Shown in pieces: positions 1 through 64,000 of a stretch of DNA of 64,000 bases. The notes beneath the pieces were generated by a model. That model did no database searches. It was given only the letters and a program-made list of their open reading frames with translations, and was not told the origin of the DNA. A program made the position numbers and the translations under genes. Position 1 is the stretch's first letter; each line of letters begins with the position of its first letter. The stretch comes from Streptomyces sp. NBC_00289 (GTDB lineage: Bacteria > Actinomycetota > Actinomycetes > Streptomycetales > Streptomycetaceae), in NCBI RefSeq assembly GCF_041435115.1, contig NZ_CP108046.1, positions 4,774,001 to 4,838,000 on the forward strand, read 5' to 3'.

Positions 1-2858
1 TGCTCGGACTCGGCGTAACGGCCGAGCCCTTCGAGCAGCAGCCCGCGGTTGTTGAGGCAGCGGCGCATCCGGGAGACCGCTCCGAGTCGCCGCCAGATCG
101 CCAGCGCCCCGTCGTTGAGGGTGAGGGCCTCGCTCTGCCGGCCGGTCAGGAAGTGCACGCCCGCGAGATCACCCAGCGCGTACGCTTCGGCCGCCTCGTC
201 ACCGAGCCGCCGCGCCACCCCGAGGGCGGCCCGGCCGAGCACCTCCATCTCGGCGACGCGCCCGCTGCGCTGGACGTACGGCAGGAGCAGCCGCAGCAGG
301 GTCGAGACGCGGGCCGCCGTACGGGCGTCCGGGGCTTCGACGTACCGCTCCACGAGCGCCACGATGTTCGCCAGCTCCAGGTCACCCCAGCCGAAGGCCT
401 CTCGGGGACTGCCGAAGGGCCGGGCGGCGGCGACGTGCACCGCGTGTTCGGGCAGCTGCGCCGAGGTGGGCCTGCGGCGGTCGTCCTGGTCGGGGCCCGG
501 CTCGACGATCGCGGTGAGGGTGCGTTCGGCGACGGCGGCGTACCAGGCGAGGGCGTCCTGAGCGGGGTCCCGACTCCAGGCGTCCTCGTCGGCCCGGTCG
601 CCGTCGGGATCGGTTCCGGCCAGTTCGCGGGCGAAGTCGCGGACCAGGTCGTGGGGTGCGTAGCGGCCGTACGCCGTCTCCTCCAGGAGGGCCACGTCGA
701 CGAGCCGGTCGAGGGCGGCCTCGGCGCGTGCCTCGCCGGTACCGGTCAGGCGGGCGAGGAGGGGAGCGCCGTACACCGGGAGGTCGAGGCCGCCGATGCG
801 GCGCAGGGCGAGGGCCGCGTCGCGGTCGGCCCGGCGGTCCGAGGCGGCGAGCGCGTCATGGGCGACGGCGAGAGAGCGCCGGACGCTGAGGTCGTCGTAC
901 TCCAGATGGTGCAACCGGCTTTCGCTGGCGGCCAGTTGCCCGGCCAGCGCGTCCGCGGTGAGGGCGCGGCGCGCGGCCAGCCGGGCGGCCACGATCCGCA
1001 GGGCGAGCGGGAGACGGCCGGTGAGCTCGACGAGCGGGTGGGCCGCGTCGAGGGCGTCCCGGCCGGAGACCGCCCGCAACAGCGCCGCGCTGTCCTCGTC
1101 GCTCAGCGGGGCGAGGGGAAAGCGGCGGGCCCCGTCGAGTGCCGTCAGCGGCGAACGGCTGGTGACGATCACCGCGCATCCGGCGCCGGCCGGCAGCAAC
1201 GGCCGTACCTGGGCGGCGTTCGCGGCGTCGTCCAGCACCATCAGCGTCCGGGTCGGCGCGAGCAGCGACCGCAGCAGGGCGGCCGCCGCGTCCGGATGTT
1301 CGGGGATACGGCGGGGTCCGGTGCCGAGGTCGCGGAGCAGCGCGGTGAGCGCCTGAGCGGGCGTGAGGGGGGCCATGCCCGGGGTGGCGCCGTGCAGGTT
1401 GACGTAGAGCTGGCCGTCAGAGAAACGTTCCCGCAGCCCGTGTGCCACGTGCAGCGCCAGCGCGCTCTTGCCGACGCCGGCCATCCCGCTGATGACGGCG
1501 ACGGACGGATGACCGCGGGGAGCGAGTGCGCGCCGCAGACCGTCGAGTACGGCCGTACGGCCGGTGAAGTGCCCTACGGGCGGCGGTAGTTGAGCGGGGC
1601 GCGGCGACGGCGGGGTGGAGGCGGGGGAAGGGGAGGAGGTGTCCGCGGGGGCGACGGGGGTGGTGGCCATGCCGGTAGGGGCGTTGTCTTCGCGCGTAGG
1701 CGTGGAGGTGTGGGTGGGCGTCGGCGGCAGGTGTGCCAGGTTGGCCAGGTGGTCGGACGCTTCGGTCGGGTCACCGTCCGGGGTGGTGACGGCGTTCGGG
1801 TCACCGCTGTTGCCTGCAGTGCTGCCTGTGCTGCTGTCGGGCTCGGGGGTGCCGGTGAATTCGGCGGCGTCCACGGCGTCCACGGTGCCTGCGGTGCCTG
1901 CGGCCATCGGCACATCCGCTGCGCCTGCCACACCTGTTACGCCCCCTGAGCCTGCCGCGTCCGCGATGCCCCGGAGCACCTCCATGTGTGCCTCCCGCAC
2001 CGTCGGGCCCGGCTCGATGCCGAGTTCCTCGACGAAGCGGGTGCGCAGGTCACGGTGGACGGCGAGGGCCTCGGCCTGTCGGCCGGTGCGGTGCAGGGCG
2101 AGCATCAACTGACGGTGGTACGCCTCCCGCAGTGGATGCTCGGCGGTGAGGGCCGCCAACTCCGGTACGAGGGTCGAGAGTCGGGCGGGATCCGCGAGGC
2201 GCGGGCCGGGGGCGGCCAGCTCGGCGTCGTACCGCCACTCGAGGACGAGCAGTCGCGCCTCCTTCAGGCGCTGCACGAAGGCGTACCCGCCGAACTCGGA
2301 CGGCAGACCGCTCAACGGGGTGCCCCGCCACAGCGCGAGCGCCGCCGCGCACTCGCGCACCACGCGTTCCCAGTTGCGCGCGGCATGCGCGCCTCGCGCC
2401 GCGGCGACGTGCCGATCGAAGACGTGGACGTCCAGCTCTCCCGGTTCGACCCGCAACAGGTAGCCGGGCGGTACGGCCCGCAGCCGCTCGGGGTCGTCGA
2501 GCAACCGCCGCAGCCGTGTCACGTGGTTGTGCAGCGAGGCCCGGGCGGACGGAGGCGGAGCACCGGCCCACAGCGCGTCCTTGAGGGAGTCGACGGAGAC
2601 GACACGGCCGGCATCGAGCAACAGGGCCGCGAGCAGCGCCCGCACCTTGGGGCTGGTGACGCTCCTGACTTCGGCTCCGGTGACGCCGTGGGCGCTGTGG
2701 GCTGCGCGGGCCTGATTGCCGCCGTCATGAGGGCCGCCGGTTCCCTGGAGGCCGCCGGTTCCCTGGGGTCCATGGGGGCCATCGCTTCCCTGGGGACCGC
2801 CCTGGACGTCGTACAGAATCGGCGGTCCCAGCAGTCCGAACCGCAGCTCGCACCGCAT
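1..2858 (-). CDS. AfsR/SARP-family transcriptional regulator, 3' end outside window
   Basis: A large cytoplasmic regulator of the AfsR type; the family activates secondary-metabolism genes. About 950 residues are present and the gene runs off the left edge. Domains in order: an OmpR-like winged helix (about residues 66-120), a bacterial transcriptional activation domain (about 130-290), a Pro/Thr-rich linker (about 295-430), an NB-ARC ATPase with P-loop GMAGVGKS around residue 464 and a LMVLDDA Walker B, then the start of the TPR region. The ATG at 2858 is chosen; two in-frame GTGs lie up to 12 bases upstream. A Gly/Pro/Gln-rich collagen-like insert (about residues 14-40) sits just after the first strand, where family members are normally short. 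The target is unknown. Confidence 0.88.
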   Translation of the reverse strand, partial: MRCELRFGLLGPPILYDVQGGPQGSDGPHGPQGTGGLQGTGGPHDGGNQARAAHSAHGVTGAEVRSVTSPKVRALLAALLLDAGRVVSVDSLKDALWAGAPPPSARASLHNHVTRLRRLLDDPERLRAVPPGYLLRVEPGELDVHVFDRHVAAARGAHAARNWERVVRECAAALALWRGTPLSGLPSEFGGYAFVQRLKEARLLVLEWRYDAELAAPGPRLADPARLSTLVPELAALTAEHPLREAYHRQLMLALHRTGRQAEALAVHRDLRTRFVEELGIEPGPTVREAHMEVLRGIADAAGSGGVTGVAGAADVPMAAGTAGTVDAVDAAEFTGTPEPDSSTGSTAGNSGDPNAVTTPDGDPTEASDHLANLAHLPPTPTHTSTPTREDNAPTGMATTPVAPADTSSPSPASTPPSPRPAQLPPPVGHFTGRTAVLDGLRRALAPRGHPSVAVISGMAGVGKSALALHVAHGLRERFSDGQLYVNLHGATPGMAPLTPAQALTALLRDLGTGPRRIPEHPDAAAALLRSLLAPTRTLMVLDDAANAAQVRPLLPAGAGCAVIVTSRSPLTALDGARRFPLAPLSDEDSAALLRAVSGRDALDAAHPLVELTGRLPLALRIVAARLAARRALTADALAGQLAASESRLHHLEYDDLSVRRSLAVAHDALAASDRRADRDAALALRRIGGLDLPVYGAPLLARLTGTGEARAEAALDRLVDVALLEETAYGRYAPHDLVRDFARELAGTDPDGDRADEDAWSRDPAQDALAWYAAVAERTLTAIVEPGPDQDDRRRPTSAQLPEHAVHVAAARPFGSPREAFGWGDLELANIVALVERYVEAPDARTAARVSTLLRLLLPYVQRSGRVAEMEVLGRAALGVARRLGDEAAEAYALGDLAGVHFLTGRQSEALTLNDGALAIWRRLGAVSRMRRCLNNRGLLLEGLGRYAESE

Positions 2859-3234
2859 CACGCAGTCCACTGCCCTTCCGCGCGCCGCGTCCGACCGCGT
2901 TCGCCCTCCGCGGTGGCTTCCCACCGTTTCCGCGTCCCCCTCTTCCCGACGTTCCCGCACCCGTGGCGGGTTCCCGCCCCAGCGCGGCACTTTCCCGCCA
3001 ACCTCCCGACGGCGGCCTCGGCCGGTATTACGCCCGTCCACTGGCTGTCCGGCCGCAACGACCAGCGGCTTCTCGCCACCCGACAAACGCCGAAAAGAAG
3101 AACCGTTGGCCATATGTTAGCGATTCGTTGGCGCGACCTGATGTGATCACAACATCGGATCTGGCCCGACGGCGCGCGCGTACGACGCGCAACTCGGGGG
3201 AGTGTCGCCGTCGCGGCTGGGTCCGGGGACGCGA

Positions 3235-3272
3235 GAGGGTCCTGGTCGGAGAGGTGACCGACCGGGACCCTC
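3235..3272 (-). terminator. Hairpin downstream of the membrane-protein gene
   Basis: Two 15-base arms (3235-3249 and 3258-3272) pair with one mismatch around an 8-base loop. The site lies 85 bases past the stop of the leftward gene 3358-4626 and fits a factor-independent terminator, though no T-tract follows. The rest of 2859-3357 shows no gene; it should hold the promoter of the AfsR-type gene. Confidence 0.6.
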
Positions 3273-3357
3273 GTCCTGTCGTTCGCCGGCCCGTGTCAGA
3301 TGACGGGTGGCCGTCCCAGTCGCGTGAGCCGCCACACGGTCCGCCACGCTCGTGCGT

Positions 3358-4626
3358 TCAGGGCGCGGAAGGCTTCTGGACAGCGGCGTCGGCATGGGCA
3401 CCTGTGCTGGCATCCGGGCCGTCACCGCCACCGCCGCGACCACCACCGCCACCGTCACCGTCACGGCCGCCACGGTCACCGTCACCGGCGTCTTCGGCGT
3501 CATCGGTTTCCGCACGTCCTCCGGTCAGCCGCAGTGTCACGGCGGCCGTGACTCCCGCGGCCAGGCCGAAGGTCAGGGCGGCCGGGACGCCGTCGCCGAG
3601 ACTGGCGGACAGGTACGTCAGCCCCCAGCGCAGGCCCGTCCCGTCCGTCGCCATCCGCAGCAACTGCCCGGCCAGCAGCCCCAGGACGGTCGCGCAGACC
3701 GCGCAGACCGCCAGCGCCGGAACGGTGACCCGAGTGAGCCGCCCGGGCAGCCACCGCAGTGCCCACCACACCACGGCGAGCAGCAGTACGTCGGCGGTGC
3801 GGTACAGAAGCCAGTCGCCGAGGGGTGTGCCGGCCGGGCCCGTCCAGGCGCCGAGCAACAGCCACTGGCGCAGCAGATCGCCCGGTTCGGCGAACAGCCC
3901 GCTCCCCGTGAAGGCCGTCTGGATGTCGGCGGCGACAGACTGGTACGACAGGACGACCAGCGACAGCGCGATGACCGCGGTCCCGGCGGAGGCGGCCAGT
4001 CGGGCTGCGCCCGCCGGTACGTGCCGCCGCGGCAGCGGGCCGGCGTCCTTCGCGGTGACCCGCGCCGTGAGCACCGTCCCGACCGCCGCCACCAGCGCGG
4101 CCACCACGACGACCTGCCGGCCCGTCGAGATCACACTCGCCAGCTGGGGCAGGAAGCGGTAACTGCCGTGCCCCCGCGCGGCGATCAGCCACGGTGCGGA
4201 GACCGTCACCGCCAGGGTTCCGGCGACCAGGCCCCAGGCCCACACCGCGAGCAGCGCGGCCGGCATCCGGCCGTGCACCGGCGGCAGCCTCCGGACCAGC
4301 AGCAACGCCCCGGGCACGAAGAGGGCGAAGACGGCGCCGAAGCGTATCTGCATAGCGGTGTGGTAGAGCGCGAGGTACTGGTCGGTGTCGCTCCCTGCCG
4401 TCTCCCCGGCCCCGCCGGACACCCCGCCGCCGAACTGGAACGAGGCCGGAGGGTCGTACGACCAAGGGGCGAGCCAGCGCTCGAGGTCGGCGGCGGCCTG
4501 CGCGCCGAACGTGTCGATCGCACCCGGCAGGTGCAGCACGTGCGCACTCGCCCCCGCCCACCACAGAAGCGCCGTGACCAGCACCCCTCCGACCACGGCC
4601 GGCAACGCCGCGCGCCGATACGTCAT
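3358..4626 (-). CDS. Polytopic membrane protein, function unknown
   Basis: The 422-residue product has many hydrophobic segments across residues 5-360, consistent with roughly 8-10 membrane passes. It ends in an Asp/Gly-rich, presumably cytoplasmic, disordered tail (about 370-422). A loop after the first helix is rich in Gly and aromatic residues. I recognise no catalytic motif and no specific family. The gene is flanked by hairpins at 3235 and 4805, so it is probably transcribed alone. The upstream region has several TGATCA palindromes (about 4675-4720), possible operator sites, but this is weak evidence. Confidence 0.7.
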   Translation of the reverse strand: MTYRRAALPAVVGGVLVTALLWWAGASAHVLHLPGAIDTFGAQAAADLERWLAPWSYDPPASFQFGGGVSGGAGETAGSDTDQYLALYHTAMQIRFGAVFALFVPGALLLVRRLPPVHGRMPAALLAVWAWGLVAGTLAVTVSAPWLIAARGHGSYRFLPQLASVISTGRQVVVVAALVAAVGTVLTARVTAKDAGPLPRRHVPAGAARLAASAGTAVIALSLVVLSYQSVAADIQTAFTGSGLFAEPGDLLRQWLLLGAWTGPAGTPLGDWLLYRTADVLLLAVVWWALRWLPGRLTRVTVPALAVCAVCATVLGLLAGQLLRMATDGTGLRWGLTYLSASLGDGVPAALTFGLAAGVTAAVTLRLTGGRAETDDAEDAGDGDRGGRDGDGGGGGRGGGGDGPDASTGAHADAAVQKPSAP

Positions 4627-4804
4627 CTCATGTCCCCCGTCCCCCGCACCGTCCTGGTCGCGTTCTCCGCGATCCCTGATCAGGCGGAGATTACGGCGCG
4701 CTGATCACATACGGATCACGACCGCACGCGGACTTGCCCGACGACGCGGAGGACGTGGAGGTCGTGAAGGCCGCGAACGACGTTCATGCTGCGGACAGTT
4801 GGAC

Positions 4805-4825
4805 GAGCACCGTCCCTCGGTGCTC
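4805..4825 (-). terminator. Hairpin overlapping the kinase stop codon
   Basis: GAGCACCG, loop TCCCT, CGGTGCTC: a perfect 8-bp stem that overlaps the stop codon of the leftward kinase gene. No T-tract follows, so it may be a stabilising 3' stem rather than a full terminator. Confidence 0.5.
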
Positions 4826-6425
4826 AGCCTTCCCGGGTCACGCTCACCCGCACCGTCATGGTGCCCTTGTTGTCCTGGGAGCAGGATCCGGCGATGTCGT
4901 TCATCCCCAGTTGGAGAGTGCCGTTCCCGGCCGCCTGGAAGGTCAGCTCGCGTCCGACGGCGTGGGCCGGGAAGTTCTGCTTGCCCTTGAGGCGTGCCAG
5001 CAGGGTTCCGAACGGGGAGGCGGCCCTGACCTTGCAGTTCTTCGCTCCGTCCAGCCGCTTGTTCGTCTCCGTGTCGTATCCGGCCGGTCCGGTCATCGGC
5101 ATGTTCCGGTAGTCGGCCGTCCACTGTCCCGAGACGAACCGGACGGTGACCCGGTCTCCACGCCGGACGGACACTCCGGTCACCGGCTGCCAGCCGGTCG
5201 CCGACTGGACGACCTGACGGGTGGTCGTCGTCTTCGGGGCGTCATCGGACGCCAGCGTTCCGTTGAGGAAGAGGCCGCCCACAACTCCGGCCGCGAGCAC
5301 CGCCGTACCGGCCAGAGCCCACAACAGCCGCTTCGGCCACGCCGAGCGGGACGGCTGCCCGGGCGAGGGCCTGAGCGAGGTGGTGTGCCGTGCCGTCGGC
5401 ACGGTGTGCCCGGCCCGGACGATCCCTCCCTGACCACGGGTCACCGTGTCCGCGTCGGCCAACGGGGCCGACGCGGCAGACAGGGCCGACCGGGTCGACC
5501 GGGTCGACGGCCGCAACGCGTGCACGGTCGCTTCGGGCAGCGGCCCGGCGTCCGTGTCACCCGACGCGACGCGCCGCAGCGCGTCGCGCACGGCGGCCGC
5601 CGAGGGGCGCTCCTCCGGGGACTTGCGCAGCAGCGCCTCGACGACCGGGTGCAGCGAGCCGAGCAGCTCCGACAGGACGGGTTCCTCGTACGCCACCGCG
5701 TGCAGCGTCGCGGGCGCTCCCGTCCGGCGGAAGGGGGACCGTCCGCCGCAGACCGTGGCGAGGGACGCGCCCAGTGACCACAGGTCGGAGGCCGGGCCGG
5801 CCTCCGAGCCCATGACCCGCTCGGGCGCCATGTACTCCAGAGAACCGATCAGTTCGCCGGTGGTCGTCAGGAACTCGCCGTCGTCCAGAGCCGCGATGCC
5901 GAAGTCGGTGAGGACGGCGTCGCCGCCGGGCCGCAGCAGGACGTTGGCCGGTTTGACGTCACGGTGCAGGGTGCCGGCCGCGTGCACGGCCTCCAGCGCG
6001 TCGAGCAGTTGCAGGCCCAGGGCGGCGGTGTGCTGCGGTGTGAGCGGTCCCGTCTCGGCGATCCGGTGGGCCAGCGAGGGCCCCTCGACGAGTTCCATGA
6101 CGATCCACAGCCGGTCCTCGGACTCGACCAGGTCGTGGACGCCGACCACGTGGGGGTGCGGTACCCGGGCGACCGCGCGAGCCTCACGGACGGCACGACG
6201 CACCCGTACCCGGTGCTCCGTGTCGCCGTCGGTGGGGATGTGCAGTTCCTTGGCGGCGACCGGCCGGTCCAGCAACTGGTCGTGCGCGCGCCAGACCGTG
6301 CCCATCCCGCCCCGGCCGAGCATGTCGTGGAGCAGATACCGCCCGGCGACCAGTCGTCCCGAGCCACGCTCCGAACGAGTCGCCGCCTGGTGATCGCCGT
6401 CTTCGGATATCACGCGCTCTCTCAC
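4824..6425 (-). CDS. Transmembrane Ser/Thr protein kinase with LecA-like extracellular domain
   Basis: A PknB-type receptor kinase of 533 residues. The N-terminal kinase domain (about 28-285) has the glycine loop GRGGMG, the catalytic lysine in VAAKE (Lys59), HRDVKPAN and DFG followed by an APE-like APERV. A Ser/Thr/Arg-rich juxtamembrane stretch leads to one membrane helix near 365-390. The outer domain (about 410-533) shows a GDRVTVRF strand, FGTLLARL and a final MNDIAGS...GTMTVRVSV block. This ordering resembles the galactose-binding PA-IL/LecA fold, including the Asn-Asp of its calcium loop. That resemblance is my inference by eye. The kinase half is certain; the ligand is unknown. No PASTA repeats are present. 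Confidence 0.9.
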   Translation of the reverse strand: MRERVISEDGDHQAATRSERGSGRLVAGRYLLHDMLGRGGMGTVWRAHDQLLDRPVAAKELHIPTDGDTEHRVRVRRAVREARAVARVPHPHVVGVHDLVESEDRLWIVMELVEGPSLAHRIAETGPLTPQHTAALGLQLLDALEAVHAAGTLHRDVKPANVLLRPGGDAVLTDFGIAALDDGEFLTTTGELIGSLEYMAPERVMGSEAGPASDLWSLGASLATVCGGRSPFRRTGAPATLHAVAYEEPVLSELLGSLHPVVEALLRKSPEERPSAAAVRDALRRVASGDTDAGPLPEATVHALRPSTRSTRSALSAASAPLADADTVTRGQGGIVRAGHTVPTARHTTSLRPSPGQPSRSAWPKRLLWALAGTAVLAAGVVGGLFLNGTLASDDAPKTTTTRQVVQSATGWQPVTGVSVRRGDRVTVRFVSGQWTADYRNMPMTGPAGYDTETNKRLDGAKNCKVRAASPFGTLLARLKGKQNFPAHAVGRELTFQAAGNGTLQLGMNDIAGSCSQDNKGTMTVRVSVTREG

Positions 6426-6473
6426 TTTTCCTTACCGGCGGCCTGGCCGCCCGCCGCCCCCGACCGTCGACCG

Positions 6474-6557
6474 TGGTCCGTCGACCGCCGTCCGTGGTCC
6501 GTCGACCGCTGTCCGTGGTCCGTGCTCCGTGGTCCGTGGTCCGTGGTCCGTGGTCCG
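6474..6557. repeat. GGTCCGT tandem repeat upstream of the kinase gene
   Basis: About 84 bases of short tandem repeats built on TGGTCCG and GTCGACC units. They lie 50-130 bases upstream of the kinase start, in its probable leader or promoter region. The copies are imperfect on the left and become perfect TGGTCCG repeats on the right. Confidence 0.75.
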
Positions 6558-7101
6558 TTCGAACGGGGCTGAGCATAGCGGAGCACATAGAGACCGCTTG
6601 TCGTCAACTTCGGTGCGGCGACAGGCTTTTGACGACGCCGCCGGGCCGAGCACTGCGGCGGGACGAACGAGGAACCGACATCGCACCGTGGAGACAAGCG
6701 ACGCGCGGCAACCACCGCAGCCTGCACGCGCGACTCACATGACTCGGCCGACGACAGACAGCCAGGCACCCTCATCGCGGATCAGCTCGGGACGGACGCG
6801 CTCATCGGCCATACCGGAACCCTTCGTCAAGCACGTACGACCACGCTACGGGCGGCACGACGGCCGGGCCCCGGCATCCGCAACCGGCAGGAGCGGCAGG
6901 GCCGGTTCAACGACCCGGCAGGAAGAACACCGACCCCGATCCGCGTGACGGGCGGGACCGGGGCACCGTCGCACAGACTCGGGCAACGGGCCCGCCGGGT
7001 CGGGGATCCACTGACGGCCGATCGCGCATCCGATGCTCCCGGCTGACCCTCGCCACGGCGCCGACCCGGCCGTGTCGGGTCGGATCGTGCGGGACCGCCC
7101 G
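6558..7101. other. Intergenic region, no gene seen
   Basis: Between the kinase leader and the stop of the ABC permease gene. Small open frames on both strands lack a start with a ribosome site and lack recognisable composition. The part nearest the kinase should hold its promoter; I cannot place a convincing -10/-35. Confidence 0.4.
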
Positions 7102-9396
7102 TCAGTCCCGGCGGATCAGTTCCGGGTCGATACGGCGACCCACCAGTGGCAGTGAGCCCACTGCGGCAGCCGCCACCACGCCCGCCGCGGCGAATGTCAG
7201 CAGGGGGACGCCGGCCAGGTCCCAGCGGTTCGTGCCACCGCCGGTGATCAGGTAGCTGGACTCGGCGAGTTTGCCCGTGACCAGGGCCAGGATCAGGCCG
7301 ATGCCCAGTGGCAGCACGACCTGGGCGCACTGTACGGCCCTCATGGTCCTCGCCCGTGCGCCGATCAGCGTGACGGCGGTGACCTGCGCGCGGCGCTCGA
7401 CGGCCCGGTCGGTGACGGACACGAGGAAGGCGGCCACCCCGATGACCATACCCATGATCATGCCCAGGGCCAGGAGGGTTTCGACCACGGAGATCTGCTC
7501 GAGGCCCTGGACGTTCAGCCCGACGAGCTCGATCTCGGCGATCGGAACGACGGCGGCGATGCCGTCGAGGACACCGCGGACGTGGCCGGGTTCCGAACTG
7601 CTCGTGAGCAGGAGCTCCGCGTCGCGTGGGGTCGCTGCGTCGGGCAGAGCGGAGGGGGGCACGAGGAGTACGGCGTTGCCGACCGCGGAGGCGGAGTACC
7701 CGCGGTAGACGATCCGCTCGGAGGGGAGGGTGACGTTCAGCTTCTTGTCCTTGCCCCCGTCGAAGCGGAACCGGAAGCTGAACGACGTTCCGGGTTTCAG
7801 GTCGGACCCCAGGCTTGAGTTGGGGTCGACCAGCCGCATCACCCGGCCGTCCACACAGCCCTCGGCGCGCCGGGTCATACGGTCCAGCTGAGCGCAGGTG
7901 GCCACCAGGGCCGTGGCCGAGGACGCGACGGACGCCGCGGACTGATCCGCGTTGAGATCGACCCAGGAGTTCATCATGACGGCGTGCGTGCGTACGCCGG
8001 ACACGTCGGCGAGTTCCCGCTGCTGCTGAGTGCCGAGTCGTGACAGCGGAAGGGAGTAGTCCTGTACAGGCCCTGAGGGGCGGGTGACCTGCTCCAGTTG
8101 GATGAGAACGCCCTGGGCGAGCGAGGCCGCGTAGACGAGCAGTACGAGGCCGGTGACCACCCGCATCGTGCTACCCGGCTCCGCCTCGTTGCGCCGCATG
8201 GCCAGGTTGAGTGTCAGGGACTGGGTGGACCTCGCCAGTCGGCCGGCCAGAACGTACGAGAGCAGGGGCAGCGTCAGCACGAGGCCGAGGCCGGTCAGTA
8301 CGACTCCGGCGACCACGAGAAGCGCGTTCAGGCCGACACTCGAGGCGGGGCGCCCCATCAGGCCCGTGAGGCAGTAGCCGCACACGATGCCCAGGCCGGT
8401 GACCAGCAGAAGAGCGCCCCACTTGGAAGGCGGTCGGGGTACCGCCGTACGCCGTACCGCCAGTGGGTTGGCGCTCGCGTCCCTCGCGCTCTTGCGGCCG
8501 ACGAACCAGGCGAGGGCCGGGCAGCCGATCAGACAGACGGCGACGGTGCTCGCGGACAGGGCGCCGTCCCCCGGATACCACCTCAGTCCGGGCAGCCCGG
8601 CATGTGACATCACCTGGTTGAGCAGCCAGTACTCGCCGAGCCCCAGAACTGTGCCGAGCAGGGCCGCGACGACGGTCTCGGCGGCGTTCACGCGCTGGGT
8701 GCCCTTGATGCTCAGGCCCAGCAGCCGCAGTGCCGCCAGGCGGCGCATCCGGCTGGCGGCGGAGAGACGGGCGCAGACCGACAGGAAGATCCCCAGGGGC
8801 AGCAGGACCAACGTGGCCAGAGCGAACCTGACATCGGTGAGAGTGGACGGCTCGACGGCCGGGAACGGGGCGTAGCTGTAGCCGAACCCCTTCAGGGTCC
8901 GCCCCTCATCGGCGATCCGGGCACGATCGGTTCCGACGTAGGCGTAGAGCTCATCGGGATGCGCGAGCCCGGCCGGGCGGATCACGCCCGCCTCGCGGCC
9001 CGGCAGCAGTCCCTTGACGGCGGGTGCCCGACGCAGCAGCTCGTGCACCTGCGGGGACACGAACACCTCGCCCGAGGACGGCAGTTCACTCAGCCCGGGT
9101 GGAGCGGACCGGGTTCCCTCGGTTCCCCGGGCGACGAACACCCGGGTGAACGACTTGGAGCCGTAGGCGTCGTTGCGCTGCAGGACGAGGGTGCCTTCCG
9201 CCGGCCCCTTGGCGGAGGTCACGGGCTGCCGGGCCGCGGCGCGGTCGTCGTGGGCTTCGAGGATCGCCGGGATGGTGAGAACGAGGGCGAGGCAGCACAC
9301 CCCGATGGAACCGCCGACGGCCATCAGGAAGAAGCGGATGCGGTTGCCGCGCCCCGCGCCGAACAGCAGGCGCAGACCGAGCAGGAATTCCCTCAC
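7102..9396 (-). CDS. ABC transporter permease, FtsX/MacB-like
   Basis: A 764-residue permease with FtsX-type architecture: an N-terminal helix (about 24-45), a first extracellular domain, a block of helices (about 190-400), a second extracellular domain (about 440-650) and a final three-helix bundle (about 660-750). Its start overlaps the stop of the ATPase gene by 4 bp (ATGA), so the two are translationally coupled and surely form one transporter. Related permeases in Gram-positives export, or give immunity to, peptides and bacteriocins, or extract lipoproteins. The small secreted protein encoded just upstream suggests a peptide-linked role here, by context only. Confidence 0.9.
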   Translation of the reverse strand: MREFLLGLRLLFGAGRGNRIRFFLMAVGGSIGVCCLALVLTIPAILEAHDDRAAARQPVTSAKGPAEGTLVLQRNDAYGSKSFTRVFVARGTEGTRSAPPGLSELPSSGEVFVSPQVHELLRRAPAVKGLLPGREAGVIRPAGLAHPDELYAYVGTDRARIADEGRTLKGFGYSYAPFPAVEPSTLTDVRFALATLVLLPLGIFLSVCARLSAASRMRRLAALRLLGLSIKGTQRVNAAETVVAALLGTVLGLGEYWLLNQVMSHAGLPGLRWYPGDGALSASTVAVCLIGCPALAWFVGRKSARDASANPLAVRRTAVPRPPSKWGALLLVTGLGIVCGYCLTGLMGRPASSVGLNALLVVAGVVLTGLGLVLTLPLLSYVLAGRLARSTQSLTLNLAMRRNEAEPGSTMRVVTGLVLLVYAASLAQGVLIQLEQVTRPSGPVQDYSLPLSRLGTQQQRELADVSGVRTHAVMMNSWVDLNADQSAASVASSATALVATCAQLDRMTRRAEGCVDGRVMRLVDPNSSLGSDLKPGTSFSFRFRFDGGKDKKLNVTLPSERIVYRGYSASAVGNAVLLVPPSALPDAATPRDAELLLTSSSEPGHVRGVLDGIAAVVPIAEIELVGLNVQGLEQISVVETLLALGMIMGMVIGVAAFLVSVTDRAVERRAQVTAVTLIGARARTMRAVQCAQVVLPLGIGLILALVTGKLAESSYLITGGGTNRWDLAGVPLLTFAAAGVVAAAAVGSLPLVGRRIDPELIRRD

Positions 9397-10067
9397 ACCG
9401 CACCCCGTGCACTCAGGACTCCGTCAGCCATCGTGTAGTGGGTATCGGCCTGTGCGGCGACGGCGGGGTCGTGTGTCACCAGGATGACGGCCGTACCCTG
9501 CGACCGCGCCAGGTCGAGGAACTCCTTGAGTACGGCCGAGGCGTTGGCGCTGTCGAGCGATCCGGTCGGCTCGTCCGCGAAGACGATCGCGGGCCGGTGC
9601 ACCAGGGAACGCGCGACCGCGACGCGCTGGCTCTGTCCGCCGGACACCTGTCCGGGGCGGCGCTCACGCAGTTCGCCGAGTCCGAGCCGTTCGAGCACCT
9701 CGCCGGCGGCCGCGAGGGCGGGTCCCTTGCGCTGCCCCGCCAGCCGGAGGGGCAGGGCGGTGTTCTCCTCGACCGTGAGTTCCGGCAGCAACTCGCCGTA
9801 CTGGAAGACGAATCCGAAGCGTTCCCGGCGGAGCGTGCTGATCTCGTCGTCGGAGAGGTCGCCGAGTGTCCGCCGTTCGAACCGCACGTGCCCGCGGGTG
9901 GCGGGCAGGACGCCGGCGAGACAGTAGAGCAGCGAGGACTTGCCGGAGCCACTCTGCCCGGTGATCGCCACGACCTCCCCGGGGGAGACCGACAGGTGGG
10001 CGTCACGGACGGCCGGCTGATTGCCGTAGGAGAGGTCAACTCCCGTGGCGACAAGTATTTCTGACAT
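9393..10067 (-). CDS. ABC transporter ATP-binding protein, LolD/MacB type
   Basis: A 224-residue cytoplasmic ATPase. It shows Walker A GQSGSGKSS, the Q-loop FGFVFQYGELLP, the signature VSGGQSQR, Walker B VFADEPTGSLD and the H-loop LVTHD. The pattern is that of the subgroup that partners FtsX-like permeases. The ATG at 10067 is chosen because GGGGGAAG lies 8 bases upstream; an in-frame TTG six codons earlier is a weaker start. It is cotranscribed with the permease (4-bp overlap) and lies 75 bases downstream of the small secreted-protein gene, separated by a strong hairpin. Confidence 0.94.
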   Translation of the reverse strand: MSEILVATGVDLSYGNQPAVRDAHLSVSPGEVVAITGQSGSGKSSLLYCLAGVLPATRGHVRFERRTLGDLSDDEISTLRRERFGFVFQYGELLPELTVEENTALPLRLAGQRKGPALAAAGEVLERLGLGELRERRPGQVSGGQSQRVAVARSLVHRPAIVFADEPTGSLDSANASAVLKEFLDLARSQGTAVILVTHDPAVAAQADTHYTMADGVLSARGAV

Positions 10068-10093
10068 GCTGTTGGCTTCCCCCAAAGAAGCGT

Positions 10094-10122
10094 GCGGGCC
10101 CAGGGGGACACCCTGGGCCCGC
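10094..10122 (-). terminator. Perfect 12-bp hairpin between secreted-protein gene and ABC genes
   Basis: GCGGGCCCAGGG, loop GGACA, CCCTGGGCCCGC. It lies inside the gap between the secreted-protein stop and the ATPase start, with all three genes on the same strand. It has no T-tract. It could act as a partial terminator that lowers transporter expression relative to the secreted product, or as a 3' mRNA stabiliser. Confidence 0.72.
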
Positions 10123-10142
10123 GATCTTGCCGGAGTGCCCGA

Positions 10143-10553
10143 CTACCTCTGGTAATGCTTGGTCGGTGAGCAGTTGTCGGGGTTCAGCGAGCCCTTGTCA
10201 CGGCAGACGCGTATGTACGCGTCGTCGGTGTGCAGGGCGGCGCCGTCCCAGTTCAGCTGATCGAGGGGGACGGAGCTCCTCTGCTTGCCGTTGTAGCGGC
10301 TCCAGTCGTAACCCTCGACCCGCACCTGCATGTAGACGTTGTGTCCGTCACCGTTGTCGGTGTCGTTGAGCTTGCCCTTCCACTCGAAGGCGCCGTGGTT
10401 CTGCCCCGAGGGCCAGAACGCGTACTGGCCACCCGTGAAGGATGCGCCCCCCGTGGTGAGCGTCGGAATGGTGTGCCACGAGACCGCCATCGCGGTCCCG
10501 GCGCTCAGGGCGAAGATCCCGCCGGCGAGCACGCCGACTGCCAACTTGCGCAT
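10143..10553 (-). CDS. Small secreted protein, unknown function, upstream of ABC exporter
   Basis: 136 residues with a classic Sec signal peptide: MRK, a hydrophobic core and an AMA cleavage site near residue 23. The mature part is about 113 residues, rich in Trp, Tyr, Asp and Asn, with two cysteines near the C-terminus (CRDKGSLNPDNC) that could form a disulfide. A GGGAGA ribosome site precedes the ATG. The arrangement (secreted peptide, hairpin, ATPase, FtsX-like permease) recalls lactococcin-972-type cassettes. However, I do not see that family's sequence pattern, so this is only an analogy. It could equally be a secreted substrate or ligand unrelated to bacteriocins. Confidence 0.82.
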   Translation of the reverse strand: MRKLAVGVLAGGIFALSAGTAMAVSWHTIPTLTTGGASFTGGQYAFWPSGQNHGAFEWKGKLNDTDNGDGHNVYMQVRVEGYDWSRYNGKQRSSVPLDQLNWDGAALHTDDAYIRVCRDKGSLNPDNCSPTKHYQR

Positions 10554-10853
10554 GTGTTCTCCCGTTTTTTGTTCACCCTGGTGGTCGTGGTGCTTCCAGG
10601 GCCGCCGGTGAAAGTAACAGGAGCAAAGAAAGGTGAAGATTGAATTAATCGGGACTGTCCCGGTCTGGCCGGTTTTCCGAAAAGGATCTTTACCCGTTCA
10701 TGACACTCCGCACCACGGAAAGCGCCTGCTGGTGGGCTCGCGAGTGAGCAGACTCGGGAACAACCGCTCCCGCTCTCCATGGCCCCCGTGAGACCGGAAT
10801 CGAGATCGCAAACAGCAAGACGCCCTGCGTGCGCAGTCGCCGCCGCATCCACC
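10554..10853. other. Intergenic region with probable promoter of the secreted-protein gene
   Basis: About 300 bases without a gene between the secreted-protein start and the tRNA terminator. The stretch 10605-10695 is notably AT-richer than its surroundings and is the likely promoter zone. No clear -10/-35 pair can be named. Confidence 0.4.
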
Positions 10854-10895
10854 AAAAGCAAAAGCCCCAGGTCACGGCGAGTGAGTCCTGAGGCT
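10854..10895 (-). terminator. Factor-independent terminator of tRNA-Thr
   Basis: On the minus strand AGCCTCAGG pairs with CCTGGGGCT (one G-U pair) and is followed by a T-rich run (TTTTGCTTTT). It lies 9 bases after the 3' end of the tRNA. Confidence 0.75.
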
Positions 10896-10903
10896 TCCAC
10901 AGA

Positions 10904-10976
10904 GCCGCCTTCGGGATTCGAACCCGAGACCTACGCATTACGAGTGCGTTGCTCTGGCCATCTGAGCTAAGGCGGC
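10904..10976 (-). tRNA. tRNA-Thr (anticodon CGT)
   Basis: 73 nucleotides forming a full cloverleaf on the minus strand. The acceptor stem is GCCGCCT/AGGCGGC, and the T-loop is GTTCGAATC. The anticodon stem ACGCA/TGCGT encloses the loop CTCGTAA, giving anticodon CGT, which reads ACG threonine codons. No CCA is encoded. A terminator follows. Confidence 0.96.
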
Positions 10977-10978
10977 GC

Positions 10979-11004
10979 GCTGACCGCACCATGGTGCGGT
11001 CAGC
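10979..11004. terminator. 12-bp inverted repeat between hydrolase gene and tRNA
   Basis: GCTGACCGCACC, AT, GGTGCGGTCAGC. It is a near-continuous palindrome immediately upstream of the tRNA (minus strand) and about 200 bases past the hydrolase stop. It could end the hydrolase transcript or be an operator or processing element for the tRNA. Confidence 0.5.
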
Positions 11005-11209
11005 AACGTCGGTAAGTCTACACAGTTTCCAAGGGTGCTCCGTACCGGCCCCGAGGGTGGGGTTTCCGGGGCCGACCGCGGCTGCGGCGGACAGGGAATT
11101 GGCCTCGCCGGACCCGCGATGAGCTGGGGTTTCTCCTCGTAGGAGCCGCCGCGGGCTGTGGTCTCCCGACGCGGGAGCCGTTGCGAGTCGAGCCTCCCAC
11201 CGGCGAGCG

Positions 11210-12820
11210 CTATGAGCAGCGCTTGCGCTCCGCAGGTGGGGTGCCGCGGAGCAGGTAGGTGTTGATCGTCGAGTCGATGCATGTGCTGCCGCGGCCGTAG
11301 GCGGTGTGGCCGTCGCCCTCGTAGGTGAGGAGGCGGGCCGAGGAGAGCTGGCGGGAGAGGGACTGAGCCCAGCGGTAGGGGGTCGCCGGGTCCCGGGTGG
11401 TGCCGACCACGACGATGGGCGCCGCGCCCTTCGCCTCGATGCGGTGCGGCTCACCCGTGGCTCGCACCGGCCAGTAGGCGCAGTTCAGGGAGGCCCAGGC
11501 GAGGCCTTCGCCGAAGACGGGGGACGCCTTCTCGAAGGCCGGGAGCGCGCCGCGTACCTGGTGGGGGGTGGAGAAGGCGGCCGGGAGGTCGAGGCAGTTC
11601 ACGGCGGCGTTGGCGAACATCAGATTCGTGTAGCGGCCTTCGGCGTCACGCTCGTAGTAGCTGTCGGACAGGACGAGCAGGCCCGCACCGTCGTTGTGCT
11701 TCATGGCCGAGGTCAGCGCCTCGCGCAGTTGGGCCCAGGACCCCTCGTCGTACATCGCCGCGATCACGCCGGTGGTGGCCAGGGCCTCGCCGAGCTTGCG
11801 GCCGTCCGCGTCGCCGGTGGGAATCGGGTGCGCGTCCAGCTTCTCGAAGAACGCCTTGAGGTGCTTGCCGACCTCGGCGGGCTTCGTGCCCTTCGAGCCC
11901 AGGGGGCAGTCCGTCTGCTGCACACAGTCCTTCGCGAACGACTGGAACGCCGTCTCGAAGCCCGCCGTCTGATCGAGGTTCAGCCGCCGGGCGGGAAGCG
12001 CCGGGTCCATCGCGCCGTCCAGGACCATCCGTCCGACACGGCCGGGGAAGAGGCCCGCGTACGTCGCCCCGAGGAACGTCCCGTACGACGCCCCCACATA
12101 GTTCAGCTTCGGGTCGCCCAGTGCCGCCCGCACGATGTCCATGTCGCGGGCCGTCTCGACGGTGGACACGTGGCGCAGCAGCTTCGGCGCGTCCGCACCG
12201 CAGCCCTCGGCGAACTTCCGGTACGCGTCGACGAGCCGGGTGGTCTCCTTCGCGTCGTCGGGCGTGGCGTCCGTCTGTGTGTACGTGTCCATGTCCCGTC
12301 CGCCCAGGCACTCGACGGGCTCGCTGCGGGCGACTCCGCGCGGATCGACGGCGACCATGTCGTACCGTGCGCGGACGTCCGCCGGGTAGCCGATCCCGGC
12401 GTACGCCTGCAGGTAGCCGATCGCCGAGCCGCCGGGCCCGCCCGGGTTCACCAGCAGTGAGCCGAGCCGCTTACCCGGCCCCGTGGCCTTCTTGCGGGCC
12501 ACGGCGAGCCGTACGTCACCGGCGGACGGGTCTGCGTAGTCGAGCGGCGCCTTGATGGTGGCGCACTCGAAACCGGGGACTCCGCAGCTGCGCCAGCCCG
12601 GTTTCTGGCCGTAGTACGCCGCAAGCGTGGACGGTGTCGCCTGCGGGAGCGCGGCCAGCGCCGCCCCCGCCCCGGAGCTTGCGGAGCTCGTCGAACTGCC
12701 GGTGGAGCAGGCGGAGACGAGCAGCGCGGCGGCGGCGAGCAGGACGCCGCCGGCACGGGCGGTGCGGGCGGGGACGCGCTGACGGGAACGGGACTGGCGG
12801 ACGTTTCGCCTGATGTGCAT
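11210..12820 (-). CDS. Secreted alpha/beta-hydrolase lipoprotein, tripeptidyl aminopeptidase (Slp/Tap) family
   Basis: 536 residues from the ATG at 12820. This start gives a normal lipoprotein signal: basic N-terminus, hydrophobic core, lipobox LVSAC with Cys38. A longer in-frame start 48 bases upstream adds a poor leader. The mature part is an alpha/beta hydrolase of the family of S. lividans tripeptidyl aminopeptidase and its Slp homologues. It has the oxyanion region NPGGPGGS, the nucleophile elbow GASYG, an acid in TTRDPATP and the catalytic His in GDGHTAYG, plus the family's C-terminal TAP-like domain. It should act on the outer face of the membrane and remove N-terminal tripeptides. The exact substrate is unknown. 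Confidence 0.92.
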   Translation of the reverse strand: MHIRRNVRQSRSRQRVPARTARAGGVLLAAAALLVSACSTGSSTSSASSGAGAALAALPQATPSTLAAYYGQKPGWRSCGVPGFECATIKAPLDYADPSAGDVRLAVARKKATGPGKRLGSLLVNPGGPGGSAIGYLQAYAGIGYPADVRARYDMVAVDPRGVARSEPVECLGGRDMDTYTQTDATPDDAKETTRLVDAYRKFAEGCGADAPKLLRHVSTVETARDMDIVRAALGDPKLNYVGASYGTFLGATYAGLFPGRVGRMVLDGAMDPALPARRLNLDQTAGFETAFQSFAKDCVQQTDCPLGSKGTKPAEVGKHLKAFFEKLDAHPIPTGDADGRKLGEALATTGVIAAMYDEGSWAQLREALTSAMKHNDGAGLLVLSDSYYERDAEGRYTNLMFANAAVNCLDLPAAFSTPHQVRGALPAFEKASPVFGEGLAWASLNCAYWPVRATGEPHRIEAKGAAPIVVVGTTRDPATPYRWAQSLSRQLSSARLLTYEGDGHTAYGRGSTCIDSTINTYLLRGTPPAERKRCS

Positions 12821-12979
12821 CCAGCGAGCGTAACGCTGTGCGACAGGACGGATGCCGTGCGTGCGCACTCTGCCTCGTACGAGTTACCTCGTCAACCTGC
12901 GGACCTAAAGCCGCTGACCAGCGGGTGCCGACCGGCGGGCTCCGGCCGGGCGGTCTGGCGCCGGCCAGGCGGTCTGCGG

Positions 12980-14185
12980 TCAGCCCGCTCTCAGCGCCAT
13001 CGTCATCGCCTCCACCGCGAGCAGCGGGGCCACGTTGCGGTCGAGGGCGTCTCGGCAGGCGGCGATCGCTTCGATACGACGGAGGGTGGACTCCGGTGAG
13101 GTGTTGCGGGCCAGCCGCTCCAGGGCGTCCTCGGCGTCGGCGTTGGCGATCGCCACCCGGGAGCCGAACTGGAGGGCGAGGACGTCGCGGTAGAAGCCGG
13201 TGAGGTCGGTCAGGGCGACGTCGAGGCTGTCCCGTTGGGTACGGGTCCTGCGGCGCTTCTGCTTGTCCTCCAGGTCCTTCATCACGCCCGCCGTGCCGCG
13301 CGGCATCCGGCCACCCTGGACCGCTCCCATCGCCGCCTTGAGCTCGTCGGTCTCCTTGCCGTCCCGCTCCTCGGCGAGTTGCCTGGCGTCCTCCGCGGCC
13401 GCGTCGACGAGTTCCTGGGCCGCCCTGAGGCAGCCGCCGACGTCGTCGACGCGCAGGGGCAGCTTCAGCACGGTGGCCCGGCGCTCGCGGGCGGCCGGGT
13501 CGGTGGCCAGACGGCGGGCCCGGTCGACGTGCCCCTGGGTGGCGCGGGCGGCGGCCATGGCTGCGGCCGGCTCGATGCCCTCCCGGCGGACGAGCATGTC
13601 GGCGACGGCGTCCACCGACGGCGTCGAGAGGTTCAGGTGGCGGCAGCGGGAGCGGATGGTCGGCAGAACGTCCTCGATGGAGGGGGCGCACAGCATCCAG
13701 ACCGTGCGGGGCGCCGGTTCCTCGACGGCCTTGAGGACGGCGTTGGCCGACTTCTCGTTCAGCCGCTCGGCGTCCTCGACGAGGATGACCTGCCACCGGC
13801 CGTTCGCCGGCGAGGTGAACGACTTGCGGACGGTGTCGCGCATGTCGTCGGCGAGGATCTGGCTGCCGACGGCGGCGACGGTGGTGACGTCGGCGTGAGT
13901 GCCGATCAGCGCCGTATGACAGCCGTCGCAGAAGCCGCAGCCGGGGATTCCGCCGAGAGCGCGGTCGGGGCTGACGCACTGCAGCGCGGCGGCGAAAGCA
14001 TGCGCCGTCTGGTTCCGCCCGGCGCCGGGCGGGCCGGTGAACAGCCAGGCGTGCGTCATCTTCGACGCCTCGGGCGGCGGCGCGGCCGTGGCGATCGCGG
14101 TGACCAGGGCGTCGGCATCCCGGGCGGCGGCGCCGAGTTGCTCGCTCACGTTCTCCTGGCCCACCAGGTCGTCCCAGACGGTCAT
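12980..14185 (-). CDS. holB: DNA polymerase III subunit delta prime
   Basis: The 401-residue clamp-loader subunit delta' begins MTVWDDLVGQ, typical of actinobacterial HolB. It has an AAA+ fold with a zinc module (C-G-F-C-DG-C, about residues 83-90), a Walker B-like ILVEDAERL, sensor motifs and a SRC finger (RSRCRHL). The Walker A is altered to GPPGAGRNQ, with Arg where Lys is expected. That fits the non-hydrolysing role of delta'. The basic linker KQKRRRTRTQR near residue 315 is common in Streptomyces. It lies downstream of tmk, the usual gene pairing. Confidence 0.95.
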   Translation of the reverse strand: MTVWDDLVGQENVSEQLGAAARDADALVTAIATAAPPPEASKMTHAWLFTGPPGAGRNQTAHAFAAALQCVSPDRALGGIPGCGFCDGCHTALIGTHADVTTVAAVGSQILADDMRDTVRKSFTSPANGRWQVILVEDAERLNEKSANAVLKAVEEPAPRTVWMLCAPSIEDVLPTIRSRCRHLNLSTPSVDAVADMLVRREGIEPAAAMAAARATQGHVDRARRLATDPAARERRATVLKLPLRVDDVGGCLRAAQELVDAAAEDARQLAEERDGKETDELKAAMGAVQGGRMPRGTAGVMKDLEDKQKRRRTRTQRDSLDVALTDLTGFYRDVLALQFGSRVAIANADAEDALERLARNTSPESTLRRIEAIAACRDALDRNVAPLLAVEAMTMALRAG

Positions 14186-14500
14186 GCCTCACCCCGCCCT
14201 TTCGTCATGATTCGCGGTGCGGGATCCATTGTGCGTGGTGCCACTGACAACGCGGTCCGACGGCCTGCCCGCCTCGCCTTCCGCCCCGGCGACGGCGTGG
14301 AAGCCGAGGCACGACGGCCCGGAGGCTTCGCACGTCCGGCCCCCGGCTCACGAACGGCCCGGCTCGCGCCCGCCATGAGCCGGCTTGGAAGCTGCGCACG
14401 TCCGGCCCCGGCACCCGTCCGGCCCCGCTCGCGGCCGCCGTGAGCGGTCGAATGCCCCGGAGCCGCGAGAGTCACCACCTGGGAGACGACGCCCAGGCGC
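14186..14500. other. Intergenic region with an imperfect direct repeat
   Basis: About 315 bases between tmk and holB on the same strand. Two copies of a 25-base unit sharing GCACGTCCGGCCCC (about 14321-14345 and 14387-14411) lie here, amid other GC-rich partial repeats. No gene is seen. The function is unknown; the 3' end should carry the holB promoter or leader. Confidence 0.45.
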
Positions 14501-17500
14501 TCAGTCCCGACGCCCTCGTCCCCGCCCTCGGCCCCGACCCCGCTGGTCACCCTGGTCCTCGTCGTCCTCGCGCGGTCCGAGCAGCTCGTCCGCCAGGGTG
14601 GGCAGGTCGTCCAGCGGCGTCTCCTCGGCCCAGTCGGACCGCGCCCGCCGCTGCGGCGTCCCGTCCGCGTCGACCTGGGGCAGCTCGCGCGTACGGCCCT
14701 CGGTCCCGTCCGGCCGTACTCCCGTCGTCTCGTCCCGGAAGAACCCGGGCGGAACCCGGTCGTCCGGACCGTCCCCACGAACCGGGGGCAGTACCGCCGT
14801 CTCGTCGGCGGCACCCGGCGGGACCGGCGGCAGCACCGCCGTCTCGTCCGCGTCGCCCGGCTTCACGGGACGCAGTACGGCCGTCTCGTCGTCCGCGCGG
14901 GGCGGCACCGGCGGCAGTACGGCCGTCTCGTCCGCCGCACCGGGCGCCACCGGCGGCTGCGGCAGTTCGGCCGTCACCTCCGCGTCCGGCACCCGGGAGG
15001 CTCCCCCGGAAGCCGTCCCGGAGGACGGGCTGTCGGCCTGCTCGTCGCGCACGGGGGGCAACACGGCCGTCTCGTCCACCGGCCCGCCCGACGCGTTCGT
15101 CGGCGCCACCAGCGGCGTCGGCACCGTCGCCGCGTCCGACGGGACGGCCGCGGGCGGCCGCGGGCCCGCCTTGGCCGCGGCCGTGGCCTGCTCGGCCAGC
15201 CGGCGCGCCTCCTCGGCGCGCAGCAGGGCCTCCTCGGCCTTGCGCTGCTTCTCCAAGCGCCGTTCCTCGGCCTCGGCCCGCAGCCGCGCCTCTTCCTCGG
15301 CCTGCTTGCGCCGCCGCTCCTCCTCGGCCCGGCGCCGGGCCTCCTCCTCGGCCCGTGCCTTCTCCTCGGCGAGCAGTCGCGCGCGCTCCTCGTCCGCCCG
15401 ACGGCGCGCTTCCTCGGCCCGCACCCGGGCCTCCTCCGCCTGCCGTTCGGCCTCGCGCCGCTGCGCCTCCTCCAGCTCGCGCCGCTTGCGCTCCTCCTCC
15501 TCGGCGCGCAGCCGCTCGAGCTGCTCCTGGCGCTCACGCTCCAGGCGCTCCTCCTCGGCCTTGCGGGCGGCCTCTTCCTCGGCCTTGCGCCGGGCCTCCT
15601 CCTCGGCGGCCTTGCGCGCCTCCTCCTGGGCCTTCACCTCGGCCTCGGACAGCGGCAGCATCTGGTCGAGCCGGTGCCGGACGACCGTGGTGACGGCCTC
15701 GGGCTCCTGGCCGGCGTCGACGACCAGGTAGCGCCCCGGGTCGGACGCGGCCAGCGTGAGGAATCCGGACCGCACGCGCGCGTGGAACTCGGCCGGCTCC
15801 GACTCCAGCCGGTCCGGCGCCTCGGTGAACCGCTCGCGCGCGATCTCCGGCGAGACGTCGAGAAGGACGGTCAGGTGCGGTACCAGTCCGTCCGTCGCCC
15901 ACCTGTTGATGCGCGCGATCTCGGTCGGGGACAGGTCACGCCCAGCCCCCTGGTACGCCACGGAGGAGTCGATGTAACGGTCCGAGACGACCACCGCGCC
16001 ACGCTCCAGCGCGGGCCGCACCACCGTGTCGACGTGCTCCGCGCGGTCGGCCGCGTACAGCAGTGCCTCCGCCCGGTGCGAGAGGCCCGCGCTCGACACG
16101 TCCAGCAGGATCGAGCGCAGCCGCTTGCCGACCGGCGTCGCCCCCGGCTCGCGCGTCACGACGACCTCGTGGCCCTTGGCCCTGATCCACTCGGCGAGCG
16201 CCTCGGCCTGGGTGGACTTCCCGGCGCCGTCACCGCCCTCCAGGGCGATGAAGAAACCGGCGGTCGTCGGCTCCTGCACGGGGTCGTCGCCGCCGAGCAG
16301 CGCGTCCCGCAGGTCGTGCCGCAGCGGCACGCCGGACCGGTCGTCGATCTTGGCCAGCACCAGCGCGGCCACCGGCAGCAGCAGCGCGCCGACCAGCATC
16401 AGCGTGAACGCAGCGCCACCGTGCGCGAAGACGAACTTGCCGCTCTCCAGCCGGTGCGGCCCGACGGCGGCGGCCACCACGGGCGCCAGCAGCGCGCCCA
16501 GGGCCACCGAGACCCGTACGACCGCGTGCAGGTGCTCGGTCGTACGGGGCCGGCGGTACTCCTCGGCCTCCTGGTCCAGCAGCGTGTGCCCGGTGTTGGC
16601 GGCGACGCCCGCGCCGGCTCCGGCCAGCGCGACGATCAGCAGCACGCTGGTGACGTCCGGGACGAGCCCGGCGGCCAGCAGGGCGACACCGGTGAAGGCG
16701 ATGGCCAGGGACAGCAGCCGGCGCCGCGACAGGGTCGGCAGCACGGAGGGCGCCGTGCGGATGCCGACGACGACTCCACCGGTCAGCGCGAACACCAGCA
16801 GGCCGTACGTCACCGGCCCGCCGCCCAGGTCCTTGGCGTGCAGCACGAACACCGCGACCGCGGCAGCCACCGACCCGGCGACGGCGGCGCAGGCGAGCAC
16901 CAGCAGCGGGATCGCGCCGGTGCGGCCCTTGTCGACGCCCGCGCCCGTCCTGGGGCGCCGCAGTCCCTCGAGGGGTGAACGCGCGCGTGGCGTACGGGTG
17001 TCGGGGAGTTCGAGGTAGGTCAGCACCGACAGGGACGCGGCGAACAGTCCGGCCGCCACGTAGGAGGCGAGGGCTGCCTGGTGCTGGGCGAACCAGTCGA
17101 TCCCGGCGCCCAGCAGGTTGTTGACGAGCGAGGCGACGACCAGCGCGGCGGCCGCGAGGGGAATGGCGACGAAGCTCGTACGCAGCGACAGCCTGCGCAG
17201 GGCGTCCAGGTGGTCCGGCAGCGGTCGTACCGTCGCGCCCTCCGGGGGCGGGGCGGGCAGCAGCGCGGGCGCAGCGCTCTCGCGGCACACCGTCCAGAAG
17301 CGCTCGGCGACACCGGTGACGAACGCGGTGACCAGGATCATGGCCAGCGCGTCGTCGGGCATCCAGTCGATCCACAGCGGCGCCACGATGAGCACCGCGG
17401 CCCGCAGACCGTCCGCGCCGACCATGGTCCAGCGGCGGTCGAGCGGGCCCTCGTGTGAGGTGAGCGAGGTGAGCGGGCCGAGGAGGACGGCCCCGAAGAG

Positions 17501-17782
17501 CAGCGTCGCCAGGATGCGCACCCCGAACACGGTCGCCACCGCGAACGCCACACCGCGGTACCCGCCGCCGAACGAGCCCTCGGCGATCGCCGCCTGGAGG
17601 GCGAGAACGACCAGCACCAGGAGGGCGAGGGTGTCGCCGACACCTCCCACGAGTTGCGCACTCCACAGCCGTTTCAACTGCGGCCGGCGCAGCAGGGCGC
17701 GAACGGCGCGCTCGCGGGAGTCCGCGACAAGGGCGTCGTCGGGGGCCGGGTGGTGGGCCGTTGGCTGCTCGCCTCGCGTCAT
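14501..17782 (-). CDS. tmk: dTMP kinase fused to an N-terminal MFS-like membrane domain
   Basis: 1,093 residues in four parts. (1) Residues 1-500 form an MFS-like membrane domain with 10-12 helices. (2) Residues about 508-715 form a complete thymidylate kinase: P-loop GGDGAGKST (Lys522), the DRX motif SDRYIDSS and the REPGATP motif, so dTMP to dTDP synthesis is expected. (3) About 715-870 is a highly charged Glu/Arg/Ala coiled coil. (4) The tail is acidic and Pro-rich, carries five ETAVL(P/R)PV repeats, and ends in alternating Arg-Gly. I believe this fusion is known in Streptomyces (I recall the SCO3542 type). It places a nucleotide kinase at the membrane; the transported solute, if any, is unknown. 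Confidence 0.93.
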   Translation of the reverse strand: MTRGEQPTAHHPAPDDALVADSRERAVRALLRRPQLKRLWSAQLVGGVGDTLALLVLVVLALQAAIAEGSFGGGYRGVAFAVATVFGVRILATLLFGAVLLGPLTSLTSHEGPLDRRWTMVGADGLRAAVLIVAPLWIDWMPDDALAMILVTAFVTGVAERFWTVCRESAAPALLPAPPPEGATVRPLPDHLDALRRLSLRTSFVAIPLAAAALVVASLVNNLLGAGIDWFAQHQAALASYVAAGLFAASLSVLTYLELPDTRTPRARSPLEGLRRPRTGAGVDKGRTGAIPLLVLACAAVAGSVAAAVAVFVLHAKDLGGGPVTYGLLVFALTGGVVVGIRTAPSVLPTLSRRRLLSLAIAFTGVALLAAGLVPDVTSVLLIVALAGAGAGVAANTGHTLLDQEAEEYRRPRTTEHLHAVVRVSVALGALLAPVVAAAVGPHRLESGKFVFAHGGAAFTLMLVGALLLPVAALVLAKIDDRSGVPLRHDLRDALLGGDDPVQEPTTAGFFIALEGGDGAGKSTQAEALAEWIRAKGHEVVVTREPGATPVGKRLRSILLDVSSAGLSHRAEALLYAADRAEHVDTVVRPALERGAVVVSDRYIDSSVAYQGAGRDLSPTEIARINRWATDGLVPHLTVLLDVSPEIARERFTEAPDRLESEPAEFHARVRSGFLTLAASDPGRYLVVDAGQEPEAVTTVVRHRLDQMLPLSEAEVKAQEEARKAAEEEARRKAEEEAARKAEEERLERERQEQLERLRAEEEERKRRELEEAQRREAERQAEEARVRAEEARRRADEERARLLAEEKARAEEEARRRAEEERRRKQAEEEARLRAEAEERRLEKQRKAEEALLRAEEARRLAEQATAAAKAGPRPPAAVPSDAATVPTPLVAPTNASGGPVDETAVLPPVRDEQADSPSSGTASGGASRVPDAEVTAELPQPPVAPGAADETAVLPPVPPRADDETAVLRPVKPGDADETAVLPPVPPGAADETAVLPPVRGDGPDDRVPPGFFRDETTGVRPDGTEGRTRELPQVDADGTPQRRARSDWAEETPLDDLPTLADELLGPREDDEDQGDQRGRGRGRGRGRRD

Positions 17783-17813
17783 GCTTTCAGCCTATCGGGA
17801 CCAACTGACAGCA

Positions 17814-17845
17814 CGGGGCGCGCGTCCACGCGTGCGCACGCCCCG
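17814..17845 (-). terminator. GC-rich hairpin between topA and tmk
   Basis: CGGGGCG pairs with CGCCCCG, with further partial pairing inside. It lies in the topA-tmk gap. No T-tract is present; a role as topA terminator is tentative. Confidence 0.4.
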
Positions 17846-17920
17846 ACACCAAAGTGATGCCGGGGCGTTCCTTTCGCGAAGCCGACGTGAAGAATCCACG
17901 ACGAACCCGCGCCGATCCCG

Positions 17921-17976
17921 TGCCGTCGACCGCGGTGCCGTCAACCGCGGTGCCATCGACCGCAGTGCCGTCGGCC
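17921..17976. repeat. 15-bp tandem repeat downstream of topA
   Basis: Three and a half copies of a unit close to TGCCGTCGACCGCGG in the 275-base spacer between topA and tmk. The copies differ by 1-3 bases. No coding role is seen. Confidence 0.6.
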
Positions 17977-18057
17977 CGGGCTCCGGGGAGACCTTCGGGC
18001 CCGGCCTCCGGGCGGGCCCGAAGGCTGAGGCTCGGCCTCCGGACCGCGCCCTCGGGC

Positions 18058-20886
18058 TCAGTCCTCGGACGCCGTCTTCGCAGCCGTCGCCTTCTTGGCT
18101 GCCGCCGTCGTCTTCTTGGCCGCCGTCTTCTTCGCGGTCGTCGTCTTGGCCGCGGTCTTCTTTGCGGCCGTCGCCTTCTTGGCCGGAGCCTTCTTCGCGG
18201 GCGCCTTCTTGGCCGTCTTCTTGGCGGGCGTCTTCGCCCGCTTCTCGGCGAGCAGCTCGAAGCCGCGCTCCGGGGTGATGTCCTCGACACTGTCGCCGGA
18301 GCGCAGGGTCGCGTTGGTCTCCCCGTCGGTGACGTACGGCCCGAAGCGACCGTCCTTGACGACGACCGGCTTCGCGCTGACCGGGTCCTCGCCCAGTTCC
18401 TTCAGCGGCGGCTTGGCGGCGGCGCGGCCACGCTGCTTGGGCTGGGAGTAGATTTCCAGCGCCTCTTCGAGGGTGATCGTGAAGAGCTGGTCCTCGGTCT
18501 GCAGCGAGCGCGAGTCCGTGCCCTTCTTCAGGTACGGCCCGTAGCGCCCGTTCTGCGCGGTGATCTCCACGCCCTCGGCGTCCTTGCCGACGACACGCGG
18601 CAGCGACATCAGCCTGAGCGCGTCCTCGATCGTCACCGTGTCCAGGGACATCGACTTGAACAGCGAGGCCGTACGCGGCTTGACGGCGTTCTTGCCGGTC
18701 TTCGGGGTGCCCTCGGGGAGCACCTCGGTGACGTACGGGCCGTAGCGGCCGTCCCTGGCGATGATCTGGTGACCCGTCGACGGGTCGGCACCGAGCTCGA
18801 AGTCACCGCTCGGCTTGGCGAGCAGCTCCTCCGCGAGCTCGACGCCCAGTTCGTCCGGGGGAAGGTCCTCGGGCACGTCGGCACGCTGGTGGTTCTCGGA
18901 GTCCTTCTCGCCGCGCTCGATGTACGGCCCGTAGCGTCCGACCCGCAGCACGATGTCGTTGCCCACGGGGAACGACGACACCTCGCGCGCGTCGATCGCG
19001 CCCAGGTCGGTCACGAGCTCCTTGAGTCCGCCGAGGTGGTCCCCGTCGCCGTTGCCGGCGTCCGCGGCGCCGCCCGCACCGGAGCCCTCGCCGAAGCCGA
19101 AGTAGAACCGCTTCAGCCACGGCACGGCCTGCGCCTCACCGCGGGCGATGCGGTCGAGGTCGTCCTCCATGCGGGCGGTGAAGTCGTAGTCGACGAGCCT
19201 GCCGAAGTGCTTCTCCAGGAGGTTGACCACGGCGAAGGACAGGAAGGACGGGACGAGTGCCGTGCCCTTCTTGAAGACGTAGCCGCGGTCGAGGATCGTG
19301 CCGATGATCGACGCGTACGTCGACGGGCGGCCGATCTCGCGCTCTTCGAGCTCCTTGACGAGGCTGGCCTCGGTGTAGCGGGCCGGGGGCTTGGTGGCGT
19401 GCCCGTCGACCGTGATCTCCTCGGCCGTCAGCGCGTCGCCCTCGGCGACCTGGGGCAGGCGACGCTCACGGTCGTCGAGCTCGGCGTTCGGGTCGTCGGC
19501 GCCCTCGACGTACGCCTTCAGGAAGCCGTGGAAGGTGATCGTCTTGCCCGACGCGCTGAACTCGACGTCGCGGCCGTCGGCGGCCCTGCCACCGATCTTC
19601 ACGGTGACGGAGTTCCCGGTCGCGTCCTTCATCTGGGAGGCGACGGTCCGCTTCCAGATCAGCTCGTAGAGCTTGAACTGGTCGCCGGTCAGACCCGTCT
19701 CGGCCGGAGTGCGGAAACGATCACCCGAAGGCCGGATCGCCTCGTGCGCCTCCTGCGCGTTCTTGACCTTCCCGGCGTACGTGCGCGGCTGGGCCGGCAG
19801 GTAGTCGGCGCCGTACAGCTGCGTGACCTGGGCGCGGGCCGCCCTGACGGCGGTCTCGCTCAGCGTCGTGGAGTCCGTACGCATGTACGTGATGTAGCCG
19901 TTCTCGTACAGCTTCTGGGCGACCTGCATGGTCGCCTTCGCGCCGAAACCGAGCTTGCGGCTGGCCTCCTGCTGCAGCGTCGTCGTACGGAACGGGGCGT
20001 ACGGCGAGCGGCGGTACGGCTTCGACTCGACGGAGCGGACGGCGAACCGCGTGTTCTCCAGGGCGGCCGCCAGGGCGCGGACGTTCGCCTCGTCGAGGTG
20101 GAGGATGTTCGCGCTCTTGAGTTGTCCCAGGGAGTCGAAGTCGCGGCCCTGCGCGACCCGCCTGCCGTCGACGGCCTGGAGGCGGGCGACCAGCGACGAC
20201 GGGTCCGACGAATCTCCCACGCGGCCGGTCGCGAAGGTGCCCGTCAGGTCCCAGTACTCAGCAGAACGAAACGCGATGCGCTCGCGTTCCCGCTCCACCA
20301 CGAGTCGTGTGGCGACCGACTGGACGCGGCCGGCCGACAGGCGCGGCATGACCTTCTTCCACAGGACCGGCGAGACCTCGTAGCCGTAGAGACGGTCGAG
20401 GATGCGGCGGGTCTCCTGGGCGTCGACCATGCGCTGGTTGAGGTCGCGCGGATTGGCGACGGCCGCGCGGATCGCGTCCTTGGTGATCTCGTGGAACACC
20501 ATGCGCTTGACCGGGACCTTGGGCTTCAGCACCTCCAGGAGGTGCCACGCGATGGCCTCGCCCTCGCGGTCCTCATCGGTCGCGAGGAAGAGTTCGTCGG
20601 AGTCGCGCAGCAGGTCCTTGAGCTTCTTGACCTGTGCCTTCTTGTCGGCGTTGATCACGTAGATCGGCTGGAAGTCGTTGTCGACGTCCACGCCGAGGCG
20701 GCGCACCTCGCCGGTGTACTGCTCCGGCACCTCCGCCGCGCCGTTGGGGAGGTCGCGGATGTGCCCGACGCTCGCTTCGACGACGTATCCGGGGCCGAGA
20801 TAGCCCTTGATCGTCTTCGCCTTGGCGGGCGACTCGACGATGACGAGTCGGCGGCCGCCCTGTGCGGTCTCGCTGGTCGGGGACAA
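18058..20886 (-). CDS. topA: DNA topoisomerase I
   Basis: 942 residues from a TTG start at 20886, preceded by GGAGAG 10 bases upstream. The product then begins MSPTSETAQ, as I recall for other Streptomyces TopA; an ATG 66 bases upstream would add an atypical tail. It relaxes negative supercoils. The Toprim domain has VIVESPAKAKTI and the metal motif DEDREGE. The active tyrosine lies in YITYMRTDS. The C-terminal half has no tetracysteine zinc fingers. Instead it carries four topoisomerase C-terminal repeats of the form GR(Y/F)GPY, then a Lys/Ala-rich tail of roughly 55 residues. Such tails are typical of actinobacterial TopA and aid DNA binding. Confidence 0.96.
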   Translation of the reverse strand: MSPTSETAQGGRRLVIVESPAKAKTIKGYLGPGYVVEASVGHIRDLPNGAAEVPEQYTGEVRRLGVDVDNDFQPIYVINADKKAQVKKLKDLLRDSDELFLATDEDREGEAIAWHLLEVLKPKVPVKRMVFHEITKDAIRAAVANPRDLNQRMVDAQETRRILDRLYGYEVSPVLWKKVMPRLSAGRVQSVATRLVVERERERIAFRSAEYWDLTGTFATGRVGDSSDPSSLVARLQAVDGRRVAQGRDFDSLGQLKSANILHLDEANVRALAAALENTRFAVRSVESKPYRRSPYAPFRTTTLQQEASRKLGFGAKATMQVAQKLYENGYITYMRTDSTTLSETAVRAARAQVTQLYGADYLPAQPRTYAGKVKNAQEAHEAIRPSGDRFRTPAETGLTGDQFKLYELIWKRTVASQMKDATGNSVTVKIGGRAADGRDVEFSASGKTITFHGFLKAYVEGADDPNAELDDRERRLPQVAEGDALTAEEITVDGHATKPPARYTEASLVKELEEREIGRPSTYASIIGTILDRGYVFKKGTALVPSFLSFAVVNLLEKHFGRLVDYDFTARMEDDLDRIARGEAQAVPWLKRFYFGFGEGSGAGGAADAGNGDGDHLGGLKELVTDLGAIDAREVSSFPVGNDIVLRVGRYGPYIERGEKDSENHQRADVPEDLPPDELGVELAEELLAKPSGDFELGADPSTGHQIIARDGRYGPYVTEVLPEGTPKTGKNAVKPRTASLFKSMSLDTVTIEDALRLMSLPRVVGKDAEGVEITAQNGRYGPYLKKGTDSRSLQTEDQLFTITLEEALEIYSQPKQRGRAAAKPPLKELGEDPVSAKPVVVKDGRFGPYVTDGETNATLRSGDSVEDITPERGFELLAEKRAKTPAKKTAKKAPAKKAPAKKATAAKKTAAKTTTAKKTAAKKTTAAAKKATAAKTASED

Positions 20887-21157
20887 CTTCGCTCTTCTCT
20901 CCGGTCGAGGCTGGGGCCTTCCCAGGGGACCTTCGTCCCGGGGTCGGGTCATGGTGACGCTGCGGAGTGTGACGGTACATCCCGCCCCCGTGTCAAACGG
21001 GAAAAGCCCGCAACGGCCACTCGAACGGTAACCCGACTACCGCCATTCCTGCCGCCCGGAGTGCCCACCGGTCCTTTCGGGGCTGTCCGGAGGGCGACCT
21101 CCCCTTCACCGCGTTCGCGGCCAGGTCACAGCCCGGCCGACGGCTTCGCCGCGTTCC

Positions 21158-21187
21158 TCAGAGGTGCGTGAAGCACCATGTGCCGAG
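21158..21187 (-). pseudogene. 3' remnant of IS-interrupted small membrane-protein gene
   Basis: The last ten codons (LGTWCFTHL, stop) of the gene whose first part starts at 23701. Removing the insertion and one 3-bp target copy joins the two pieces in frame into a 65-residue protein. Confidence 0.75.
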
Positions 21188-21299
21188 GGCCCAGACCTCC
21201 GGTAGTGACCTGTGGATAACCTCGCTGACCTGCGTGCTTTCTGCGGTGCTGATTGTGTGAAAGTTGTTGAGATGGCTGGCGAATGGATAGGGTCTCCTG

Positions 21300-23507
<2,208 letters not shown>

Positions 23508-23533
23508 TCAAGAACCCGATTCCGGAGGTCTGG

Positions 23534-23701
23534 GGCCAGCGCGATCACCGCGGCAAGCGTCGCGACCGTCGCCGATGCGACAGGGCTCACACCATGGGCG
23601 ACGGGTTCGCGGTGCCGCACGCGCGCCGCGATCCACACCAGCAGTCCGCCCCCGAACAGGGCGAACACCACTCCTGCGAAGATCGCCGGTCCGCTTTCCA
23701 T
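23534..23701 (-). pseudogene. 5' part of small membrane-protein gene split by the IS
   Basis: Fifty-six codons from ATG 23701: MESGPAIF, a membrane helix, a basic loop (RVRHREP) and the start of a second helix. Reading then enters the IS end and stops at 23498 after 11 foreign codons. With the remnant at 21158-21187 the intact product would be a 65-residue two-helix membrane protein of unknown function. The truncated form retains nearly all of helix two. Confidence 0.75.
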
Positions 23702-24004
23702 GGCCGCCCGTGCCTCTTTTCTCCCGTCCGGGTGTGCTCAGCCCGTGGAGGCTGACACGCACGGGCGGCGGGCAGGCGAACCCGAGGTGAACGCGGAGCT
23801 GCCGGGGCCGTGGACTCCCCCGGCCGCTGCCCGGTTCGTCCCTCTCCTCGACGTCCGGCGGGCGCCGCACCGAGCCGGCACGGGTAATTTTCCGGTCGTC
23901 TTCTTTTGTCTTTTTTGACGTGCAGGTGGAAACCGCGCGCGCGTCCCCGCCGCGCTCCGTGCCGCTCTCGCCGTGCGGGGTGGGCTGCCCCGGTGCTCCC
24001 CCGC
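23702..24004. other. Intergenic region, no gene seen
   Basis: About 300 bases between the split membrane-protein gene and the methyltransferase stop. It holds an AT-richer, T-rich patch (about 23885-23920) that could be the promoter of the membrane-protein gene on the minus strand. Confidence 0.4.
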
Positions 24005-25540
24005 TCAGACCGGCTCGATGAATCCCTGTTCCACCAGCAGCCGGATCTGCGCGGGCGTGCGGTCGCGCAGGAGCACCGGGTCCTCGCCGACCAGCTGGGC
24101 GATGGCGTCCAGGATGCGGCCAGCGCTCAGTGTGCCGTCGCAGACGCCGGCGAAGCCCGCGCCGACCGTGTCGACCTTGGTGGCCCGCCGCATGCCGCGG
24201 TTCTGGCGCAGCACCACGTGCTCGGGGTCCTCGGCCCCGGGCAGTCCGACCTGCTCCTGCACGATCTCCGGGGCGAGCCTGAAGTGCCCCGCGAGCAGGG
24301 CCGCGTCGTCGTGCTCCCGAAGGTGGTCGAGGCGGTCGAAGTGCGCCCGGACGGTGTCGCCGAGCGGTTGTTCGACCGGGTGCGGCCACTCCTCCACGGT
24401 GACCGAGGGCACGGCGGCGTCCGTCCTGCGCAGCGTGATCCAGCCGAAGCCCACGCCCCGCACCTTGCGTGCCTCGAACTCGTCCAGCCACGCGTCGTAC
24501 CGCGCCTGGTACTCGACCGGGTCGGCCCGGTGGTCGCCGGCGTCCCTGAGCCACAGCTCGGCGTACTGCGTGACGTCCTGCACCTCACGCTGCACGATCC
24601 AGGCGTCGCACCCGCGCGGCACCCAGGACCTCAGCCTGTCCTGCCAGTCCTCCCCCTCCACGTGCTGCCAGTTGGCGAGGAACTGCGCGAACCCGCCTTC
24701 ACGCAGTCGATCCCCCGCCTGCTGAACGAGCGTGCGGCACAGATCGTCCCCGCCCATACCGCCGTCGCGGTAGGTGAGCCGCGCACCCGGCGAGATCACG
24801 AACGGCGGGTTCGACACGATGAGGTCGTACGTCTCGTCGTCCCGGACCGGCTCGAACAGTGACCCCTCGCGCAGCTCGGCGGCCGGGGCGCCGGACAGGG
24901 CCAGCGTCAGCGCGGTGATGTGCAGCGCGCGCGGGTTGAGGTCGGTCGCCGTCACGCGGGTGGCGTGGTGTGCCGCGTGCAGCGCCTGGATGCCGGACCC
25001 CGTGCCGAGATCGAGGGCGGCGGAGACGGGCGTACGGACCGTGATGCCCGCGAGGGTCGTGGAGGCGCCGCCGACCCCGAGGACGACCCCCTCCTCGCGG
25101 CTGCCGATGCCGCCCGCGCCGCCGACCGCGCACCCCAGGTCGGACACGATGAACCAGTCCTCGCCGTCGGGACCGCCGTACGGCCGTACGTCCACCGTCG
25201 CGGCGACGGCGTCCTCGGCGCCCGCGCCGACGCGCACCAGCCAGCCTGCCTCGACGCACTCGGCGACGGGCAGAACGTCCGCCACGCGTGCGTGGAGCAC
25301 GGGTTGCTGCAACAGGAACAGCCGTACGAGCGTCTCCAGCGGCGTGTCGCCCCGGGTGGCCCGGAGGGCGGGCACCGTCTCACTGCGTGCGAGTGCCGCG
25401 TACGCGGGGGCGCCGAGCAGCTCGAGCAGACCGTCGGCGGTGAAGGAGGCCCCGAGCAGGGCGTCCCGCAGCCGGACGGTGACGTCGGCGCGGTCGGTGG
25501 CCGGGAGGGCGGACAGAGCGGGCAGGCCGGAGTTACTCAC
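24005..25540 (-). CDS. Class I SAM-dependent methyltransferase with N-terminal extension
   Basis: 511 residues. The N-terminal third (1-170) is a helical domain seen in actinobacterial homologues. The Rossmann methyltransferase core has motif I DLGTGSGIQ (about 176-184), the acidic end of strand 2 in TATDLNP and motif IV VSNPPF. That motif is typical of enzymes that methylate a planar nitrogen in glutamine, nucleobases or RNA. A C-terminal domain of about 200 residues follows. A release-factor or rRNA methyltransferase role is possible; the substrate cannot be read from sequence. It probably stands alone, with 72 bases to the lipoprotein gene. Confidence 0.87.
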   Translation of the reverse strand: MSNSGLPALSALPATDRADVTVRLRDALLGASFTADGLLELLGAPAYAALARSETVPALRATRGDTPLETLVRLFLLQQPVLHARVADVLPVAECVEAGWLVRVGAGAEDAVAATVDVRPYGGPDGEDWFIVSDLGCAVGGAGGIGSREEGVVLGVGGASTTLAGITVRTPVSAALDLGTGSGIQALHAAHHATRVTATDLNPRALHITALTLALSGAPAAELREGSLFEPVRDDETYDLIVSNPPFVISPGARLTYRDGGMGGDDLCRTLVQQAGDRLREGGFAQFLANWQHVEGEDWQDRLRSWVPRGCDAWIVQREVQDVTQYAELWLRDAGDHRADPVEYQARYDAWLDEFEARKVRGVGFGWITLRRTDAAVPSVTVEEWPHPVEQPLGDTVRAHFDRLDHLREHDDAALLAGHFRLAPEIVQEQVGLPGAEDPEHVVLRQNRGMRRATKVDTVGAGFAGVCDGTLSAGRILDAIAQLVGEDPVLLRDRTPAQIRLLVEQGFIEPV

Positions 25541-25612
25541 GCCCCCATTGTGACCCGCGGGACGCGGACACCGCTGCCCCGCCGCGGGACTTCGACTCGC
25601 CGCCGGCGGACC

Positions 25613-26188
25613 TCAGCTCGCTGTGGCGGGCGTCGAGGCGGCGGCCGCCTTGCAGCTGTCCTGCTCGGCCATCGCCTTGCCGACGTCGCCCTCTTCCAGC
25701 GTCTTCAGCGCGTCGTTGCCGCTCTGGCTCAGCTTGTCCAGTTCGGTGGCGATGTCCTTGAGGCCGTCGGCGAACTTCGCCTGGTCCTTGATGTTGAGCG
25801 CGTCGACCTGCTTCCTGAGGCCGGCGTACGACAACGCGATGCCGTTGAGCTCCGTGACGGCGTTCTGCTGCTTCTTGGCGCCGTTGTCGACGTTCGGCGC
25901 CCCGGCCTTGTTCACGGCGGTGCCGATCGCCTTGTAGGCGTCGGACATGGCCTGGAACGCCTCGGCGTCGGTCTTCCGCACCGCTTCCGGCGTGCTGTTG
26001 TCCGAGGTCTCCTTCTGGATCGCGGCATTGGCGGCCTCGATCTTCTTGGCCTGCGGCTGCACCGCGTCGCAGACCTGCTTGGCCCAGGCATCCAGCTTGT
26101 CGTTGTTGTCGTCGCCGCTACTGCATGACGACAACGCCAGTACCAGTACCGCACCGCCGGACAGTGCGGCCGCGAGCTTCTTGTTCAC
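25613..26188 (-). CDS. Small exported lipoprotein, helical
   Basis: 191 residues from a GTG at 26188, chosen because GAAGGGA lies 9 bases upstream and because it gives a textbook lipoprotein signal ending LALSSC (Cys22). A longer in-frame ATG at 26206 is also possible. The mature protein is Ala/Lys/Asp-rich and predicted largely helical, with two cysteines (KQVCDAV and QDSCKAA) that could pair. I recognise no enzymatic motif. It lies just downstream of the H+-pyrophosphatase gene; function unknown. Confidence 0.83.
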   Translation of the reverse strand: MNKKLAAALSGGAVLVLALSSCSSGDDNNDKLDAWAKQVCDAVQPQAKKIEAANAAIQKETSDNSTPEAVRKTDAEAFQAMSDAYKAIGTAVNKAGAPNVDNGAKKQQNAVTELNGIALSYAGLRKQVDALNIKDQAKFADGLKDIATELDKLSQSGNDALKTLEEGDVGKAMAEQDSCKAAAASTPATAS

Positions 26189-26334
26189 CGGATTGGTCCC
26201 TTCCATGGCTCTCGGCCCCGGAACATACACGCCATGTGGGCTACATCCGCGAGTCGAACATCCACTAAGACCATTATTCACACCATTTGCACCAAGCGAG
26301 AGAAGGCTCACGGCGAGGGCGTACGCACGCACGA

Positions 26335-26374
26335 GGCGGGCGGGCGACGCGTCAGCACGCGCCGTCCGCCCGCC
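26335..26374 (-). terminator. GC-rich hairpin downstream of hppA
   Basis: GGCGGGCGG pairs with CCGCCCGCC, with CGCG/CGCG inside, about 30 bases past the hppA stop. It lies in the gap before the lipoprotein gene. No T-tract follows. Confidence 0.6.
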
Positions 26375-26400
26375 CCTTGAGCAGAGCGTCGTAAGACGGC

Positions 26401-28806
26401 CTACGAAACCACCGCGGTACCAGCCGAGTTGGACACCCGCTCGGCCTTGTCCTCCTCCCCCACGGCGATCCCGCGCCGTTTGGAGACGTAGACGGCGCCC
26501 GCGATCACCAGGAACGCGAGGACGGAAACCATGATCCGCACTCCGATGCTCTTGTCGTCGCCGTAGCTGAACTTGATGACCGCCGGTGCGATCAGCAGCG
26601 CCACCAGGTTCATCACCTTCAGCAGCGGGTTGATCGCGGGACCGGCGGTGTCCTTGAAGGGGTCGCCGACCGTGTCACCGATCACCGTCGCGGCATGGGC
26701 CTCGCTGCCCTTGCCGCCGTGGTGGCCGTCCTCCACGAGTTTCTTCGCGTTGTCCCACGCACCGCCGGAGTTGGCCAGGAACACGGCCATCAGCGTGCCG
26801 GTGCCGATCGCGCCCGCCAGGAACGAGCCCAGCGCGCCGACACCGAGCGTGAACCCGATGAAGATGGGCGCCAGAACGGCGAGCAGGCCGGGCGTGGCGA
26901 GCTCGCGCAGGGCGTCCCTGGTGCAGATGTCGACGACCTTGCCGTACTCCGGCGTCTCGCTGTAGTCCATGATCCCGGGCTTCTCACGGAACTGCCGCCG
27001 CACCTCGTAGACCACGGAACCCGCCGACCGCGCCACGGCGTTGATCGCGAGCCCCGAGAAGAGGAACACGACCGCCGCGCCGGCGATGAGACCGACGAGG
27101 TTGTTGGGCTGCGAGATGTCCATCATCAGCGTCATCGGCGCGCCCGGTCCGCTGAGTTTCTCGCCGACGTCCTGTGCGCCGGTCGTGATCGCATCGCGGT
27201 ACGACCCGAAGAGCGCCGACGCCGCGAGGACCGCGGTGGCGATGGCGATGCCCTTGGTGATGGCCTTGGTGGTGTTGCCGACGGCGTCCAGGTTGGTGAG
27301 CACCTGCGCGCCGGCGCCCTCGACGTCCCCGGACATCTCGGCGATGCCCTGGGCGTTGTCGGAGACCGGTCCGAAGGTGTCCATGGCGACGATCACGCCG
27401 ACCGTGGTGAGCAGGCCGGTGCCGGCCAGAGCCACGGCGAACAGCGCCAGCATGATCGACGTACCGCCGAGCAGGAACGCCCCGTACACACCGAGTCCGA
27501 TCAACAGGGCGGTGTAGACGGCCGATTCCAGACCGATGGAGATACCGGCGAGGACGACGGTGGCCGCGCCGGTCAGCGAACTCTTGCCGATGTCCCGCAC
27601 CGGACGGCGGGTCGTCTCGGTGAAGTAGCCCGTCAGTTGCTGGATCAACGCGGCCAGCACGATGCCGATCGCGACGGCGATGAGCGCGAGGATCCGCGGA
27701 TCGCCGTCCTTGGCCTTGATCGCCGCGTCGGTGACGCCGTCGAGGTCGGCGTACGTGCCGGGCAGATACACGAAGACGGCCACGGCCACCAGCACGAGCG
27801 AGATCACCGCGGAGATGAAGAATCCCCGGTTGATCGCGGTCATGCCACTGCGGTCGGACCGCCTGGGCGCCACGGCGAAGATGCCGACCATGGCGGTGAG
27901 CACGCCGATCGCGGGTACGAGCAGCGGGAACGCGAGCCCGGAGTCGCCGAAGGCCGCCTTGCCGAGGATCAGCGCGGCGACCAGGGTCACGGCGTACGAC
28001 TCGAAAAGGTCGGCCGCCATGCCCGCGCAGTCGCCGACGTTGTCGCCCACGTTGTCGGCGATGGTCGCGGCGTTGCGCGGGTCGTCCTCCGGAATGCCCT
28101 TCTCGACCTTGCCGACCAGGTCGGCGCCGACGTCGGCGGCCTTGGTGAAGATGCCGCCGCCGACACGCATGAACATGGCGATCAGGGCGGCCCCGAGGCC
28201 AAAGCCCTCGAGCACCTTCGGCGCGTCGGCCGCGTACACCAGCACCACACAGGAGGCGCCCAGCAGACCGAGCCCCACCGTGAACATGCCGACGACGCCG
28301 CCCGTACGGAAAGCGATCTTCATTGCTTTGTGTGAGACGGCGGTGAGATCTTTCTCCGGCTCGCCCTCCGCCGGGGTCGCTTCACGCGCCGCGGCGGCGA
28401 CGCGCACATTGCTGCGCACGGCGAGCCACATGCCGATATAGCCGGTGGCTGCCGAGAATCCCGCGCCGATCAGGAAGAACACCGAGCGTCCGGCGCGCTG
28501 ATTCCAGTCGTCCGCGGGCAGCAGCATGAGCAGGAAGAACACGACCACGGCGAATACGCCGAGCGTGCGCAGTTGCCGGGCCAGATAGGCGTTCGCGCCT
28601 TCCTGGATCGCCGTCGCGATCTTCTTCATGCTGTCGGTGCCCTCGCCCGCCGCGAGCACCTGGCGTACCAGGATGCCCGCGACCACGAGCGCCGCCAGCG
28701 CCACAAGGGCGATGACCATCACCATGACGCGGTTGCCGTCGGTCAGTACTGCGGCTGCGAAGGTTGTGGGGTGATCGAACTGCTGAGGGGTAGAAAGCCC
28801 CGCCAT
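26401..28806 (-). CDS. hppA: Membrane H+-translocating pyrophosphatase (K+-independent type)
   Basis: 801 residues with about 16 membrane helices. It hydrolyses pyrophosphate to pump protons out of the cytoplasm. The catalytic loops are complete: DVGADLVGKVE, the acidic DNVGDNVGDCAG and the late IGDTVGDPFKDTAGPA. The GNTTKAITKG motif carries Lys where potassium-dependent enzymes have Ala, which indicates the K+-independent proton-pumping class. It is transcribed away from bldG on the same strand, after the anti-sigma gene and a strong terminator, so it should have its own promoter in 28807-29050. Confidence 0.97.
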   Translation of the reverse strand: MAGLSTPQQFDHPTTFAAAVLTDGNRVMVMVIALVALAALVVAGILVRQVLAAGEGTDSMKKIATAIQEGANAYLARQLRTLGVFAVVVFFLLMLLPADDWNQRAGRSVFFLIGAGFSAATGYIGMWLAVRSNVRVAAAAREATPAEGEPEKDLTAVSHKAMKIAFRTGGVVGMFTVGLGLLGASCVVLVYAADAPKVLEGFGLGAALIAMFMRVGGGIFTKAADVGADLVGKVEKGIPEDDPRNAATIADNVGDNVGDCAGMAADLFESYAVTLVAALILGKAAFGDSGLAFPLLVPAIGVLTAMVGIFAVAPRRSDRSGMTAINRGFFISAVISLVLVAVAVFVYLPGTYADLDGVTDAAIKAKDGDPRILALIAVAIGIVLAALIQQLTGYFTETTRRPVRDIGKSSLTGAATVVLAGISIGLESAVYTALLIGLGVYGAFLLGGTSIMLALFAVALAGTGLLTTVGVIVAMDTFGPVSDNAQGIAEMSGDVEGAGAQVLTNLDAVGNTTKAITKGIAIATAVLAASALFGSYRDAITTGAQDVGEKLSGPGAPMTLMMDISQPNNLVGLIAGAAVVFLFSGLAINAVARSAGSVVYEVRRQFREKPGIMDYSETPEYGKVVDICTRDALRELATPGLLAVLAPIFIGFTLGVGALGSFLAGAIGTGTLMAVFLANSGGAWDNAKKLVEDGHHGGKGSEAHAATVIGDTVGDPFKDTAGPAINPLLKVMNLVALLIAPAVIKFSYGDDKSIGVRIMVSVLAFLVIAGAVYVSKRRGIAVGEEDKAERVSNSAGTAVVS

Positions 28807-29050
28807 TCGTCCTCCTTGACGCTTGGGCTGAGCTCAAGATGTGGACGGATTGTAGGTAGCGGAACCTGATCAAAACAGTACGCGGGAATCGGAATTAGCC
28901 TTCGCATGCCCCGCAGCAAATGATCGACATCGCGCGATCACGCCCAAAAGGAGTAACGCCCCGAAGGCATTGACGCTTGATCGAATTATCGGGGGATTGA
29001 TCGTGAATTCCTTCACGAATTCACCGGCGCCGGGCGGTGCGGCCGCACGG

Positions 29051-29087
29051 AAAACGCCAAGGGCCCTGCTCAGCAGGGCCCTTGGCG
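29051..29087 (-). terminator. Perfect 16-bp hairpin with T-run ending the bldG operon
   Basis: Arms 29055-29070 and 29072-29087 are exact inverted copies around a single base. On the minus strand the stem is followed by TTTT. It lies 24 bases after the anti-sigma gene stop and is the clearest factor-independent terminator in the window. Confidence 0.88.
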
Positions 29088-29110
29088 ATACGAGAGTGGC
29101 GTCGGCGACG

Positions 29111-29548
29111 TCAGGAAAGCACCGCGACCGGTGGTGTGGTCGGCCACGTCATACGGATCAGTCCGCCGTGCTCGCCGGCGGAGACCTCCACGTCGTCGAC
29201 CAGTCCGCTGATGACCGCGAGGCCCATTTCGTCCTCCTCGGTTTCCGCGTCGGTCTCCCCGTCCGCGACGCCGGAGCCCCGCTCGCCGGGGACCGCGTGC
29301 GGCGCCTCGTCGCCGACCTCGATGGAGAACTGCTTCTCCTCCTCGATCAGCAGCACCATCACCGGCGCGGTGATCCCGCCGATCTGGTGCAGCCCGACGG
29401 CGCGAGAACACGCCTCACCGACGGCGAGTCGGACCTCGTCGAGGACGGCCTCGTCCACTCCGGCCCTGCGCGCCACCGCTGCCGCCACCAGTCGGGCGGT
29501 CCTGACGTGCTCGGGCAGCGCGCTGAAGCGGAGTTCAACGGTGGCCAT
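29111..29548 (-). CDS. Anti-sigma factor homologue, HATPase family (BldG partner)
   Basis: 145 residues from the ATG at 29548, which has GAGGGGG just upstream. It is a GHKL/HATPase domain of the RsbW/SpoIIAB type: an N-box helix (DEVRLAVGEACSRAV) and a later G-box region (MGLAVISGLVDDV). Its interrupted acidic loop (about 92-112) is unusual for this fold. By position it corresponds to the SCO3548 (ApgA) protein reported to interact with BldG. It should bind ATP, phosphorylate or sequester an antagonist, and hold a sigma factor. It lies 114 bases downstream of bldG in the same transcript. Confidence 0.9.
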   Translation of the reverse strand: MATVELRFSALPEHVRTARLVAAAVARRAGVDEAVLDEVRLAVGEACSRAVGLHQIGGITAPVMVLLIEEEKQFSIEVGDEAPHAVPGERGSGVADGETDAETEEDEMGLAVISGLVDDVEVSAGEHGGLIRMTWPTTPPVAVLS

Positions 29549-29662
29549 GCATCCCCCTCGCAACTACGGGCGTGCTGTCGGGAGACCGGGCCGTCGAAAG
29601 CCCCGGGCCCCCTCACTCATTGCTGACAGCCCGGGCGGGACTGTGTCCGCCCGGGCCGGTGG

Positions 29663-30004
29663 TCAGTCGGTGGCTTCCACCGCTTCCTCGACCGAGGTGT
29701 GGATCGGGAACACCTTGGTGAGGCCGGTGATACGGAAGATCTTGAGAATGCGCTCCTGGTTGCAGACCAGGCGCAACGAGCCCTCGTGGGCACGCACCCG
29801 CTTGAGTCCTCCCACCAGCACGCCGAGCCCGGTGGAGTCGAGGAAGTCCACGCCCTCCATGTCGACGACAAGGTGGAAATTGCCGTCGTTCACCAGCTCG
29901 ACCAGCTGTTCGCGCAACTTGGGCGCGGTATATACGTCGATTTCGCCACCGACCCTGACGATCGTGCGATCGCCGATGGTCTCGGTCGACAGGGACAGGT
30001 CCAC
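29663..30004 (-). CDS. bldG: Anti-sigma factor antagonist BldG
   Basis: 113 residues of a STAS domain. The phosphorylated residue is Ser57 in DFLDSTGLG, the same position known for BldG of S. coelicolor. BldG is needed for aerial mycelium formation, antibiotic production and stress responses, acting by partner switching with the neighbouring anti-sigma factor. The order bldG then anti-sigma gene, with a divergent helicase, matches the known locus. In S. coelicolor both mono- and dicistronic transcripts are reported. I see no clear terminator between the two genes here. Confidence 0.96.
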
Positions 30005-30164
30005 GGATCCTCCAGCACCTTGCTATCGAGCGGTCGCCCGTTGGGACACCTCGGCAGAGCCCCCTGGACGGTTCGCCAGCCGCGATGGCATTCAATCACT
30101 TACGGCAGGCGTGCACGACGCCTTGGTCCCATTGTCCGTCACGCCAGTGACACACTCGGTGCCG

Positions 30165-32588
30165 ATGGCCAAGAATCACCGATCCGATCGATCCCCGGCG
30201 GACCCCGTGTCCCGCCGCTCGCCGGGCGAGATCCTGGACCGGCTCGCCACGGGGCCGAGCCGGGCTTCGCGCATCACTCATACGGAGCACTTGCCCCCAC
30301 GTGCGGGCCGCCATGCCGTCTGGCCTGATCGGATTCGCCCGGAGGTCATCGCCGCGGTGCAGGCCTGCGGCATCGAACACCCCTGGGCCCACCAGGCACG
30401 CGCCGCCGAGCACGCCCTGGACGGCGACTCCGTGGTCGTCGCGACCGGCACGGCGTCCGGCAAGTCGCTCGCCTATCTCGTCCCGGTCCTCTCGACGCTC
30501 CTGGACGGCTCCGAGGCCCCGAACGGACGCGGCGCCACCGCCCTGTACCTGGCGCCCACGAAGGCCCTCGCGGCAGATCAGTGCCGCTCAGTGAAGGAAC
30601 TTTCACAACCGCTGGGCAATTCGGTACGCCCCGCCGTGTACGACGGCGATACTCCGTTCGAGGAGCGGGAGTGGGTGCGCCAGTACGCCAACTACGTCCT
30701 CACCAACCCCGACATGCTGCACCGCGGCATACTTCCGTCCCACCCTCGCTGGTCCTCCTTCCTGAAGTCGCTGAAGTACGTCGTCATCGACGAGTGCCAC
30801 ACCTATCGCGGAGTCTTCGGCTCCCACGTCGCCCAGGTACTGCGCCGCCTGCGCCGCCTCTGCGCCCGGTACGGCGCCTCTCCCGTCTTCCTGCTGGCCT
30901 CCGCCACCGCCGCGGAGCCCTCGGTGGCCGCCCGCCGCCTCACCGGGCTCCCGGTGGTGGAGGTCGCCGACGACGCCTCACCTCGCGGCGAACTGGTGTT
31001 CGCCCTGTGGGAGCCTCCGCTCACCGAGATGCAGGGCGAGAAGGGAGCCCCGGTCCGCCGCACCGCCACCGCCGAGACCGCCGACCTGCTGACCGACCTC
31101 GCCGTCCAGGGCGTCCGCACGGTCGCCTTCGTACGCTCCCGGCGTGGCGCCGAGCTGATCTCGGTGATCACCCAGGAACGGCTGGCCGAGATCGACCGTT
31201 CACTCGCGCGGCGTGTCGCGGCGTACCGCGGCGGCTACCTCCCCGAGGAACGCCGCGCCCTGGAACAAGCGCTGCACTCCGGCGAACTCCTGGGCCTCGC
31301 CGCCACCACCGCGCTCGAACTCGGCATCGACGTCTCCGGCCTCGACGCCGTACTGATCGCCGGCTACCCGGGCACGCGCGCCTCCCTGTGGCAGCAGGCG
31401 GGCCGGGCGGGACGGTCCGGCCAGGGTGCCCTCGCCGTCCTGATCGCCCGTGACGATCCGCTGGACACCTTCCTCGTCCATCACCCCGAGGCCCTGTTCG
31501 ACCAGCCCGTGGAGTCCACGGTCCTCGATCCCGACAACCCGTACGTCCTCGCCCCCCACCTGTGCGCGGCGGCCGCGGAGCTGCCCCTGGTGGACGAGGA
31601 CCTGGAGCTCTTCGGCCCCGCCAGCGTGGAGCTGCTCCCCCAGCTCGAGGCCGCGAAGCTGCTACGCCGCCGGACGAAGGCCTGGCACTGGACCCGCCGG
31701 GAACGGGCCGCCGACCTGACCGACATCCGCGGCGGGGGCGGACAGCCGGTCCGGATCGTCGAGGCCGGCACGGGCCGGCTGCTGGGCACGGTCGACGAGG
31801 GCGCCGCCCACACGACCGTCCACGAGGGCGCGGTGCACCTGCATCAGGGCCGTACGTACCTGGTGCGCTCCCTCGACCTGGAGGACTCGGTCGCCCTGGT
31901 CGAGCAGGCGAGCCCGTCGTATTCGACGGTGGCCCGCGACACGACGTCGATCACCGTCCTGGAGACGGACACCGAGATCCCCTGGGGCAGCGGCCGCCTC
32001 TGCTACGGCTCCGTCGAGGTCACCAACCAAGTGGTCTCCTTCCTGCGTCGGCGTCTCATCACCGGCGAAGTGCTCGGCGAGACGAAACTCGATCTCCCGC
32101 CCCGAACGCTCCGCACCCGCGCCGTGTGGTGGACGGTCACCGAGGACCAGCTGGACGAGGCCCGGATCAACCCCGAGATCCTCGGTGGCGCCCTGCACGC
32201 CGCCGAGCACGCGTCGATCGGCATGCTGCCCCTGTTCGCCACGTGCGACCGCTGGGACATCGGCGGCGTGTCGATCCCCCTGCACCCCGACACCCTCCTC
32301 CCGACGGTCTTCGTCTACGACGGCCATCCCGGCGGCGCCGGCTTCGCGGAGCGGGCCTTCCACACGGCCCGCGCCTGGCTGACGGCCACCCGCCAGGCCA
32401 TCGCGTCCTGCGAGTGCGACGCCGGCTGCCCTTCCTGCATCCAGTCCCCCAAGTGCGGCAACGGCAACGACCCACTGCACAAACGGGGGGCGGTACGGCT
32501 GCTCACGGTGCTCCTGCGGGGGGCGCCGGAGGAGAAGCCCGCGGAGGAGGCGGACGGCGGGCCGGCGGTGGCGGAGCGGACGCCGTAA
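30165..32588 (+). CDS. DEAD/DEAH-box helicase with zinc-binding DUF1998/MZB domain (MrfA/Hrq1-like)
   Basis: 807 residues. The SF2 helicase core has Walker A ATGTASGKS, motif II VVIDECH, motif III LLASATA, motif V ATTALELGIDVSGLDAV and motif VI QQAGRAGRSG. The C-terminal region ends with a four-cysteine zinc cluster (CECDAGCPSCIQSPKCG), the MZB module of MrfA/Hrq1-type DNA repair helicases. It probably translocates on single-stranded DNA in repair, e.g. of mitomycin-type damage (family inference). The ATG at 30165 is preferred; GTG at 30159 is in frame. It is divergent from bldG across 160 bases. Its last 86 bases overlap the convergent tadG-like gene. Confidence 0.92.
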   Translation: MAKNHRSDRSPADPVSRRSPGEILDRLATGPSRASRITHTEHLPPRAGRHAVWPDRIRPEVIAAVQACGIEHPWAHQARAAEHALDGDSVVVATGTASGKSLAYLVPVLSTLLDGSEAPNGRGATALYLAPTKALAADQCRSVKELSQPLGNSVRPAVYDGDTPFEEREWVRQYANYVLTNPDMLHRGILPSHPRWSSFLKSLKYVVIDECHTYRGVFGSHVAQVLRRLRRLCARYGASPVFLLASATAAEPSVAARRLTGLPVVEVADDASPRGELVFALWEPPLTEMQGEKGAPVRRTATAETADLLTDLAVQGVRTVAFVRSRRGAELISVITQERLAEIDRSLARRVAAYRGGYLPEERRALEQALHSGELLGLAATTALELGIDVSGLDAVLIAGYPGTRASLWQQAGRAGRSGQGALAVLIARDDPLDTFLVHHPEALFDQPVESTVLDPDNPYVLAPHLCAAAAELPLVDEDLELFGPASVELLPQLEAAKLLRRRTKAWHWTRRERAADLTDIRGGGGQPVRIVEAGTGRLLGTVDEGAAHTTVHEGAVHLHQGRTYLVRSLDLEDSVALVEQASPSYSTVARDTTSITVLETDTEIPWGSGRLCYGSVEVTNQVVSFLRRRLITGEVLGETKLDLPPRTLRTRAVWWTVTEDQLDEARINPEILGGALHAAEHASIGMLPLFATCDRWDIGGVSIPLHPDTLLPTVFVYDGHPGGAGFAERAFHTARAWLTATRQAIASCECDAGCPSCIQSPKCGNGNDPLHKRGAVRLLTVLLRGAPEEKPAEEADGGPAVAERTP

Positions 32589-33492
32589 GGCCAGCCTCCG
32601 GCGCCGAATCCGCAGCATCCGCCGACGGGGCCCGACCTGTGGCACCAGACGGGCCGGGCGGTGGGATCGACCCTCCGGGGCCCGCGAGTCCCGGAGGCCT
32701 CGCACGTCCCGAACGCCCCCCGAGCCCTGGTGGTCTCGCAAGCTCCGCAGACCCCGCGAGCTCTCCGGACCCGGCAAGGCCCGCGTGCTCAGGCCCCGGA
32801 AGCCCCGGAAGCCCCGGAAGCCCGGCCAGCCCCGGAGGCCCCGCAGACCCCGGAGGCCCCGCTCGTGCCCTGACCTCGGCCACGAACGGTCCCTGTCCCG
32901 ACGCCACTGTCACATCGGAGACCTCGCCCACGACCACGCACCGCACGAGACGCGCACCCTGGGCTCCGGTCACCCTGTCGGCCCGGGCGCAGGCGGCCGT
33001 GCCGCCCTCCGCCCAGTGGTCCGCCGCCGCGAGCGCCGCGAGATCCGCCCCGCCCGCCGCCCGGTGCCGGGTCACGACGGCCTGCCCCAGTGCGAGTACG
33101 ACGCCGAACACGACGCACAGCACACCGATCGCCCCGATACTCCAGACGGTGGCGGAACCCCGGTCGGAACGCAGAGCGAGCGCATGTCCCCGGCCGGGTG
33201 CGAACCCACCGCCGACGCCCGCTCGACGGCGAAGCACGGACCGCAGCCCGGCAGCGGCCCCGCACCCCGCACGGTGTCGGCGGCCTGTGGCCAACCCCGA
33301 CCCGCCTGCCCCCCGAACCGACACACCCGCGCCGGATCCTGTCCCACACTCGGCAGCGACCCGACAGCCCACACCGTGCCGCCAGCGCGTGGCCAACCCC
33401 GACCCCCCTGCCCACCAAGCCGACGTACCCGCGTCGGATCCTGGCCCCCGGTCGGCAGCGCCCCCGCAGCTCGAAGGGTCGCCTCGCATCAC
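32503..33492 (-). CDS. TadE/G-like protein (Rv3654c type) with collagen-like tail
   Basis: 329 residues, coupled to tadE by a 4-bp overlap (ATGA). The recognisable part is central (about 112-200): GSATVWSIG, one membrane helix, then ADLAALAAADHW, as in the TadE-like proteins found between a helicase and tad genes in actinobacteria. The N-terminal 110 residues are low-complexity and hold two copies of a unit with GGSGLAT. After residue 210 comes a Gly-Pro-rich stretch (GPPGSAGPPGLAGLPG) like collagen, then a Pro/Ala tail. Both extensions may be degenerate coding; the 3' end overlaps the convergent helicase gene. Export to the cell surface is inferred. Confidence 0.72.
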   Translation of the reverse strand: MMRGDPSSCGGAADRGPGSDAGTSAWWAGGSGLATRWRHGVGCRVAAECGTGSGAGVSVRGAGGSGLATGRRHRAGCGAAAGLRSVLRRRAGVGGGFAPGRGHALALRSDRGSATVWSIGAIGVLCVVFGVVLALGQAVVTRHRAAGGADLAALAAADHWAEGGTAACARADRVTGAQGARLVRCVVVGEVSDVTVASGQGPFVAEVRARAGPPGSAGPPGLAGLPGLPGLPGPEHAGLAGSGELAGSAELARPPGLGGRSGRARPPGLAGPGGSIPPPGPSGATGRAPSADAADSAPEAGLTASAPPPPARRPPPPRASPPAPPAGAP

Positions 33493-33860
33493 CCCGCCTC
33501 CGTCCCTTCCACCGTCTCCTCCGCCAAGGCCACGGCTTCTTCCCTCACCTCGAAGGGCAGGCCGTGCAGCACAGGCGGTCTCGCCACCACCGCCACGCGG
33601 ACCTGGTCCCCCTCCCGGCTGACCGTGACCTTCGCTCCGCGCGGCGCCACCTCACGGGTCACACTGACCACCGCATCGGTCGGGTCCTGGCGGGCTGCAA
33701 CGCGGGCGCCCGTCCGCGCCGCGTCCACGCACTGGATTTGGGCACCGATCACGAGCAGCCCCCACACCAGCGCCATCGCGAACATCACGAGTACGGGCAG
33801 CACCACGGCCGACTCCGCCGTCACGAACCCGCTGTCCGTCCCGCGCTCACGCCCCCGCAT
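33489..33860 (-). CDS. tadE: TadE-like pseudopilin
   Basis: 123 residues with the TadE hallmark: a short basic leader, GFVTAESAVVLPVLVM with the conserved Glu, then a single hydrophobic helix and a small soluble domain. It overlaps the upstream pilin-like gene by 14 bases and the downstream gene by 4. Expected to be processed by a prepilin peptidase and incorporated in, or assist, the Tad (Flp) surface pilus. Confidence 0.86.
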   Translation of the reverse strand: MRGRERGTDSGFVTAESAVVLPVLVMFAMALVWGLLVIGAQIQCVDAARTGARVAARQDPTDAVVSVTREVAPRGAKVTVSREGDQVRVAVVARPPVLHGLPFEVREEAVALAEETVEGTEAG

Positions 33861-34056
33861 CGAGGGCCCGTTTCACGATGCCCTGCAACTCCGCGGTGAC
33901 CTCCCCGCTGGTGACCACCTTGTAGAGGATCACGGCGAACGCCACCGCCGCGACGATCCCCATCGCGTACTCGGAGGTGACCATTCCCGCATCCCTCCGC
34001 GCCGTACGCACCCTGCACACCACGGCACGCATCCGCGCCCGAACCGCCTTGCACAT
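33847..34056 (-). CDS. Small Flp-pilin-like protein (DUF4244 type)
   Basis: 69 residues: a basic leader with Arg and Cys, then DAGMVTSEYAMGIVAAVAFAVILY. The G-M-x-x-x-E-Y processing context and helix are pilin-like. It sits where the major Flp pilin is encoded in tad clusters. Small size and position suggest it is the structural subunit. Confidence 0.82.
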   Translation of the reverse strand: MCKAVRARMRAVVCRVRTARRDAGMVTSEYAMGIVAAVAFAVILYKVVTSGEVTAELQGIVKRALDAGA

Positions 34057-34171
34057 CTCAACCCCCGTTGGGATCAGTACTGCTCGCTCTGTTCTGTCTC
34101 GATGACTGCTGACTGCTCAGTGCCGACCGCTCACTGCTCGTTCCCGGCGACCGGCCGTTGTGCCGCGCCCG

Positions 34172-34960
34172 TCATCCACCACCCCCTCCCAGCACCCCGC
34201 CCGCGAGTCCGATGACCACGGGCAGGACGCCGATCGTGATGAACGCGGGCAGGAAGCACAGCCCCACCGGCGCGGTGACCATCACGGCCGCCCGGCGAGC
34301 CCGTGCCGTCGCGGTGCGCCCCCAGTCGGCACGGGCGTCCGCGGCCAGCCGGGCGACCGGCCCGGCCGCGGGAAGTCCGGACACGCCGGCCCGTGCCAGC
34401 AACCGGGCCAGGGCCTCCGCCCCCGGTATCGAGGCGAGCCTCCGCCACGCCTCGCCCGGTTCGCCGCCGAGCCGCACCTCGGCCGCGCCGCGTGCCAGCC
34501 CTTCCCCGACCGGGCCGCCCAGTGCCTCCCCGACGGCCTGCGCCGCGATCACCGGGCCGGCGCCCGCCACGATGCAGGCCGCCAAAAGGTCCGCGGCTAG
34601 CGGGAGTTGCCGTGCCGCCTCACGGGCGTCGAACGCCGCCACGGCGTCGGCGGTCCGCTGGCGGCCACGCCATCGCCACAGCCCGACCGCGACGGCCAGC
34701 CCCACCACCACACCCACCACCCCGCCGACCAGAACCCACCCGGCGCACACCACTGCTGCCATCGGCGACCACCGCCGGACCTCTTCCCGCATCGCGAACC
34801 GCGGTGCGGTGGGTGTCACTTGCACCACCGCCGCCATGTCCACCAGCCGCCTCCGGACCTGCCGGTCACGGCGCATCGCCTCCAGCCACCGGATCAGCCA
34901 CCCGAGGACCAGCAGCGCCCCCAAGGCCACCCCCAGCCTGTGGACAACCTCCGCGCTCAC
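34172..34960 (-). CDS. tadC: TadC-like inner-membrane platform protein
   Basis: 262 residues from a GTG at 34960 that overlaps the upstream tadB stop (GTGA). It has the T2SF (GspF) domain with helices near the N-terminus and at the C-terminus, and a cytoplasmic region with LPLAADLLAACIVAGAGP. It pairs with TadB to form the platform on which the TadA ATPase acts. Confidence 0.86.
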   Translation of the reverse strand: MSAEVVHRLGVALGALLVLGWLIRWLEAMRRDRQVRRRLVDMAAVVQVTPTAPRFAMREEVRRWSPMAAVVCAGWVLVGGVVGVVVGLAVAVGLWRWRGRQRTADAVAAFDAREAARQLPLAADLLAACIVAGAGPVIAAQAVGEALGGPVGEGLARGAAEVRLGGEPGEAWRRLASIPGAEALARLLARAGVSGLPAAGPVARLAADARADWGRTATARARRAAVMVTAPVGLCFLPAFITIGVLPVVIGLAGGVLGGGGG

Positions 34961-35847
34961 ACCGCCTCCGCTCCCCGCACGATCCGCATCGCCCACCACA
35001 TCCCCAAGCCCTCCAGCAGGCCGCCGATCAGCAGACAGCCCAGCCCGGGTCCGGTGTGCAGCAGCACATGCAGCGGATCAGCGCCGAGGGCGACCCCGAG
35101 CAGCAGGCCCAGGGCCGGCAGCCCCGCGAGCATCACCGCGGTGGAACGGGCGCCCGACAACTGGGCACGCAGGTCGGCCCGCTGGTCCCGTTCGGCACGC
35201 AGTGCCCCTTCGAGACGATCCAGTCCGGCCGCGAGGCCCGCGCCCTGGTCCACGGCCACCCGCCAGCAGGCCGCCAGGCCCAACAACCCGTCGGCGCCCG
35301 GCTGCCGGGCCGCTCCCGCGAGTGCGCCCGGGACATCGCCTCCGAACCGTGCCGCCGCCAGCACCGCGGCCTGTGCCTCACCGAGGCCTCCGGAGTCGTG
35401 CACGGCACTCAGCAGTGCCTCGCCCGGTTGTCGCCCGGCGCGCACTTCCCCGGCGAGCGCTCCGCAGAGTGTGATCACCGCGTCCCCTCGACGCTCCCGC
35501 CCTCGCCGCGCCTGAGCGGCCAGCCGCACCCGCCGGAGCAGTGGCACCCCGGCCGCCCCGGCGACGACCGGCAGCACCGATGCACCCAGGACCGCCAGTA
35601 CGAGCCCGACGGCCAGTGCCCACCACTCGGCCCTCAGCCGCCCACGCAGGCGTCGCAGCCCACCGGCCAACCGGTGCCACGAAGGCGGCCCGGCCCCGAC
35701 CACGCCGCCTCCCGCGAGCAGCAACTGCACGCGCCGCGAGCCGGAGTGCCGCTCACCCAGCAGCCACACCGCCGCCCCGGCACACACCACGGCAGCGCCC
35801 AGCGACGTCTGCCCCAGCGACACCTCTCCCATGGACACCTCACCCAT
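34957..35847 (-). CDS. tadB: TadB-like inner-membrane platform protein
   Basis: 296 residues from the ATG at 35847; a longer in-frame start 48 bases upstream exists. A T2SF domain (about 110-240: GDAVITLCGALAGEVRAGRQPGEAL) lies between membrane helices at both ends. Coupled to tadC by GTGA and close behind the tadA remnant (51 bases). With tadA interrupted by the prophage, this platform probably lacks its motor in the integrated state. Confidence 0.86.
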   Translation of the reverse strand: MGEVSMGEVSLGQTSLGAAVVCAGAAVWLLGERHSGSRRVQLLLAGGGVVGAGPPSWHRLAGGLRRLRGRLRAEWWALAVGLVLAVLGASVLPVVAGAAGVPLLRRVRLAAQARRGRERRGDAVITLCGALAGEVRAGRQPGEALLSAVHDSGGLGEAQAAVLAAARFGGDVPGALAGAARQPGADGLLGLAACWRVAVDQGAGLAAGLDRLEGALRAERDQRADLRAQLSGARSTAVMLAGLPALGLLLGVALGADPLHVLLHTGPGLGCLLIGGLLEGLGMWWAMRIVRGAEAV

Positions 35848-35898
35848 CCTGTTCACCGTCCCTCTCCACCTCGCCGCACCCACACCTGCACCCACACC

Positions 35899-36528
35899 TC
35901 AACTCGCCCGGCACTCCCGCCCCAACGCACGGCCCTCGTCTCCCACCGCACCGCCGCCCCCGCTCCGGAGCAACTCCCGCAGCCGCTCCCACCCCCGCTC
36001 GTACGCGAACGCCTCCTCGCCCCATCGCAGCGCCGGCACTGTCCGCACCAGCCCCGACGGGTCCCGCTCCAGCACATGCACCTCGGCGACGCGTCGCAGG
36101 CCGGCCCGGTCCCGTGCCAGGTGCAGGACCACCGACAGCGCGGCCGCCAACTGGCTGTGCAGTGCGGCCCGGTCGAGCCCCGCGGCCGTGCCCAGGGCCT
36201 CCAGCCGGGTCGGCACGTCGGCCGCGGCGTTCGCGTGCACGGTTCCGCAGCCGCCCTCATGGCCGGTGTTCAACGCGGCGAGCAGATGCACCACTTCGGG
36301 ACCTCGCACCTCACCCACCACCAGCCGGTCCGGTCGCATCCGCAGCGCCTGGCGCACCAGGTCCTGGAGTGTGACGAGCCCCGCGCCCTCCTGGTTGGCG
36401 GGTCTGCTCTCCAGCCGTACGACGTGCGGATGGTCGGGCCGAAGCTCCGCCGAGTCCTCGGCGAGGACGATTCGCTCACCAGGTCCGACGAGCCCCAGCA
36501 GGGCGCTCAGCAGAGTCGTCTTCCCGAA
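35899..36528 (-). pseudogene. tadA: C-terminal part of TadA/CpaF secretion ATPase, cut by the integrated element
   Basis: About 209 codons of a type II/IV secretion ATPase. Chromosomal sequence begins at the Walker A: it reads FGKTTLLSALLG where homologues have GSGKTT. It then continues with the Asp box (LAEDSAELRP), the Walker B-type region DRLVVGEVRGPEV and the His box GTVHANAA. Everything upstream of the Walker A lysine is missing and replaced by element sequence. The N-terminal half should lie beyond the right edge, at attR. The remnant lacks a natural start and cannot make an active ATPase. Confidence 0.85.
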
Positions 36529-36568
36529 CCTGAGACAGTGACCCCTCTGGTCCGGCAGACTCGGAGGT
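36500..36568. other. Probable attL of the integrated element
   Basis: The junction between tadA coding sequence and element DNA lies near 36522-36530, 40 bases before the serine integrase start. This is the usual layout (int next to attP). The exact core dinucleotide cannot be fixed without attR or an empty site. Confidence 0.65.
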
Positions 36569-38077
36569 ATGAGCCCAACTCTCCGCTCCGCCGTCGACGT
36601 TGCCGCAGGTGGAAAGACCCGCGCCGTCATCTACGCCCGCATCAGCCAGGACCGCACCGGCGCCGGCCTCGGCGTCGACCGGCAGCGCGAGGACTGCGAG
36701 GCCCTCGCGGAACGTAACGGCTGGGACGTCGTCGAGGTGTACGTCGACAACGACATCTCCGCGTTCTCCGGGAAGAAGCGCCCGGCCTACCGGCAGATGC
36801 TCGCCGCCCTCGACGAGGGCAAGGCGACCGTCGTCATCGTCTGGCACACCGACCGGCTCACCCGCTCGATCGTCGAACTCGAGGAGTACATCGAGCTGTC
36901 CGACCGCCGCGGCATCGCCACGCACACAGTGCAGGCCGGGACGATCGACCTCGCCACGCCGTCCGGGCGGATGACCGCGCGGATCCTCGGCGCCGTCGCC
37001 CGCCAGGAGTCCGAGCACAAGGGGCACCGCGTGGCCCGGGCCCGGCAGCAGAAGGCCATGGCCGGCGAATGGGCGGGCGGGGTCCGCCCGTTCGGGTGGG
37101 GCGTGCCCACCGGCGAGGTGAAGAAGCGGGTCGACCGGAAGACCGGCGACGAGGGCGAGGTGCCCGAGCTCGACATGATGAAGGCCGTGCCCGAGGAAGC
37201 CGAGGCGCTGCGCCTGTGGACAGACACGATCCTGTCCGGCGGGTCGATCCGGTCCCTCGTGAAGTGGTGCGCCGACAAGGGCGTGACGACGAGCCGCGGG
37301 AATCCGGTCACGCACAGCGATATGCGGGAGATGCTGATGCGGCCGCGCAACGCGGGCATCGCCGTCTACCGGGGCGAGGAGGTCGGCCGCGGGAAGTGGG
37401 AGGCGATCGTCGACGAGGCGAAGTACCGGGCCGTCGTCGCGATCCTGTCCGACCCGGGCCGCACGGTGAACCGTGGTGCGCAGCCGAAGTGGGTGGGGTC
37501 GCTCCTGTACGTGTGCGGCCGCGGGGAGTGCGGCGCGGGGATGACGGTCACGCAGTCCGGGGGCCGCCGGTTCCCCAGCTACCGCTGCCCGACCGGGCAC
37601 GGCGGCGGCCGGCGGGCTGAGGTCGTCGACAAGTACGTTGAGGACACGATCGTCGAGCGGCTGTCACGCGACGACGCGCACGAGCTGTTGCTGCCCGGGC
37701 CGGACGAGGTGGATGTGGCCGGCCTGCAGGCGGAGAGTGAGGTCATCCGCCGGCGCATGACGGATCTGGCGGGCCTGTTCGGTGCGGGGCAGCTGGAGCT
37801 GGGGCCGTTCACTGAGGGCATGGACACGGCGCGCGGCCAGCTGGAGGGCGTGACGCAGCAGCTGGCCCGGGCGGCGACGCGGGATCCGCTCGTCGACTTG
37901 GTGGGGGCGCCGGATGTGCGGAAGGCGTGGAAGGCGCTGGGGCTGGACCGGCAGCGCAACGTGCTGCGGGCACTGGTCGAGGTGACGCTGAAGACGCCCC
38001 GCCCGGGCCGCATGCCGGACGGTGGGTACTTCGACTACGAGGCCGTCGTTTTCCAGTGGAAGCGGGGCTCTCGCTGA
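36569..38077 (+). CDS. int: Large serine recombinase (integrase)
   Basis: 502 residues. The N-terminal resolvase domain carries the catalytic Ser26 in YARISQDR and the conserved arginines in VDRQREDCE and DRLTRS. A recombinase domain follows (about 165-270, with GVRPFGW). Then comes a zinc-ribbon region with C-GRGE-C and a later C-PTGH, and a coiled-coil segment (about 385-440). It should catalyse directional attP x attB recombination. It lies right at the junction with tadA. A partner recombination directionality factor is expected; the small HTH proteins at 39045 or 52357 are candidates. Confidence 0.96.
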   Translation: MSPTLRSAVDVAAGGKTRAVIYARISQDRTGAGLGVDRQREDCEALAERNGWDVVEVYVDNDISAFSGKKRPAYRQMLAALDEGKATVVIVWHTDRLTRSIVELEEYIELSDRRGIATHTVQAGTIDLATPSGRMTARILGAVARQESEHKGHRVARARQQKAMAGEWAGGVRPFGWGVPTGEVKKRVDRKTGDEGEVPELDMMKAVPEEAEALRLWTDTILSGGSIRSLVKWCADKGVTTSRGNPVTHSDMREMLMRPRNAGIAVYRGEEVGRGKWEAIVDEAKYRAVVAILSDPGRTVNRGAQPKWVGSLLYVCGRGECGAGMTVTQSGGRRFPSYRCPTGHGGGRRAEVVDKYVEDTIVERLSRDDAHELLLPGPDEVDVAGLQAESEVIRRRMTDLAGLFGAGQLELGPFTEGMDTARGQLEGVTQQLARAATRDPLVDLVGAPDVRKAWKALGLDRQRNVLRALVEVTLKTPRPGRMPDGGYFDYEAVVFQWKRGSR

Positions 38078-38104
38078 GCGGCCCTCGGCCGTGTCGCTCC
38101 TTGA

Positions 38105-38857
38105 CTACTTAGACATCCCCTTCCATTGACCGTTCTCCTCCTCCGTAGGTGGGTGGCCCGTCTCCTCTTCGACCAGCCTGTGCCACTCCTCGGCCATAAA
38201 TTGCCCTGCCCAATTTTGGCGCTCTTCAAGGGTGCTTGATGAGGGCTCCGCTTCCTTCTCTGCATCTTCAACCCAGTACTGCCTCATCCCTCTATGAGTC
38301 AGGATGTTCACCACTTCCTGATCCATGATCTCGTGCCTCGCCGCTACCTTCAGCAGGGCATTCGCCGCCTCATGAGTACGACGTACAGCGGCGCGTAGCG
38401 CCTCTCGCGCGTCTTCCTCGTTCGCTTCGGCATTCTGGTATCGCAGCTTGGCAGCCATCACTTGCATGCCAGCATCGCCTGTCGCCGGCTGGCCCTTGAG
38501 GAATTCACCCAGCTCAACACCCAGGGCCACGGCAATTGCGACCAGCTCGTTCAGTCGCCAGGGCCTTTCGCCGCGCTCGATCTTCGCGATCTGGGTTTGC
38601 GACAGCCTCACATCGTGATGGCCAGCTGCACGGTGCTCCGCAAGTCGGTCGGCAATCTGCTGTTGCGACACGCCCAACGCTGTTCGGAACTGCTTGAGGT
38701 TGAAGCTCGCGAGCGACTCGGTGTCCAACCCGTCGAGGGGATGAGGCGGGTCATAGTCGACTCCGCGCCTCTCCGACACCTCGGCCACCGCCCGCATCAT
38801 CAGGCTGTCGCTCTCCTCCTGATCGGCTGCAAGTCGGTCCATGTCATCAGGCATCAC
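38105..38857 (-). CDS. XRE-family repressor of the element
   Basis: 250 residues from a GTG at 38857, seven bases after GAGGAG; an ATG at 38875 is in frame but overlaps that site. An XRE helix-turn-helix covers about residues 50-115 (FRTALGVSQQQIADRL...LSQTQIAKIERGERPW), with a longer-than-usual loop between helices. The C-terminal half is highly charged, probably helical and used for dimerisation. It is the only leftward gene of the element, and it faces a strong rightward promoter. It is the likely maintenance repressor. Confidence 0.88.
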   Translation of the reverse strand: MMPDDMDRLAADQEESDSLMMRAVAEVSERRGVDYDPPHPLDGLDTESLASFNLKQFRTALGVSQQQIADRLAEHRAAGHHDVRLSQTQIAKIERGERPWRLNELVAIAVALGVELGEFLKGQPATGDAGMQVMAAKLRYQNAEANEEDAREALRAAVRRTHEAANALLKVAARHEIMDQEVVNILTHRGMRQYWVEDAEKEAEPSSSTLEERQNWAGQFMAEEWHRLVEEETGHPPTEEENGQWKGMSK

Positions 38858-38914
38858 GTCAGGACTCCTCGGCATAGTTCGTCATGGACTGAAGGTATCA
38901 GGCGATTTCCGGGT

Positions 38915-38942
38915 TGACACCCCCCGCTCTGCGAGTACAGTC
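38915..38942 (+). promoter_or_regulatory. Rightward sigma-70-type early promoter
   Basis: TTGACA, 16 bases, TACAGT: an almost consensus vegetative promoter, about 105 bases before the first rightward gene. It lies in the 187-base gap between the divergent repressor and that gene, with nearby GAGCTCA and CAGTCTG half-palindromes that may be operators. Confidence 0.7.
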
Positions 38943-39044
38943 AGCTCACGAGCTCAGAATGACCTCACCTTTCCAGTCTGCAACAGACTGACACTGAGGG
39001 GCACGGAGCGGCACAGGGCGGCACAAGATCGGGAGGGCGAGGCG

Positions 39045-39353
39045 ATGACAGCGCCTCCGCAGCAGGAGCTAGAAGGGCCCATGACCCGGGGGATGCAGCT
39101 CAATGAGTTGCTGAATCTGCCCGTCATGGTCGACCTGGAGACGTCCAATCGGGCGTTCCTCTTGGGGCGTACCAAGGGATTCAGCCTGGCCAAGAAGGGC
39201 GAATATCCCTGCCACGTCATTCGTGTGGGGCGCACCTACCGGGTCAGTCGAGCCGCATTGCTTCGCGCGCTCGACATCGATCCCAACGAGAGCGGCGCCG
39301 GGTCTAGCCACCCGACGCCGCCTTGCGAGAACGACCCTCACCACCAGCGCTAA
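39045..39353 (+). CDS. Small helix-turn-helix protein, possible excisionase or activator
   Basis: 102 residues from the ATG after GGGAGG. The fold is a small winged-helix/excisionase type: LLNLPVMVDLETSNRAFLLG, then GRTKGFSLAKKGEYPCHVIRVG and YRVSRAALLRAL. Such genes are common beside integrases in actinomycete elements. It is first in the rightward transcript, so it could be the recombination directionality factor or an early regulator. Confidence 0.8.
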   Translation: MTAPPQQELEGPMTRGMQLNELLNLPVMVDLETSNRAFLLGRTKGFSLAKKGEYPCHVIRVGRTYRVSRAALLRALDIDPNESGAGSSHPTPPCENDPHHQR

Positions 39354-39421
39354 CTAGCAAGACGGCGGCACCCGGGGTCTAGCCACCCCATCAGCGCCGC
39401 CGCCGGAAAGAGACGTCTCAA

Positions 39422-40060
39422 ATGGCAACGGTACAGCCCTCGACAGCAAAGACGCCGTCGACCAGAACGACCATCAGCGGCAGCGACGAGATGGTGCACC
39501 GCATCCTCGACGCAAGCACCGACAGAGTCACCGCCGCCCTGCCCCACGCGGTCGCGCAGGCCATGCAGACCGCCGTCCCACACCTCTACACCGCAGAGCG
39601 GGCCGCAGAGTTCGCCGAGGCCATGATCACCGAGCTGCGGAAGCCGCAGACCCTTACGCCCGAACAGTCCACTCTCGTCATGGACGAGGGGCTCGGCGGG
39701 TGGAGGACCACTCGGGTCGAGACGGACCTGCGGGACATCGACGATCAGCGCACCCCCGCTGAGAACGGCGAGACGCCGTTCCTCGCCGCCGAGGTAGTCG
39801 TATCCGACTACCGGTCGCGGGCCTACGGCCGGAAGACCGAGGTGTGGGTCAGCTACGGGCTCACCACCGGCAGCGTCACCCCGGCCAAAGCCCGCGAGGT
39901 GCTCGCGGCGATGCGCGGCTTCGCCTCCCAGCTGGAGGCTGTAGTCGACCTGGCCGACGAGATCGCCGAGGACGACTTCGAGGGGGATCCGGAGATCGCG
40001 GCGGCCGACCGGGCGGCCGAGGACCTCCGGATCAAGCGGATCACCGAGGCTCGCGGATGA
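39422..40060 (+). CDS. Hypothetical protein of the element
   Basis: 212 residues, soluble. The N-terminus is Thr/Ser-rich, the middle contains EVVVSDYRSRAYGRKTEVWVSYG (beta-rich), and the C-terminus is acidic and helical. No family recognised. It overlaps the next gene by 4 bp (ATGA), so it belongs to the replication transcript. Confidence 0.8.
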   Translation: MATVQPSTAKTPSTRTTISGSDEMVHRILDASTDRVTAALPHAVAQAMQTAVPHLYTAERAAEFAEAMITELRKPQTLTPEQSTLVMDEGLGGWRTTRVETDLRDIDDQRTPAENGETPFLAAEVVVSDYRSRAYGRKTEVWVSYGLTTGSVTPAKAREVLAAMRGFASQLEAVVDLADEIAEDDFEGDPEIAAADRAAEDLRIKRITEARG

Positions 40061-40287
40061 CGGCCGCGACCTCGACCGAGTCGGCCGGGGGTGTGCAGCT
40101 CGTGGGCACCCCCGGCCGCCCGGCCCGCGCCGACCGCCCCGTCCGTGACCCAGACCCCGCCCGCAACGCCGCTTACTGGGCGCGCATCGACGCGATCGTT
40201 GATGCGGCCCCGCCCCTCACGGACGAACAGCGGGCGATCATCCGCACCGCGTTCCACCAGCCCGAGGCGCGGAGGACGGCGGCATGA
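40057..40287 (+). CDS. Small hypothetical protein
   Basis: 76 residues, coupled to both neighbours by 4-bp overlaps. The C-terminal half (AAYWARIDAIVDAAPPLTDEQRAIIRTAF) is a helical segment of a kind often seen in actinophage and AICE small proteins. No function assigned. Confidence 0.75.
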   Translation: MTAATSTESAGGVQLVGTPGRPARADRPVRDPDPARNAAYWARIDAIVDAAPPLTDEQRAIIRTAFHQPEARRTAA

Positions 40288-40595
40288 ACACACCGCTCGA
40301 CACGTTCCTGTCCGACCAGGCCTTGGCCACCGGTCGGGACCTCGCGGCCGGCGGGACCCCGACGGTCGTCATCCTGCCCGCCGCCGGTGCGTGCACGTGG
40401 TGCGACTGCGACGTCCTCGCCAAGGCCCACGACCCGCGGTTCTGCGCGGGCTGCCCCAACGGTGCAGCCCTCGTCCTGGTCGTCTACAGCGCCGACCCGA
40501 CCGAGCAGCCCCAGCGGATCGTCCTGTGCGAAGGCCACAAGCACGAGGCCATGCAGTTCCTCACCGCGATCATCGCCGCCGGGGGGTTCCAGTGA
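40284..40595 (+). CDS. Small cysteine-rich protein, putative zinc binder
   Basis: 103 residues. Two cysteine clusters (ACTWCDCD and FCAGC) followed by CEGHKHE suggest one zinc site. Coupled on both sides (ATGA before, GTGA after). Function unknown; a DNA-binding or adaptor role near the primase is possible. Confidence 0.78.
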   Translation: MNTPLDTFLSDQALATGRDLAAGGTPTVVILPAAGACTWCDCDVLAKAHDPRFCAGCPNGAALVLVVYSADPTEQPQRIVLCEGHKHEAMQFLTAIIAAGGFQ

Positions 40596-40768
40596 TCACG
40601 GCGAACCTCATCGTCGACCTCGACAACGTCCGCGCCCGGTACGAGTGCCACCGGCCAGGCTGCACGGAGCCGCGAGAGGGACCCGTCTTCGGCACCGAAG
40701 ACGTGCGCGCCTTCGTCGCCGTCATCCGTAACGACCACCGCGCCCGCTGCACCGGAGAGTCACGTTGA
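40592..40768 (+). CDS. Short putative zinc-finger protein
   Basis: 58 residues from a GTG. YECHRPGC at residues 18-25, then HRARC near the end, form a possible single zinc finger. It overlaps the preceding stop and the primase start (TTGA), so expression is coupled. Confidence 0.7.
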   Translation: MITANLIVDLDNVRARYECHRPGCTEPREGPVFGTEDVRAFVAVIRNDHRARCTGESR

Positions 40769-43431
40769 ACGACGCACAGACCCCTGACCTCCGGGCTTCC
40801 GCTCGCGAGCTGTACGACGCCGGCCTGTGCCCCCTTCCCGTCAAGGCCGACGGCAGCAAGTCTCCCGACGTGCGCAGCTGGACCCCGTACAAGGTCACCC
40901 GCTCCACGCCGGAAGAGCACGACCAGTGGTTCAACAACGGCCGCCACACCGGCATCGGCGTCGTAACCGGCGCCGTGTCCGGGAACATCGAGCTCATCGA
41001 GTTCGAGGGCCTGGCCGTGAAGGAAGGCGTCCTCGACGAGGTCGCCGAGCTCGCGCAGAACAGCGGGCTCGGCGACCTGTGGGAGGCAGTCACCACCGGG
41101 TGGGCCGATCAGTCACCTTCTGGCGGCGTGCACTACAAGGTCATCGTCAAGGGCAGGCCCGCCGCGGGGAACACCAAACTCGCGCGGCGCCTCGCCCGTG
41201 AGGATGAGTACACGCCGGAGGAACGGCAGCGTCTCGCGGAGAAGCCCACCTCGAAGATCGTCCGGGTGCTGATCGAGACGCGCGGCGAGGGCGGCTTCGT
41301 CGTCATCGCCCCGTCGCACGGGCCCACGCACCCGAGCGGGAAGCCCTACGTCCGGCTCGCCGGCGGGCCGACCACGATGACCGTCGTCGAACCGGAGGAG
41401 CTCGACGCCCTGTACGCCCTGTGCCGGGCGCACGACGCGATGCCCGCAGACGAGAAGGCGAAGACCGCTCCCCGCCCTAAGCGGGAGCTGCCCGCGGGAC
41501 ACGTCCGGCCCGGCGACGACTTCGAGAACCGGACCGACTGGCCCGAGATCATCGGCGACGAGTTCGATCCGATCTTCACCCGCGGCAACACCACGTACTG
41601 GCGGCGCAAGGGGAAGAACCAGGGGATCTCGGCAACGACCGGCCACGCCGCGGACCGCGACCGGCTGTACGTCTTCACCACCTCGACCACGTTCGAGTCC
41701 GAGACGCCCTACGACAAGTTCGCCGCGTACACCCACCTGACGCAGGGCGGCACCACCACCGAGCACTTCAAGCGCGCCGCCGCCGAGCTGCGCAACCGGA
41801 ACTTCGGATCCGAACCGCCGCGTCAGCGGCTCCGGTCGGTGCCTCCCCGGACCAGCGGGCACTTCACGGACGGGTCCTCGGCCATCGACCCGGACTCGGC
41901 GCCCGACGAGCAGGAGACGACGGCCAGCGGACCGGATCTCCGGATCGTCGTGACCAAGCCCGAGCTGGACATCACCAACGAGGCCGACGCCATCGACGGG
42001 CTGCTCGACCTGATGGCCGGCGAACGGCTTCCCGATCTGTACAAGCGGTCCTCCGGCCCGTGCTGGGTCCACGAGGACGACGAGAACAACCCGGTCGTCA
42101 AGCAGCTGGGCGCGGACAACCTGCGCGCCTACCTCGCGGACCAGGTCACCACTTACCAGGTCGTCAAGGACCCGTTCACCGAGGGCACCAAGGAAGTCCG
42201 GGAACTGGTCATGCCCAAGACCTGCAGCACCATCCTGGGACGGAGGGACTGGCCGCTCCTCCCTCTGCGGGGAATCGTCACCTCACCCGTCGTCCGGCCC
42301 GACGGCACCCTGATCCAGGCCCCGGGGTACGACCGGGCCACTGGCCTCTACCTGCACCCCCGGATCCCGCTGCGCAGGCTGGCACCGCAGGTCACGGCTG
42401 AGTCCGTCGAGCGGGCCAAGGACATCATCCTGAACCAGATGCTCGCCGACTTCCCTTTCGTCGACGACTCCGACCGCGCCCACTTTCTGGGGGCGCTCCT
42501 CACACCGATCCTGCGGCCGTACTTCTACGGCCCGACGCCTGCGTTCATCATCACCGCGACCGCTCCCGGCAGCGGCAAGAGCCTGCTGAAGGACATCCTC
42601 AAGTACTGCTACGGCATCGCGGAAACCGCGTGGCCGGAGAACGACACCGAGCTGCGGAAGTCCATCACGACGCAGCTCTACACCACGGGTCAGCCGGTCG
42701 TGGTCCTCGACAACCTGCCCAACGGGTTCATCATCAAGAGCCCAGTGCTGTCGAGCCTGTTGACCGCGGAGCACTGGGGCGACCGTGTCCTCGGCTCCAC
42801 CGCGTCCGTGACCATGCGCAACGACCGCGTGTGGATCATCACGGGCAACGGCCTCCGTACCGGCGGAGACAACGGGCGTCGCGCCATGTGGGTGCGCCTC
42901 GACCCGAACTGCCCCGACCCCGACCAAAGGGATGGGTACAAGGTCGGCGACCTCCGCCCGTGGCTCCGCACGAACGCGTCCACTGTCGTCGCGGCCCTCG
43001 TCACGATGGTCCGCGCGTGGCTAGCCGACGGGGCGAAGACCGTCCGCAAGCGCAAGGGCGACTACTCGGAGTGGGCCAGCATGCTCGCCGGCCTGCTCGC
43101 GTACCTCGGCGTCCCCGACTGGCTCGCCGACTCCGAGGCCGGCCAGGACGAGGAGGAGCTCCTGTGGGCTGCCTTCCTCGCGGCGTGGCACCGGGAGCTG
43201 GGGAACGAGCCTGTTCCCACCGGGCTGATCATCGCGCGGATGGCTGAGCACATGCCTCGGGGACGAAACGGAGAAATGCCCACGCCTCAGGGGCTGGGCG
43301 GATGGCTAAGAAGCCGGGACGGCCGCTACTTCAAGGCCCCCGAGGTCGGCTCCTTCAAGCCGGTCAAGGTCTGGGACGCACACAAGTGCCAGAACCTGTG
43401 GCGCGTCGAGTCCCACGGGGGTGCGGCATGA
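40765..43431 (+). CDS. Bifunctional primase-polymerase with AAA+ helicase domain
   Basis: 888 residues from a TTG start overlapping the upstream stop. The N-terminal prim-pol domain (about 1-230) opens with ARELYDAGLCPLPVK and GIGVVTGAVSGNIELIEFEG; the usual acidic metal pair is Glu rather than Asp here. The second half has a helicase/ATPase core with Walker A TAPGSGKS (about residue 600), Walker B-like VVVLDNL and a sensor-like IITGNGL. Enzymes of this design initiate replication of AICEs and of some phages. It is followed at once by an iteron array, supporting a role as the element's replication initiator. Confidence 0.88.
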   Translation: MNDAQTPDLRASARELYDAGLCPLPVKADGSKSPDVRSWTPYKVTRSTPEEHDQWFNNGRHTGIGVVTGAVSGNIELIEFEGLAVKEGVLDEVAELAQNSGLGDLWEAVTTGWADQSPSGGVHYKVIVKGRPAAGNTKLARRLAREDEYTPEERQRLAEKPTSKIVRVLIETRGEGGFVVIAPSHGPTHPSGKPYVRLAGGPTTMTVVEPEELDALYALCRAHDAMPADEKAKTAPRPKRELPAGHVRPGDDFENRTDWPEIIGDEFDPIFTRGNTTYWRRKGKNQGISATTGHAADRDRLYVFTTSTTFESETPYDKFAAYTHLTQGGTTTEHFKRAAAELRNRNFGSEPPRQRLRSVPPRTSGHFTDGSSAIDPDSAPDEQETTASGPDLRIVVTKPELDITNEADAIDGLLDLMAGERLPDLYKRSSGPCWVHEDDENNPVVKQLGADNLRAYLADQVTTYQVVKDPFTEGTKEVRELVMPKTCSTILGRRDWPLLPLRGIVTSPVVRPDGTLIQAPGYDRATGLYLHPRIPLRRLAPQVTAESVERAKDIILNQMLADFPFVDDSDRAHFLGALLTPILRPYFYGPTPAFIITATAPGSGKSLLKDILKYCYGIAETAWPENDTELRKSITTQLYTTGQPVVVLDNLPNGFIIKSPVLSSLLTAEHWGDRVLGSTASVTMRNDRVWIITGNGLRTGGDNGRRAMWVRLDPNCPDPDQRDGYKVGDLRPWLRTNASTVVAALVTMVRAWLADGAKTVRKRKGDYSEWASMLAGLLAYLGVPDWLADSEAGQDEEELLWAAFLAAWHRELGNEPVPTGLIIARMAEHMPRGRNGEMPTPQGLGGWLRSRDGRYFKAPEVGSFKPVKVWDAHKCQNLWRVESHGGAA

Positions 43432-43442
43432 CCAGCCTCTTT

Positions 43443-43765
43443 GCAGGGAGTGCAGGGACTTGGCAGGGATCCGTGCAGGGACCTGCGGGCCTCCCTGCGC
43501 CGCCTCTGATCAGCGGAAAGGCAGGGACGCAGGGACCTGCAGGGAGGAATCCCATCCTCCCTACTGCACACGCGCATCACATGCACATCGCACATCACAC
43601 ATGTATCGCACTGCGTGATGAACACGTTGGGATCTCTCCCTGTCGCAAAGGACTTGAGGAAAGTCCCTGCAACTCCCTGCCTCCCTGCAAAACACCCGGC
43701 CAACGCGTTTTCGCCCGCCACTCCAACTCCCTGCACGGGTCCCTGCGACTCCCTGCACTCCCTGC
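43443..43765. repeat. Opposed GCAGGGA iteron arrays, candidate replication origin
   Basis: Seven GCAGGGA copies on the plus strand (first bases 43443, 43452, 43463, 43475, 43521, 43529, 43539). Eight exact TCCCTGC copies point the other way (43492, 43664, 43674, 43682, 43728, 43740, 43750, 43759), plus a one-mismatch copy at 43637. Spacing within runs is 8-12 bases. Between the arrays lies an AT-richer spacer (about 43565-43620) with repeated CACATCRCA-like words. The layout resembles plasmid origins with initiator-binding iterons. Alternatives are an operator array or a centromere-like site. The small open frames here (e.g. from 43428) are probably not genes. Confidence 0.8.
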
Positions 43766-43800
43766 AAACCCGCAGGACAACGCGAGCCGAGGTGACTGCC

Positions 43801-45438
43801 ATGTCCGCACTGCCTGAGACCTTCACCCCGAGGCCGTACCAGGTCGACGCAATCAAGGCGCTCACCACCGGCTGGCAGGGTGCTCACGACCGGCTCGCGG
43901 TCGTCCTTCCCACCGGCGCCGGGAAGACCGTGGTGTTCGCGAACCTCATCCTCGACCGCCTCACCGCCCTCGCGGACGCCGGACAGCGCGCCCTGGTCAT
44001 CGCCCACCGCGAGGAACTCATCCAGCAGGCCGTCGGCAAGATCAGGGCCGTGTGCCCGCAGCTCCGCGTCGGCATCGTCAAAGCCGAGCGCGACGAGCAC
44101 GACGGCGTGGACGTCATCGTGGCCAGCGTGCAGACCCTCGCGGTCGAGCGTCGCCGCCAGGCGATCCAGGACGTCGGCCTGATCATCGTCGACGAATGCC
44201 ACCACGCCGCAGCCTCGACCTACCTCGACGTTCTCGAACACTTCGGGGCCTGGCGCGGTATCCCCGTCGCCGGCTTCACCGCCACGATGACCCGCCAGGA
44301 CGGCGGCCTGGGCGAAGTCTGGGAAGACGTCGTCTTCACCCTCGACATCCTGGAGATGATCGAGGACGGCTACCTCTGCGACGTCCGCGGCAAGCGCGTC
44401 ATCGTCGAAGGCCTCGACCTCGACAAGGTCAAGACCCGTAACGGCGACCTCGCCGACGGACAGTTGGGCCAGGCGCTCGACGACTCCGGCGCGGCGAAGG
44501 TCGTGGCTGAGGCGTACCGGCAGCACGCGGGCGACCGGCCCGGCGTGGTCTTCACCCCGACCGTCGACACCGCCCAGTCCATGGCGGAGGCCTTCACCGC
44601 CGCGGGGATCCCGGCGGCGGCCGTCTGGGGCGACATGCCCAAGGACGACCGCGCCGCCGTCCTCGACCGGTACAAGGCCGGGACCGTCCAAGTCCTCACG
44701 AACTGCATGGTCTTGACTGAGGGCTTCGACGCCCCATGGACATCCTGTGTCGTCATCGCCCGCCCGACGAAGTCCGCCGGCCTGTACTGCCAGATGGCCG
44801 GGCGGGGGCTGCGCCTGTGGGAGGGCAAGAAGGACGCCCTGATCCTCGACGTGATGGGCGCGTCCACCCGACACAAGCTTGCCTCCATCGTCGACCTCAC
44901 CAGCCGTGAGGTCGTCATGACCGACGAAGATCAGACGTTGCGCGAGACCGTTCGCGCAGCCGAGGAGAAGGCGAAGCAGGTCCTCGACCTGTCACGCGTC
45001 CAGGTCGAGGAGGTCGACCTGTTCCACGGGTCCGCCCTGCGGTGGCTGAAGACGGACTCGGGGGTGTGGTTCATCCCGGTAGGGGACGCGGCCTTCGTCT
45101 TCCTGATCCGTAACCCGGTCGACCGGACCTACTGGCTGCGCCGCTTCGACTACGACAACGGCATGGTGGGCCCGAAGCACGACGCACCACTGCCGCTGCC
45201 GGAGGCCAAGGCGTGGCTGGAGAACCAGGCTCGGACGATGGGCAGCCGTTGGCTCGCCGCTCGTACCGCGCCGTGGCGCAACAAGCCGGCCAGCGTGAAG
45301 CAGTTGAACTTCTGCCGGGCGAAGGGGATCGCAGTACCTCACGGCAGCAGTGCCGGTGAGGTCTCCGACCTACAGGCCGTGCATCAGTTCAACGCCATCC
45401 TCGTCCAGATCACTGCTGCCGCCGCATCCGCGGCCTGA
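43801..45438 (+). CDS. SF2 DEAD/DEAH-type helicase
   Basis: 545 residues from the ATG at 43801, which has GAGGTGA just upstream; an earlier in-frame ATG would run through the iterons. Motifs: Q-like RPYQVDAI, Walker A LPTGAGKT, motif II IIVDECHH, motif III GFTATMTRQD, and C-terminal LTEGFDAPW and QMAGRGLR. It resembles the restriction-type/UvrB-like helicases that AICEs and phages carry after the primase. It probably unwinds DNA for element replication. A C-terminal segment (about 395-545) has no clear domain. Confidence 0.9.
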   Translation: MSALPETFTPRPYQVDAIKALTTGWQGAHDRLAVVLPTGAGKTVVFANLILDRLTALADAGQRALVIAHREELIQQAVGKIRAVCPQLRVGIVKAERDEHDGVDVIVASVQTLAVERRRQAIQDVGLIIVDECHHAAASTYLDVLEHFGAWRGIPVAGFTATMTRQDGGLGEVWEDVVFTLDILEMIEDGYLCDVRGKRVIVEGLDLDKVKTRNGDLADGQLGQALDDSGAAKVVAEAYRQHAGDRPGVVFTPTVDTAQSMAEAFTAAGIPAAAVWGDMPKDDRAAVLDRYKAGTVQVLTNCMVLTEGFDAPWTSCVVIARPTKSAGLYCQMAGRGLRLWEGKKDALILDVMGASTRHKLASIVDLTSREVVMTDEDQTLRETVRAAEEKAKQVLDLSRVQVEEVDLFHGSALRWLKTDSGVWFIPVGDAAFVFLIRNPVDRTYWLRRFDYDNGMVGPKHDAPLPLPEAKAWLENQARTMGSRWLAARTAPWRNKPASVKQLNFCRAKGIAVPHGSSAGEVSDLQAVHQFNAILVQITAAAASAA

Positions 45439-45511
45439 CCCGCACCCAGTCGGCCGGGCCCGCGGCAATCGGGGCCCGGCCTCCCAGCAGGAGACCACAG
45501 GGAGGGAATCC

Positions 45512-45712
45512 ATGTCCCCGAACGAGATCCAGATGCTCATCGTCGGCATCGCCTTCGGCGCCCACTGCATGAACATCACGCACATCGTGCTCGACGCCCG
45601 GGCCGCACGCCGCAGCGCGGCAGCCTCGCGCGGCGTGCGACGCCTCGCGGCGGGCGAGCAGTTCCTCAGCAGCTTCCGCCTGTACCGGATGCAGCACCGG
45701 AGCCGGGCGTGA
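45512..45712 (+). CDS. Small membrane-anchored protein
   Basis: 66 residues with GGAGGG before the ATG. One hydrophobic N-terminal helix (MLIVGIAFGAHCMNITHIVL) is followed by a basic tail. Coupled to the next gene (GTGA). Unknown function; AICE transfer regions often hold such short Spd-like proteins. Confidence 0.75.
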   Translation: MSPNEIQMLIVGIAFGAHCMNITHIVLDARAARRSAAASRGVRRLAAGEQFLSSFRLYRMQHRSRA

Positions 45713-46338
45713 CCGCGGCCTGCGGCCTGTGCGAGCGCGCCCTCGAGCACGGCTACCTGTGCCCCGGGGACACGCTCGCCCTGGCGGAACGCCTCCACCG
45801 GATGCCCCGCCTGTACGAGGCGCTCGGCGCGTTCCTCGCCCCGGCCGTCCGCGGCGCCGGCGAGCGCGTGGCCAGCGGCCACCCCGGCTCGCGGCTGCCC
45901 GTCGACGAGGCCGTCCTCGATCTCCGGTACGGGGGCATCGCCCTGGTGCTGGAGTCGTGGCGGTCCGACGTGCAGGCCGCGCGCGGCTGGGGGCAGCCCG
46001 CCGTCGAGGGCAGCGTGGAACGCCGGGTGTTGGCTGCCTCTCGCTGGCTCGGCATGAGCCTGGAGTGGATCGCCTCGTCGTACCCGGCGGCCGGCGATCT
46101 GGCCCGGGAGGTACGGGAGGTGGAGGGTGCGGCCCTGTCCATCGTCGGGGCGAAGCCGGACCGTGGCCGCCCGGTCGGGCAGTGCGTGGCGGTCGACGTG
46201 TCCGGGGTGGTGTGCGGGTCGACGATCCGTCACCGCGCCGGCGAGACGAAGCTCGTGTGCGACTGGTGCCACTGCGTGTACGGCACCGAGCAGGATCTGC
46301 TGCTGCTCCTGCACTACCAGCCGAAGGAGTTGGCGTGA
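45709..46338 (+). CDS. Hypothetical protein with two zinc-binding cysteine sets
   Basis: 209 residues from GTG. It begins CGLCERALEHGYLCPGD (a possible zinc knuckle) and has a second cysteine set near residues 163-190 (CVAVDVSGVVCG, then CDWCHC). The middle is helical. Coupled by 4-bp overlaps on both sides. I have the impression that this type is common in Streptomyces phages and AICEs, but I cannot name the role. Confidence 0.8.
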   Translation: MTAACGLCERALEHGYLCPGDTLALAERLHRMPRLYEALGAFLAPAVRGAGERVASGHPGSRLPVDEAVLDLRYGGIALVLESWRSDVQAARGWGQPAVEGSVERRVLAASRWLGMSLEWIASSYPAAGDLAREVREVEGAALSIVGAKPDRGRPVGQCVAVDVSGVVCGSTIRHRAGETKLVCDWCHCVYGTEQDLLLLLHYQPKELA

Positions 46339-46619
46339 CCTCCTTGCACCCAACCCCAGTGTTGGATACGCTTGCACCGATGGATCCGAAGCCCTGGCGG
46401 GAGCGGATCGTCGAGGAAGAACGGCTGTTGGAGCAGCTGCGCGTCCTCGCCTCCGAGTCCGCCTCACGACGAGCCCAAGCCCTGCGCGATGGCGTAGCCG
46501 ACCTGGGCACCGTCGCCGCGGTAGCCCGGGACCTCGGCCGCAGCTGGCAGGCGGTCGACCAGGCGCTCAAGCGCGACGAGAAGAAGGCGACCACGCAGGA
46601 CGCCACCACAACCGAATAG
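46335..46619 (+). CDS. Small helix-turn-helix protein
   Basis: 94 residues from GTG; an internal ATG 45 bases on is an alternative start. A charged helix (about 20-45) is followed by AAVARDLGRSWQAVDQALK, a plausible helix-turn-helix. DNA binding is inferred; the target is unknown. Confidence 0.72.
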   Translation: MTSLHPTPVLDTLAPMDPKPWRERIVEEERLLEQLRVLASESASRRAQALRDGVADLGTVAAVARDLGRSWQAVDQALKRDEKKATTQDATTTE

Positions 46620-46722
46620 ACAGCGAGGGCCGGACAGCAGCTCTCCACGGTGTTGGAGCACCGAGGAGGCGCGCGCGCCGCCCGACCCTCTACCGAGCAT
46701 CCTGATGAACCCAGGAGTCGGC

Positions 46723-46875
46723 ATGACCGATCATTCCACGGGCACCCCTGTGCCTGTACCCGCCCGGCGTCTGATCGCCGCGGGCACCATCCGCCGCCTG
46801 CCCGGCCGCACCATCACCGTGCGCGTCACCCAGGCCGGCGTCACCGGAGTCATCCGCAAGGCGGTGACCCAGTGA
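46723..46875 (+). CDS. Very short hypothetical protein
   Basis: 50 residues, basic, from an ATG with AGGAG seven bases upstream. Its stop overlaps the next start (GTGA). No motif. Called because of the ribosome site and coupling. Confidence 0.6.
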   Translation: MTDHSTGTPVPVPARRLIAAGTIRRLPGRTITVRVTQAGVTGVIRKAVTQ

Positions 46876-47138
46876 CCCTCACCCCGAACCGCGACCACCT
46901 CGCCGAGCTGCACAGTGCAGCCCAGCGCGACTACTCCAGCCCGGCCGGCCGGCTGGCCCGAGCCACCTTCGCCACCCAGCACCCGGCCCGGCCCGACTCG
47001 CAGCCCGAGCCGACCGACCTCGACGTCGCGGTCAGCGTCGCGCAGCAGCTGCTCGACAGCGACCAGGTCCTGTCCCTCCGCGAAGCCCTGCGCCTCCTGC
47101 TCCGCGCCCTTGGCGCCGAACGGGGTGAGGGCCAGTGA
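46872..47138 (+). CDS. Hypothetical protein, first of a duplicated pair
   Basis: 88 residues from GTG. The C-terminal half is helical and ends RALGAERGEGQ, matching the end of the next gene. The last 24 bases before both stops are identical except one. Coupled to the next gene. Confidence 0.7.
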   Translation: MTLTPNRDHLAELHSAAQRDYSSPAGRLARATFATQHPARPDSQPEPTDLDVAVSVAQQLLDSDQVLSLREALRLLLRALGAERGEGQ

Positions 47139-47353
47139 GCATTGCCTACGACCCGCTGCACGGGCCTCACGACACCACTCCGCCCCCGGAGTCCCTCGCC
47201 GTCGAGATCGCTGTCTCCCGCCGCATCCTCGACGAGACCGCCAGCCTCAACATCCACGACCGCAGCGACATGCTGCGGGCAGCCGTCGCCCTCGACTGCC
47301 GGGTGCGGGCCCTGCTCGCCGCGCTCGAAGCCGAACGGGGTGAAGGCCAGTGA
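47135..47353 (+). CDS. Hypothetical protein, second of a duplicated pair
   Basis: 72 residues from GTG (overlapping the previous stop). It ends LAALEAERGEGQ, nearly the same as the preceding gene, though the N-terminal halves differ. This implies old duplication or a shared functional tail. Confidence 0.7.
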   Translation: MSIAYDPLHGPHDTTPPPESLAVEIAVSRRILDETASLNIHDRSDMLRAAVALDCRVRALLAALEAERGEGQ

Positions 47354-47712
47354 ACGCGCCCCGCACCGTCACCCTGCCCACCCACGACCACGGCGACGTC
47401 ACCCTCCCCGAACCCACCTGGTGCGCCGGCCACCCCAACCCGCGGCCCCAGTACCGCACCGACCTCACCCACTACGGGCCGGAGCACCGGCTCACCTTCA
47501 ACGGCGAGCCCCTGTTCGCCCTGATGCTCGCTCAGTCCCCGCTGTCCGAGCGGGCCGGCCGCGAAGTGTCCGCCTACGTCGAGGAGTCCGGCTACACGGG
47601 CTCGCTCGACCCGACCGGCCTGTACGGCCTGGCCGCCGCCCTCGACGCGGCCGCCGACCAGATGCGTGCCTTCGCCGACCAGCTCAGCCCGCTCCTGGGC
47701 GGTGGCCGATGA
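47350..47712 (+). CDS. Hypothetical protein of AICE type
   Basis: 120 residues from GTG. A beta-rich N-terminal part with WCAGHPNPRPQY is followed by a helical C-terminus (GLYGLAAALDAAADQM). The pattern resembles small proteins of Streptomyces integrative elements (possibly the DUF6907 group), by memory only. Confidence 0.72.
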   Translation: MNAPRTVTLPTHDHGDVTLPEPTWCAGHPNPRPQYRTDLTHYGPEHRLTFNGEPLFALMLAQSPLSERAGREVSAYVEESGYTGSLDPTGLYGLAAALDAAADQMRAFADQLSPLLGGGR

Positions 47713-48569
47713 AGCGCATCCGCCGCATCCTCGCCCGCTGGTTCCGGCGTCCCACCCAGGCCACCGGCCGGCGCCCCGCCGCCCCGGTGTGGGTCCGCGG
47801 CCTCACCGCCGGCGGCCGCCCCGTCGTCCTCGGTGTCGCCCTCCTCATGTGCGCGCCCGGCGAGTACCACCTCGCCGAGACCGCCGGATGGAACGACCCC
47901 TTCACCTACGGCATGCCGGTCGTCCTGTCCGCCTACGCCGGCATCGCGGCGGCCGTCGCCTCCACCCGGCAGGCCGGCGACCGGGGCCGCTGGTCCGCGA
48001 TCATCGGCGCCTGCCTCGCCCTCGGCCTGGCGATGGCCGCCCAGGTCGTCTCCCACCTGATCACCACCGGGCACGTCATCGCGGATCAGCCCGTCCTGAT
48101 CGCGGTCACCAGTCTCGTGCCGCCCGCCGTCGTCGGCCACCTCCTGCACCTCGCGGCCACCCCGCCAGACGCACACCAGGACGCGCCGGACACCGAGGAC
48201 GCCACCGCGTCCCGACCCGTCCCGGCCGTCCGCCCGACCCTCGACCTCGTGCCCGTCGGGACCCAGCTGCTGCCGCTCGTCGCCCGCCCCCGGCCCACCG
48301 TGACCCTCGAACGCCAGGACGCCCACGACACCGACCGGACGCGGGAGCTGGAAGCCAGGACGGGCGAGGACGCCGACGACGAGCCCCGTCCCGAGCCGCC
48401 CCTCATGACGTCCGCTGACGTCGCCGAGCACTACGGCATCGAGCAGTCCACCGTCCGCTCCTGGGTCGCAGCAGGACGCCTCACCGTCCACAGCAAGACG
48501 CCTTCCGGACGCAACCTCTTCCACCCCGACCAACTGCCCATCATCTCCGGATCGGTGGTGCCGGCATGA
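47709..48569 (+). CDS. SpdB/DUF2637-like membrane protein with C-terminal HTH
   Basis: 286 residues. The N-terminal half has about four membrane helices (roughly 38-150) in the pattern of DUF2637/SpdB proteins, which help plasmid spreading between mycelial compartments in Streptomyces. A disordered acidic/Pro-rich linker follows. The last 60 residues (SADVAEHYGIEQSTVRSWVAAGRL) form a MerR/excisionase-like helix-turn-helix. The fusion of a membrane Spd protein to a DNA-binding head could tether element DNA at the septal membrane. Located five genes upstream of traB and coupled to its neighbours. Confidence 0.78.
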   Translation: MKRIRRILARWFRRPTQATGRRPAAPVWVRGLTAGGRPVVLGVALLMCAPGEYHLAETAGWNDPFTYGMPVVLSAYAGIAAAVASTRQAGDRGRWSAIIGACLALGLAMAAQVVSHLITTGHVIADQPVLIAVTSLVPPAVVGHLLHLAATPPDAHQDAPDTEDATASRPVPAVRPTLDLVPVGTQLLPLVARPRPTVTLERQDAHDTDRTRELEARTGEDADDEPRPEPPLMTSADVAEHYGIEQSTVRSWVAAGRLTVHSKTPSGRNLFHPDQLPIISGSVVPA

Positions 48570-49054
48570 AGGCGATCATCTTCGGCGCGCTGCTCGGCGC
48601 GTTCCTGCTGTGGCCGCCCGCGCTGCCGCTCACCGCCGCCACCGTGTCCGCACTGGCCGGACAGCCCGCCGTCCTCGTCTTCGTCCTCGGCGTCCTGGCC
48701 CGTCCCGCCATCGCCCGCCGTGTCCGGGGGGGGGACGCGATGAGCGACCCGCTCGCCAAGGCGGAGGCCGCCGCCGTCGAGGCCGCCGACAACACGGACC
48801 TGACCCGGCAGATCGCCGCGATCCTCGCCGCGCAGCAGCTGCTGAACCAGCAGAAGGCGCCGGCCTGCCAGCACCAGGCCGCGCCCGCCTCCCAGTTCGA
48901 CGCGAAGAAGTGGCTCGTCATCGGCGGGGTGGTCGTCTCGGTCGGCCTGGTCGGCGCCCTGTTCGCCGTGGCCATCGCCATCGGAGCGTGCTGCGCCACC
49001 GGCTGCCTGCTGATCCTGCGCGGCATGTGGCGCGACTTCCAGAAGGGGAAGTGA
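48566..49054 (+). CDS. Spd-like membrane protein with internal G9 tract
   Basis: 162 residues. It reads as two parts: a short hydrophobic protein (1-50, two helices) and a second part beginning MSDPLAKAEA at codon 59. The second part has a coiled helix and one or two membrane helices near its end (WLVIGGVVVSVGL...). The parts are joined across a run of nine Gs (48726-48734), which also places a ribosome-site-like sequence before the internal ATG at 48740. It could be two genes joined by slippage or one real fusion. Confidence 0.7.
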   Translation: MKAIIFGALLGAFLLWPPALPLTAATVSALAGQPAVLVFVLGVLARPAIARRVRGGDAMSDPLAKAEAAAVEAADNTDLTRQIAAILAAQQLLNQQKAPACQHQAAPASQFDAKKWLVIGGVVVSVGLVGALFAVAIAIGACCATGCLLILRGMWRDFQKGK

Positions 49055-49056
49055 CC

Positions 49057-49227
49057 ATGCCCGCCAAGCAGACGCCGCCCGGCCAGTGCCCGCAGTGCTG
49101 GCAGCACGCCTACGACAAGGCCATTCACCGCAGGCTCGGCCCGCGCGAGGACTGCCCGGAGTGCGTCGACCACATGCGAAACGGCTGCCCCTACATCGCG
49201 CCCAAGATGAAATCCCGCTGGTGGTGA
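49057..49227 (+). CDS. Small zinc-ribbon protein
   Basis: 56 residues. CPQCWQH and CPECVDHMRNGC give one zinc site. Starts three bases after the previous stop. Function unknown. Confidence 0.7.
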   Translation: MPAKQTPPGQCPQCWQHAYDKAIHRRLGPREDCPECVDHMRNGCPYIAPKMKSRWW

Positions 49228-49229
49228 CC

Positions 49230-49409
49230 ATGTTCGACGCCGTTCTGATCTCGCACTTCCACTGCCCGGCGTGCGGGCCCCTCAAGGTCGGTGCCACCCG
49301 GGCCGTCTGCGGTCAGGTGATCCCGGCGCCGGCCGCGGGCAATGGGCCGTCCCGTAAGTGCCCGGCGTGCAAGAAGGCGCTCCGTAAGCACGAGGCCAGT
49401 CACCGCTGA
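49230..49409 (+). CDS. Small zinc-ribbon protein
   Basis: 59 residues. Cysteines in HCPACG, AVCGQ and KCPACK suggest one zinc ribbon. Two bases separate it from the preceding gene. Function unknown. Confidence 0.68.
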   Translation: MFDAVLISHFHCPACGPLKVGATRAVCGQVIPAPAAGNGPSRKCPACKKALRKHEASHR

Positions 49410-49425
49410 CCAGAGAGGTGCCCGC

Positions 49426-49608
49426 ATGAATCACGTCATCAACATCGCCCCGTGGAAGTCCCGCCTGCCGCGCCTGGCCGCCCTCTTCGACTGGTCGTGC
49501 TCCTGCGGCAGGCGTGCATCCCAGCCGGCCCGCGACCGGAGCGCCGCCGAGGTCGAGGCCCTGCGCCACACGCCGCCGACCAGCAAAGTCACCCGCCACC
49601 ACCACTGA
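49426..49608 (+). CDS. Small hypothetical protein
   Basis: 60 residues with AGAGAGGTG before the ATG. A CSCG pair and a His-rich end are the only features. Unknown. Confidence 0.6.
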   Translation: MNHVINIAPWKSRLPRLAALFDWSCSCGRRASQPARDRSAAEVEALRHTPPTSKVTRHHH

Positions 49609-49621
49609 CCAGGAGAAACAG

Positions 49622-49837
49622 ATGGACCGCACGCAACGCCTGACCATGGCGGATGCCGCCACCACCCGGGCCGCCGCCCTCGCCCGTGACGCCGAGGTCG
49701 CCGCACAGAGCAGCGAGCGCCGCCACCAGGCCGCCCCGCTCGCCGCGGCCGGCGCCCTGTGGGCGGACATCGCCCGTACCCACGTCGCGATCGCCGCCGC
49801 CCTGCCCGAGACCGAGACGGAGGACGCCGATGTCTGA
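49622..49837 (+). CDS. Small Ala-rich helical protein
   Basis: 71 residues with AGGAG eight bases upstream. Predicted almost wholly helical; overlaps the next gene. Unknown. Confidence 0.62.
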   Translation: MDRTQRLTMADAATTRAAALARDAEVAAQSSERRHQAAPLAAAGALWADIARTHVAIAAALPETETEDADV

Positions 49838-50000
49838 GCCGAAGCTGACGTTCGGGGAGAAGTTGGCGATCGTGCGCCTCGAGGCCCGAGGCGTCCGCCG
49901 GGCTGCGGCCGGCATCGAGAGCCAGCCCGCCCTGGACCGGAAGGTCGAGGCCATCTACGAGCGGGCCCGCAAGCGCGAGGCCAACGCCAAGAAGAAGTAG
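49830..50000 (+). CDS. Small basic helical protein
   Basis: 56 residues, starts inside the preceding gene (8-base overlap). Charged helices ending REANAKKK. Unknown; last gene before traB. Confidence 0.6.
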   Translation: MSEPKLTFGEKLAIVRLEARGVRRAAAGIESQPALDRKVEAIYERARKREANAKKK

Positions 50001-50086
50001 CCACGCCCCGGGGACGGCGTCCTACCGCCAAGCAGTCGCCGTCCCCGGGCCCCGGACCGCCCAACAGAACGACCGGAGAGAGCAGC

Positions 50087-52177
50087 ATGACCGACATCCT
50101 GATCAAGCCGCTACAGGACGCCCCCGAGGACGCCGAGGACGCACAGGACGCCGTCGAGGAAGTCGAGGCCGTAGACCGTCCTAACAACCCGCTCGCCGAC
50201 TGGCTGACCGTCCCGGACGCGCCGATCCTCCCCGCGTGGGCGCGCAACTGGGCGTCCGTCCGCGCCAACAGCGGCGCGTTCATGAAGGTCACCTGGTGGC
50301 ACACCCGCTACCACTCCCTCCGCAGCCCCAAGTACGCCGTCAAGGTCGCCGGCTACTCCGCCCGCGGTGCGTTCCGTGGCGGACGCCGCCTATGGCCCGT
50401 CCTCTCCGCCCAGGACCACTCACGCGCCATCAAGGCCCTGCGCGCCCAGTCCATGGCCAAGCCCGAGGACACCGTCCTCGCCGCACAGGCCGTCCTCGCG
50501 CACCGAGAGCGCACCGTTGCCCGCCGCTGGCGGTGGGGCACAGCCCTCGGCCTCGCCTCCGCCGCGGCCGTCGCGCTCAACTACGCCTCCCTCGGCCTCC
50601 AGCTCGCCGCCGGCTGCATGATGTGTGGCGGCCTGTCCGCCATCGGCTGGTCCGACGAGGCGCAGATCCTCGACCACGGCACCCCGCCCCTGCGCATCGC
50701 CATGGACTCCCAGCAGCTCAACGACGCCCTGCGCGCCACCGGCCTGCTCAAGCAGGGCAAGGGCGACGACGACGGACCCAAGGTCAACTGCGTCATGGGT
50801 CCGCTCCGCGACGGCAACGGCTGGGCCGTCGTCTTCGACCTGCCGCGCGGCGGCGGGAAGACCGCGTCCGACGTCCTCGCCAAGCGCACCGCCATCGCTG
50901 CCGAACTCGGCGTCGACGAGATCCAGGTCATCATGAGCCGCGTCCGTGCAGCTCACGGCGGCAACGCAGGCCGCGTCTCGATGTGGGTCGCCGACGATGA
51001 CCCCTACCTCGCCCCGCCCACCACCTCACCCCTGGAGGGCATGGACACCTTCTCCATCTGGGACCCGATCCCCTTCGGCCAGGACGCCCGCGGCAACCGC
51101 GTCACCCTGCCCATCGTCTGGCAGTCAATGTTCTTCGGCGGCCTGCCCCGGCGAGGCAAGACGTTCTCTCAGCGCCTCCTCACGGCCGCCGGCCTCCTCG
51201 ACCCCTACGTCAGGCACTACGTGTGCGACTTCAAGGGCGGCCAGGACTGGATCCAGACGCGGCAGGTCGCCCACCGCCTGGTCCTCGGCGCCGAAGAGGA
51301 CGCCATCGAGGCGTTCAAGGCCCTGCTCAAGGAGCTGCTCGCCGAGATGGAGCGCCGCTTCTCCATCCTGCGCGGCCTGCCTACCTCGATCTGCCCCGAG
51401 GGCAAGCTCACCCCCGAGATCGTCAAGCGATACAACATGCCGTTCATCCTGTTCACCGTCGACGAGCTGCAAGAGGCGTTCCTCGCCGTCGACGACCAGG
51501 AGCGCGAGGAGATCATCAACGACATGGCCCGCATCGCCCGCCGCGGCCCGGCCGCCGGGTTCATCTCCAACTACGCCTCGCAGCGCCCCGACGCGAAGTC
51601 CGTGCCGACCAAGCTCCGCGAGATCATCACCATCCGCTACTCGACGCAGGTCACCGACCAGACGTCCTCCGACATGGTCCTCGGCAAGGGCAAGGCCGCC
51701 CAGGGAGCGGACGCGTCCGTCCTGTCCGAGGAGCACAAGGGCGTCGGCGTCCTCGTCACCGGCCCGGCCTCCTTCGTCACCGTGAAGGCCGACATGCTGG
51801 AGACCGCCGGGTTCAACGCCATGTGCTCCAAGGGCCGTGCCCTGCGCGAGCAGGCCGGGACCCTCACCGGAGACGCGGCCAACGACCCCAGCGCCATCGC
51901 CGAAGCCTCCGGCATCACCATCAGCCCCGTCCTGTCCGACTGCCTGTCCGTCATGCGGCACAGCCCCAAGATGCACACCGTGGACCTCCTCGCCCGCCTG
52001 GAGAACCTTGACGAGGACTACGGCGACTGGGACGCCGAACGCCTCGCCAAGGAACTCGACGACGCCGGAGTGAAGCGCACCACCAGGCAGGTCAACATCG
52101 GCGGCAAGAACCTCGCCGGATGGCGCCGCGAGGACCTCGAAGCCGCCATGCCGGCCGACCTCCTCAACGCCCGGTAG
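50087..52177 (+). CDS. traB: FtsK/SpoIIIE-family DNA translocase, TraB/TraSA type of AICEs
   Basis: 696 residues with GGAGAG before the ATG. The acidic N-terminus precedes membrane helices at about 150-195. The motor domain has FGGLPRRGKTF as Walker A (about 348-358), HYVCDFKGGQDW and the Walker B-type ILFTVDELQEAF. The final 70 residues (MHTVDLLARLENL...GWRREDL) form a winged helix, as in TraB proteins that read clt repeats. In Streptomyces such a protein alone moves double-stranded plasmid DNA between mycelia. This is the strongest evidence that the element is conjugative. A GC-rich repeat cluster follows the stop codon. Confidence 0.9.
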   Translation: MTDILIKPLQDAPEDAEDAQDAVEEVEAVDRPNNPLADWLTVPDAPILPAWARNWASVRANSGAFMKVTWWHTRYHSLRSPKYAVKVAGYSARGAFRGGRRLWPVLSAQDHSRAIKALRAQSMAKPEDTVLAAQAVLAHRERTVARRWRWGTALGLASAAAVALNYASLGLQLAAGCMMCGGLSAIGWSDEAQILDHGTPPLRIAMDSQQLNDALRATGLLKQGKGDDDGPKVNCVMGPLRDGNGWAVVFDLPRGGGKTASDVLAKRTAIAAELGVDEIQVIMSRVRAAHGGNAGRVSMWVADDDPYLAPPTTSPLEGMDTFSIWDPIPFGQDARGNRVTLPIVWQSMFFGGLPRRGKTFSQRLLTAAGLLDPYVRHYVCDFKGGQDWIQTRQVAHRLVLGAEEDAIEAFKALLKELLAEMERRFSILRGLPTSICPEGKLTPEIVKRYNMPFILFTVDELQEAFLAVDDQEREEIINDMARIARRGPAAGFISNYASQRPDAKSVPTKLREIITIRYSTQVTDQTSSDMVLGKGKAAQGADASVLSEEHKGVGVLVTGPASFVTVKADMLETAGFNAMCSKGRALREQAGTLTGDAANDPSAIAEASGITISPVLSDCLSVMRHSPKMHTVDLLARLENLDEDYGDWDAERLAKELDDAGVKRTTRQVNIGGKNLAGWRREDLEAAMPADLLNAR

Positions 52178-52320
52178 AGGGGGAGGGCTCTACAAGCCCC
52201 GCTACGAGACCCCCTCTTGGCCACCCCTACCCAGGGAGTGGATCTAGAGGGGGGCCTCTACAGTCGTAGACCCCCCTGTAGCGGCCCGTGACCAGGGACG
52301 TAGTGGGGATAGAGGGGGTC
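52175..52320. repeat. AGAGGGGGTC repeat cluster, candidate clt site
   Basis: An exact inverted pair (52208-52217 as GACCCCCTCT and 52311-52320 as AGAGGGGGTC) plus near copies at 52176, 52246 and 52268. TAGAGG/CCTCTA at 52245-52260 forms its own palindrome. Streptomyces TraB proteins recognise short GC-rich repeats (clt) near their gene; position and form fit, but binding is inference. A regulatory or terminator role for the next gene is the alternative. Confidence 0.6.
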
Positions 52321-52356
52321 TGGATCACCCCTCCTGTACCCCGCCCAGGCGGCATC

Positions 52357-52566
52357 ATGGACGGCATGGAGTCGCAGAACATCCGGCCCGGCCACCTCAC
52401 CGCCCACCAGACCGCCAGCGCCCTCGGCGTCACCCTCGGAGGCGTCCGCCAGCTCGTCCACCGCGGCCAGCTCCAGCGCGCTGGCGGCACCGCCCGGCAA
52501 CCCTGGTACGCCGCCACAGACGTTGCCGCCCTCACCGCGAAACGACAGGCACGCGCCGCCGCTTGA
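52357..52566 (+). CDS. Small MerR/excisionase-like DNA-binding protein
   Basis: 69 residues (an ATG nine bases on gives 66). LTAHQTASALGVTLGGVRQLVHRGQLQRAG...WYAATDVAAL is a compact winged helix-turn-helix of the excisionase (HTH_17) kind. It could be the recombination directionality factor or a regulator of the virion genes that follow. Confidence 0.72.
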   Translation: MDGMESQNIRPGHLTAHQTASALGVTLGGVRQLVHRGQLQRAGGTARQPWYAATDVAALTAKRQARAAA

Positions 52567-52630
52567 CCGCAGGTCAGACGCGTGTAACGATCTCGGCGTA
52601 CAACTGTGCCCTCAACCGGCACCACAAACA

Positions 52631-52675
52631 CACGACGAAGCCCCAGCCAATCCCCCCGGCTGGGGCTTCGTCGTG
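52631..52675. terminator. Perfect 18-bp hairpin at the transfer/virion module boundary
   Basis: Arms 52631-52648 and 52658-52675 are exact inverted copies around a 9-base loop. It separates the transfer block from the HNH-led virion block. There is no T-run on the plus strand, and a T-richer stretch lies on the minus side. Confidence 0.78.
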
Positions 52676-52762
52676 CCAGCGTCCGCCGCCCGGACAGGGG
52701 CTGGCGAGGCCCCGCGGAACACGGGCCGCACCCGGGCGGCGGACCTCACGGAGGAGGCGCCC

Positions 52763-53047
52763 GTGGCCGGCAACCCCCGCAACGGGCGCCCCTACCGCAG
52801 GCTCTGCGCGACCGTGAGAGCCCTCGGCATGCCGTGCTGGCTCTGCGGCCACAACATCGACCCCCGCCTCGACCCGCGACACCCAATGTCCTGGACCCTC
52901 GACCACCTCGTGCCACTCAGCCGCGGCGGCGACCTCCTTGACCCCGCCAACGCCCGCCCAGCACACAGGCGGTGCAACAGCAGCAAGGGCAACCGCGCGA
53001 TGGCCACGCCCCAGGTCGCGCCACAACGAGCATCACGGAGGTGGTGA
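52763..53047 (+). CDS. HNH endonuclease
   Basis: 94 residues from a GTG preceded by GGAGGAGG. The HNH core is clear: CWLCG (zinc pair), TLDHLVPLSRGGD and ANARPAHRRCNSSKGNR with the second cysteine pair partner. In HK97-like phages an HNH nuclease sits just before the terminase and works with it in DNA packaging. Here no terminase follows. Confidence 0.9.
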   Translation: MAGNPRNGRPYRRLCATVRALGMPCWLCGHNIDPRLDPRHPMSWTLDHLVPLSRGGDLLDPANARPAHRRCNSSKGNRAMATPQVAPQRASRRW

Positions 53048-53049
53048 CC

Positions 53050-53307
53050 ATGACCGGGCACGCCCTAAAACTGGACCTCGTTGACGGCCTGGGCCGCATC
53101 GACCTCGATGGCGACGACATCAGGTACAGCGTCGGCCGCCTCACTCTCCAGGCCAGCCACGGCCGGCGCCCGCTCCTCACCCTTGAACCGCGGATGTTCA
53201 TCCAGATGGCCGACGTAACAACCGTGGCAGACGTGACCATCCCCAAGGACACCCGTCAGCTCCTCATCAAGCTGGGCTGGACACCACCAGCCGCCGACAC
53301 CGAGTAA
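53050..53307 (+). CDS. Hypothetical protein of the virion module
   Basis: 85 residues, beta-rich N-terminus (LKLDLVDGLGRIDLDGDDI), starting two bases after the HNH stop. No family recognised. Confidence 0.7.
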   Translation: MTGHALKLDLVDGLGRIDLDGDDIRYSVGRLTLQASHGRRPLLTLEPRMFIQMADVTTVADVTIPKDTRQLLIKLGWTPPAADTE

Positions 53308-53318
53308 CCCGGCCTGCC

Positions 53319-53756
53319 GTGCTGTACGTCGTGAGCGGCCCGCCCGGCGCTGGCAAGTCCAGCTGGATCCGTGCGCACGCCAAGGCCACCGACATCGTCA
53401 TCGACTTCGACCTGCTCGCCCTCGCCCTCGCCGGGCCGGGCGCCGACCACCACCGCCACGGCAGGACGCTGGAGAAGGTCGTCCACCGCGTCCGCTTCGC
53501 CGCCATCCGCGAGGCCGAGCACCACCTCGACACCGTCGACGTCTACCTGATCAACACCATGCCGAGCCCGCGCGACCTGGCCAACTACAAGCGGCTCAAG
53601 GCCAAGCTGATCACGGTTGACCCAGGCCGAGAGATCGTCATGCAGCGCATCAGAGACATGCGTCAGCCAGGCATGGCCGCGGTCGCAGAGCGCTGGTACA
53701 AGAAGCACCCGCCCCGATCACCCTCCGCAATGCCCCAGGCGTCACGGCGCTGGTAG
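53319..53756 (+). CDS. P-loop AAA kinase-like protein
   Basis: 145 residues from GTG. Walker A SGPPGAGKSS begins at residue 6, and a VIDFDLLAL strand-loop follows as in small nucleoside/polynucleotide kinases. It is too short and lacks the nuclease half to be a terminase. Its C-terminus (ASRRW) matches that of the HNH protein. A nucleic-acid or nucleotide kinase role is plausible. Confidence 0.8.
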   Translation: MLYVVSGPPGAGKSSWIRAHAKATDIVIDFDLLALALAGPGADHHRHGRTLEKVVHRVRFAAIREAEHHLDTVDVYLINTMPSPRDLANYKRLKAKLITVDPGREIVMQRIRDMRQPGMAAVAERWYKKHPPRSPSAMPQASRRW

Positions 53757-53911
53757 CGCGCGCGAGCGGTCGACTCAAGATCACCTTGCCGGGCCGGCCC
53801 ATTCTTTAGCGGGAGGGGCGGGAGCCTCCCATCCCGCGGCCGTCCTCGACGGGGTCCACGTTCGCCAGCATCAACCTGTCGCGCACCGAGTCGAGCCTGC
53901 AGAAGGTCGCG

Positions 53912-54931
53912 GTGTGGGCGGCGACGGACCTGGTGTCCTCCCTGGTGGCGACGCTGCCCCTGGACGTCTACGAGGGCACAGGGGCGTCGCGGCGGGAGCT
54001 GCCGCTACCGAAGGTGCTGGAGGACCCGGCGGGCGACGGCTACGGCCTGGCCGACTGGATCTACCAGTACATGATGTCGCTGCTGCTGCGGGGCAACACC
54101 TACGGCCGGACCGCTGACCGGGACCGGCTCGGCAACCCGACGCAGGTGGTGCTGTACCACCCGGACGAGGTGCAGGGCTGGCGCGACGTGAAGGATGGTC
54201 TGCCCCGTTGGCGGGTGGGCGGCGAGATGGTCGACGAGCCGGCGGACATGTGGCACCAGCGGGCCTACTCGATTCCCGGCCGACTGCTCGGTCTGTCGCC
54301 GGTCGCGCACCACGCGACGACGATCGCGCAGGGTCTGGCGGCTGCCCGGTTCGGACAGCAGTTCTTCGAGGAGGGCGGCGCCCCGTCCGGGCTGCTGACC
54401 AACGAGCAGGCCCTGGACGCGAAGCAGGCGTCCGTGGCGAAGGACCGGTTCCTGGCCGCGCTGCGCGGATCGCGTGAGCCACTGGTGCTGGGCCAGGGCT
54501 GGAAGTACCAGCCGATCTCCGTGAACCCGGAGGAGTCCCAGTTCCTGGAGACGCAGAAGTACACGTCCGCCGAGTGCGCGCGGATCTACGGGCCGGGCAT
54601 GCCGGAGATCCTCGGCTATGAGAGCGGCGGCTCGATGACCTACGCCAACGTCGAGCAGCGTTCGCTCGACCTGCTGACCTACGCCCTCGACCGGTGGCTG
54701 GTGCGCACAGAGCGCATGTTCACCTCGATGCTGCCCGCCGGGCAGTACGTGAAGCTCAACCGCAAGGCGCTGGCCCGCACCGACCTGCTGACCAGGTTCC
54801 GCGCGCACGCCCTCGCGCTGCAGAACCGGTGGACGACGCCGAACGAGGTGCGCGACGTCGAGGACCAGACGCCCGTGAAGTGGGGCGACGAACCGAATGC
54901 GGCTCCCGCACCGAAGGTGCAGATCGACTGA
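53912..54931 (+). CDS. Phage portal protein, apparently 5'-truncated
   Basis: 339 residues from the first possible start (GTG). It is an HK97-type portal: VWAATDLVSSLVATLPLDVY, LLRGNTYG, the stem/wing region and SMTYANVEQRSLDLLTYAL. Homologous-looking sequence (STFASINLSRTESSLQKVAV) lies in frame upstream back to 53810, but it contains no ATG, GTG or TTG and is closed by a TAG at 53807. The gene thus lacks its natural start, unlike its neighbours. Either a deletion removed the 5' end together with the terminase genes, or an unusual start is used. Confidence 0.82.
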   Translation: MWAATDLVSSLVATLPLDVYEGTGASRRELPLPKVLEDPAGDGYGLADWIYQYMMSLLLRGNTYGRTADRDRLGNPTQVVLYHPDEVQGWRDVKDGLPRWRVGGEMVDEPADMWHQRAYSIPGRLLGLSPVAHHATTIAQGLAAARFGQQFFEEGGAPSGLLTNEQALDAKQASVAKDRFLAALRGSREPLVLGQGWKYQPISVNPEESQFLETQKYTSAECARIYGPGMPEILGYESGGSMTYANVEQRSLDLLTYALDRWLVRTERMFTSMLPAGQYVKLNRKALARTDLLTRFRAHALALQNRWTTPNEVRDVEDQTPVKWGDEPNAAPAPKVQID

Positions 54932-54944
54932 CAGGAGGGGCGCT

Positions 54945-55616
54945 GTGAGCGTCAAGAGTGATCGCGCCAAGCGGTCCGGGACCGAGCGGCGCGCGTTCCC
55001 CGTGCAGCTCGAGGTGCGCGCCAAGGCGGGCGCCAGCAACGTGTCGACGGTCGAGGGGTACGCCTCGGTCACCGAGGAGCCGTTCGAGATGTGGGACTGG
55101 CTGGGTCCGTACAGCGAGGTCGTCCGCACGGGCGCCTTCGGCAAGACCCTCGCCGAGAACCCGCAGGTGCAGCTGCTGCTGAACCACGGCGGCCTCGCCA
55201 TGGCCTATACGAAGGCCGGCAGCCTTCGCCTGTCGGAGGACGCGACCGGCCTGCACATGGAAGCCGACGTCTCCACGAAGCGCTCCGATGTGGGCGACAT
55301 GCTCGCGGCCCTCGAGGAGGGCAGCGTCGACGAGATGTCGTTCGCGTTCCGGGTCACCCGCCAGCAGTGGTCCCCGGACTACGACCAGCGCGACATCCTC
55401 GAAGTGGACCTGCACCGCGGCGACGTGTCCGTCGTCAACTTCGGAGCCAACCCGGCTACCTCGGTCGGCGCCGTGCGCGCCGCCGACTTCGACCGTCTCG
55501 ACGAGACGGACGCGCGGGCGCTGTACGAGCGCCTGCACCGCCGGTTCCAGCCCGCCGGGGCGGAGCCGGCCACCATGTCGCTGTACCAGGCGCAGGCCGT
55601 TCTTCTCGGCCTGTAG
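54945..55616 (+). CDS. HK97-family prohead protease
   Basis: 223 residues from a GTG after AGGAGGGG. The U35 protease pattern is visible: VEGYASV, GAFGKTL, a catalytic His in LLNHGG and Ser in VDEMSFAF. It should process the capsid precursor after assembly. 13 bases after the portal stop. Confidence 0.9.
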   Translation: MSVKSDRAKRSGTERRAFPVQLEVRAKAGASNVSTVEGYASVTEEPFEMWDWLGPYSEVVRTGAFGKTLAENPQVQLLLNHGGLAMAYTKAGSLRLSEDATGLHMEADVSTKRSDVGDMLAALEEGSVDEMSFAFRVTRQQWSPDYDQRDILEVDLHRGDVSVVNFGANPATSVGAVRAADFDRLDETDARALYERLHRRFQPAGAEPATMSLYQAQAVLLGL

Positions 55617-55760
55617 CCACCCCTGACGCCTGCACCACCTGACGCGCCGGAGTCCACGCCGGAGCGCCCTGCGGCATGCCCGCACGCGGCGCCACCACCT
55701 GGGCCACCACCCGAACGGCACGCGGGCGCGACCCATTCCACCCCATGAAGGGAGCGAGCC

Positions 55761-57182
55761 ATGCTCGCCTACCTGCGCAAGCAGATGACAGCCGCGCTCG
55801 AAGCCCGGGCCGCGCTGAAGACCGACATCGACGGCATCGTCAAGAGTGCCGAGACGGCCGGCCGGGAGAAGCTTTCCGCGGACGAGCAGTCCGCGTTCGA
55901 CGCGAAGCGTTCCGAGCTGCGTTCGAAGGACGGCGAGATCGAGGACCTCGACGCCCGGATCAAGGACCTGGAGGAGGACGAGAAGCGGGAGCAGCGTGCC
56001 GCCTCGATCCTCGCCGAGCAGCGGCAGGCCGGCGAGCGCCGTGAGCGCGTCACTGTCGTCTCGGAGCCGGAGACCTACCGCAAGGGCGGTCAGACCTCCT
56101 ACTTCCGCGACCTGTTCCGCGCGCAGATGAAGGGCGACACGTCGTCCATCCAGCGCCTGTCGCGCAACGACCGCGAGGTGACCGACCGCCTGGAGCGGAT
56201 CCACCGCGGCGCCGAAGAGGCCCTCCAGGGCATGGAGGCCCGCGCCCTCACCACGACGGACGGCGCGGGCGGGGAGTTCGTCCCGCCGCTGTGGATGATC
56301 AACGACTACGTCGAGCTGGCCCGAGGCGGCCGCGTCATCGCCGACCAGGTCCGCCCGATGGCGCTGCCCCCGGGCACCGACTCCATCAGCCTGCCGCGCG
56401 TCGCCACCGGTACCGCCACGGCGGAGCAGACCACGCAGAACACCGCGGTGCAGGACACGGACGCGACCACCAACTCGGTGACCGCGAACGTCGCCACCAT
56501 CGCGGGCAAGCAGGTCGTCGCCCAGCAGCTGCTGGACCAGTCCCCGCTCAACATGGACCAGATCCTGCTCGCCGACCTGGCGGCGGACTACGCGGTCAAG
56601 GCCGACGCGTTCGTCATCAACAACAACGCCACCAACAAGGTCGGTCTGCTCAACGTGTCCGGCCTCAACGCGGTGACGTACACCGACGCGACGCCCACGA
56701 CCGCCGAGCTGTACCCGAAGGTCGCGGACGGCATCCAGCAGATCCACACCGGGCGGTTCCTGCCCGCCGACAAGATCTTCATGGCGCCCCGCCGGTGGGC
56801 GTGGTTCACCGCGGCGGTCGACACCGCTGGCCGGCCGCTGGTCGTGCCGTCGGCGAACATGCCGCAGAACGTCCTGGCTGCCATGGGGGCCGTCGCGTCC
56901 GAAGGGTTCGTCGGCACGCTGCAGGGGCTGCCGGTCTACGTCGACCCGAACATCCCGATCAACCTCGGGGCGGGCACGAACGAGGACCGCATCATCATCC
57001 TGCGCTCGACGGACGTCATCTTCTTCGAGGGCACCCCGCAGGCTGAGGCGTTCCGCGAGACGAAGGCCGACCAGCTGTCGGTCCTGCTGCGGTTCTACAA
57101 CTACGCGGCCCTGCACGCCTCCCGCTACCCGAAGTCCATCTCCGTGATCTCCGGCACCGGCCTGATCACCCCGACGTTCTGA
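55761..57182 (+). CDS. HK97-type major capsid protein
   Basis: 473 residues. Residues 1-100 are a charged coiled-coil scaffold (delta) domain, presumably cut off by the protease. The rest is the HK97 fold with GGEFVPPLW, the E-loop region, and GTLQGLPVYVD and LRFYNYAALHA near the end. A GAAGGGAG ribosome site precedes the ATG. The 144-base gap before it holds no gene. Confidence 0.93.
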   Translation: MLAYLRKQMTAALEARAALKTDIDGIVKSAETAGREKLSADEQSAFDAKRSELRSKDGEIEDLDARIKDLEEDEKREQRAASILAEQRQAGERRERVTVVSEPETYRKGGQTSYFRDLFRAQMKGDTSSIQRLSRNDREVTDRLERIHRGAEEALQGMEARALTTTDGAGGEFVPPLWMINDYVELARGGRVIADQVRPMALPPGTDSISLPRVATGTATAEQTTQNTAVQDTDATTNSVTANVATIAGKQVVAQQLLDQSPLNMDQILLADLAADYAVKADAFVINNNATNKVGLLNVSGLNAVTYTDATPTTAELYPKVADGIQQIHTGRFLPADKIFMAPRRWAWFTAAVDTAGRPLVVPSANMPQNVLAAMGAVASEGFVGTLQGLPVYVDPNIPINLGAGTNEDRIIILRSTDVIFFEGTPQAEAFRETKADQLSVLLRFYNYAALHASRYPKSISVISGTGLITPTF

Positions 57183-57240
57183 CAGGCGCCCCGGGCCGGA
57201 CGGCTGATGCTGCCCGGCCCGGGCCCGCAGGGAGGCAGAC

Positions 57241-57498
57241 ATGCCCGAGAAGGAAACAGCCACCAACGTGCGCACTGGCGAGACCGTCGCCTCCGAGGTG
57301 CCCACCGCCGACGAGGCGTACATCGCGTCGCTGCGGCGCGAGCGGACCGCATACGTCGCCTACGGCCGCGAAGACCGGGTGGCGGCCGTGGACGCGGAGC
57401 TGGAGCGCTGGGGCGCCGAGCCCGAGGCGGCCGGCCCGACAGAGACCGCTGCCGAGTCGAAGCCGCGGCGCACCGCACGCGGCAGCAGCAAGAGCTGA
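57241..57498 (+). CDS. Hypothetical protein after capsid gene
   Basis: 85 residues, charged; ends in a Lys/Arg/Ser-rich tail. Small proteins of this kind often follow actinophage capsid genes. Unknown role. Confidence 0.75.
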   Translation: MPEKETATNVRTGETVASEVPTADEAYIASLRRERTAYVAYGREDRVAAVDAELERWGAEPEAAGPTETAAESKPRRTARGSSKS

Positions 57499-57505
57499 GG
57501 CCGCC

Positions 57506-58063
57506 GTGGCGCTGCTGACACTGGCCGAAGCCAAGGCGCAGCTCGACATCGACACGAGCACCGACGACCTCGAGCTACAGGTGTACGTCAACGCGCTCAC
57601 GGCCACGATCGAGCGGCACGTGGGCCCCGTGGAGATCCGCACCGTCACCGAGACGGTCAACTCCCGCGGGCCTGCACTGGCGCTCACCCAGGCGCCGGTG
57701 GCGTCCCTGACCTCGCTGACACCGCTGCAGATGGGCGGTACGGCCGTCGCCGTCGAGGACGTCTACGTCGACCCCGACTCCGGGGTAGTCCGCCGCGCGG
57801 ACGGCGGCAACTTCTACGGCGGGCCGTGGCGGGCCGTGTACCAGGCCGGCCGGGGCAGTGTGCCGCCCACCATCAACCTCGCCGCCCGCATCCTGCTGCA
57901 GCACCTGTGGCGCACCCAGTACGGGGCGTCGCGCGGCCTGTCCGGGGTCGGCGGCGGCGACGACTACAGCGTGACCGAGCCGGTGCCCGGCTGGGGTTAC
58001 GCGATCCCCAACCGGGTCCTGCAGCTGCTGGAGCCGTACAAGGTTCCGCCGGGGGTGGCGTAG
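57506..58063 (+). CDS. Head-tail connector protein (HK97 gp6-like)
   Basis: 185 residues from GTG. LLTLAEAKAQLDIDTSTDD at the N-terminus is characteristic of the gp6-type adaptor that docks below the portal. The helical ATIERHVG segment and a C-terminal extension follow. Confidence 0.85.
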   Translation: MALLTLAEAKAQLDIDTSTDDLELQVYVNALTATIERHVGPVEIRTVTETVNSRGPALALTQAPVASLTSLTPLQMGGTAVAVEDVYVDPDSGVVRRADGGNFYGGPWRAVYQAGRGSVPPTINLAARILLQHLWRTQYGASRGLSGVGGGDDYSVTEPVPGWGYAIPNRVLQLLEPYKVPPGVA

Positions 58064-58527
58064 TGCTGACCTCCCGTGTGCCCGCGGCCGTCGATGCGCT
58101 GTTGGCGATCCTGCGGGCCAGGCCCGCCCTGGAGGACGTGGCCATCGTGGACGGCCCCAGCGCAGTGAACCTGACCCAGCGGCGGCGCATCCACATCGGA
58201 TGGCAGCCCGACGCCGAGCAGGCCGTCGCACTGGAACAGTCCTTCAACGGAGCGGGCGCCCGTACCCGCGACGAGCAGTTCGTCATCAACTGCTACGCCG
58301 AATCACGGGGCGGCGACAAGGACATGTCCTTCCGCCGCGCTGACGCCTTCGCCCTGATCGGCGAGGTCGAGCAGGCGCTGCGTGCCACGAACGAGGCACC
58401 CGAGGCGCCCACGCTGAACGGCACGGTCCTGTGGGCGGAGCTCACGACCGGCGACCTGTCCCAGTCCGCCGACGAGGGCGCCCTCGTCCGCGTCGCCTTC
58501 GCGGTCGCCTGCCGCGCCCGTATCTGA
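58063..58527 (+). CDS. Putative tail-completion (neck/terminator) protein
   Basis: 154 residues from a GTG that shares one base with the preceding stop. An alpha/beta fold with a mid-strand FVINCYAESRGGD and final VRVAFAVACRARI. Position suggests a tail terminator/joining protein. Family assignment is uncertain. Confidence 0.7.
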   Translation: MLTSRVPAAVDALLAILRARPALEDVAIVDGPSAVNLTQRRRIHIGWQPDAEQAVALEQSFNGAGARTRDEQFVINCYAESRGGDKDMSFRRADAFALIGEVEQALRATNEAPEAPTLNGTVLWAELTTGDLSQSADEGALVRVAFAVACRARI

Positions 58528-58551
58528 TCCACACCACAAGGGAGTTCTGCC

Positions 58552-58755
58552 ATGGCGCGTGTGCGCTACCTGGGGCCGGAGCCGGTGACCGTGCCCGAAC
58601 TCGGCGACCGCGAGGTCCAGCCGGACGAGGTCGTCGAGGTGCCCGACGAGCGGTTCGAGGGCTACGTCTGCCAGACCACGAACTGGGAGCCCATCGAGGA
58701 ACCCGGCGCGAAGAAGAAGACCGCGGCCAAGACGCTGCAGAAGGACGAGGGCTGA
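58552..58755 (+). CDS. Small hypothetical virion-module protein
   Basis: 67 residues with GGGAG before ATG: beta-strand-rich core (VTVPELGDREVQPDEVVEV) and Lys-rich tail. Proteins of this size and form lie before the tail tube gene in many actinophages. Confidence 0.72.
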   Translation: MARVRYLGPEPVTVPELGDREVQPDEVVEVPDERFEGYVCQTTNWEPIEEPGAKKKTAAKTLQKDEG

Positions 58756-58758
58756 TTC

Positions 58759-59745
58759 ATGGCGATCGGATCCGGGCTCGGCGCCCAGCTCGGCGTCAGC
58801 GTCGAGTCGGCCTACGGCACGTTCGTGGCGCCGGCCAAGTTCGTGGAGTTCACGAAGGAGGGCATCGTCCTCAAGAAGACGACCGCCCAGTCCGCCGGCA
58901 TCGCGGCCGGGCGGCTGCTCGCCCTGTCGGCGCGGCGTGTGGTCACGCAGCGGGAGGCCTCCGGGTCGATCGACATGGAGGTCGTCAACAAGGGGATGGG
59001 GCCTTGGCTTCAGACCCTGATGGGCACGTCGGTCACCCCGGTGCAGCAGGCGGTGACTACGGCCTACCTGCAGACGCACACCCTCGCGGACACGGCGGGC
59101 AAGAGCCTGACGATCCAGAAGGGCGTGCCGCTGACGACGGGCACGGTGACCGACAAGACGTTCATCGGCTGCAAGATCACCAGCGGTGAGTTCTCCTGCG
59201 AGGTCGGGCAGATGCTCACGGCCTCGTTCGAGATTGACGCGAAGGACTGCGACGAGGCTCAGACGCTGGCGGCCGCGTCGTACTCGAACATGTCGCCGTT
59301 CAACTTCTCGCAGATGGCCGTCAAGACGGGCAGCTTCGGGACGGAGACGGCGCGCGACGGTGTCCGCAAGGTCTCGGTCAAGATCGAGCGGCCCATGGCC
59401 GTCGACCGCTTCTACGCGGGCCAGGCCGGGCTGAAGAAGGAGCCCATCTCCAACGACCAGGTGAAGATCACCGGGACGATCGAGATGGACTACGTCGACA
59501 CCACGCTCGATGACCTGCACACATCCGATGCGGCGACGTCCCTGGTGTGGGAGTTCGTGGGCCCGCTCATCGCGTCCACGTACTTCGAGACGTTCCGCAT
59601 CACGCTGCCCGCGGTGAAGTTCGACGAGGCGCCGCCGACCGTGGACGGCTTCGGAGTCGTGAAGCCGACGCTCCAGTTCACCGCCCTGTTCGACGGCACC
59701 AATCAGCCGAAGATCGAATACATCTCCACGGACTCCACGCTGTGA
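58759..59745 (+). CDS. Major tail tube protein
   Basis: 328 residues. GSGLGAQLGVSVESAYGT at the start and the repeated beta strands fit a siphovirus tail tube protein of the duplicated kind common in actinophages. Position between connectors and chaperones supports this. Confidence 0.85.
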   Translation: MAIGSGLGAQLGVSVESAYGTFVAPAKFVEFTKEGIVLKKTTAQSAGIAAGRLLALSARRVVTQREASGSIDMEVVNKGMGPWLQTLMGTSVTPVQQAVTTAYLQTHTLADTAGKSLTIQKGVPLTTGTVTDKTFIGCKITSGEFSCEVGQMLTASFEIDAKDCDEAQTLAAASYSNMSPFNFSQMAVKTGSFGTETARDGVRKVSVKIERPMAVDRFYAGQAGLKKEPISNDQVKITGTIEMDYVDTTLDDLHTSDAATSLVWEFVGPLIASTYFETFRITLPAVKFDEAPPTVDGFGVVKPTLQFTALFDGTNQPKIEYISTDSTL

Positions 59746-59753
59746 GGTGAGCC

Positions 59754-60260
59754 GTGACACGGGATGTGCGGATCCTCAACACCGGCAGCCTGCTGGAATT
59801 GCAGCGGCGTCTGCGGGCCGCCGGTGGCGAGAACATCCGCTCGAGCATGCAGCGCCGTATCCGCCGCGCCGCTGAGCCGCTGAAGACCGATCTGCAGTCC
59901 ACGATGCGCGGCCTGGACATCCGCAGCGAGGGCCGCCGGGGCAGGCCTGGCGGCCGCTCGCCGACCACCCGCCCGCTGCGCGCAACGATCGCCGACTCCA
60001 TCCGGATCAGCGTCCGCACCGGCAGCAGTCCGGGCGCGACCGTGTGGATCGACAAAGGGCGTCTGCCGCCCGACCTGAAGAACATGCCGAAGGTCATCAA
60101 CTCCGGCCGCATCCGCCACCCGGTGTTCGGCAACCGGCGCCGGTGGGCGACCCAGTGGGCGCAGCCCCCGTGGTGGGACAGCACCGTCCGCCAGCACACC
60201 CCCCGTATGGAGCGTGAGGTGGCCCGCGTCCTCGACGACGTGCGGCGCCGCCTCGAATAG
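59754..60260 (+). CDS. HK97 gp10-like / minor tail protein
   Basis: 168 residues from GTG, very Arg-rich. LQRRLRAAGGENIRSSMQRRIRRAAEPL resembles gp10-type tail-completion proteins. It lies after the tail tube rather than before it, so the order is slightly unusual. Assignment is tentative. Confidence 0.68.
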   Translation: MTRDVRILNTGSLLELQRRLRAAGGENIRSSMQRRIRRAAEPLKTDLQSTMRGLDIRSEGRRGRPGGRSPTTRPLRATIADSIRISVRTGSSPGATVWIDKGRLPPDLKNMPKVINSGRIRHPVFGNRRRWATQWAQPPWWDSTVRQHTPRMEREVARVLDDVRRRLE

Positions 60261-60270
60261 GAGCAACCCC

Positions 60271-60720
60271 GTGATCATCATCTACTCGCCCGAGGGCGCC
60301 GAGCCGGAGAACCTCGACGCCGGCCGGATGCGCGCCTCCGAGATCCAGCTCATCGAGCGCACCGCGGACAGCCGCTGGGACGCGATCCAGGAGGCGATGA
60401 GTGAGGGCGACGTCAACGCCCTGCGCACCGTCGGCTGGGCCGTCAAGAGGCGGACCCACGCCGCCCTGCGGTACGCCGACTTCGACCCGTTCGAGGACGA
60501 GCTGAAGGTGCGCCTGGACGCGCGCGAGGTCCGCGCCTACGTCCAGCGCATCCTCGCCAAGTACGGCAGCGAGCCCGACGATCTGGCCTCCGCCTTCGAC
60601 GAGCTGCGTGATTCCGCATTCGACCGCGCGGACGCCGACACCGCCATCGCCGACGCCACGGCCCCAAAAGACCCGGAGCCCGAAACGGAGCTGAGCCCAG
60701 CTTCTCCGACCGAGTCCTGA
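60271..60720 (+). CDS. Tail assembly chaperone, short form (G-type)
   Basis: 149 residues from GTG. Its C-terminal 30 residues are acidic and Pro-rich. It overlaps a downstream open frame in the -1 frame that lacks its own start, the hallmark of G/GT chaperones of long-tailed phages. Confidence 0.82.
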   Translation: MIIIYSPEGAEPENLDAGRMRASEIQLIERTADSRWDAIQEAMSEGDVNALRTVGWAVKRRTHAALRYADFDPFEDELKVRLDAREVRAYVQRILAKYGSEPDDLASAFDELRDSAFDRADADTAIADATAPKDPEPETELSPASPTES

Positions 60721-60857
60721 CCTATCTGCCGCTGTTCGCGTTCTACCTCCACCTCACCCCGGACGACGTCGACTCCCTCACCGAGGAACGGTTCGAGCTG
60801 CTCGCCGCCTGGATCGACAACCACCAACAGGCCCAGCTTCGAGGAGGTGAGGGATGA
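60271..60857 (+). CDS. Tail assembly chaperone, -1 frameshift product (GT-type)
   Basis: Reading the first frame to the slippery site at 60663-60669 and then the -1 frame gives a product that ends at 60857. The added part includes SDRVLTYLPLFAFYLHLTPD and LLAAWIDNHQ, helical as in T domains. The stop overlaps the tape-measure start (ATGA). Confidence 0.78.
60663..60669 (+). promoter_or_regulatory. -1 ribosomal slippery heptamer C CCA AAA
   Basis: CCCAAAA in the correct phase (C CCA AAA) matches the XXXYYYZ rule. No stop intervenes between it and the -1 frame extension. Confidence 0.75.
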
Positions 60858-63800
60858 GCCAGCGTCTGCGGTTCGTCCTCGACGGCGACGACCAGCTGTC
60901 CCCTGTCCTCAACCATGCAGGGGACGCATCCGCCCGCCTGCACCGTCGCCTCAACGACGACATGGACGCCAACAGCCGGGCGGTGCACGGCTTCACCCGG
61001 GGCGCCGACGGACGGCTGCGCGACCTGCGCGGCCGCTTCCTGTCCGTGGCCGACGCCCAGCGCGCGATGGCCGGAGGCATGCCCGACCTGACGCGCCGCC
61101 TCGGCGACGTGAGCTCCGCCAGCGGCAACGCGTCCTCAAGCCTCGGGGGTTCAGGCGGCGGCCTGGGCGGCGCCATGATGGGCGTCGCAGCAGTGGCCGG
61201 CCTGTCGCTGCTGCCCGCGCTCGGCGCCCTGGTGCCCATGGCGGCCGGGGCGGGGCTGGCCATGGGCACGCTCAAGCTCGGTTTCGCCGGAGTCAGCGAA
61301 GCCATGGCTGTGGCGGGCGACAAGAAGGAGTTCGCCAAGCAGCTCAAGACAATGTCGCCGCCCGCCCGGGAGTTCACCAAGGCGCTCGTCTCGCTGAAGA
61401 AGGAGTTCGGCGGGGTCGGCAAGGAGATCCAGAAGGCGATGCTGCCCGGCTTCACCGCGGCGGTGAAGGCCGCCGGTCCCGTGGTCAAGATCCTCGGCAA
61501 GTCCATGGTCGAGATGGGCAGCGCGTTCGGCGATGCCGCCGAGGGCGTCGGCCGGATGATGAAGGACTCCGGCTTCCAGGACTCGCTGCAGAAGAACCTG
61601 CAGCTGGGCACCGGCTTCATCCGCGACATGACGTCGGCGATGGGCCCGTTCATCCGCAGCCTGCTCGACTTCGGCGCCGCGTCCGGCCCGACGCTCAAGG
61701 CGTTCTCGGACGGCATCGGCGGCCTGCTCACCAAGGGACTGCCCGGCCTGTTCCAGGGACTTGAGCCCGGCATCGGCGGCGCGGCCAAAATGCTCGACGG
61801 CCTGTTCGCCTCCATCAACTCGATCCTGCCCGCGCTGGGACGGCTGTCCGGCGAGATGGGCCGCACCCTGGGCCCCGTCTTCGGCGAGACGTTCCGCATC
61901 CTGGGCGACATGGCGGCCGGCGCCATGGACGGCCTGGCGGGCGGACTGAAAGCGCTGAGCCCCGTCTTCCGGGATCTCACCTGGGGGCTGCAGTCCATCC
62001 GGGACCTGGCCGCCATCGTCGGCCCGACGATGGCAGACACCGGCCTGGCGATCATCGGCGCGTTCGCCCCGGTGGGCGACACAGTCAACAAGACGGCCGG
62101 ACCGCTGCAGCGCCTCAACGGATGGATCAACAACAACAAGGGCGCCATCATGGAGGCGAGCCGGGTCTTCGCCAACGGCTCCATCCTGATGGTGTCGGCC
62201 GCGATCCAGATGGCCCCGCCTGTGATCAAGGCCTTCCGCATCATGTCCACGGGTGTCCTTGCCGCGATGTCCGTGATGCTGCACGGGGCGGAGGCCGCGT
62301 TCGGCTGGCTGCCCGGCATCGGCGGCAAGGTCAAGGCGGCGAGCAAGGCGTTCGACCAGTTCGCCACCGTCTACATCGGCGCCCTCAACGTGGCGGAGCG
62401 GAAGGCCAACGACTTCGCCTCGAGCACCCAGCAGCGGCTGGCCGCCGGGAAGCTGAAGCTGGACATCAACAACTGGCAGTCGCAGATCGAGGCGGCCAAG
62501 GCGAAGCTGAAGACGGTGCCGCCGTCCAAGCAGGCCGCACTGCGGGCGACCATCGCCGACCTGCAGAACAAGGTCGCCCAGGCCAAGGGCGCACTGGCCA
62601 GCATCCAGTCCCGGTCGGTGACCATCACCGCGTTCGTCCAGTACAAGGGCCGCAGCATCGCCGCGGTGTCCGCCGGCCGGATGGCGACCGGCGGCCCGAT
62701 CGGATTCCCCGGCGGCGGCCCAATCCGGGGTGCGGGCACGGGCACCTCGGACAGCATCCCGATCATGGCCTCGAACGGCGAGTACATGATCAACGCCAAG
62801 TCGACGTCGAAGTACCGGCCGATCATCGAGGCCATCAACCAGGACACCCTTGGCTCCGGCCAGGGCATGGCGGGCGCGGGCGCGGCTGTGGGCCAGGGCC
62901 TGATCTCCGGCATGTCCGGCTCGGCGGCCGGAGTCGGCGCGGCTGCCCGGTCGATGGCGGCCGCGGTGACGGCCGGCGTGAAGACCGAGCTGGAGATCGC
63001 CTCCCCGTCGAAGAAGATGAAGGCGCTCGCCAAGGACGTCGGCAAGGGCCTGATCATCGGACTCACCGGTTCCCGCGACAAGATCAAGGCGACGGCCAAG
63101 GATCTGGCGACGGACATCCGTACCGCGTTCTCCGGGCGGAAGGAGTCCAGTCTCCTCAAGTACGTCGACCATCACACGGACCGACTGCTGAAGGCGGCGA
63201 AGAAGCGGGACGCCGTCGCCTCCCGGATCGCCGAGGCGAAGGCGTTCGCCGCCGACGTCACGCACGGGGCGAAGGAGTCCGCGTCCCTGTCCAACCTGGG
63301 CATGGGCGAGGGTGAGGTCACCGCGGGCGGCATCAGGGCGGGCCTCGCGGGCAAGCTGTCGCAGGTCAAGCAGTTCACCCGGTACATCGAGATCCTCGCG
63401 AAGAAGGGCCTGTCCAAGACCCTGCTGAAGCAGATCCTCAACATGGGCCCGGACGCGGGTTTCGCCTACGCGAGCGCCCTGGTCGGCGCGGACAAGGGAA
63501 CTTTCTCCTCGATCAACAAGCTGCAGGGCCGGGTCAACGACGCCAGCGGCCGACTCGGCAAGGTGGGCGCCGACCGGCTGTACGACAGCGGCAAGAACGC
63601 CAGCAAGGGCTTCCTCGCTGGTCTGCAGTCGCAGCAGAAGTCGATCGAGAAGCTCATGACCGACATCGCCAAGGGCATGCAGAAAGCCCTGCGCAGAGCG
63701 CTGGGGATCAAGAGCCCGTCCACGGTCATGGCCCGCCTCGGCGCCTACTCGACGCAGGGCCTGGCCCGCGGCCTGGTCGACGGCCTGCCCGTCCTCGACC

Positions 63801-64000
63801 GGGCCCTCGGCACGGTGTCAGGCCGGGTCGCCGCGACGCAGCCCGTCATCGGCCGGCCCGCCGTCGCGGCCGGTGGTGGCGGGGCGACGGTGATTCAACT
63901 GCACGTCGAGGTGCGGCCGGGCGCGGATGCCGAGGCGGTGTGGTCGGAGATCCGGACCGGCCTGCTCTCTCTGAAGCGCCACCACGGCCTGGCCGAACTG
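60854..64000 (+). CDS. Tail tape measure protein, 3' end outside window
   Basis: 1,049 codons are in view and the frame is open to the right edge. Typical tape measure: N-terminal coiled region, Gly-rich hydrophobic helices (about 105-135), long helical repeats, a central MATGGPIGFPGGGPIRG turn with SDSIPIMASNGEYMI, and a C-terminal LEIASPSKKMKALAKD / LGIKSPSTVMARLG pair. These two SPS motifs are shared with many actinophage tape measures. It sets tail length and helps eject DNA. It is coupled to the chaperone by ATGA. The closing context suggests only a few codons are missing. Confidence 0.92.
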   Translation, partial: MSQRLRFVLDGDDQLSPVLNHAGDASARLHRRLNDDMDANSRAVHGFTRGADGRLRDLRGRFLSVADAQRAMAGGMPDLTRRLGDVSSASGNASSSLGGSGGGLGGAMMGVAAVAGLSLLPALGALVPMAAGAGLAMGTLKLGFAGVSEAMAVAGDKKEFAKQLKTMSPPAREFTKALVSLKKEFGGVGKEIQKAMLPGFTAAVKAAGPVVKILGKSMVEMGSAFGDAAEGVGRMMKDSGFQDSLQKNLQLGTGFIRDMTSAMGPFIRSLLDFGAASGPTLKAFSDGIGGLLTKGLPGLFQGLEPGIGGAAKMLDGLFASINSILPALGRLSGEMGRTLGPVFGETFRILGDMAAGAMDGLAGGLKALSPVFRDLTWGLQSIRDLAAIVGPTMADTGLAIIGAFAPVGDTVNKTAGPLQRLNGWINNNKGAIMEASRVFANGSILMVSAAIQMAPPVIKAFRIMSTGVLAAMSVMLHGAEAAFGWLPGIGGKVKAASKAFDQFATVYIGALNVAERKANDFASSTQQRLAAGKLKLDINNWQSQIEAAKAKLKTVPPSKQAALRATIADLQNKVAQAKGALASIQSRSVTITAFVQYKGRSIAAVSAGRMATGGPIGFPGGGPIRGAGTGTSDSIPIMASNGEYMINAKSTSKYRPIIEAINQDTLGSGQGMAGAGAAVGQGLISGMSGSAAGVGAAARSMAAAVTAGVKTELEIASPSKKMKALAKDVGKGLIIGLTGSRDKIKATAKDLATDIRTAFSGRKESSLLKYVDHHTDRLLKAAKKRDAVASRIAEAKAFAADVTHGAKESASLSNLGMGEGEVTAGGIRAGLAGKLSQVKQFTRYIEILAKKGLSKTLLKQILNMGPDAGFAYASALVGADKGTFSSINKLQGRVNDASGRLGKVGADRLYDSGKNASKGFLAGLQSQQKSIEKLMTDIAKGMQKALRRALGIKSPSTVMARLGAYSTQGLARGLVDGLPVLDRALGTVSGRVAATQPVIGRPAVAAGGGGATVIQLHVEVRPGADAEAVWSEIRTGLLSLKRHHGLAEL

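Follow-up and report, generated by a model that had tools for sequence, protein, structure and literature searches.

A siphophage lineage of Streptomyces with an AICE-type DNA translocase and a clt-like repeat array

Can one integrated element of Streptomyces combine the virion genes of a siphophage with the DNA transfer genes of an AICE, and should it then be regarded as an AICE or as a phage? This question is raised by a 64-kb stretch of an 11.0-Mb Streptomyces genome (C1:4774001-4838000, in the following called the window), in which a sequence-only reading had recognized an AICE-like replication and transfer module followed by a siphovirus module. AICEs carry an integrase gene at one end, a replication gene of the RepSA, RepAM or Prim-Pol type, and a single FtsK/SpoIIIE translocase gene, according to the criteria set out in PMC3218068.

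Borders and gene content of the element

The ends of the element were set from the right flank, gene calling, the intact cpaF gene and a sister prophage in another genome (G170). It extends from 36521 to 71993 (35.47 kb) and its right end lies 8 kb beyond the window, where the attR that was expected to the right was found. The att cores form one pair with a distance of 35,472 bp. A cpaF/tadA-type host gene is interrupted by the element and its 5′ part, which includes the T2SSE domain, continues from 71995 on. The phage arm of attL, CAGGTTCGGGAA, is identical in the G170 prophage, which occupies the same host gene. The features of the element and its left border are as follows, attR being given in continued coordinates.

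35899 to 36520, minus strand: 3′ part of the host cpaF/tadA-type ATPase gene, interrupted by the element
36521 to 36522: attL core of 2 bp (AA on the cpaF strand), junction of the cpaF 3′ part and the element, placed by comparison with the G170 site
36569 to 38077, plus strand: large serine integrase, 502 aa, Resolvase and Recombinase domains, 67% identical to the G170 integrase
38105 to 38854, minus strand: HTH regulator, possible repressor
40765 to 43431, plus strand: Prim-Pol replication protein (PF09250 with 38.8 bits, cut-off 22.8; phrog_19930, DNA polymerase/primase)
43432 to 43800: iterons, 15 TCCCTGC heptamers on both strands
43801 to 45438, plus strand: DEAD/ResIII helicase
45709 to 46338, plus strand: g33, marker of the phage group
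47350 to 47712, plus strand: g38, small protein
47709 to 48569, plus strand: g39, membrane protein; two hydrophobic segments, C-terminal domain resembling MerR/HTH_17
48566 to 49054, plus strand: g40, membrane protein with hydrophobic segments
50087 to 52177, plus strand: AICE-type FtsK/TraB-like DNA translocase, 696 aa
52175 to 52330: clt-like array of GTAG-core repeats, starting in the translocase stop codon
52631 to 52675: hairpin with a perfect 18-bp stem and a 9-nt loop, probable terminator closing the cassette
52763 to 53047, plus strand: HNH endonuclease
53319 to 53756, plus strand: P-loop kinase-like protein, matching part of a terminase small subunit family
53757 to 53911: scar, large terminase and portal N-terminus missing in comparison to G170
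53912 to 54931, plus strand: portal protein, N-terminally truncated frame
54945 to 55616, plus strand: S78 prohead protease
55761 to 57182, plus strand: HK97-type major capsid protein
57506 to 58063, plus strand: head-tail adaptor (phrog_442)
58759 to 59745, plus strand: tail tube protein
60854 to 64000, plus strand: tape measure protein, ending at 64012 outside the window (phrog_305, E 3e-32; 53% identical to the G170 protein)
71993 to 71994, outside the window: attR core

All parts named by the sequence-only reading are present on the plus strand and in the order it had given, including the portal, protease, HK97-type capsid, tail tube and tape measure genes after the translocase gene, a set characteristic of siphophages. 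Small genes lie between the regulator and Prim-Pol genes and between the helicase and membrane protein genes, and the tape measure gene is followed by those for a large tail-region protein and an endolysin. The two membrane proteins do have hydrophobic segments, and their description as Spd-like holds for their position only. A relative of g39 was found in phage mu1/6 (54% identity over 64%), and the match of g39 to phrog_16651 is confined to the C-terminal HTH part.

The element sits in cpaF and has one serine integrase, whose gene adjoins one att site as in AICEs (PMC3218068). Genome-wide searches with the serine (PF07508) and tyrosine (PF00589) families revealed no second integrase inside the element. 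With one att pair and one integrase, it is a single element with both toolkits, as had been proposed; the alternative of a separate prophage starting at 52.7 kb does not agree with a virion part that, as far as tested, lacks an integrase of its own. The element sits in the chromosome and does not have the extrachromosomal life of phage-plasmids.

In this copy, the packaging genes are incomplete. G170 encodes a 503-aa large terminase (phrog_9, E 2e-73) between the kinase-like gene and the portal gene, and where it has about 2,323 nt the window has about 156, i.e., about 2.2 kb are missing. The portal frame of the window matches that of G170 only from residue 16 on, contains an in-frame TAG at 53807-53809, and has its first start codon, a GTG, at 53912. 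A large terminase is absent from the element (best tblastn E 0.13), and the G170 terminase had no match in the host genome at E 0.001 in a search run without positive control. Another terminase of phrog_9 is encoded at C1:6334554-6336185, with a serine recombinase at 6349168, and this region probably represents a second prophage. The large terminase required for self-packaging is thus missing in the window copy and present in its relatives, suggesting that this copy is probably a defective prophage which lost self-packaging. Lacking the large terminase and the beginning of the portal, this copy is unlikely to achieve particle transfer by itself, and the loss of the terminase makes it a poor test case. 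A role of the FtsK-like protein as terminase substitute was rejected, since the relatives carry both.

The translocase and the repeats at its 3′ end

The translocase scored 21.8 bits with the FtsK/SpoIIIE family (PF01580), which is below the cut-off of 24, and matched phrog_1358 with E 1e-27. The best matches of its structure model were FtsK motor domains (E 3e-14), followed by the conjugation protein TcpA (E 9e-14), and homology to the FtsK family is clear from tree and fold. The model had a mean pLDDT of 71, with values of mostly 80-96 in the motor region and poor values for the first 230 residues. The conserved Walker A (G351-T359) and Walker B (D459-E460) motifs are present, and residues 613-686 are predicted to form a winged-helix-like C-terminus, as the helix-strand pattern read from the predicted secondary structure fits such a fold. 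A hydrophobic stretch at about 150-187, in a region modelled with low confidence, reached a best 19-residue mean of 1.51 compared to the usual threshold of 1.6. With the curated plasmid TraB model NF041214 the protein scored 16.2 bits, far from the cut-off of 800. The gene is under purifying selection, as dN/dS was 0.135-0.348 in 15 pairs, of which those not involving the window were a random part of the possible ones.

To place the translocase, a tree of 104 distinct sequences was calculated, in which identical sequences were entered once and one IMG/VR locus (L188) was still labelled as non-phage. The window sequence belongs to a 12-row clade (SH-aLRT 100; 89-94% identity) nested among AICE-type sequences, which agrees with its initial assignment as AICE-type. 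Eleven of these rows, including the window, are phage-associated, and the twelfth (L168) comes from a contig too short to tell. Five other phage loci have related AICE-type translocases. L181, L184, L185 and L195 are scattered among the AICE-type rows, and L188 falls into a small group beside the main clade; the translocase of the Pseudonocardia alni plasmid pPaSha2 is far off. At least six label changes were needed on the tree compared to 15.1 in shuffles, none of 500 shuffles being as low; this count is blind to gains versus losses. The nesting of the phage rows suggests that the translocase was captured several times. A relative outside phages is encoded by a circular record of Streptomyces decoyicus (FtsK 67% identical), together with Prim-Pol, GntR and recombinase genes. 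Among the best 120 of 640 relatives in a protein database, the first 29 clusters were 88-93% identical, and from there on identity fell to 79% or less. The view that the TraB-like protein is a core gene of a known phage group was rejected as far as tested, since tblastn against 50,697 phage records gave phage Gilgamesh (two records) as the sole match, with 25% identity over 43%.

Directly 3′ of the translocase gene lies an array of about 150 bp that is common to phages and AICEs. It consists of GTAG-core repeats such as TAGAGGGG, which occur on both strands and are dense in the first 150 nt past the stop codon. The motif TAGNGGGG has five matches in the 64-kb window, all within 52175-52317; the shuffle expectation is 4.2 over the whole window, so that the number is ordinary and the clustering is not. 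This motif was chosen after inspection of the window and the phage loci, and the independent check is provided by the AICE-type loci only. At least one match within 303 nt from the stop codon was present in all 47 remaining loci of the same translocase class (at least two in 42), as well as in all 12 loci of the close clade and all five other phage loci, identical translocases being entered once, compared to 0.35-0.91% of random 303-nt stretches of the same loci. In a looser GTAG/CTAC count over 69 loci, duplicates included, the densest 200-bp stretch started at most 200 bp from the stop codon in 46 loci and lay elsewhere in 23; among the 14 top-scoring loci, 13 had it at the translocase end. 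By eye, the more distant translocase class has a different, CGCTAGC-like repeat at the same place, and in their C-terminal segment the phage translocases resemble relatives that have the GTAG-core repeat and differ from the distant class.

In pWTY27, the clt was mapped experimentally to 16 bp within traA plus the 159 bp next to them; it contains direct repeats, and TraA binds to it (PMC3583192). This plasmid, described there in a study of replication and conjugation, shares with the element a single translocase gene and a repeat-rich region (175 bp) overlapping its 3′ end, but the repeat sequence is different. Since the array occupies the same position as the pWTY27 clt and is common to AICE-type loci, we consider it by position and repeat style a probable clt, i.e., a candidate cis-acting transfer site. 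According to PMC9513070, no clt was described for pSAM2, and our literature search, which mostly left out subscription journals, found no description of this phage group or of an AICE clt. New here is the clt-like array, recognized in sequence directly 3′ of the translocase gene and common to phages and AICEs.

Recurrence of the gene combination and extent of the cassette

The sequence-only reading had proposed a search for the same junction in other genomes. Among 323 Streptomyces genomes, 16 had capsid relatives and 56 had translocase relatives (63 matches), and 48 of the 63 translocase places, i.e., 47 and the window, were examined. Virion genes beside the translocase gene were found in the window and in G093 (terminase, portal, capsid, tape measure), and G034 had a tape-measure-like gene only. 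In the other 45 places no virion genes were detectable with the reference set (phiC31, R4, SV1, VWB, mu1/6, pPaSha2, window, G170, G093 and second-round hits). This set is small and divergent genes may escape it; the L188 portal, for example, was recognized only later. Loci with a translocase and no virion genes are called AICE-type here, few of them having been inspected gene by gene. The capsid gene also led to G312, an AICE-like element in which a capsid gene stands alone.

In IMG/VR, 25 loci encode translocase relatives. Both terminase and portal are present in 13 of them, including L188; L169, L172 and L183 have a terminase in stretches that end soon after, L179 and L180 have a terminase without portal on 15-kb contigs, and the remaining seven show neither gene, two of them (L168 and L176) ending shortly past the translocase gene. 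In the close clade (L164-L176 and L183, 14 loci), 12 have a large terminase downstream and the contigs of the other two end about 0.3 and 1.5 kb past the translocase gene; a large terminase thus follows wherever the sequence suffices, the window copy excepted. Among 43 species-genome loci, terminase and portal were found in three, those of S. cupreus PSKA01, Streptomyces sp. AcH 505 and WAC 01529. The junction therefore does recur, in IMG/VR loci and in these three genomes. G093 and L222 are the same genome (WAC 01529), and the L165 translocase is an identical duplicate. Terminase surveys with PF03354, which missed relevant ones, and phrog_9, with at most two candidates per genome, are outside these co-location counts. 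Tape-measure labels were checked in PHROGs for L177, L182, L192, L200, L203, L208, L219 and L227; that of L182 best fits an endolysin family and that of L200 is weak. Scans of viral contigs gave one relative of the pPaSha2 translocase and none of the distant-class translocases, but they required exact short peptides, so that this absence is weak evidence.

The WAC 01529 prophage and the IMG/VR clade share with the element the translocase (92%, range 89-94%), the array, g33 and g40, and downstream virion genes, but possess a terminase where the contig is long enough. G093 differs by a tyrosine-type integrase, and its portal and capsid, like those of several others, are of other families. The DNA identity of G093 to the window (86.7%) stops at 52681, six bases past the hairpin, and a different virion module follows. 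The hairpin had been taken as the boundary of the two modules; its perfect 18-bp stem stands, and we now read it as probably a terminator. Of 14 close relatives, five (L164, L165, L173, L189, L222) have a hairpin of different sequence at a similar position; in the other nine no perfect stem of at least 11 bp was found, some of the stretches being short. The G170 prophage has the same att site, a related integrase and the virion module (capsid 73%), but differs by its large terminase and full portal and by having a DUF2637 membrane gene but no FtsK hit and no array. As this phage has the same site and virion module, the cassette is dispensable in the group.

The upstream genes of 15 phage loci were compared with those of 34 others, L188 being counted among the latter. 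The marker gene g33 was present in 15/15 phage loci and 0/34 others, the helicase gene in 8/15 and 0/34, and the Prim-Pol gene, which lies mostly beyond the stretches compared, in 1/15 and 0/34. In contrast, g38 (10/15 and 13/34) and g40 (14/15 and 10/34) also occur beside AICE-type translocases. Because g33 and the helicase are restricted to phage loci and g38 and g40 occur in both sets, the AICE-like part is, judged by gene distribution, small: it comprises the translocase, the array and some neighbouring small and membrane protein genes, and the tested replication genes go with the phage group. Prim-Pol and iterons had been proposed as AICE hallmarks. We rejected this because of the g33/helicase distribution and the relatives of Prim-Pol in Arthrobacter phages (43.5-46% identity over 37-39%); the protein scores above the PF09250 cut-off, as in AICEs, yet its closest family is phage-derived. 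The iteron region, which contains 15 of the 18 TCCCTGC heptamers of the window, likely is the replication origin, and iterons and Prim-Pol suggest that the excised element can replicate.

AICEs such as pSAM2 and SLP1 have a site-specific integrase, a Prim-Pol gene and a single FtsK/SpoIIIE translocase in common with the element (PMC3218068), and AICE-type loci share the array beside the translocase gene. The element differs from AICEs by its siphovirus virion and endolysin module, and from the 34 other loci by g33 and the helicase; this comparison covers the published criteria and the AICE-type loci examined here. Plasmid pPaSha2 (CP052773) is a circular record with FtsK, DUF2637, terminase, portal, protease and capsid genes, but it is extrachromosomal, its FtsK is only 33% identical, and the motif has no match after the FtsK gene. 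pZL12 is a Streptomyces plasmid-phage with a linear plasmid form, in contrast to the integrated serine-integrase prophage studied here.

Possible function of the captured cassette

The hybrid is real, recurrent and under selection, and the most apt description is that of a phage which took over the transfer cassette of AICEs, capture being common in the lineage. We consider this anatomy and descent, a siphophage lineage with a captured AICE cassette, nearly certain. The complete explanation, to which we assign a probability of about 0.6, is that of a temperate siphophage in cpaF whose lineage captured an AICE dsDNA-transfer cassette that would spread phage DNA. In this view, the C-terminal domain of the translocase would recognize the clt-like array on replicating phage DNA, which would then be pumped in double-stranded form across septa or hyphal contacts. 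Infection or prophage could then spread in the mycelium without particles, which would be an additional route where the packaging genes are intact. As far as sequence allows a judgement, the odds are about even that the cassette transports DNA from one compartment or cell to another. Dual transfer by particles and hyphal contact is plausible, and we put forward with some reserve, at slightly less than even odds, that the lineage has two modes of spread, in virions and as naked dsDNA which a captured TraB-type translocase, acting on its own clt, pumps across septa and hyphal contacts, with repeated captures from AICEs and with phages and AICEs of mycelial bacteria forming one exchanging pool.

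The translocase might instead serve the phage within one cell, e.g., in segregation, resolution of DNA at septa or as a replication aid, and no longer act between hyphae. FtsK-like genes of other Streptomyces phages, e.g., Geonosis, have been suggested to function in replication (PMC11536984), and the distant FtsK-like gene of Gilgamesh and the weak membrane segments of the translocase also fit such a role. Yet the nearest non-phage relatives are AICE-type translocases, with which C-terminal region and array are kept jointly, and we consider a purely intracellular function unlikely, though it deserves attention. Less likely still is a role of the array in regulation or termination, in which case it would travel with the gene without being a transfer site. 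It does lie between two genes, with the hairpin about 300 bp further on, but several repeats on both strands, starting in the stop codon and found at the same place in AICE-type loci, speak against this role, as do the CGCTAGC-type repeat seen by eye at this place next to distant translocases and the shared position with the pWTY27 clt (PMC3583192).

If an AICE and a prophage had entered one att site and been fused by loss of the sequence between them, this would account for the two-part appearance, the deletion scar at 53757-53911 and the FtsK-less sister phage in this site. We rejected such a tandem origin as very improbable: other contigs with 89-94% identical translocases have the same order with different, terminase-bearing virion modules, the deletion lies inside the packaging genes and away from the module border, and the supposed AICE side carries replication genes of the phage group. 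An assembly artefact, for which we found no evidence, is practically negligible, as the window and its right flank belong to one 10.6-Mb contig and G093 has the same order in a one-contig chromosome.

A temperate phage with a captured AICE cassette has consequences for both kinds of elements. Surveys that recognize AICEs by integrase, replication and FtsK genes alone may count such prophages as AICEs, as we infer from the criteria in PMC3218068, and the array offers, for AICEs too, a candidate transfer site that can be tested directly. If the cassette works, these phages could pass through a mycelium with no need for lysis or a receptor, and the view of phage spread, superinfection and transduction in multicellular bacteria would have to change.

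Replication and translocase regions of related prophages

In Streptomyces sp. WAC 01529 (G093), whose prophage encodes a 92% identical translocase, the heptamer GCGTACC occurs ten times (L060:12701-13037) at the position corresponding to the TCCCTGC iterons of the window. Since GCGTACC stands in G093 where the window has TCCCTGC, the iteron sequence changes between the two elements, but the plan stays. In the sister prophage of G170, the position of the translocase cassette (L064:16878-18979) still holds several small genes together with one for a DUF2637 membrane protein, and no translocase match was found there.

Virion genes in AICE-type elements

An AICE-like element of G312 (L067:5343-20000, corresponding to contig C24, about 170.3-185.4 kb) carries a tyrosine integrase, Prim-Pol and FtsK. 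It also contains a single intact HK97 capsid gene (L067:11899-13242), which is 64% identical to the capsid gene of the window; no other virion genes were seen in L067:5343-20000. One or two virion genes are also present in six AICE-type loci, which could be satellite-like elements.

Virion genes in AICE-type loci
L203:12335-16526, capsid and tape measure
L180:11738-14987, terminase, directly followed by a tyrosine integrase
L192:16355-21270, tape measure and small terminase
L227:12403-16110, tape measure
L219:13520-15823, tape measure
L208:17749-21618, tape measure

Other recombinase genes and a possible helper in the host chromosome

Two pairs of recombinase genes in the window's own genome (C1:138682 and C1:10487175; C1:83782 and C1:10541920) show identical scores within each pair, nearly equal distances from either contig end and opposite orientation. 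They probably mark long terminal inverted repeats of a linear chromosome. A large terminase (C1:6334554-6336185) and a serine recombinase (C1:6349168-6349500) probably belong to a second prophage, which could serve as a helper for the packaging-defective element of the window.
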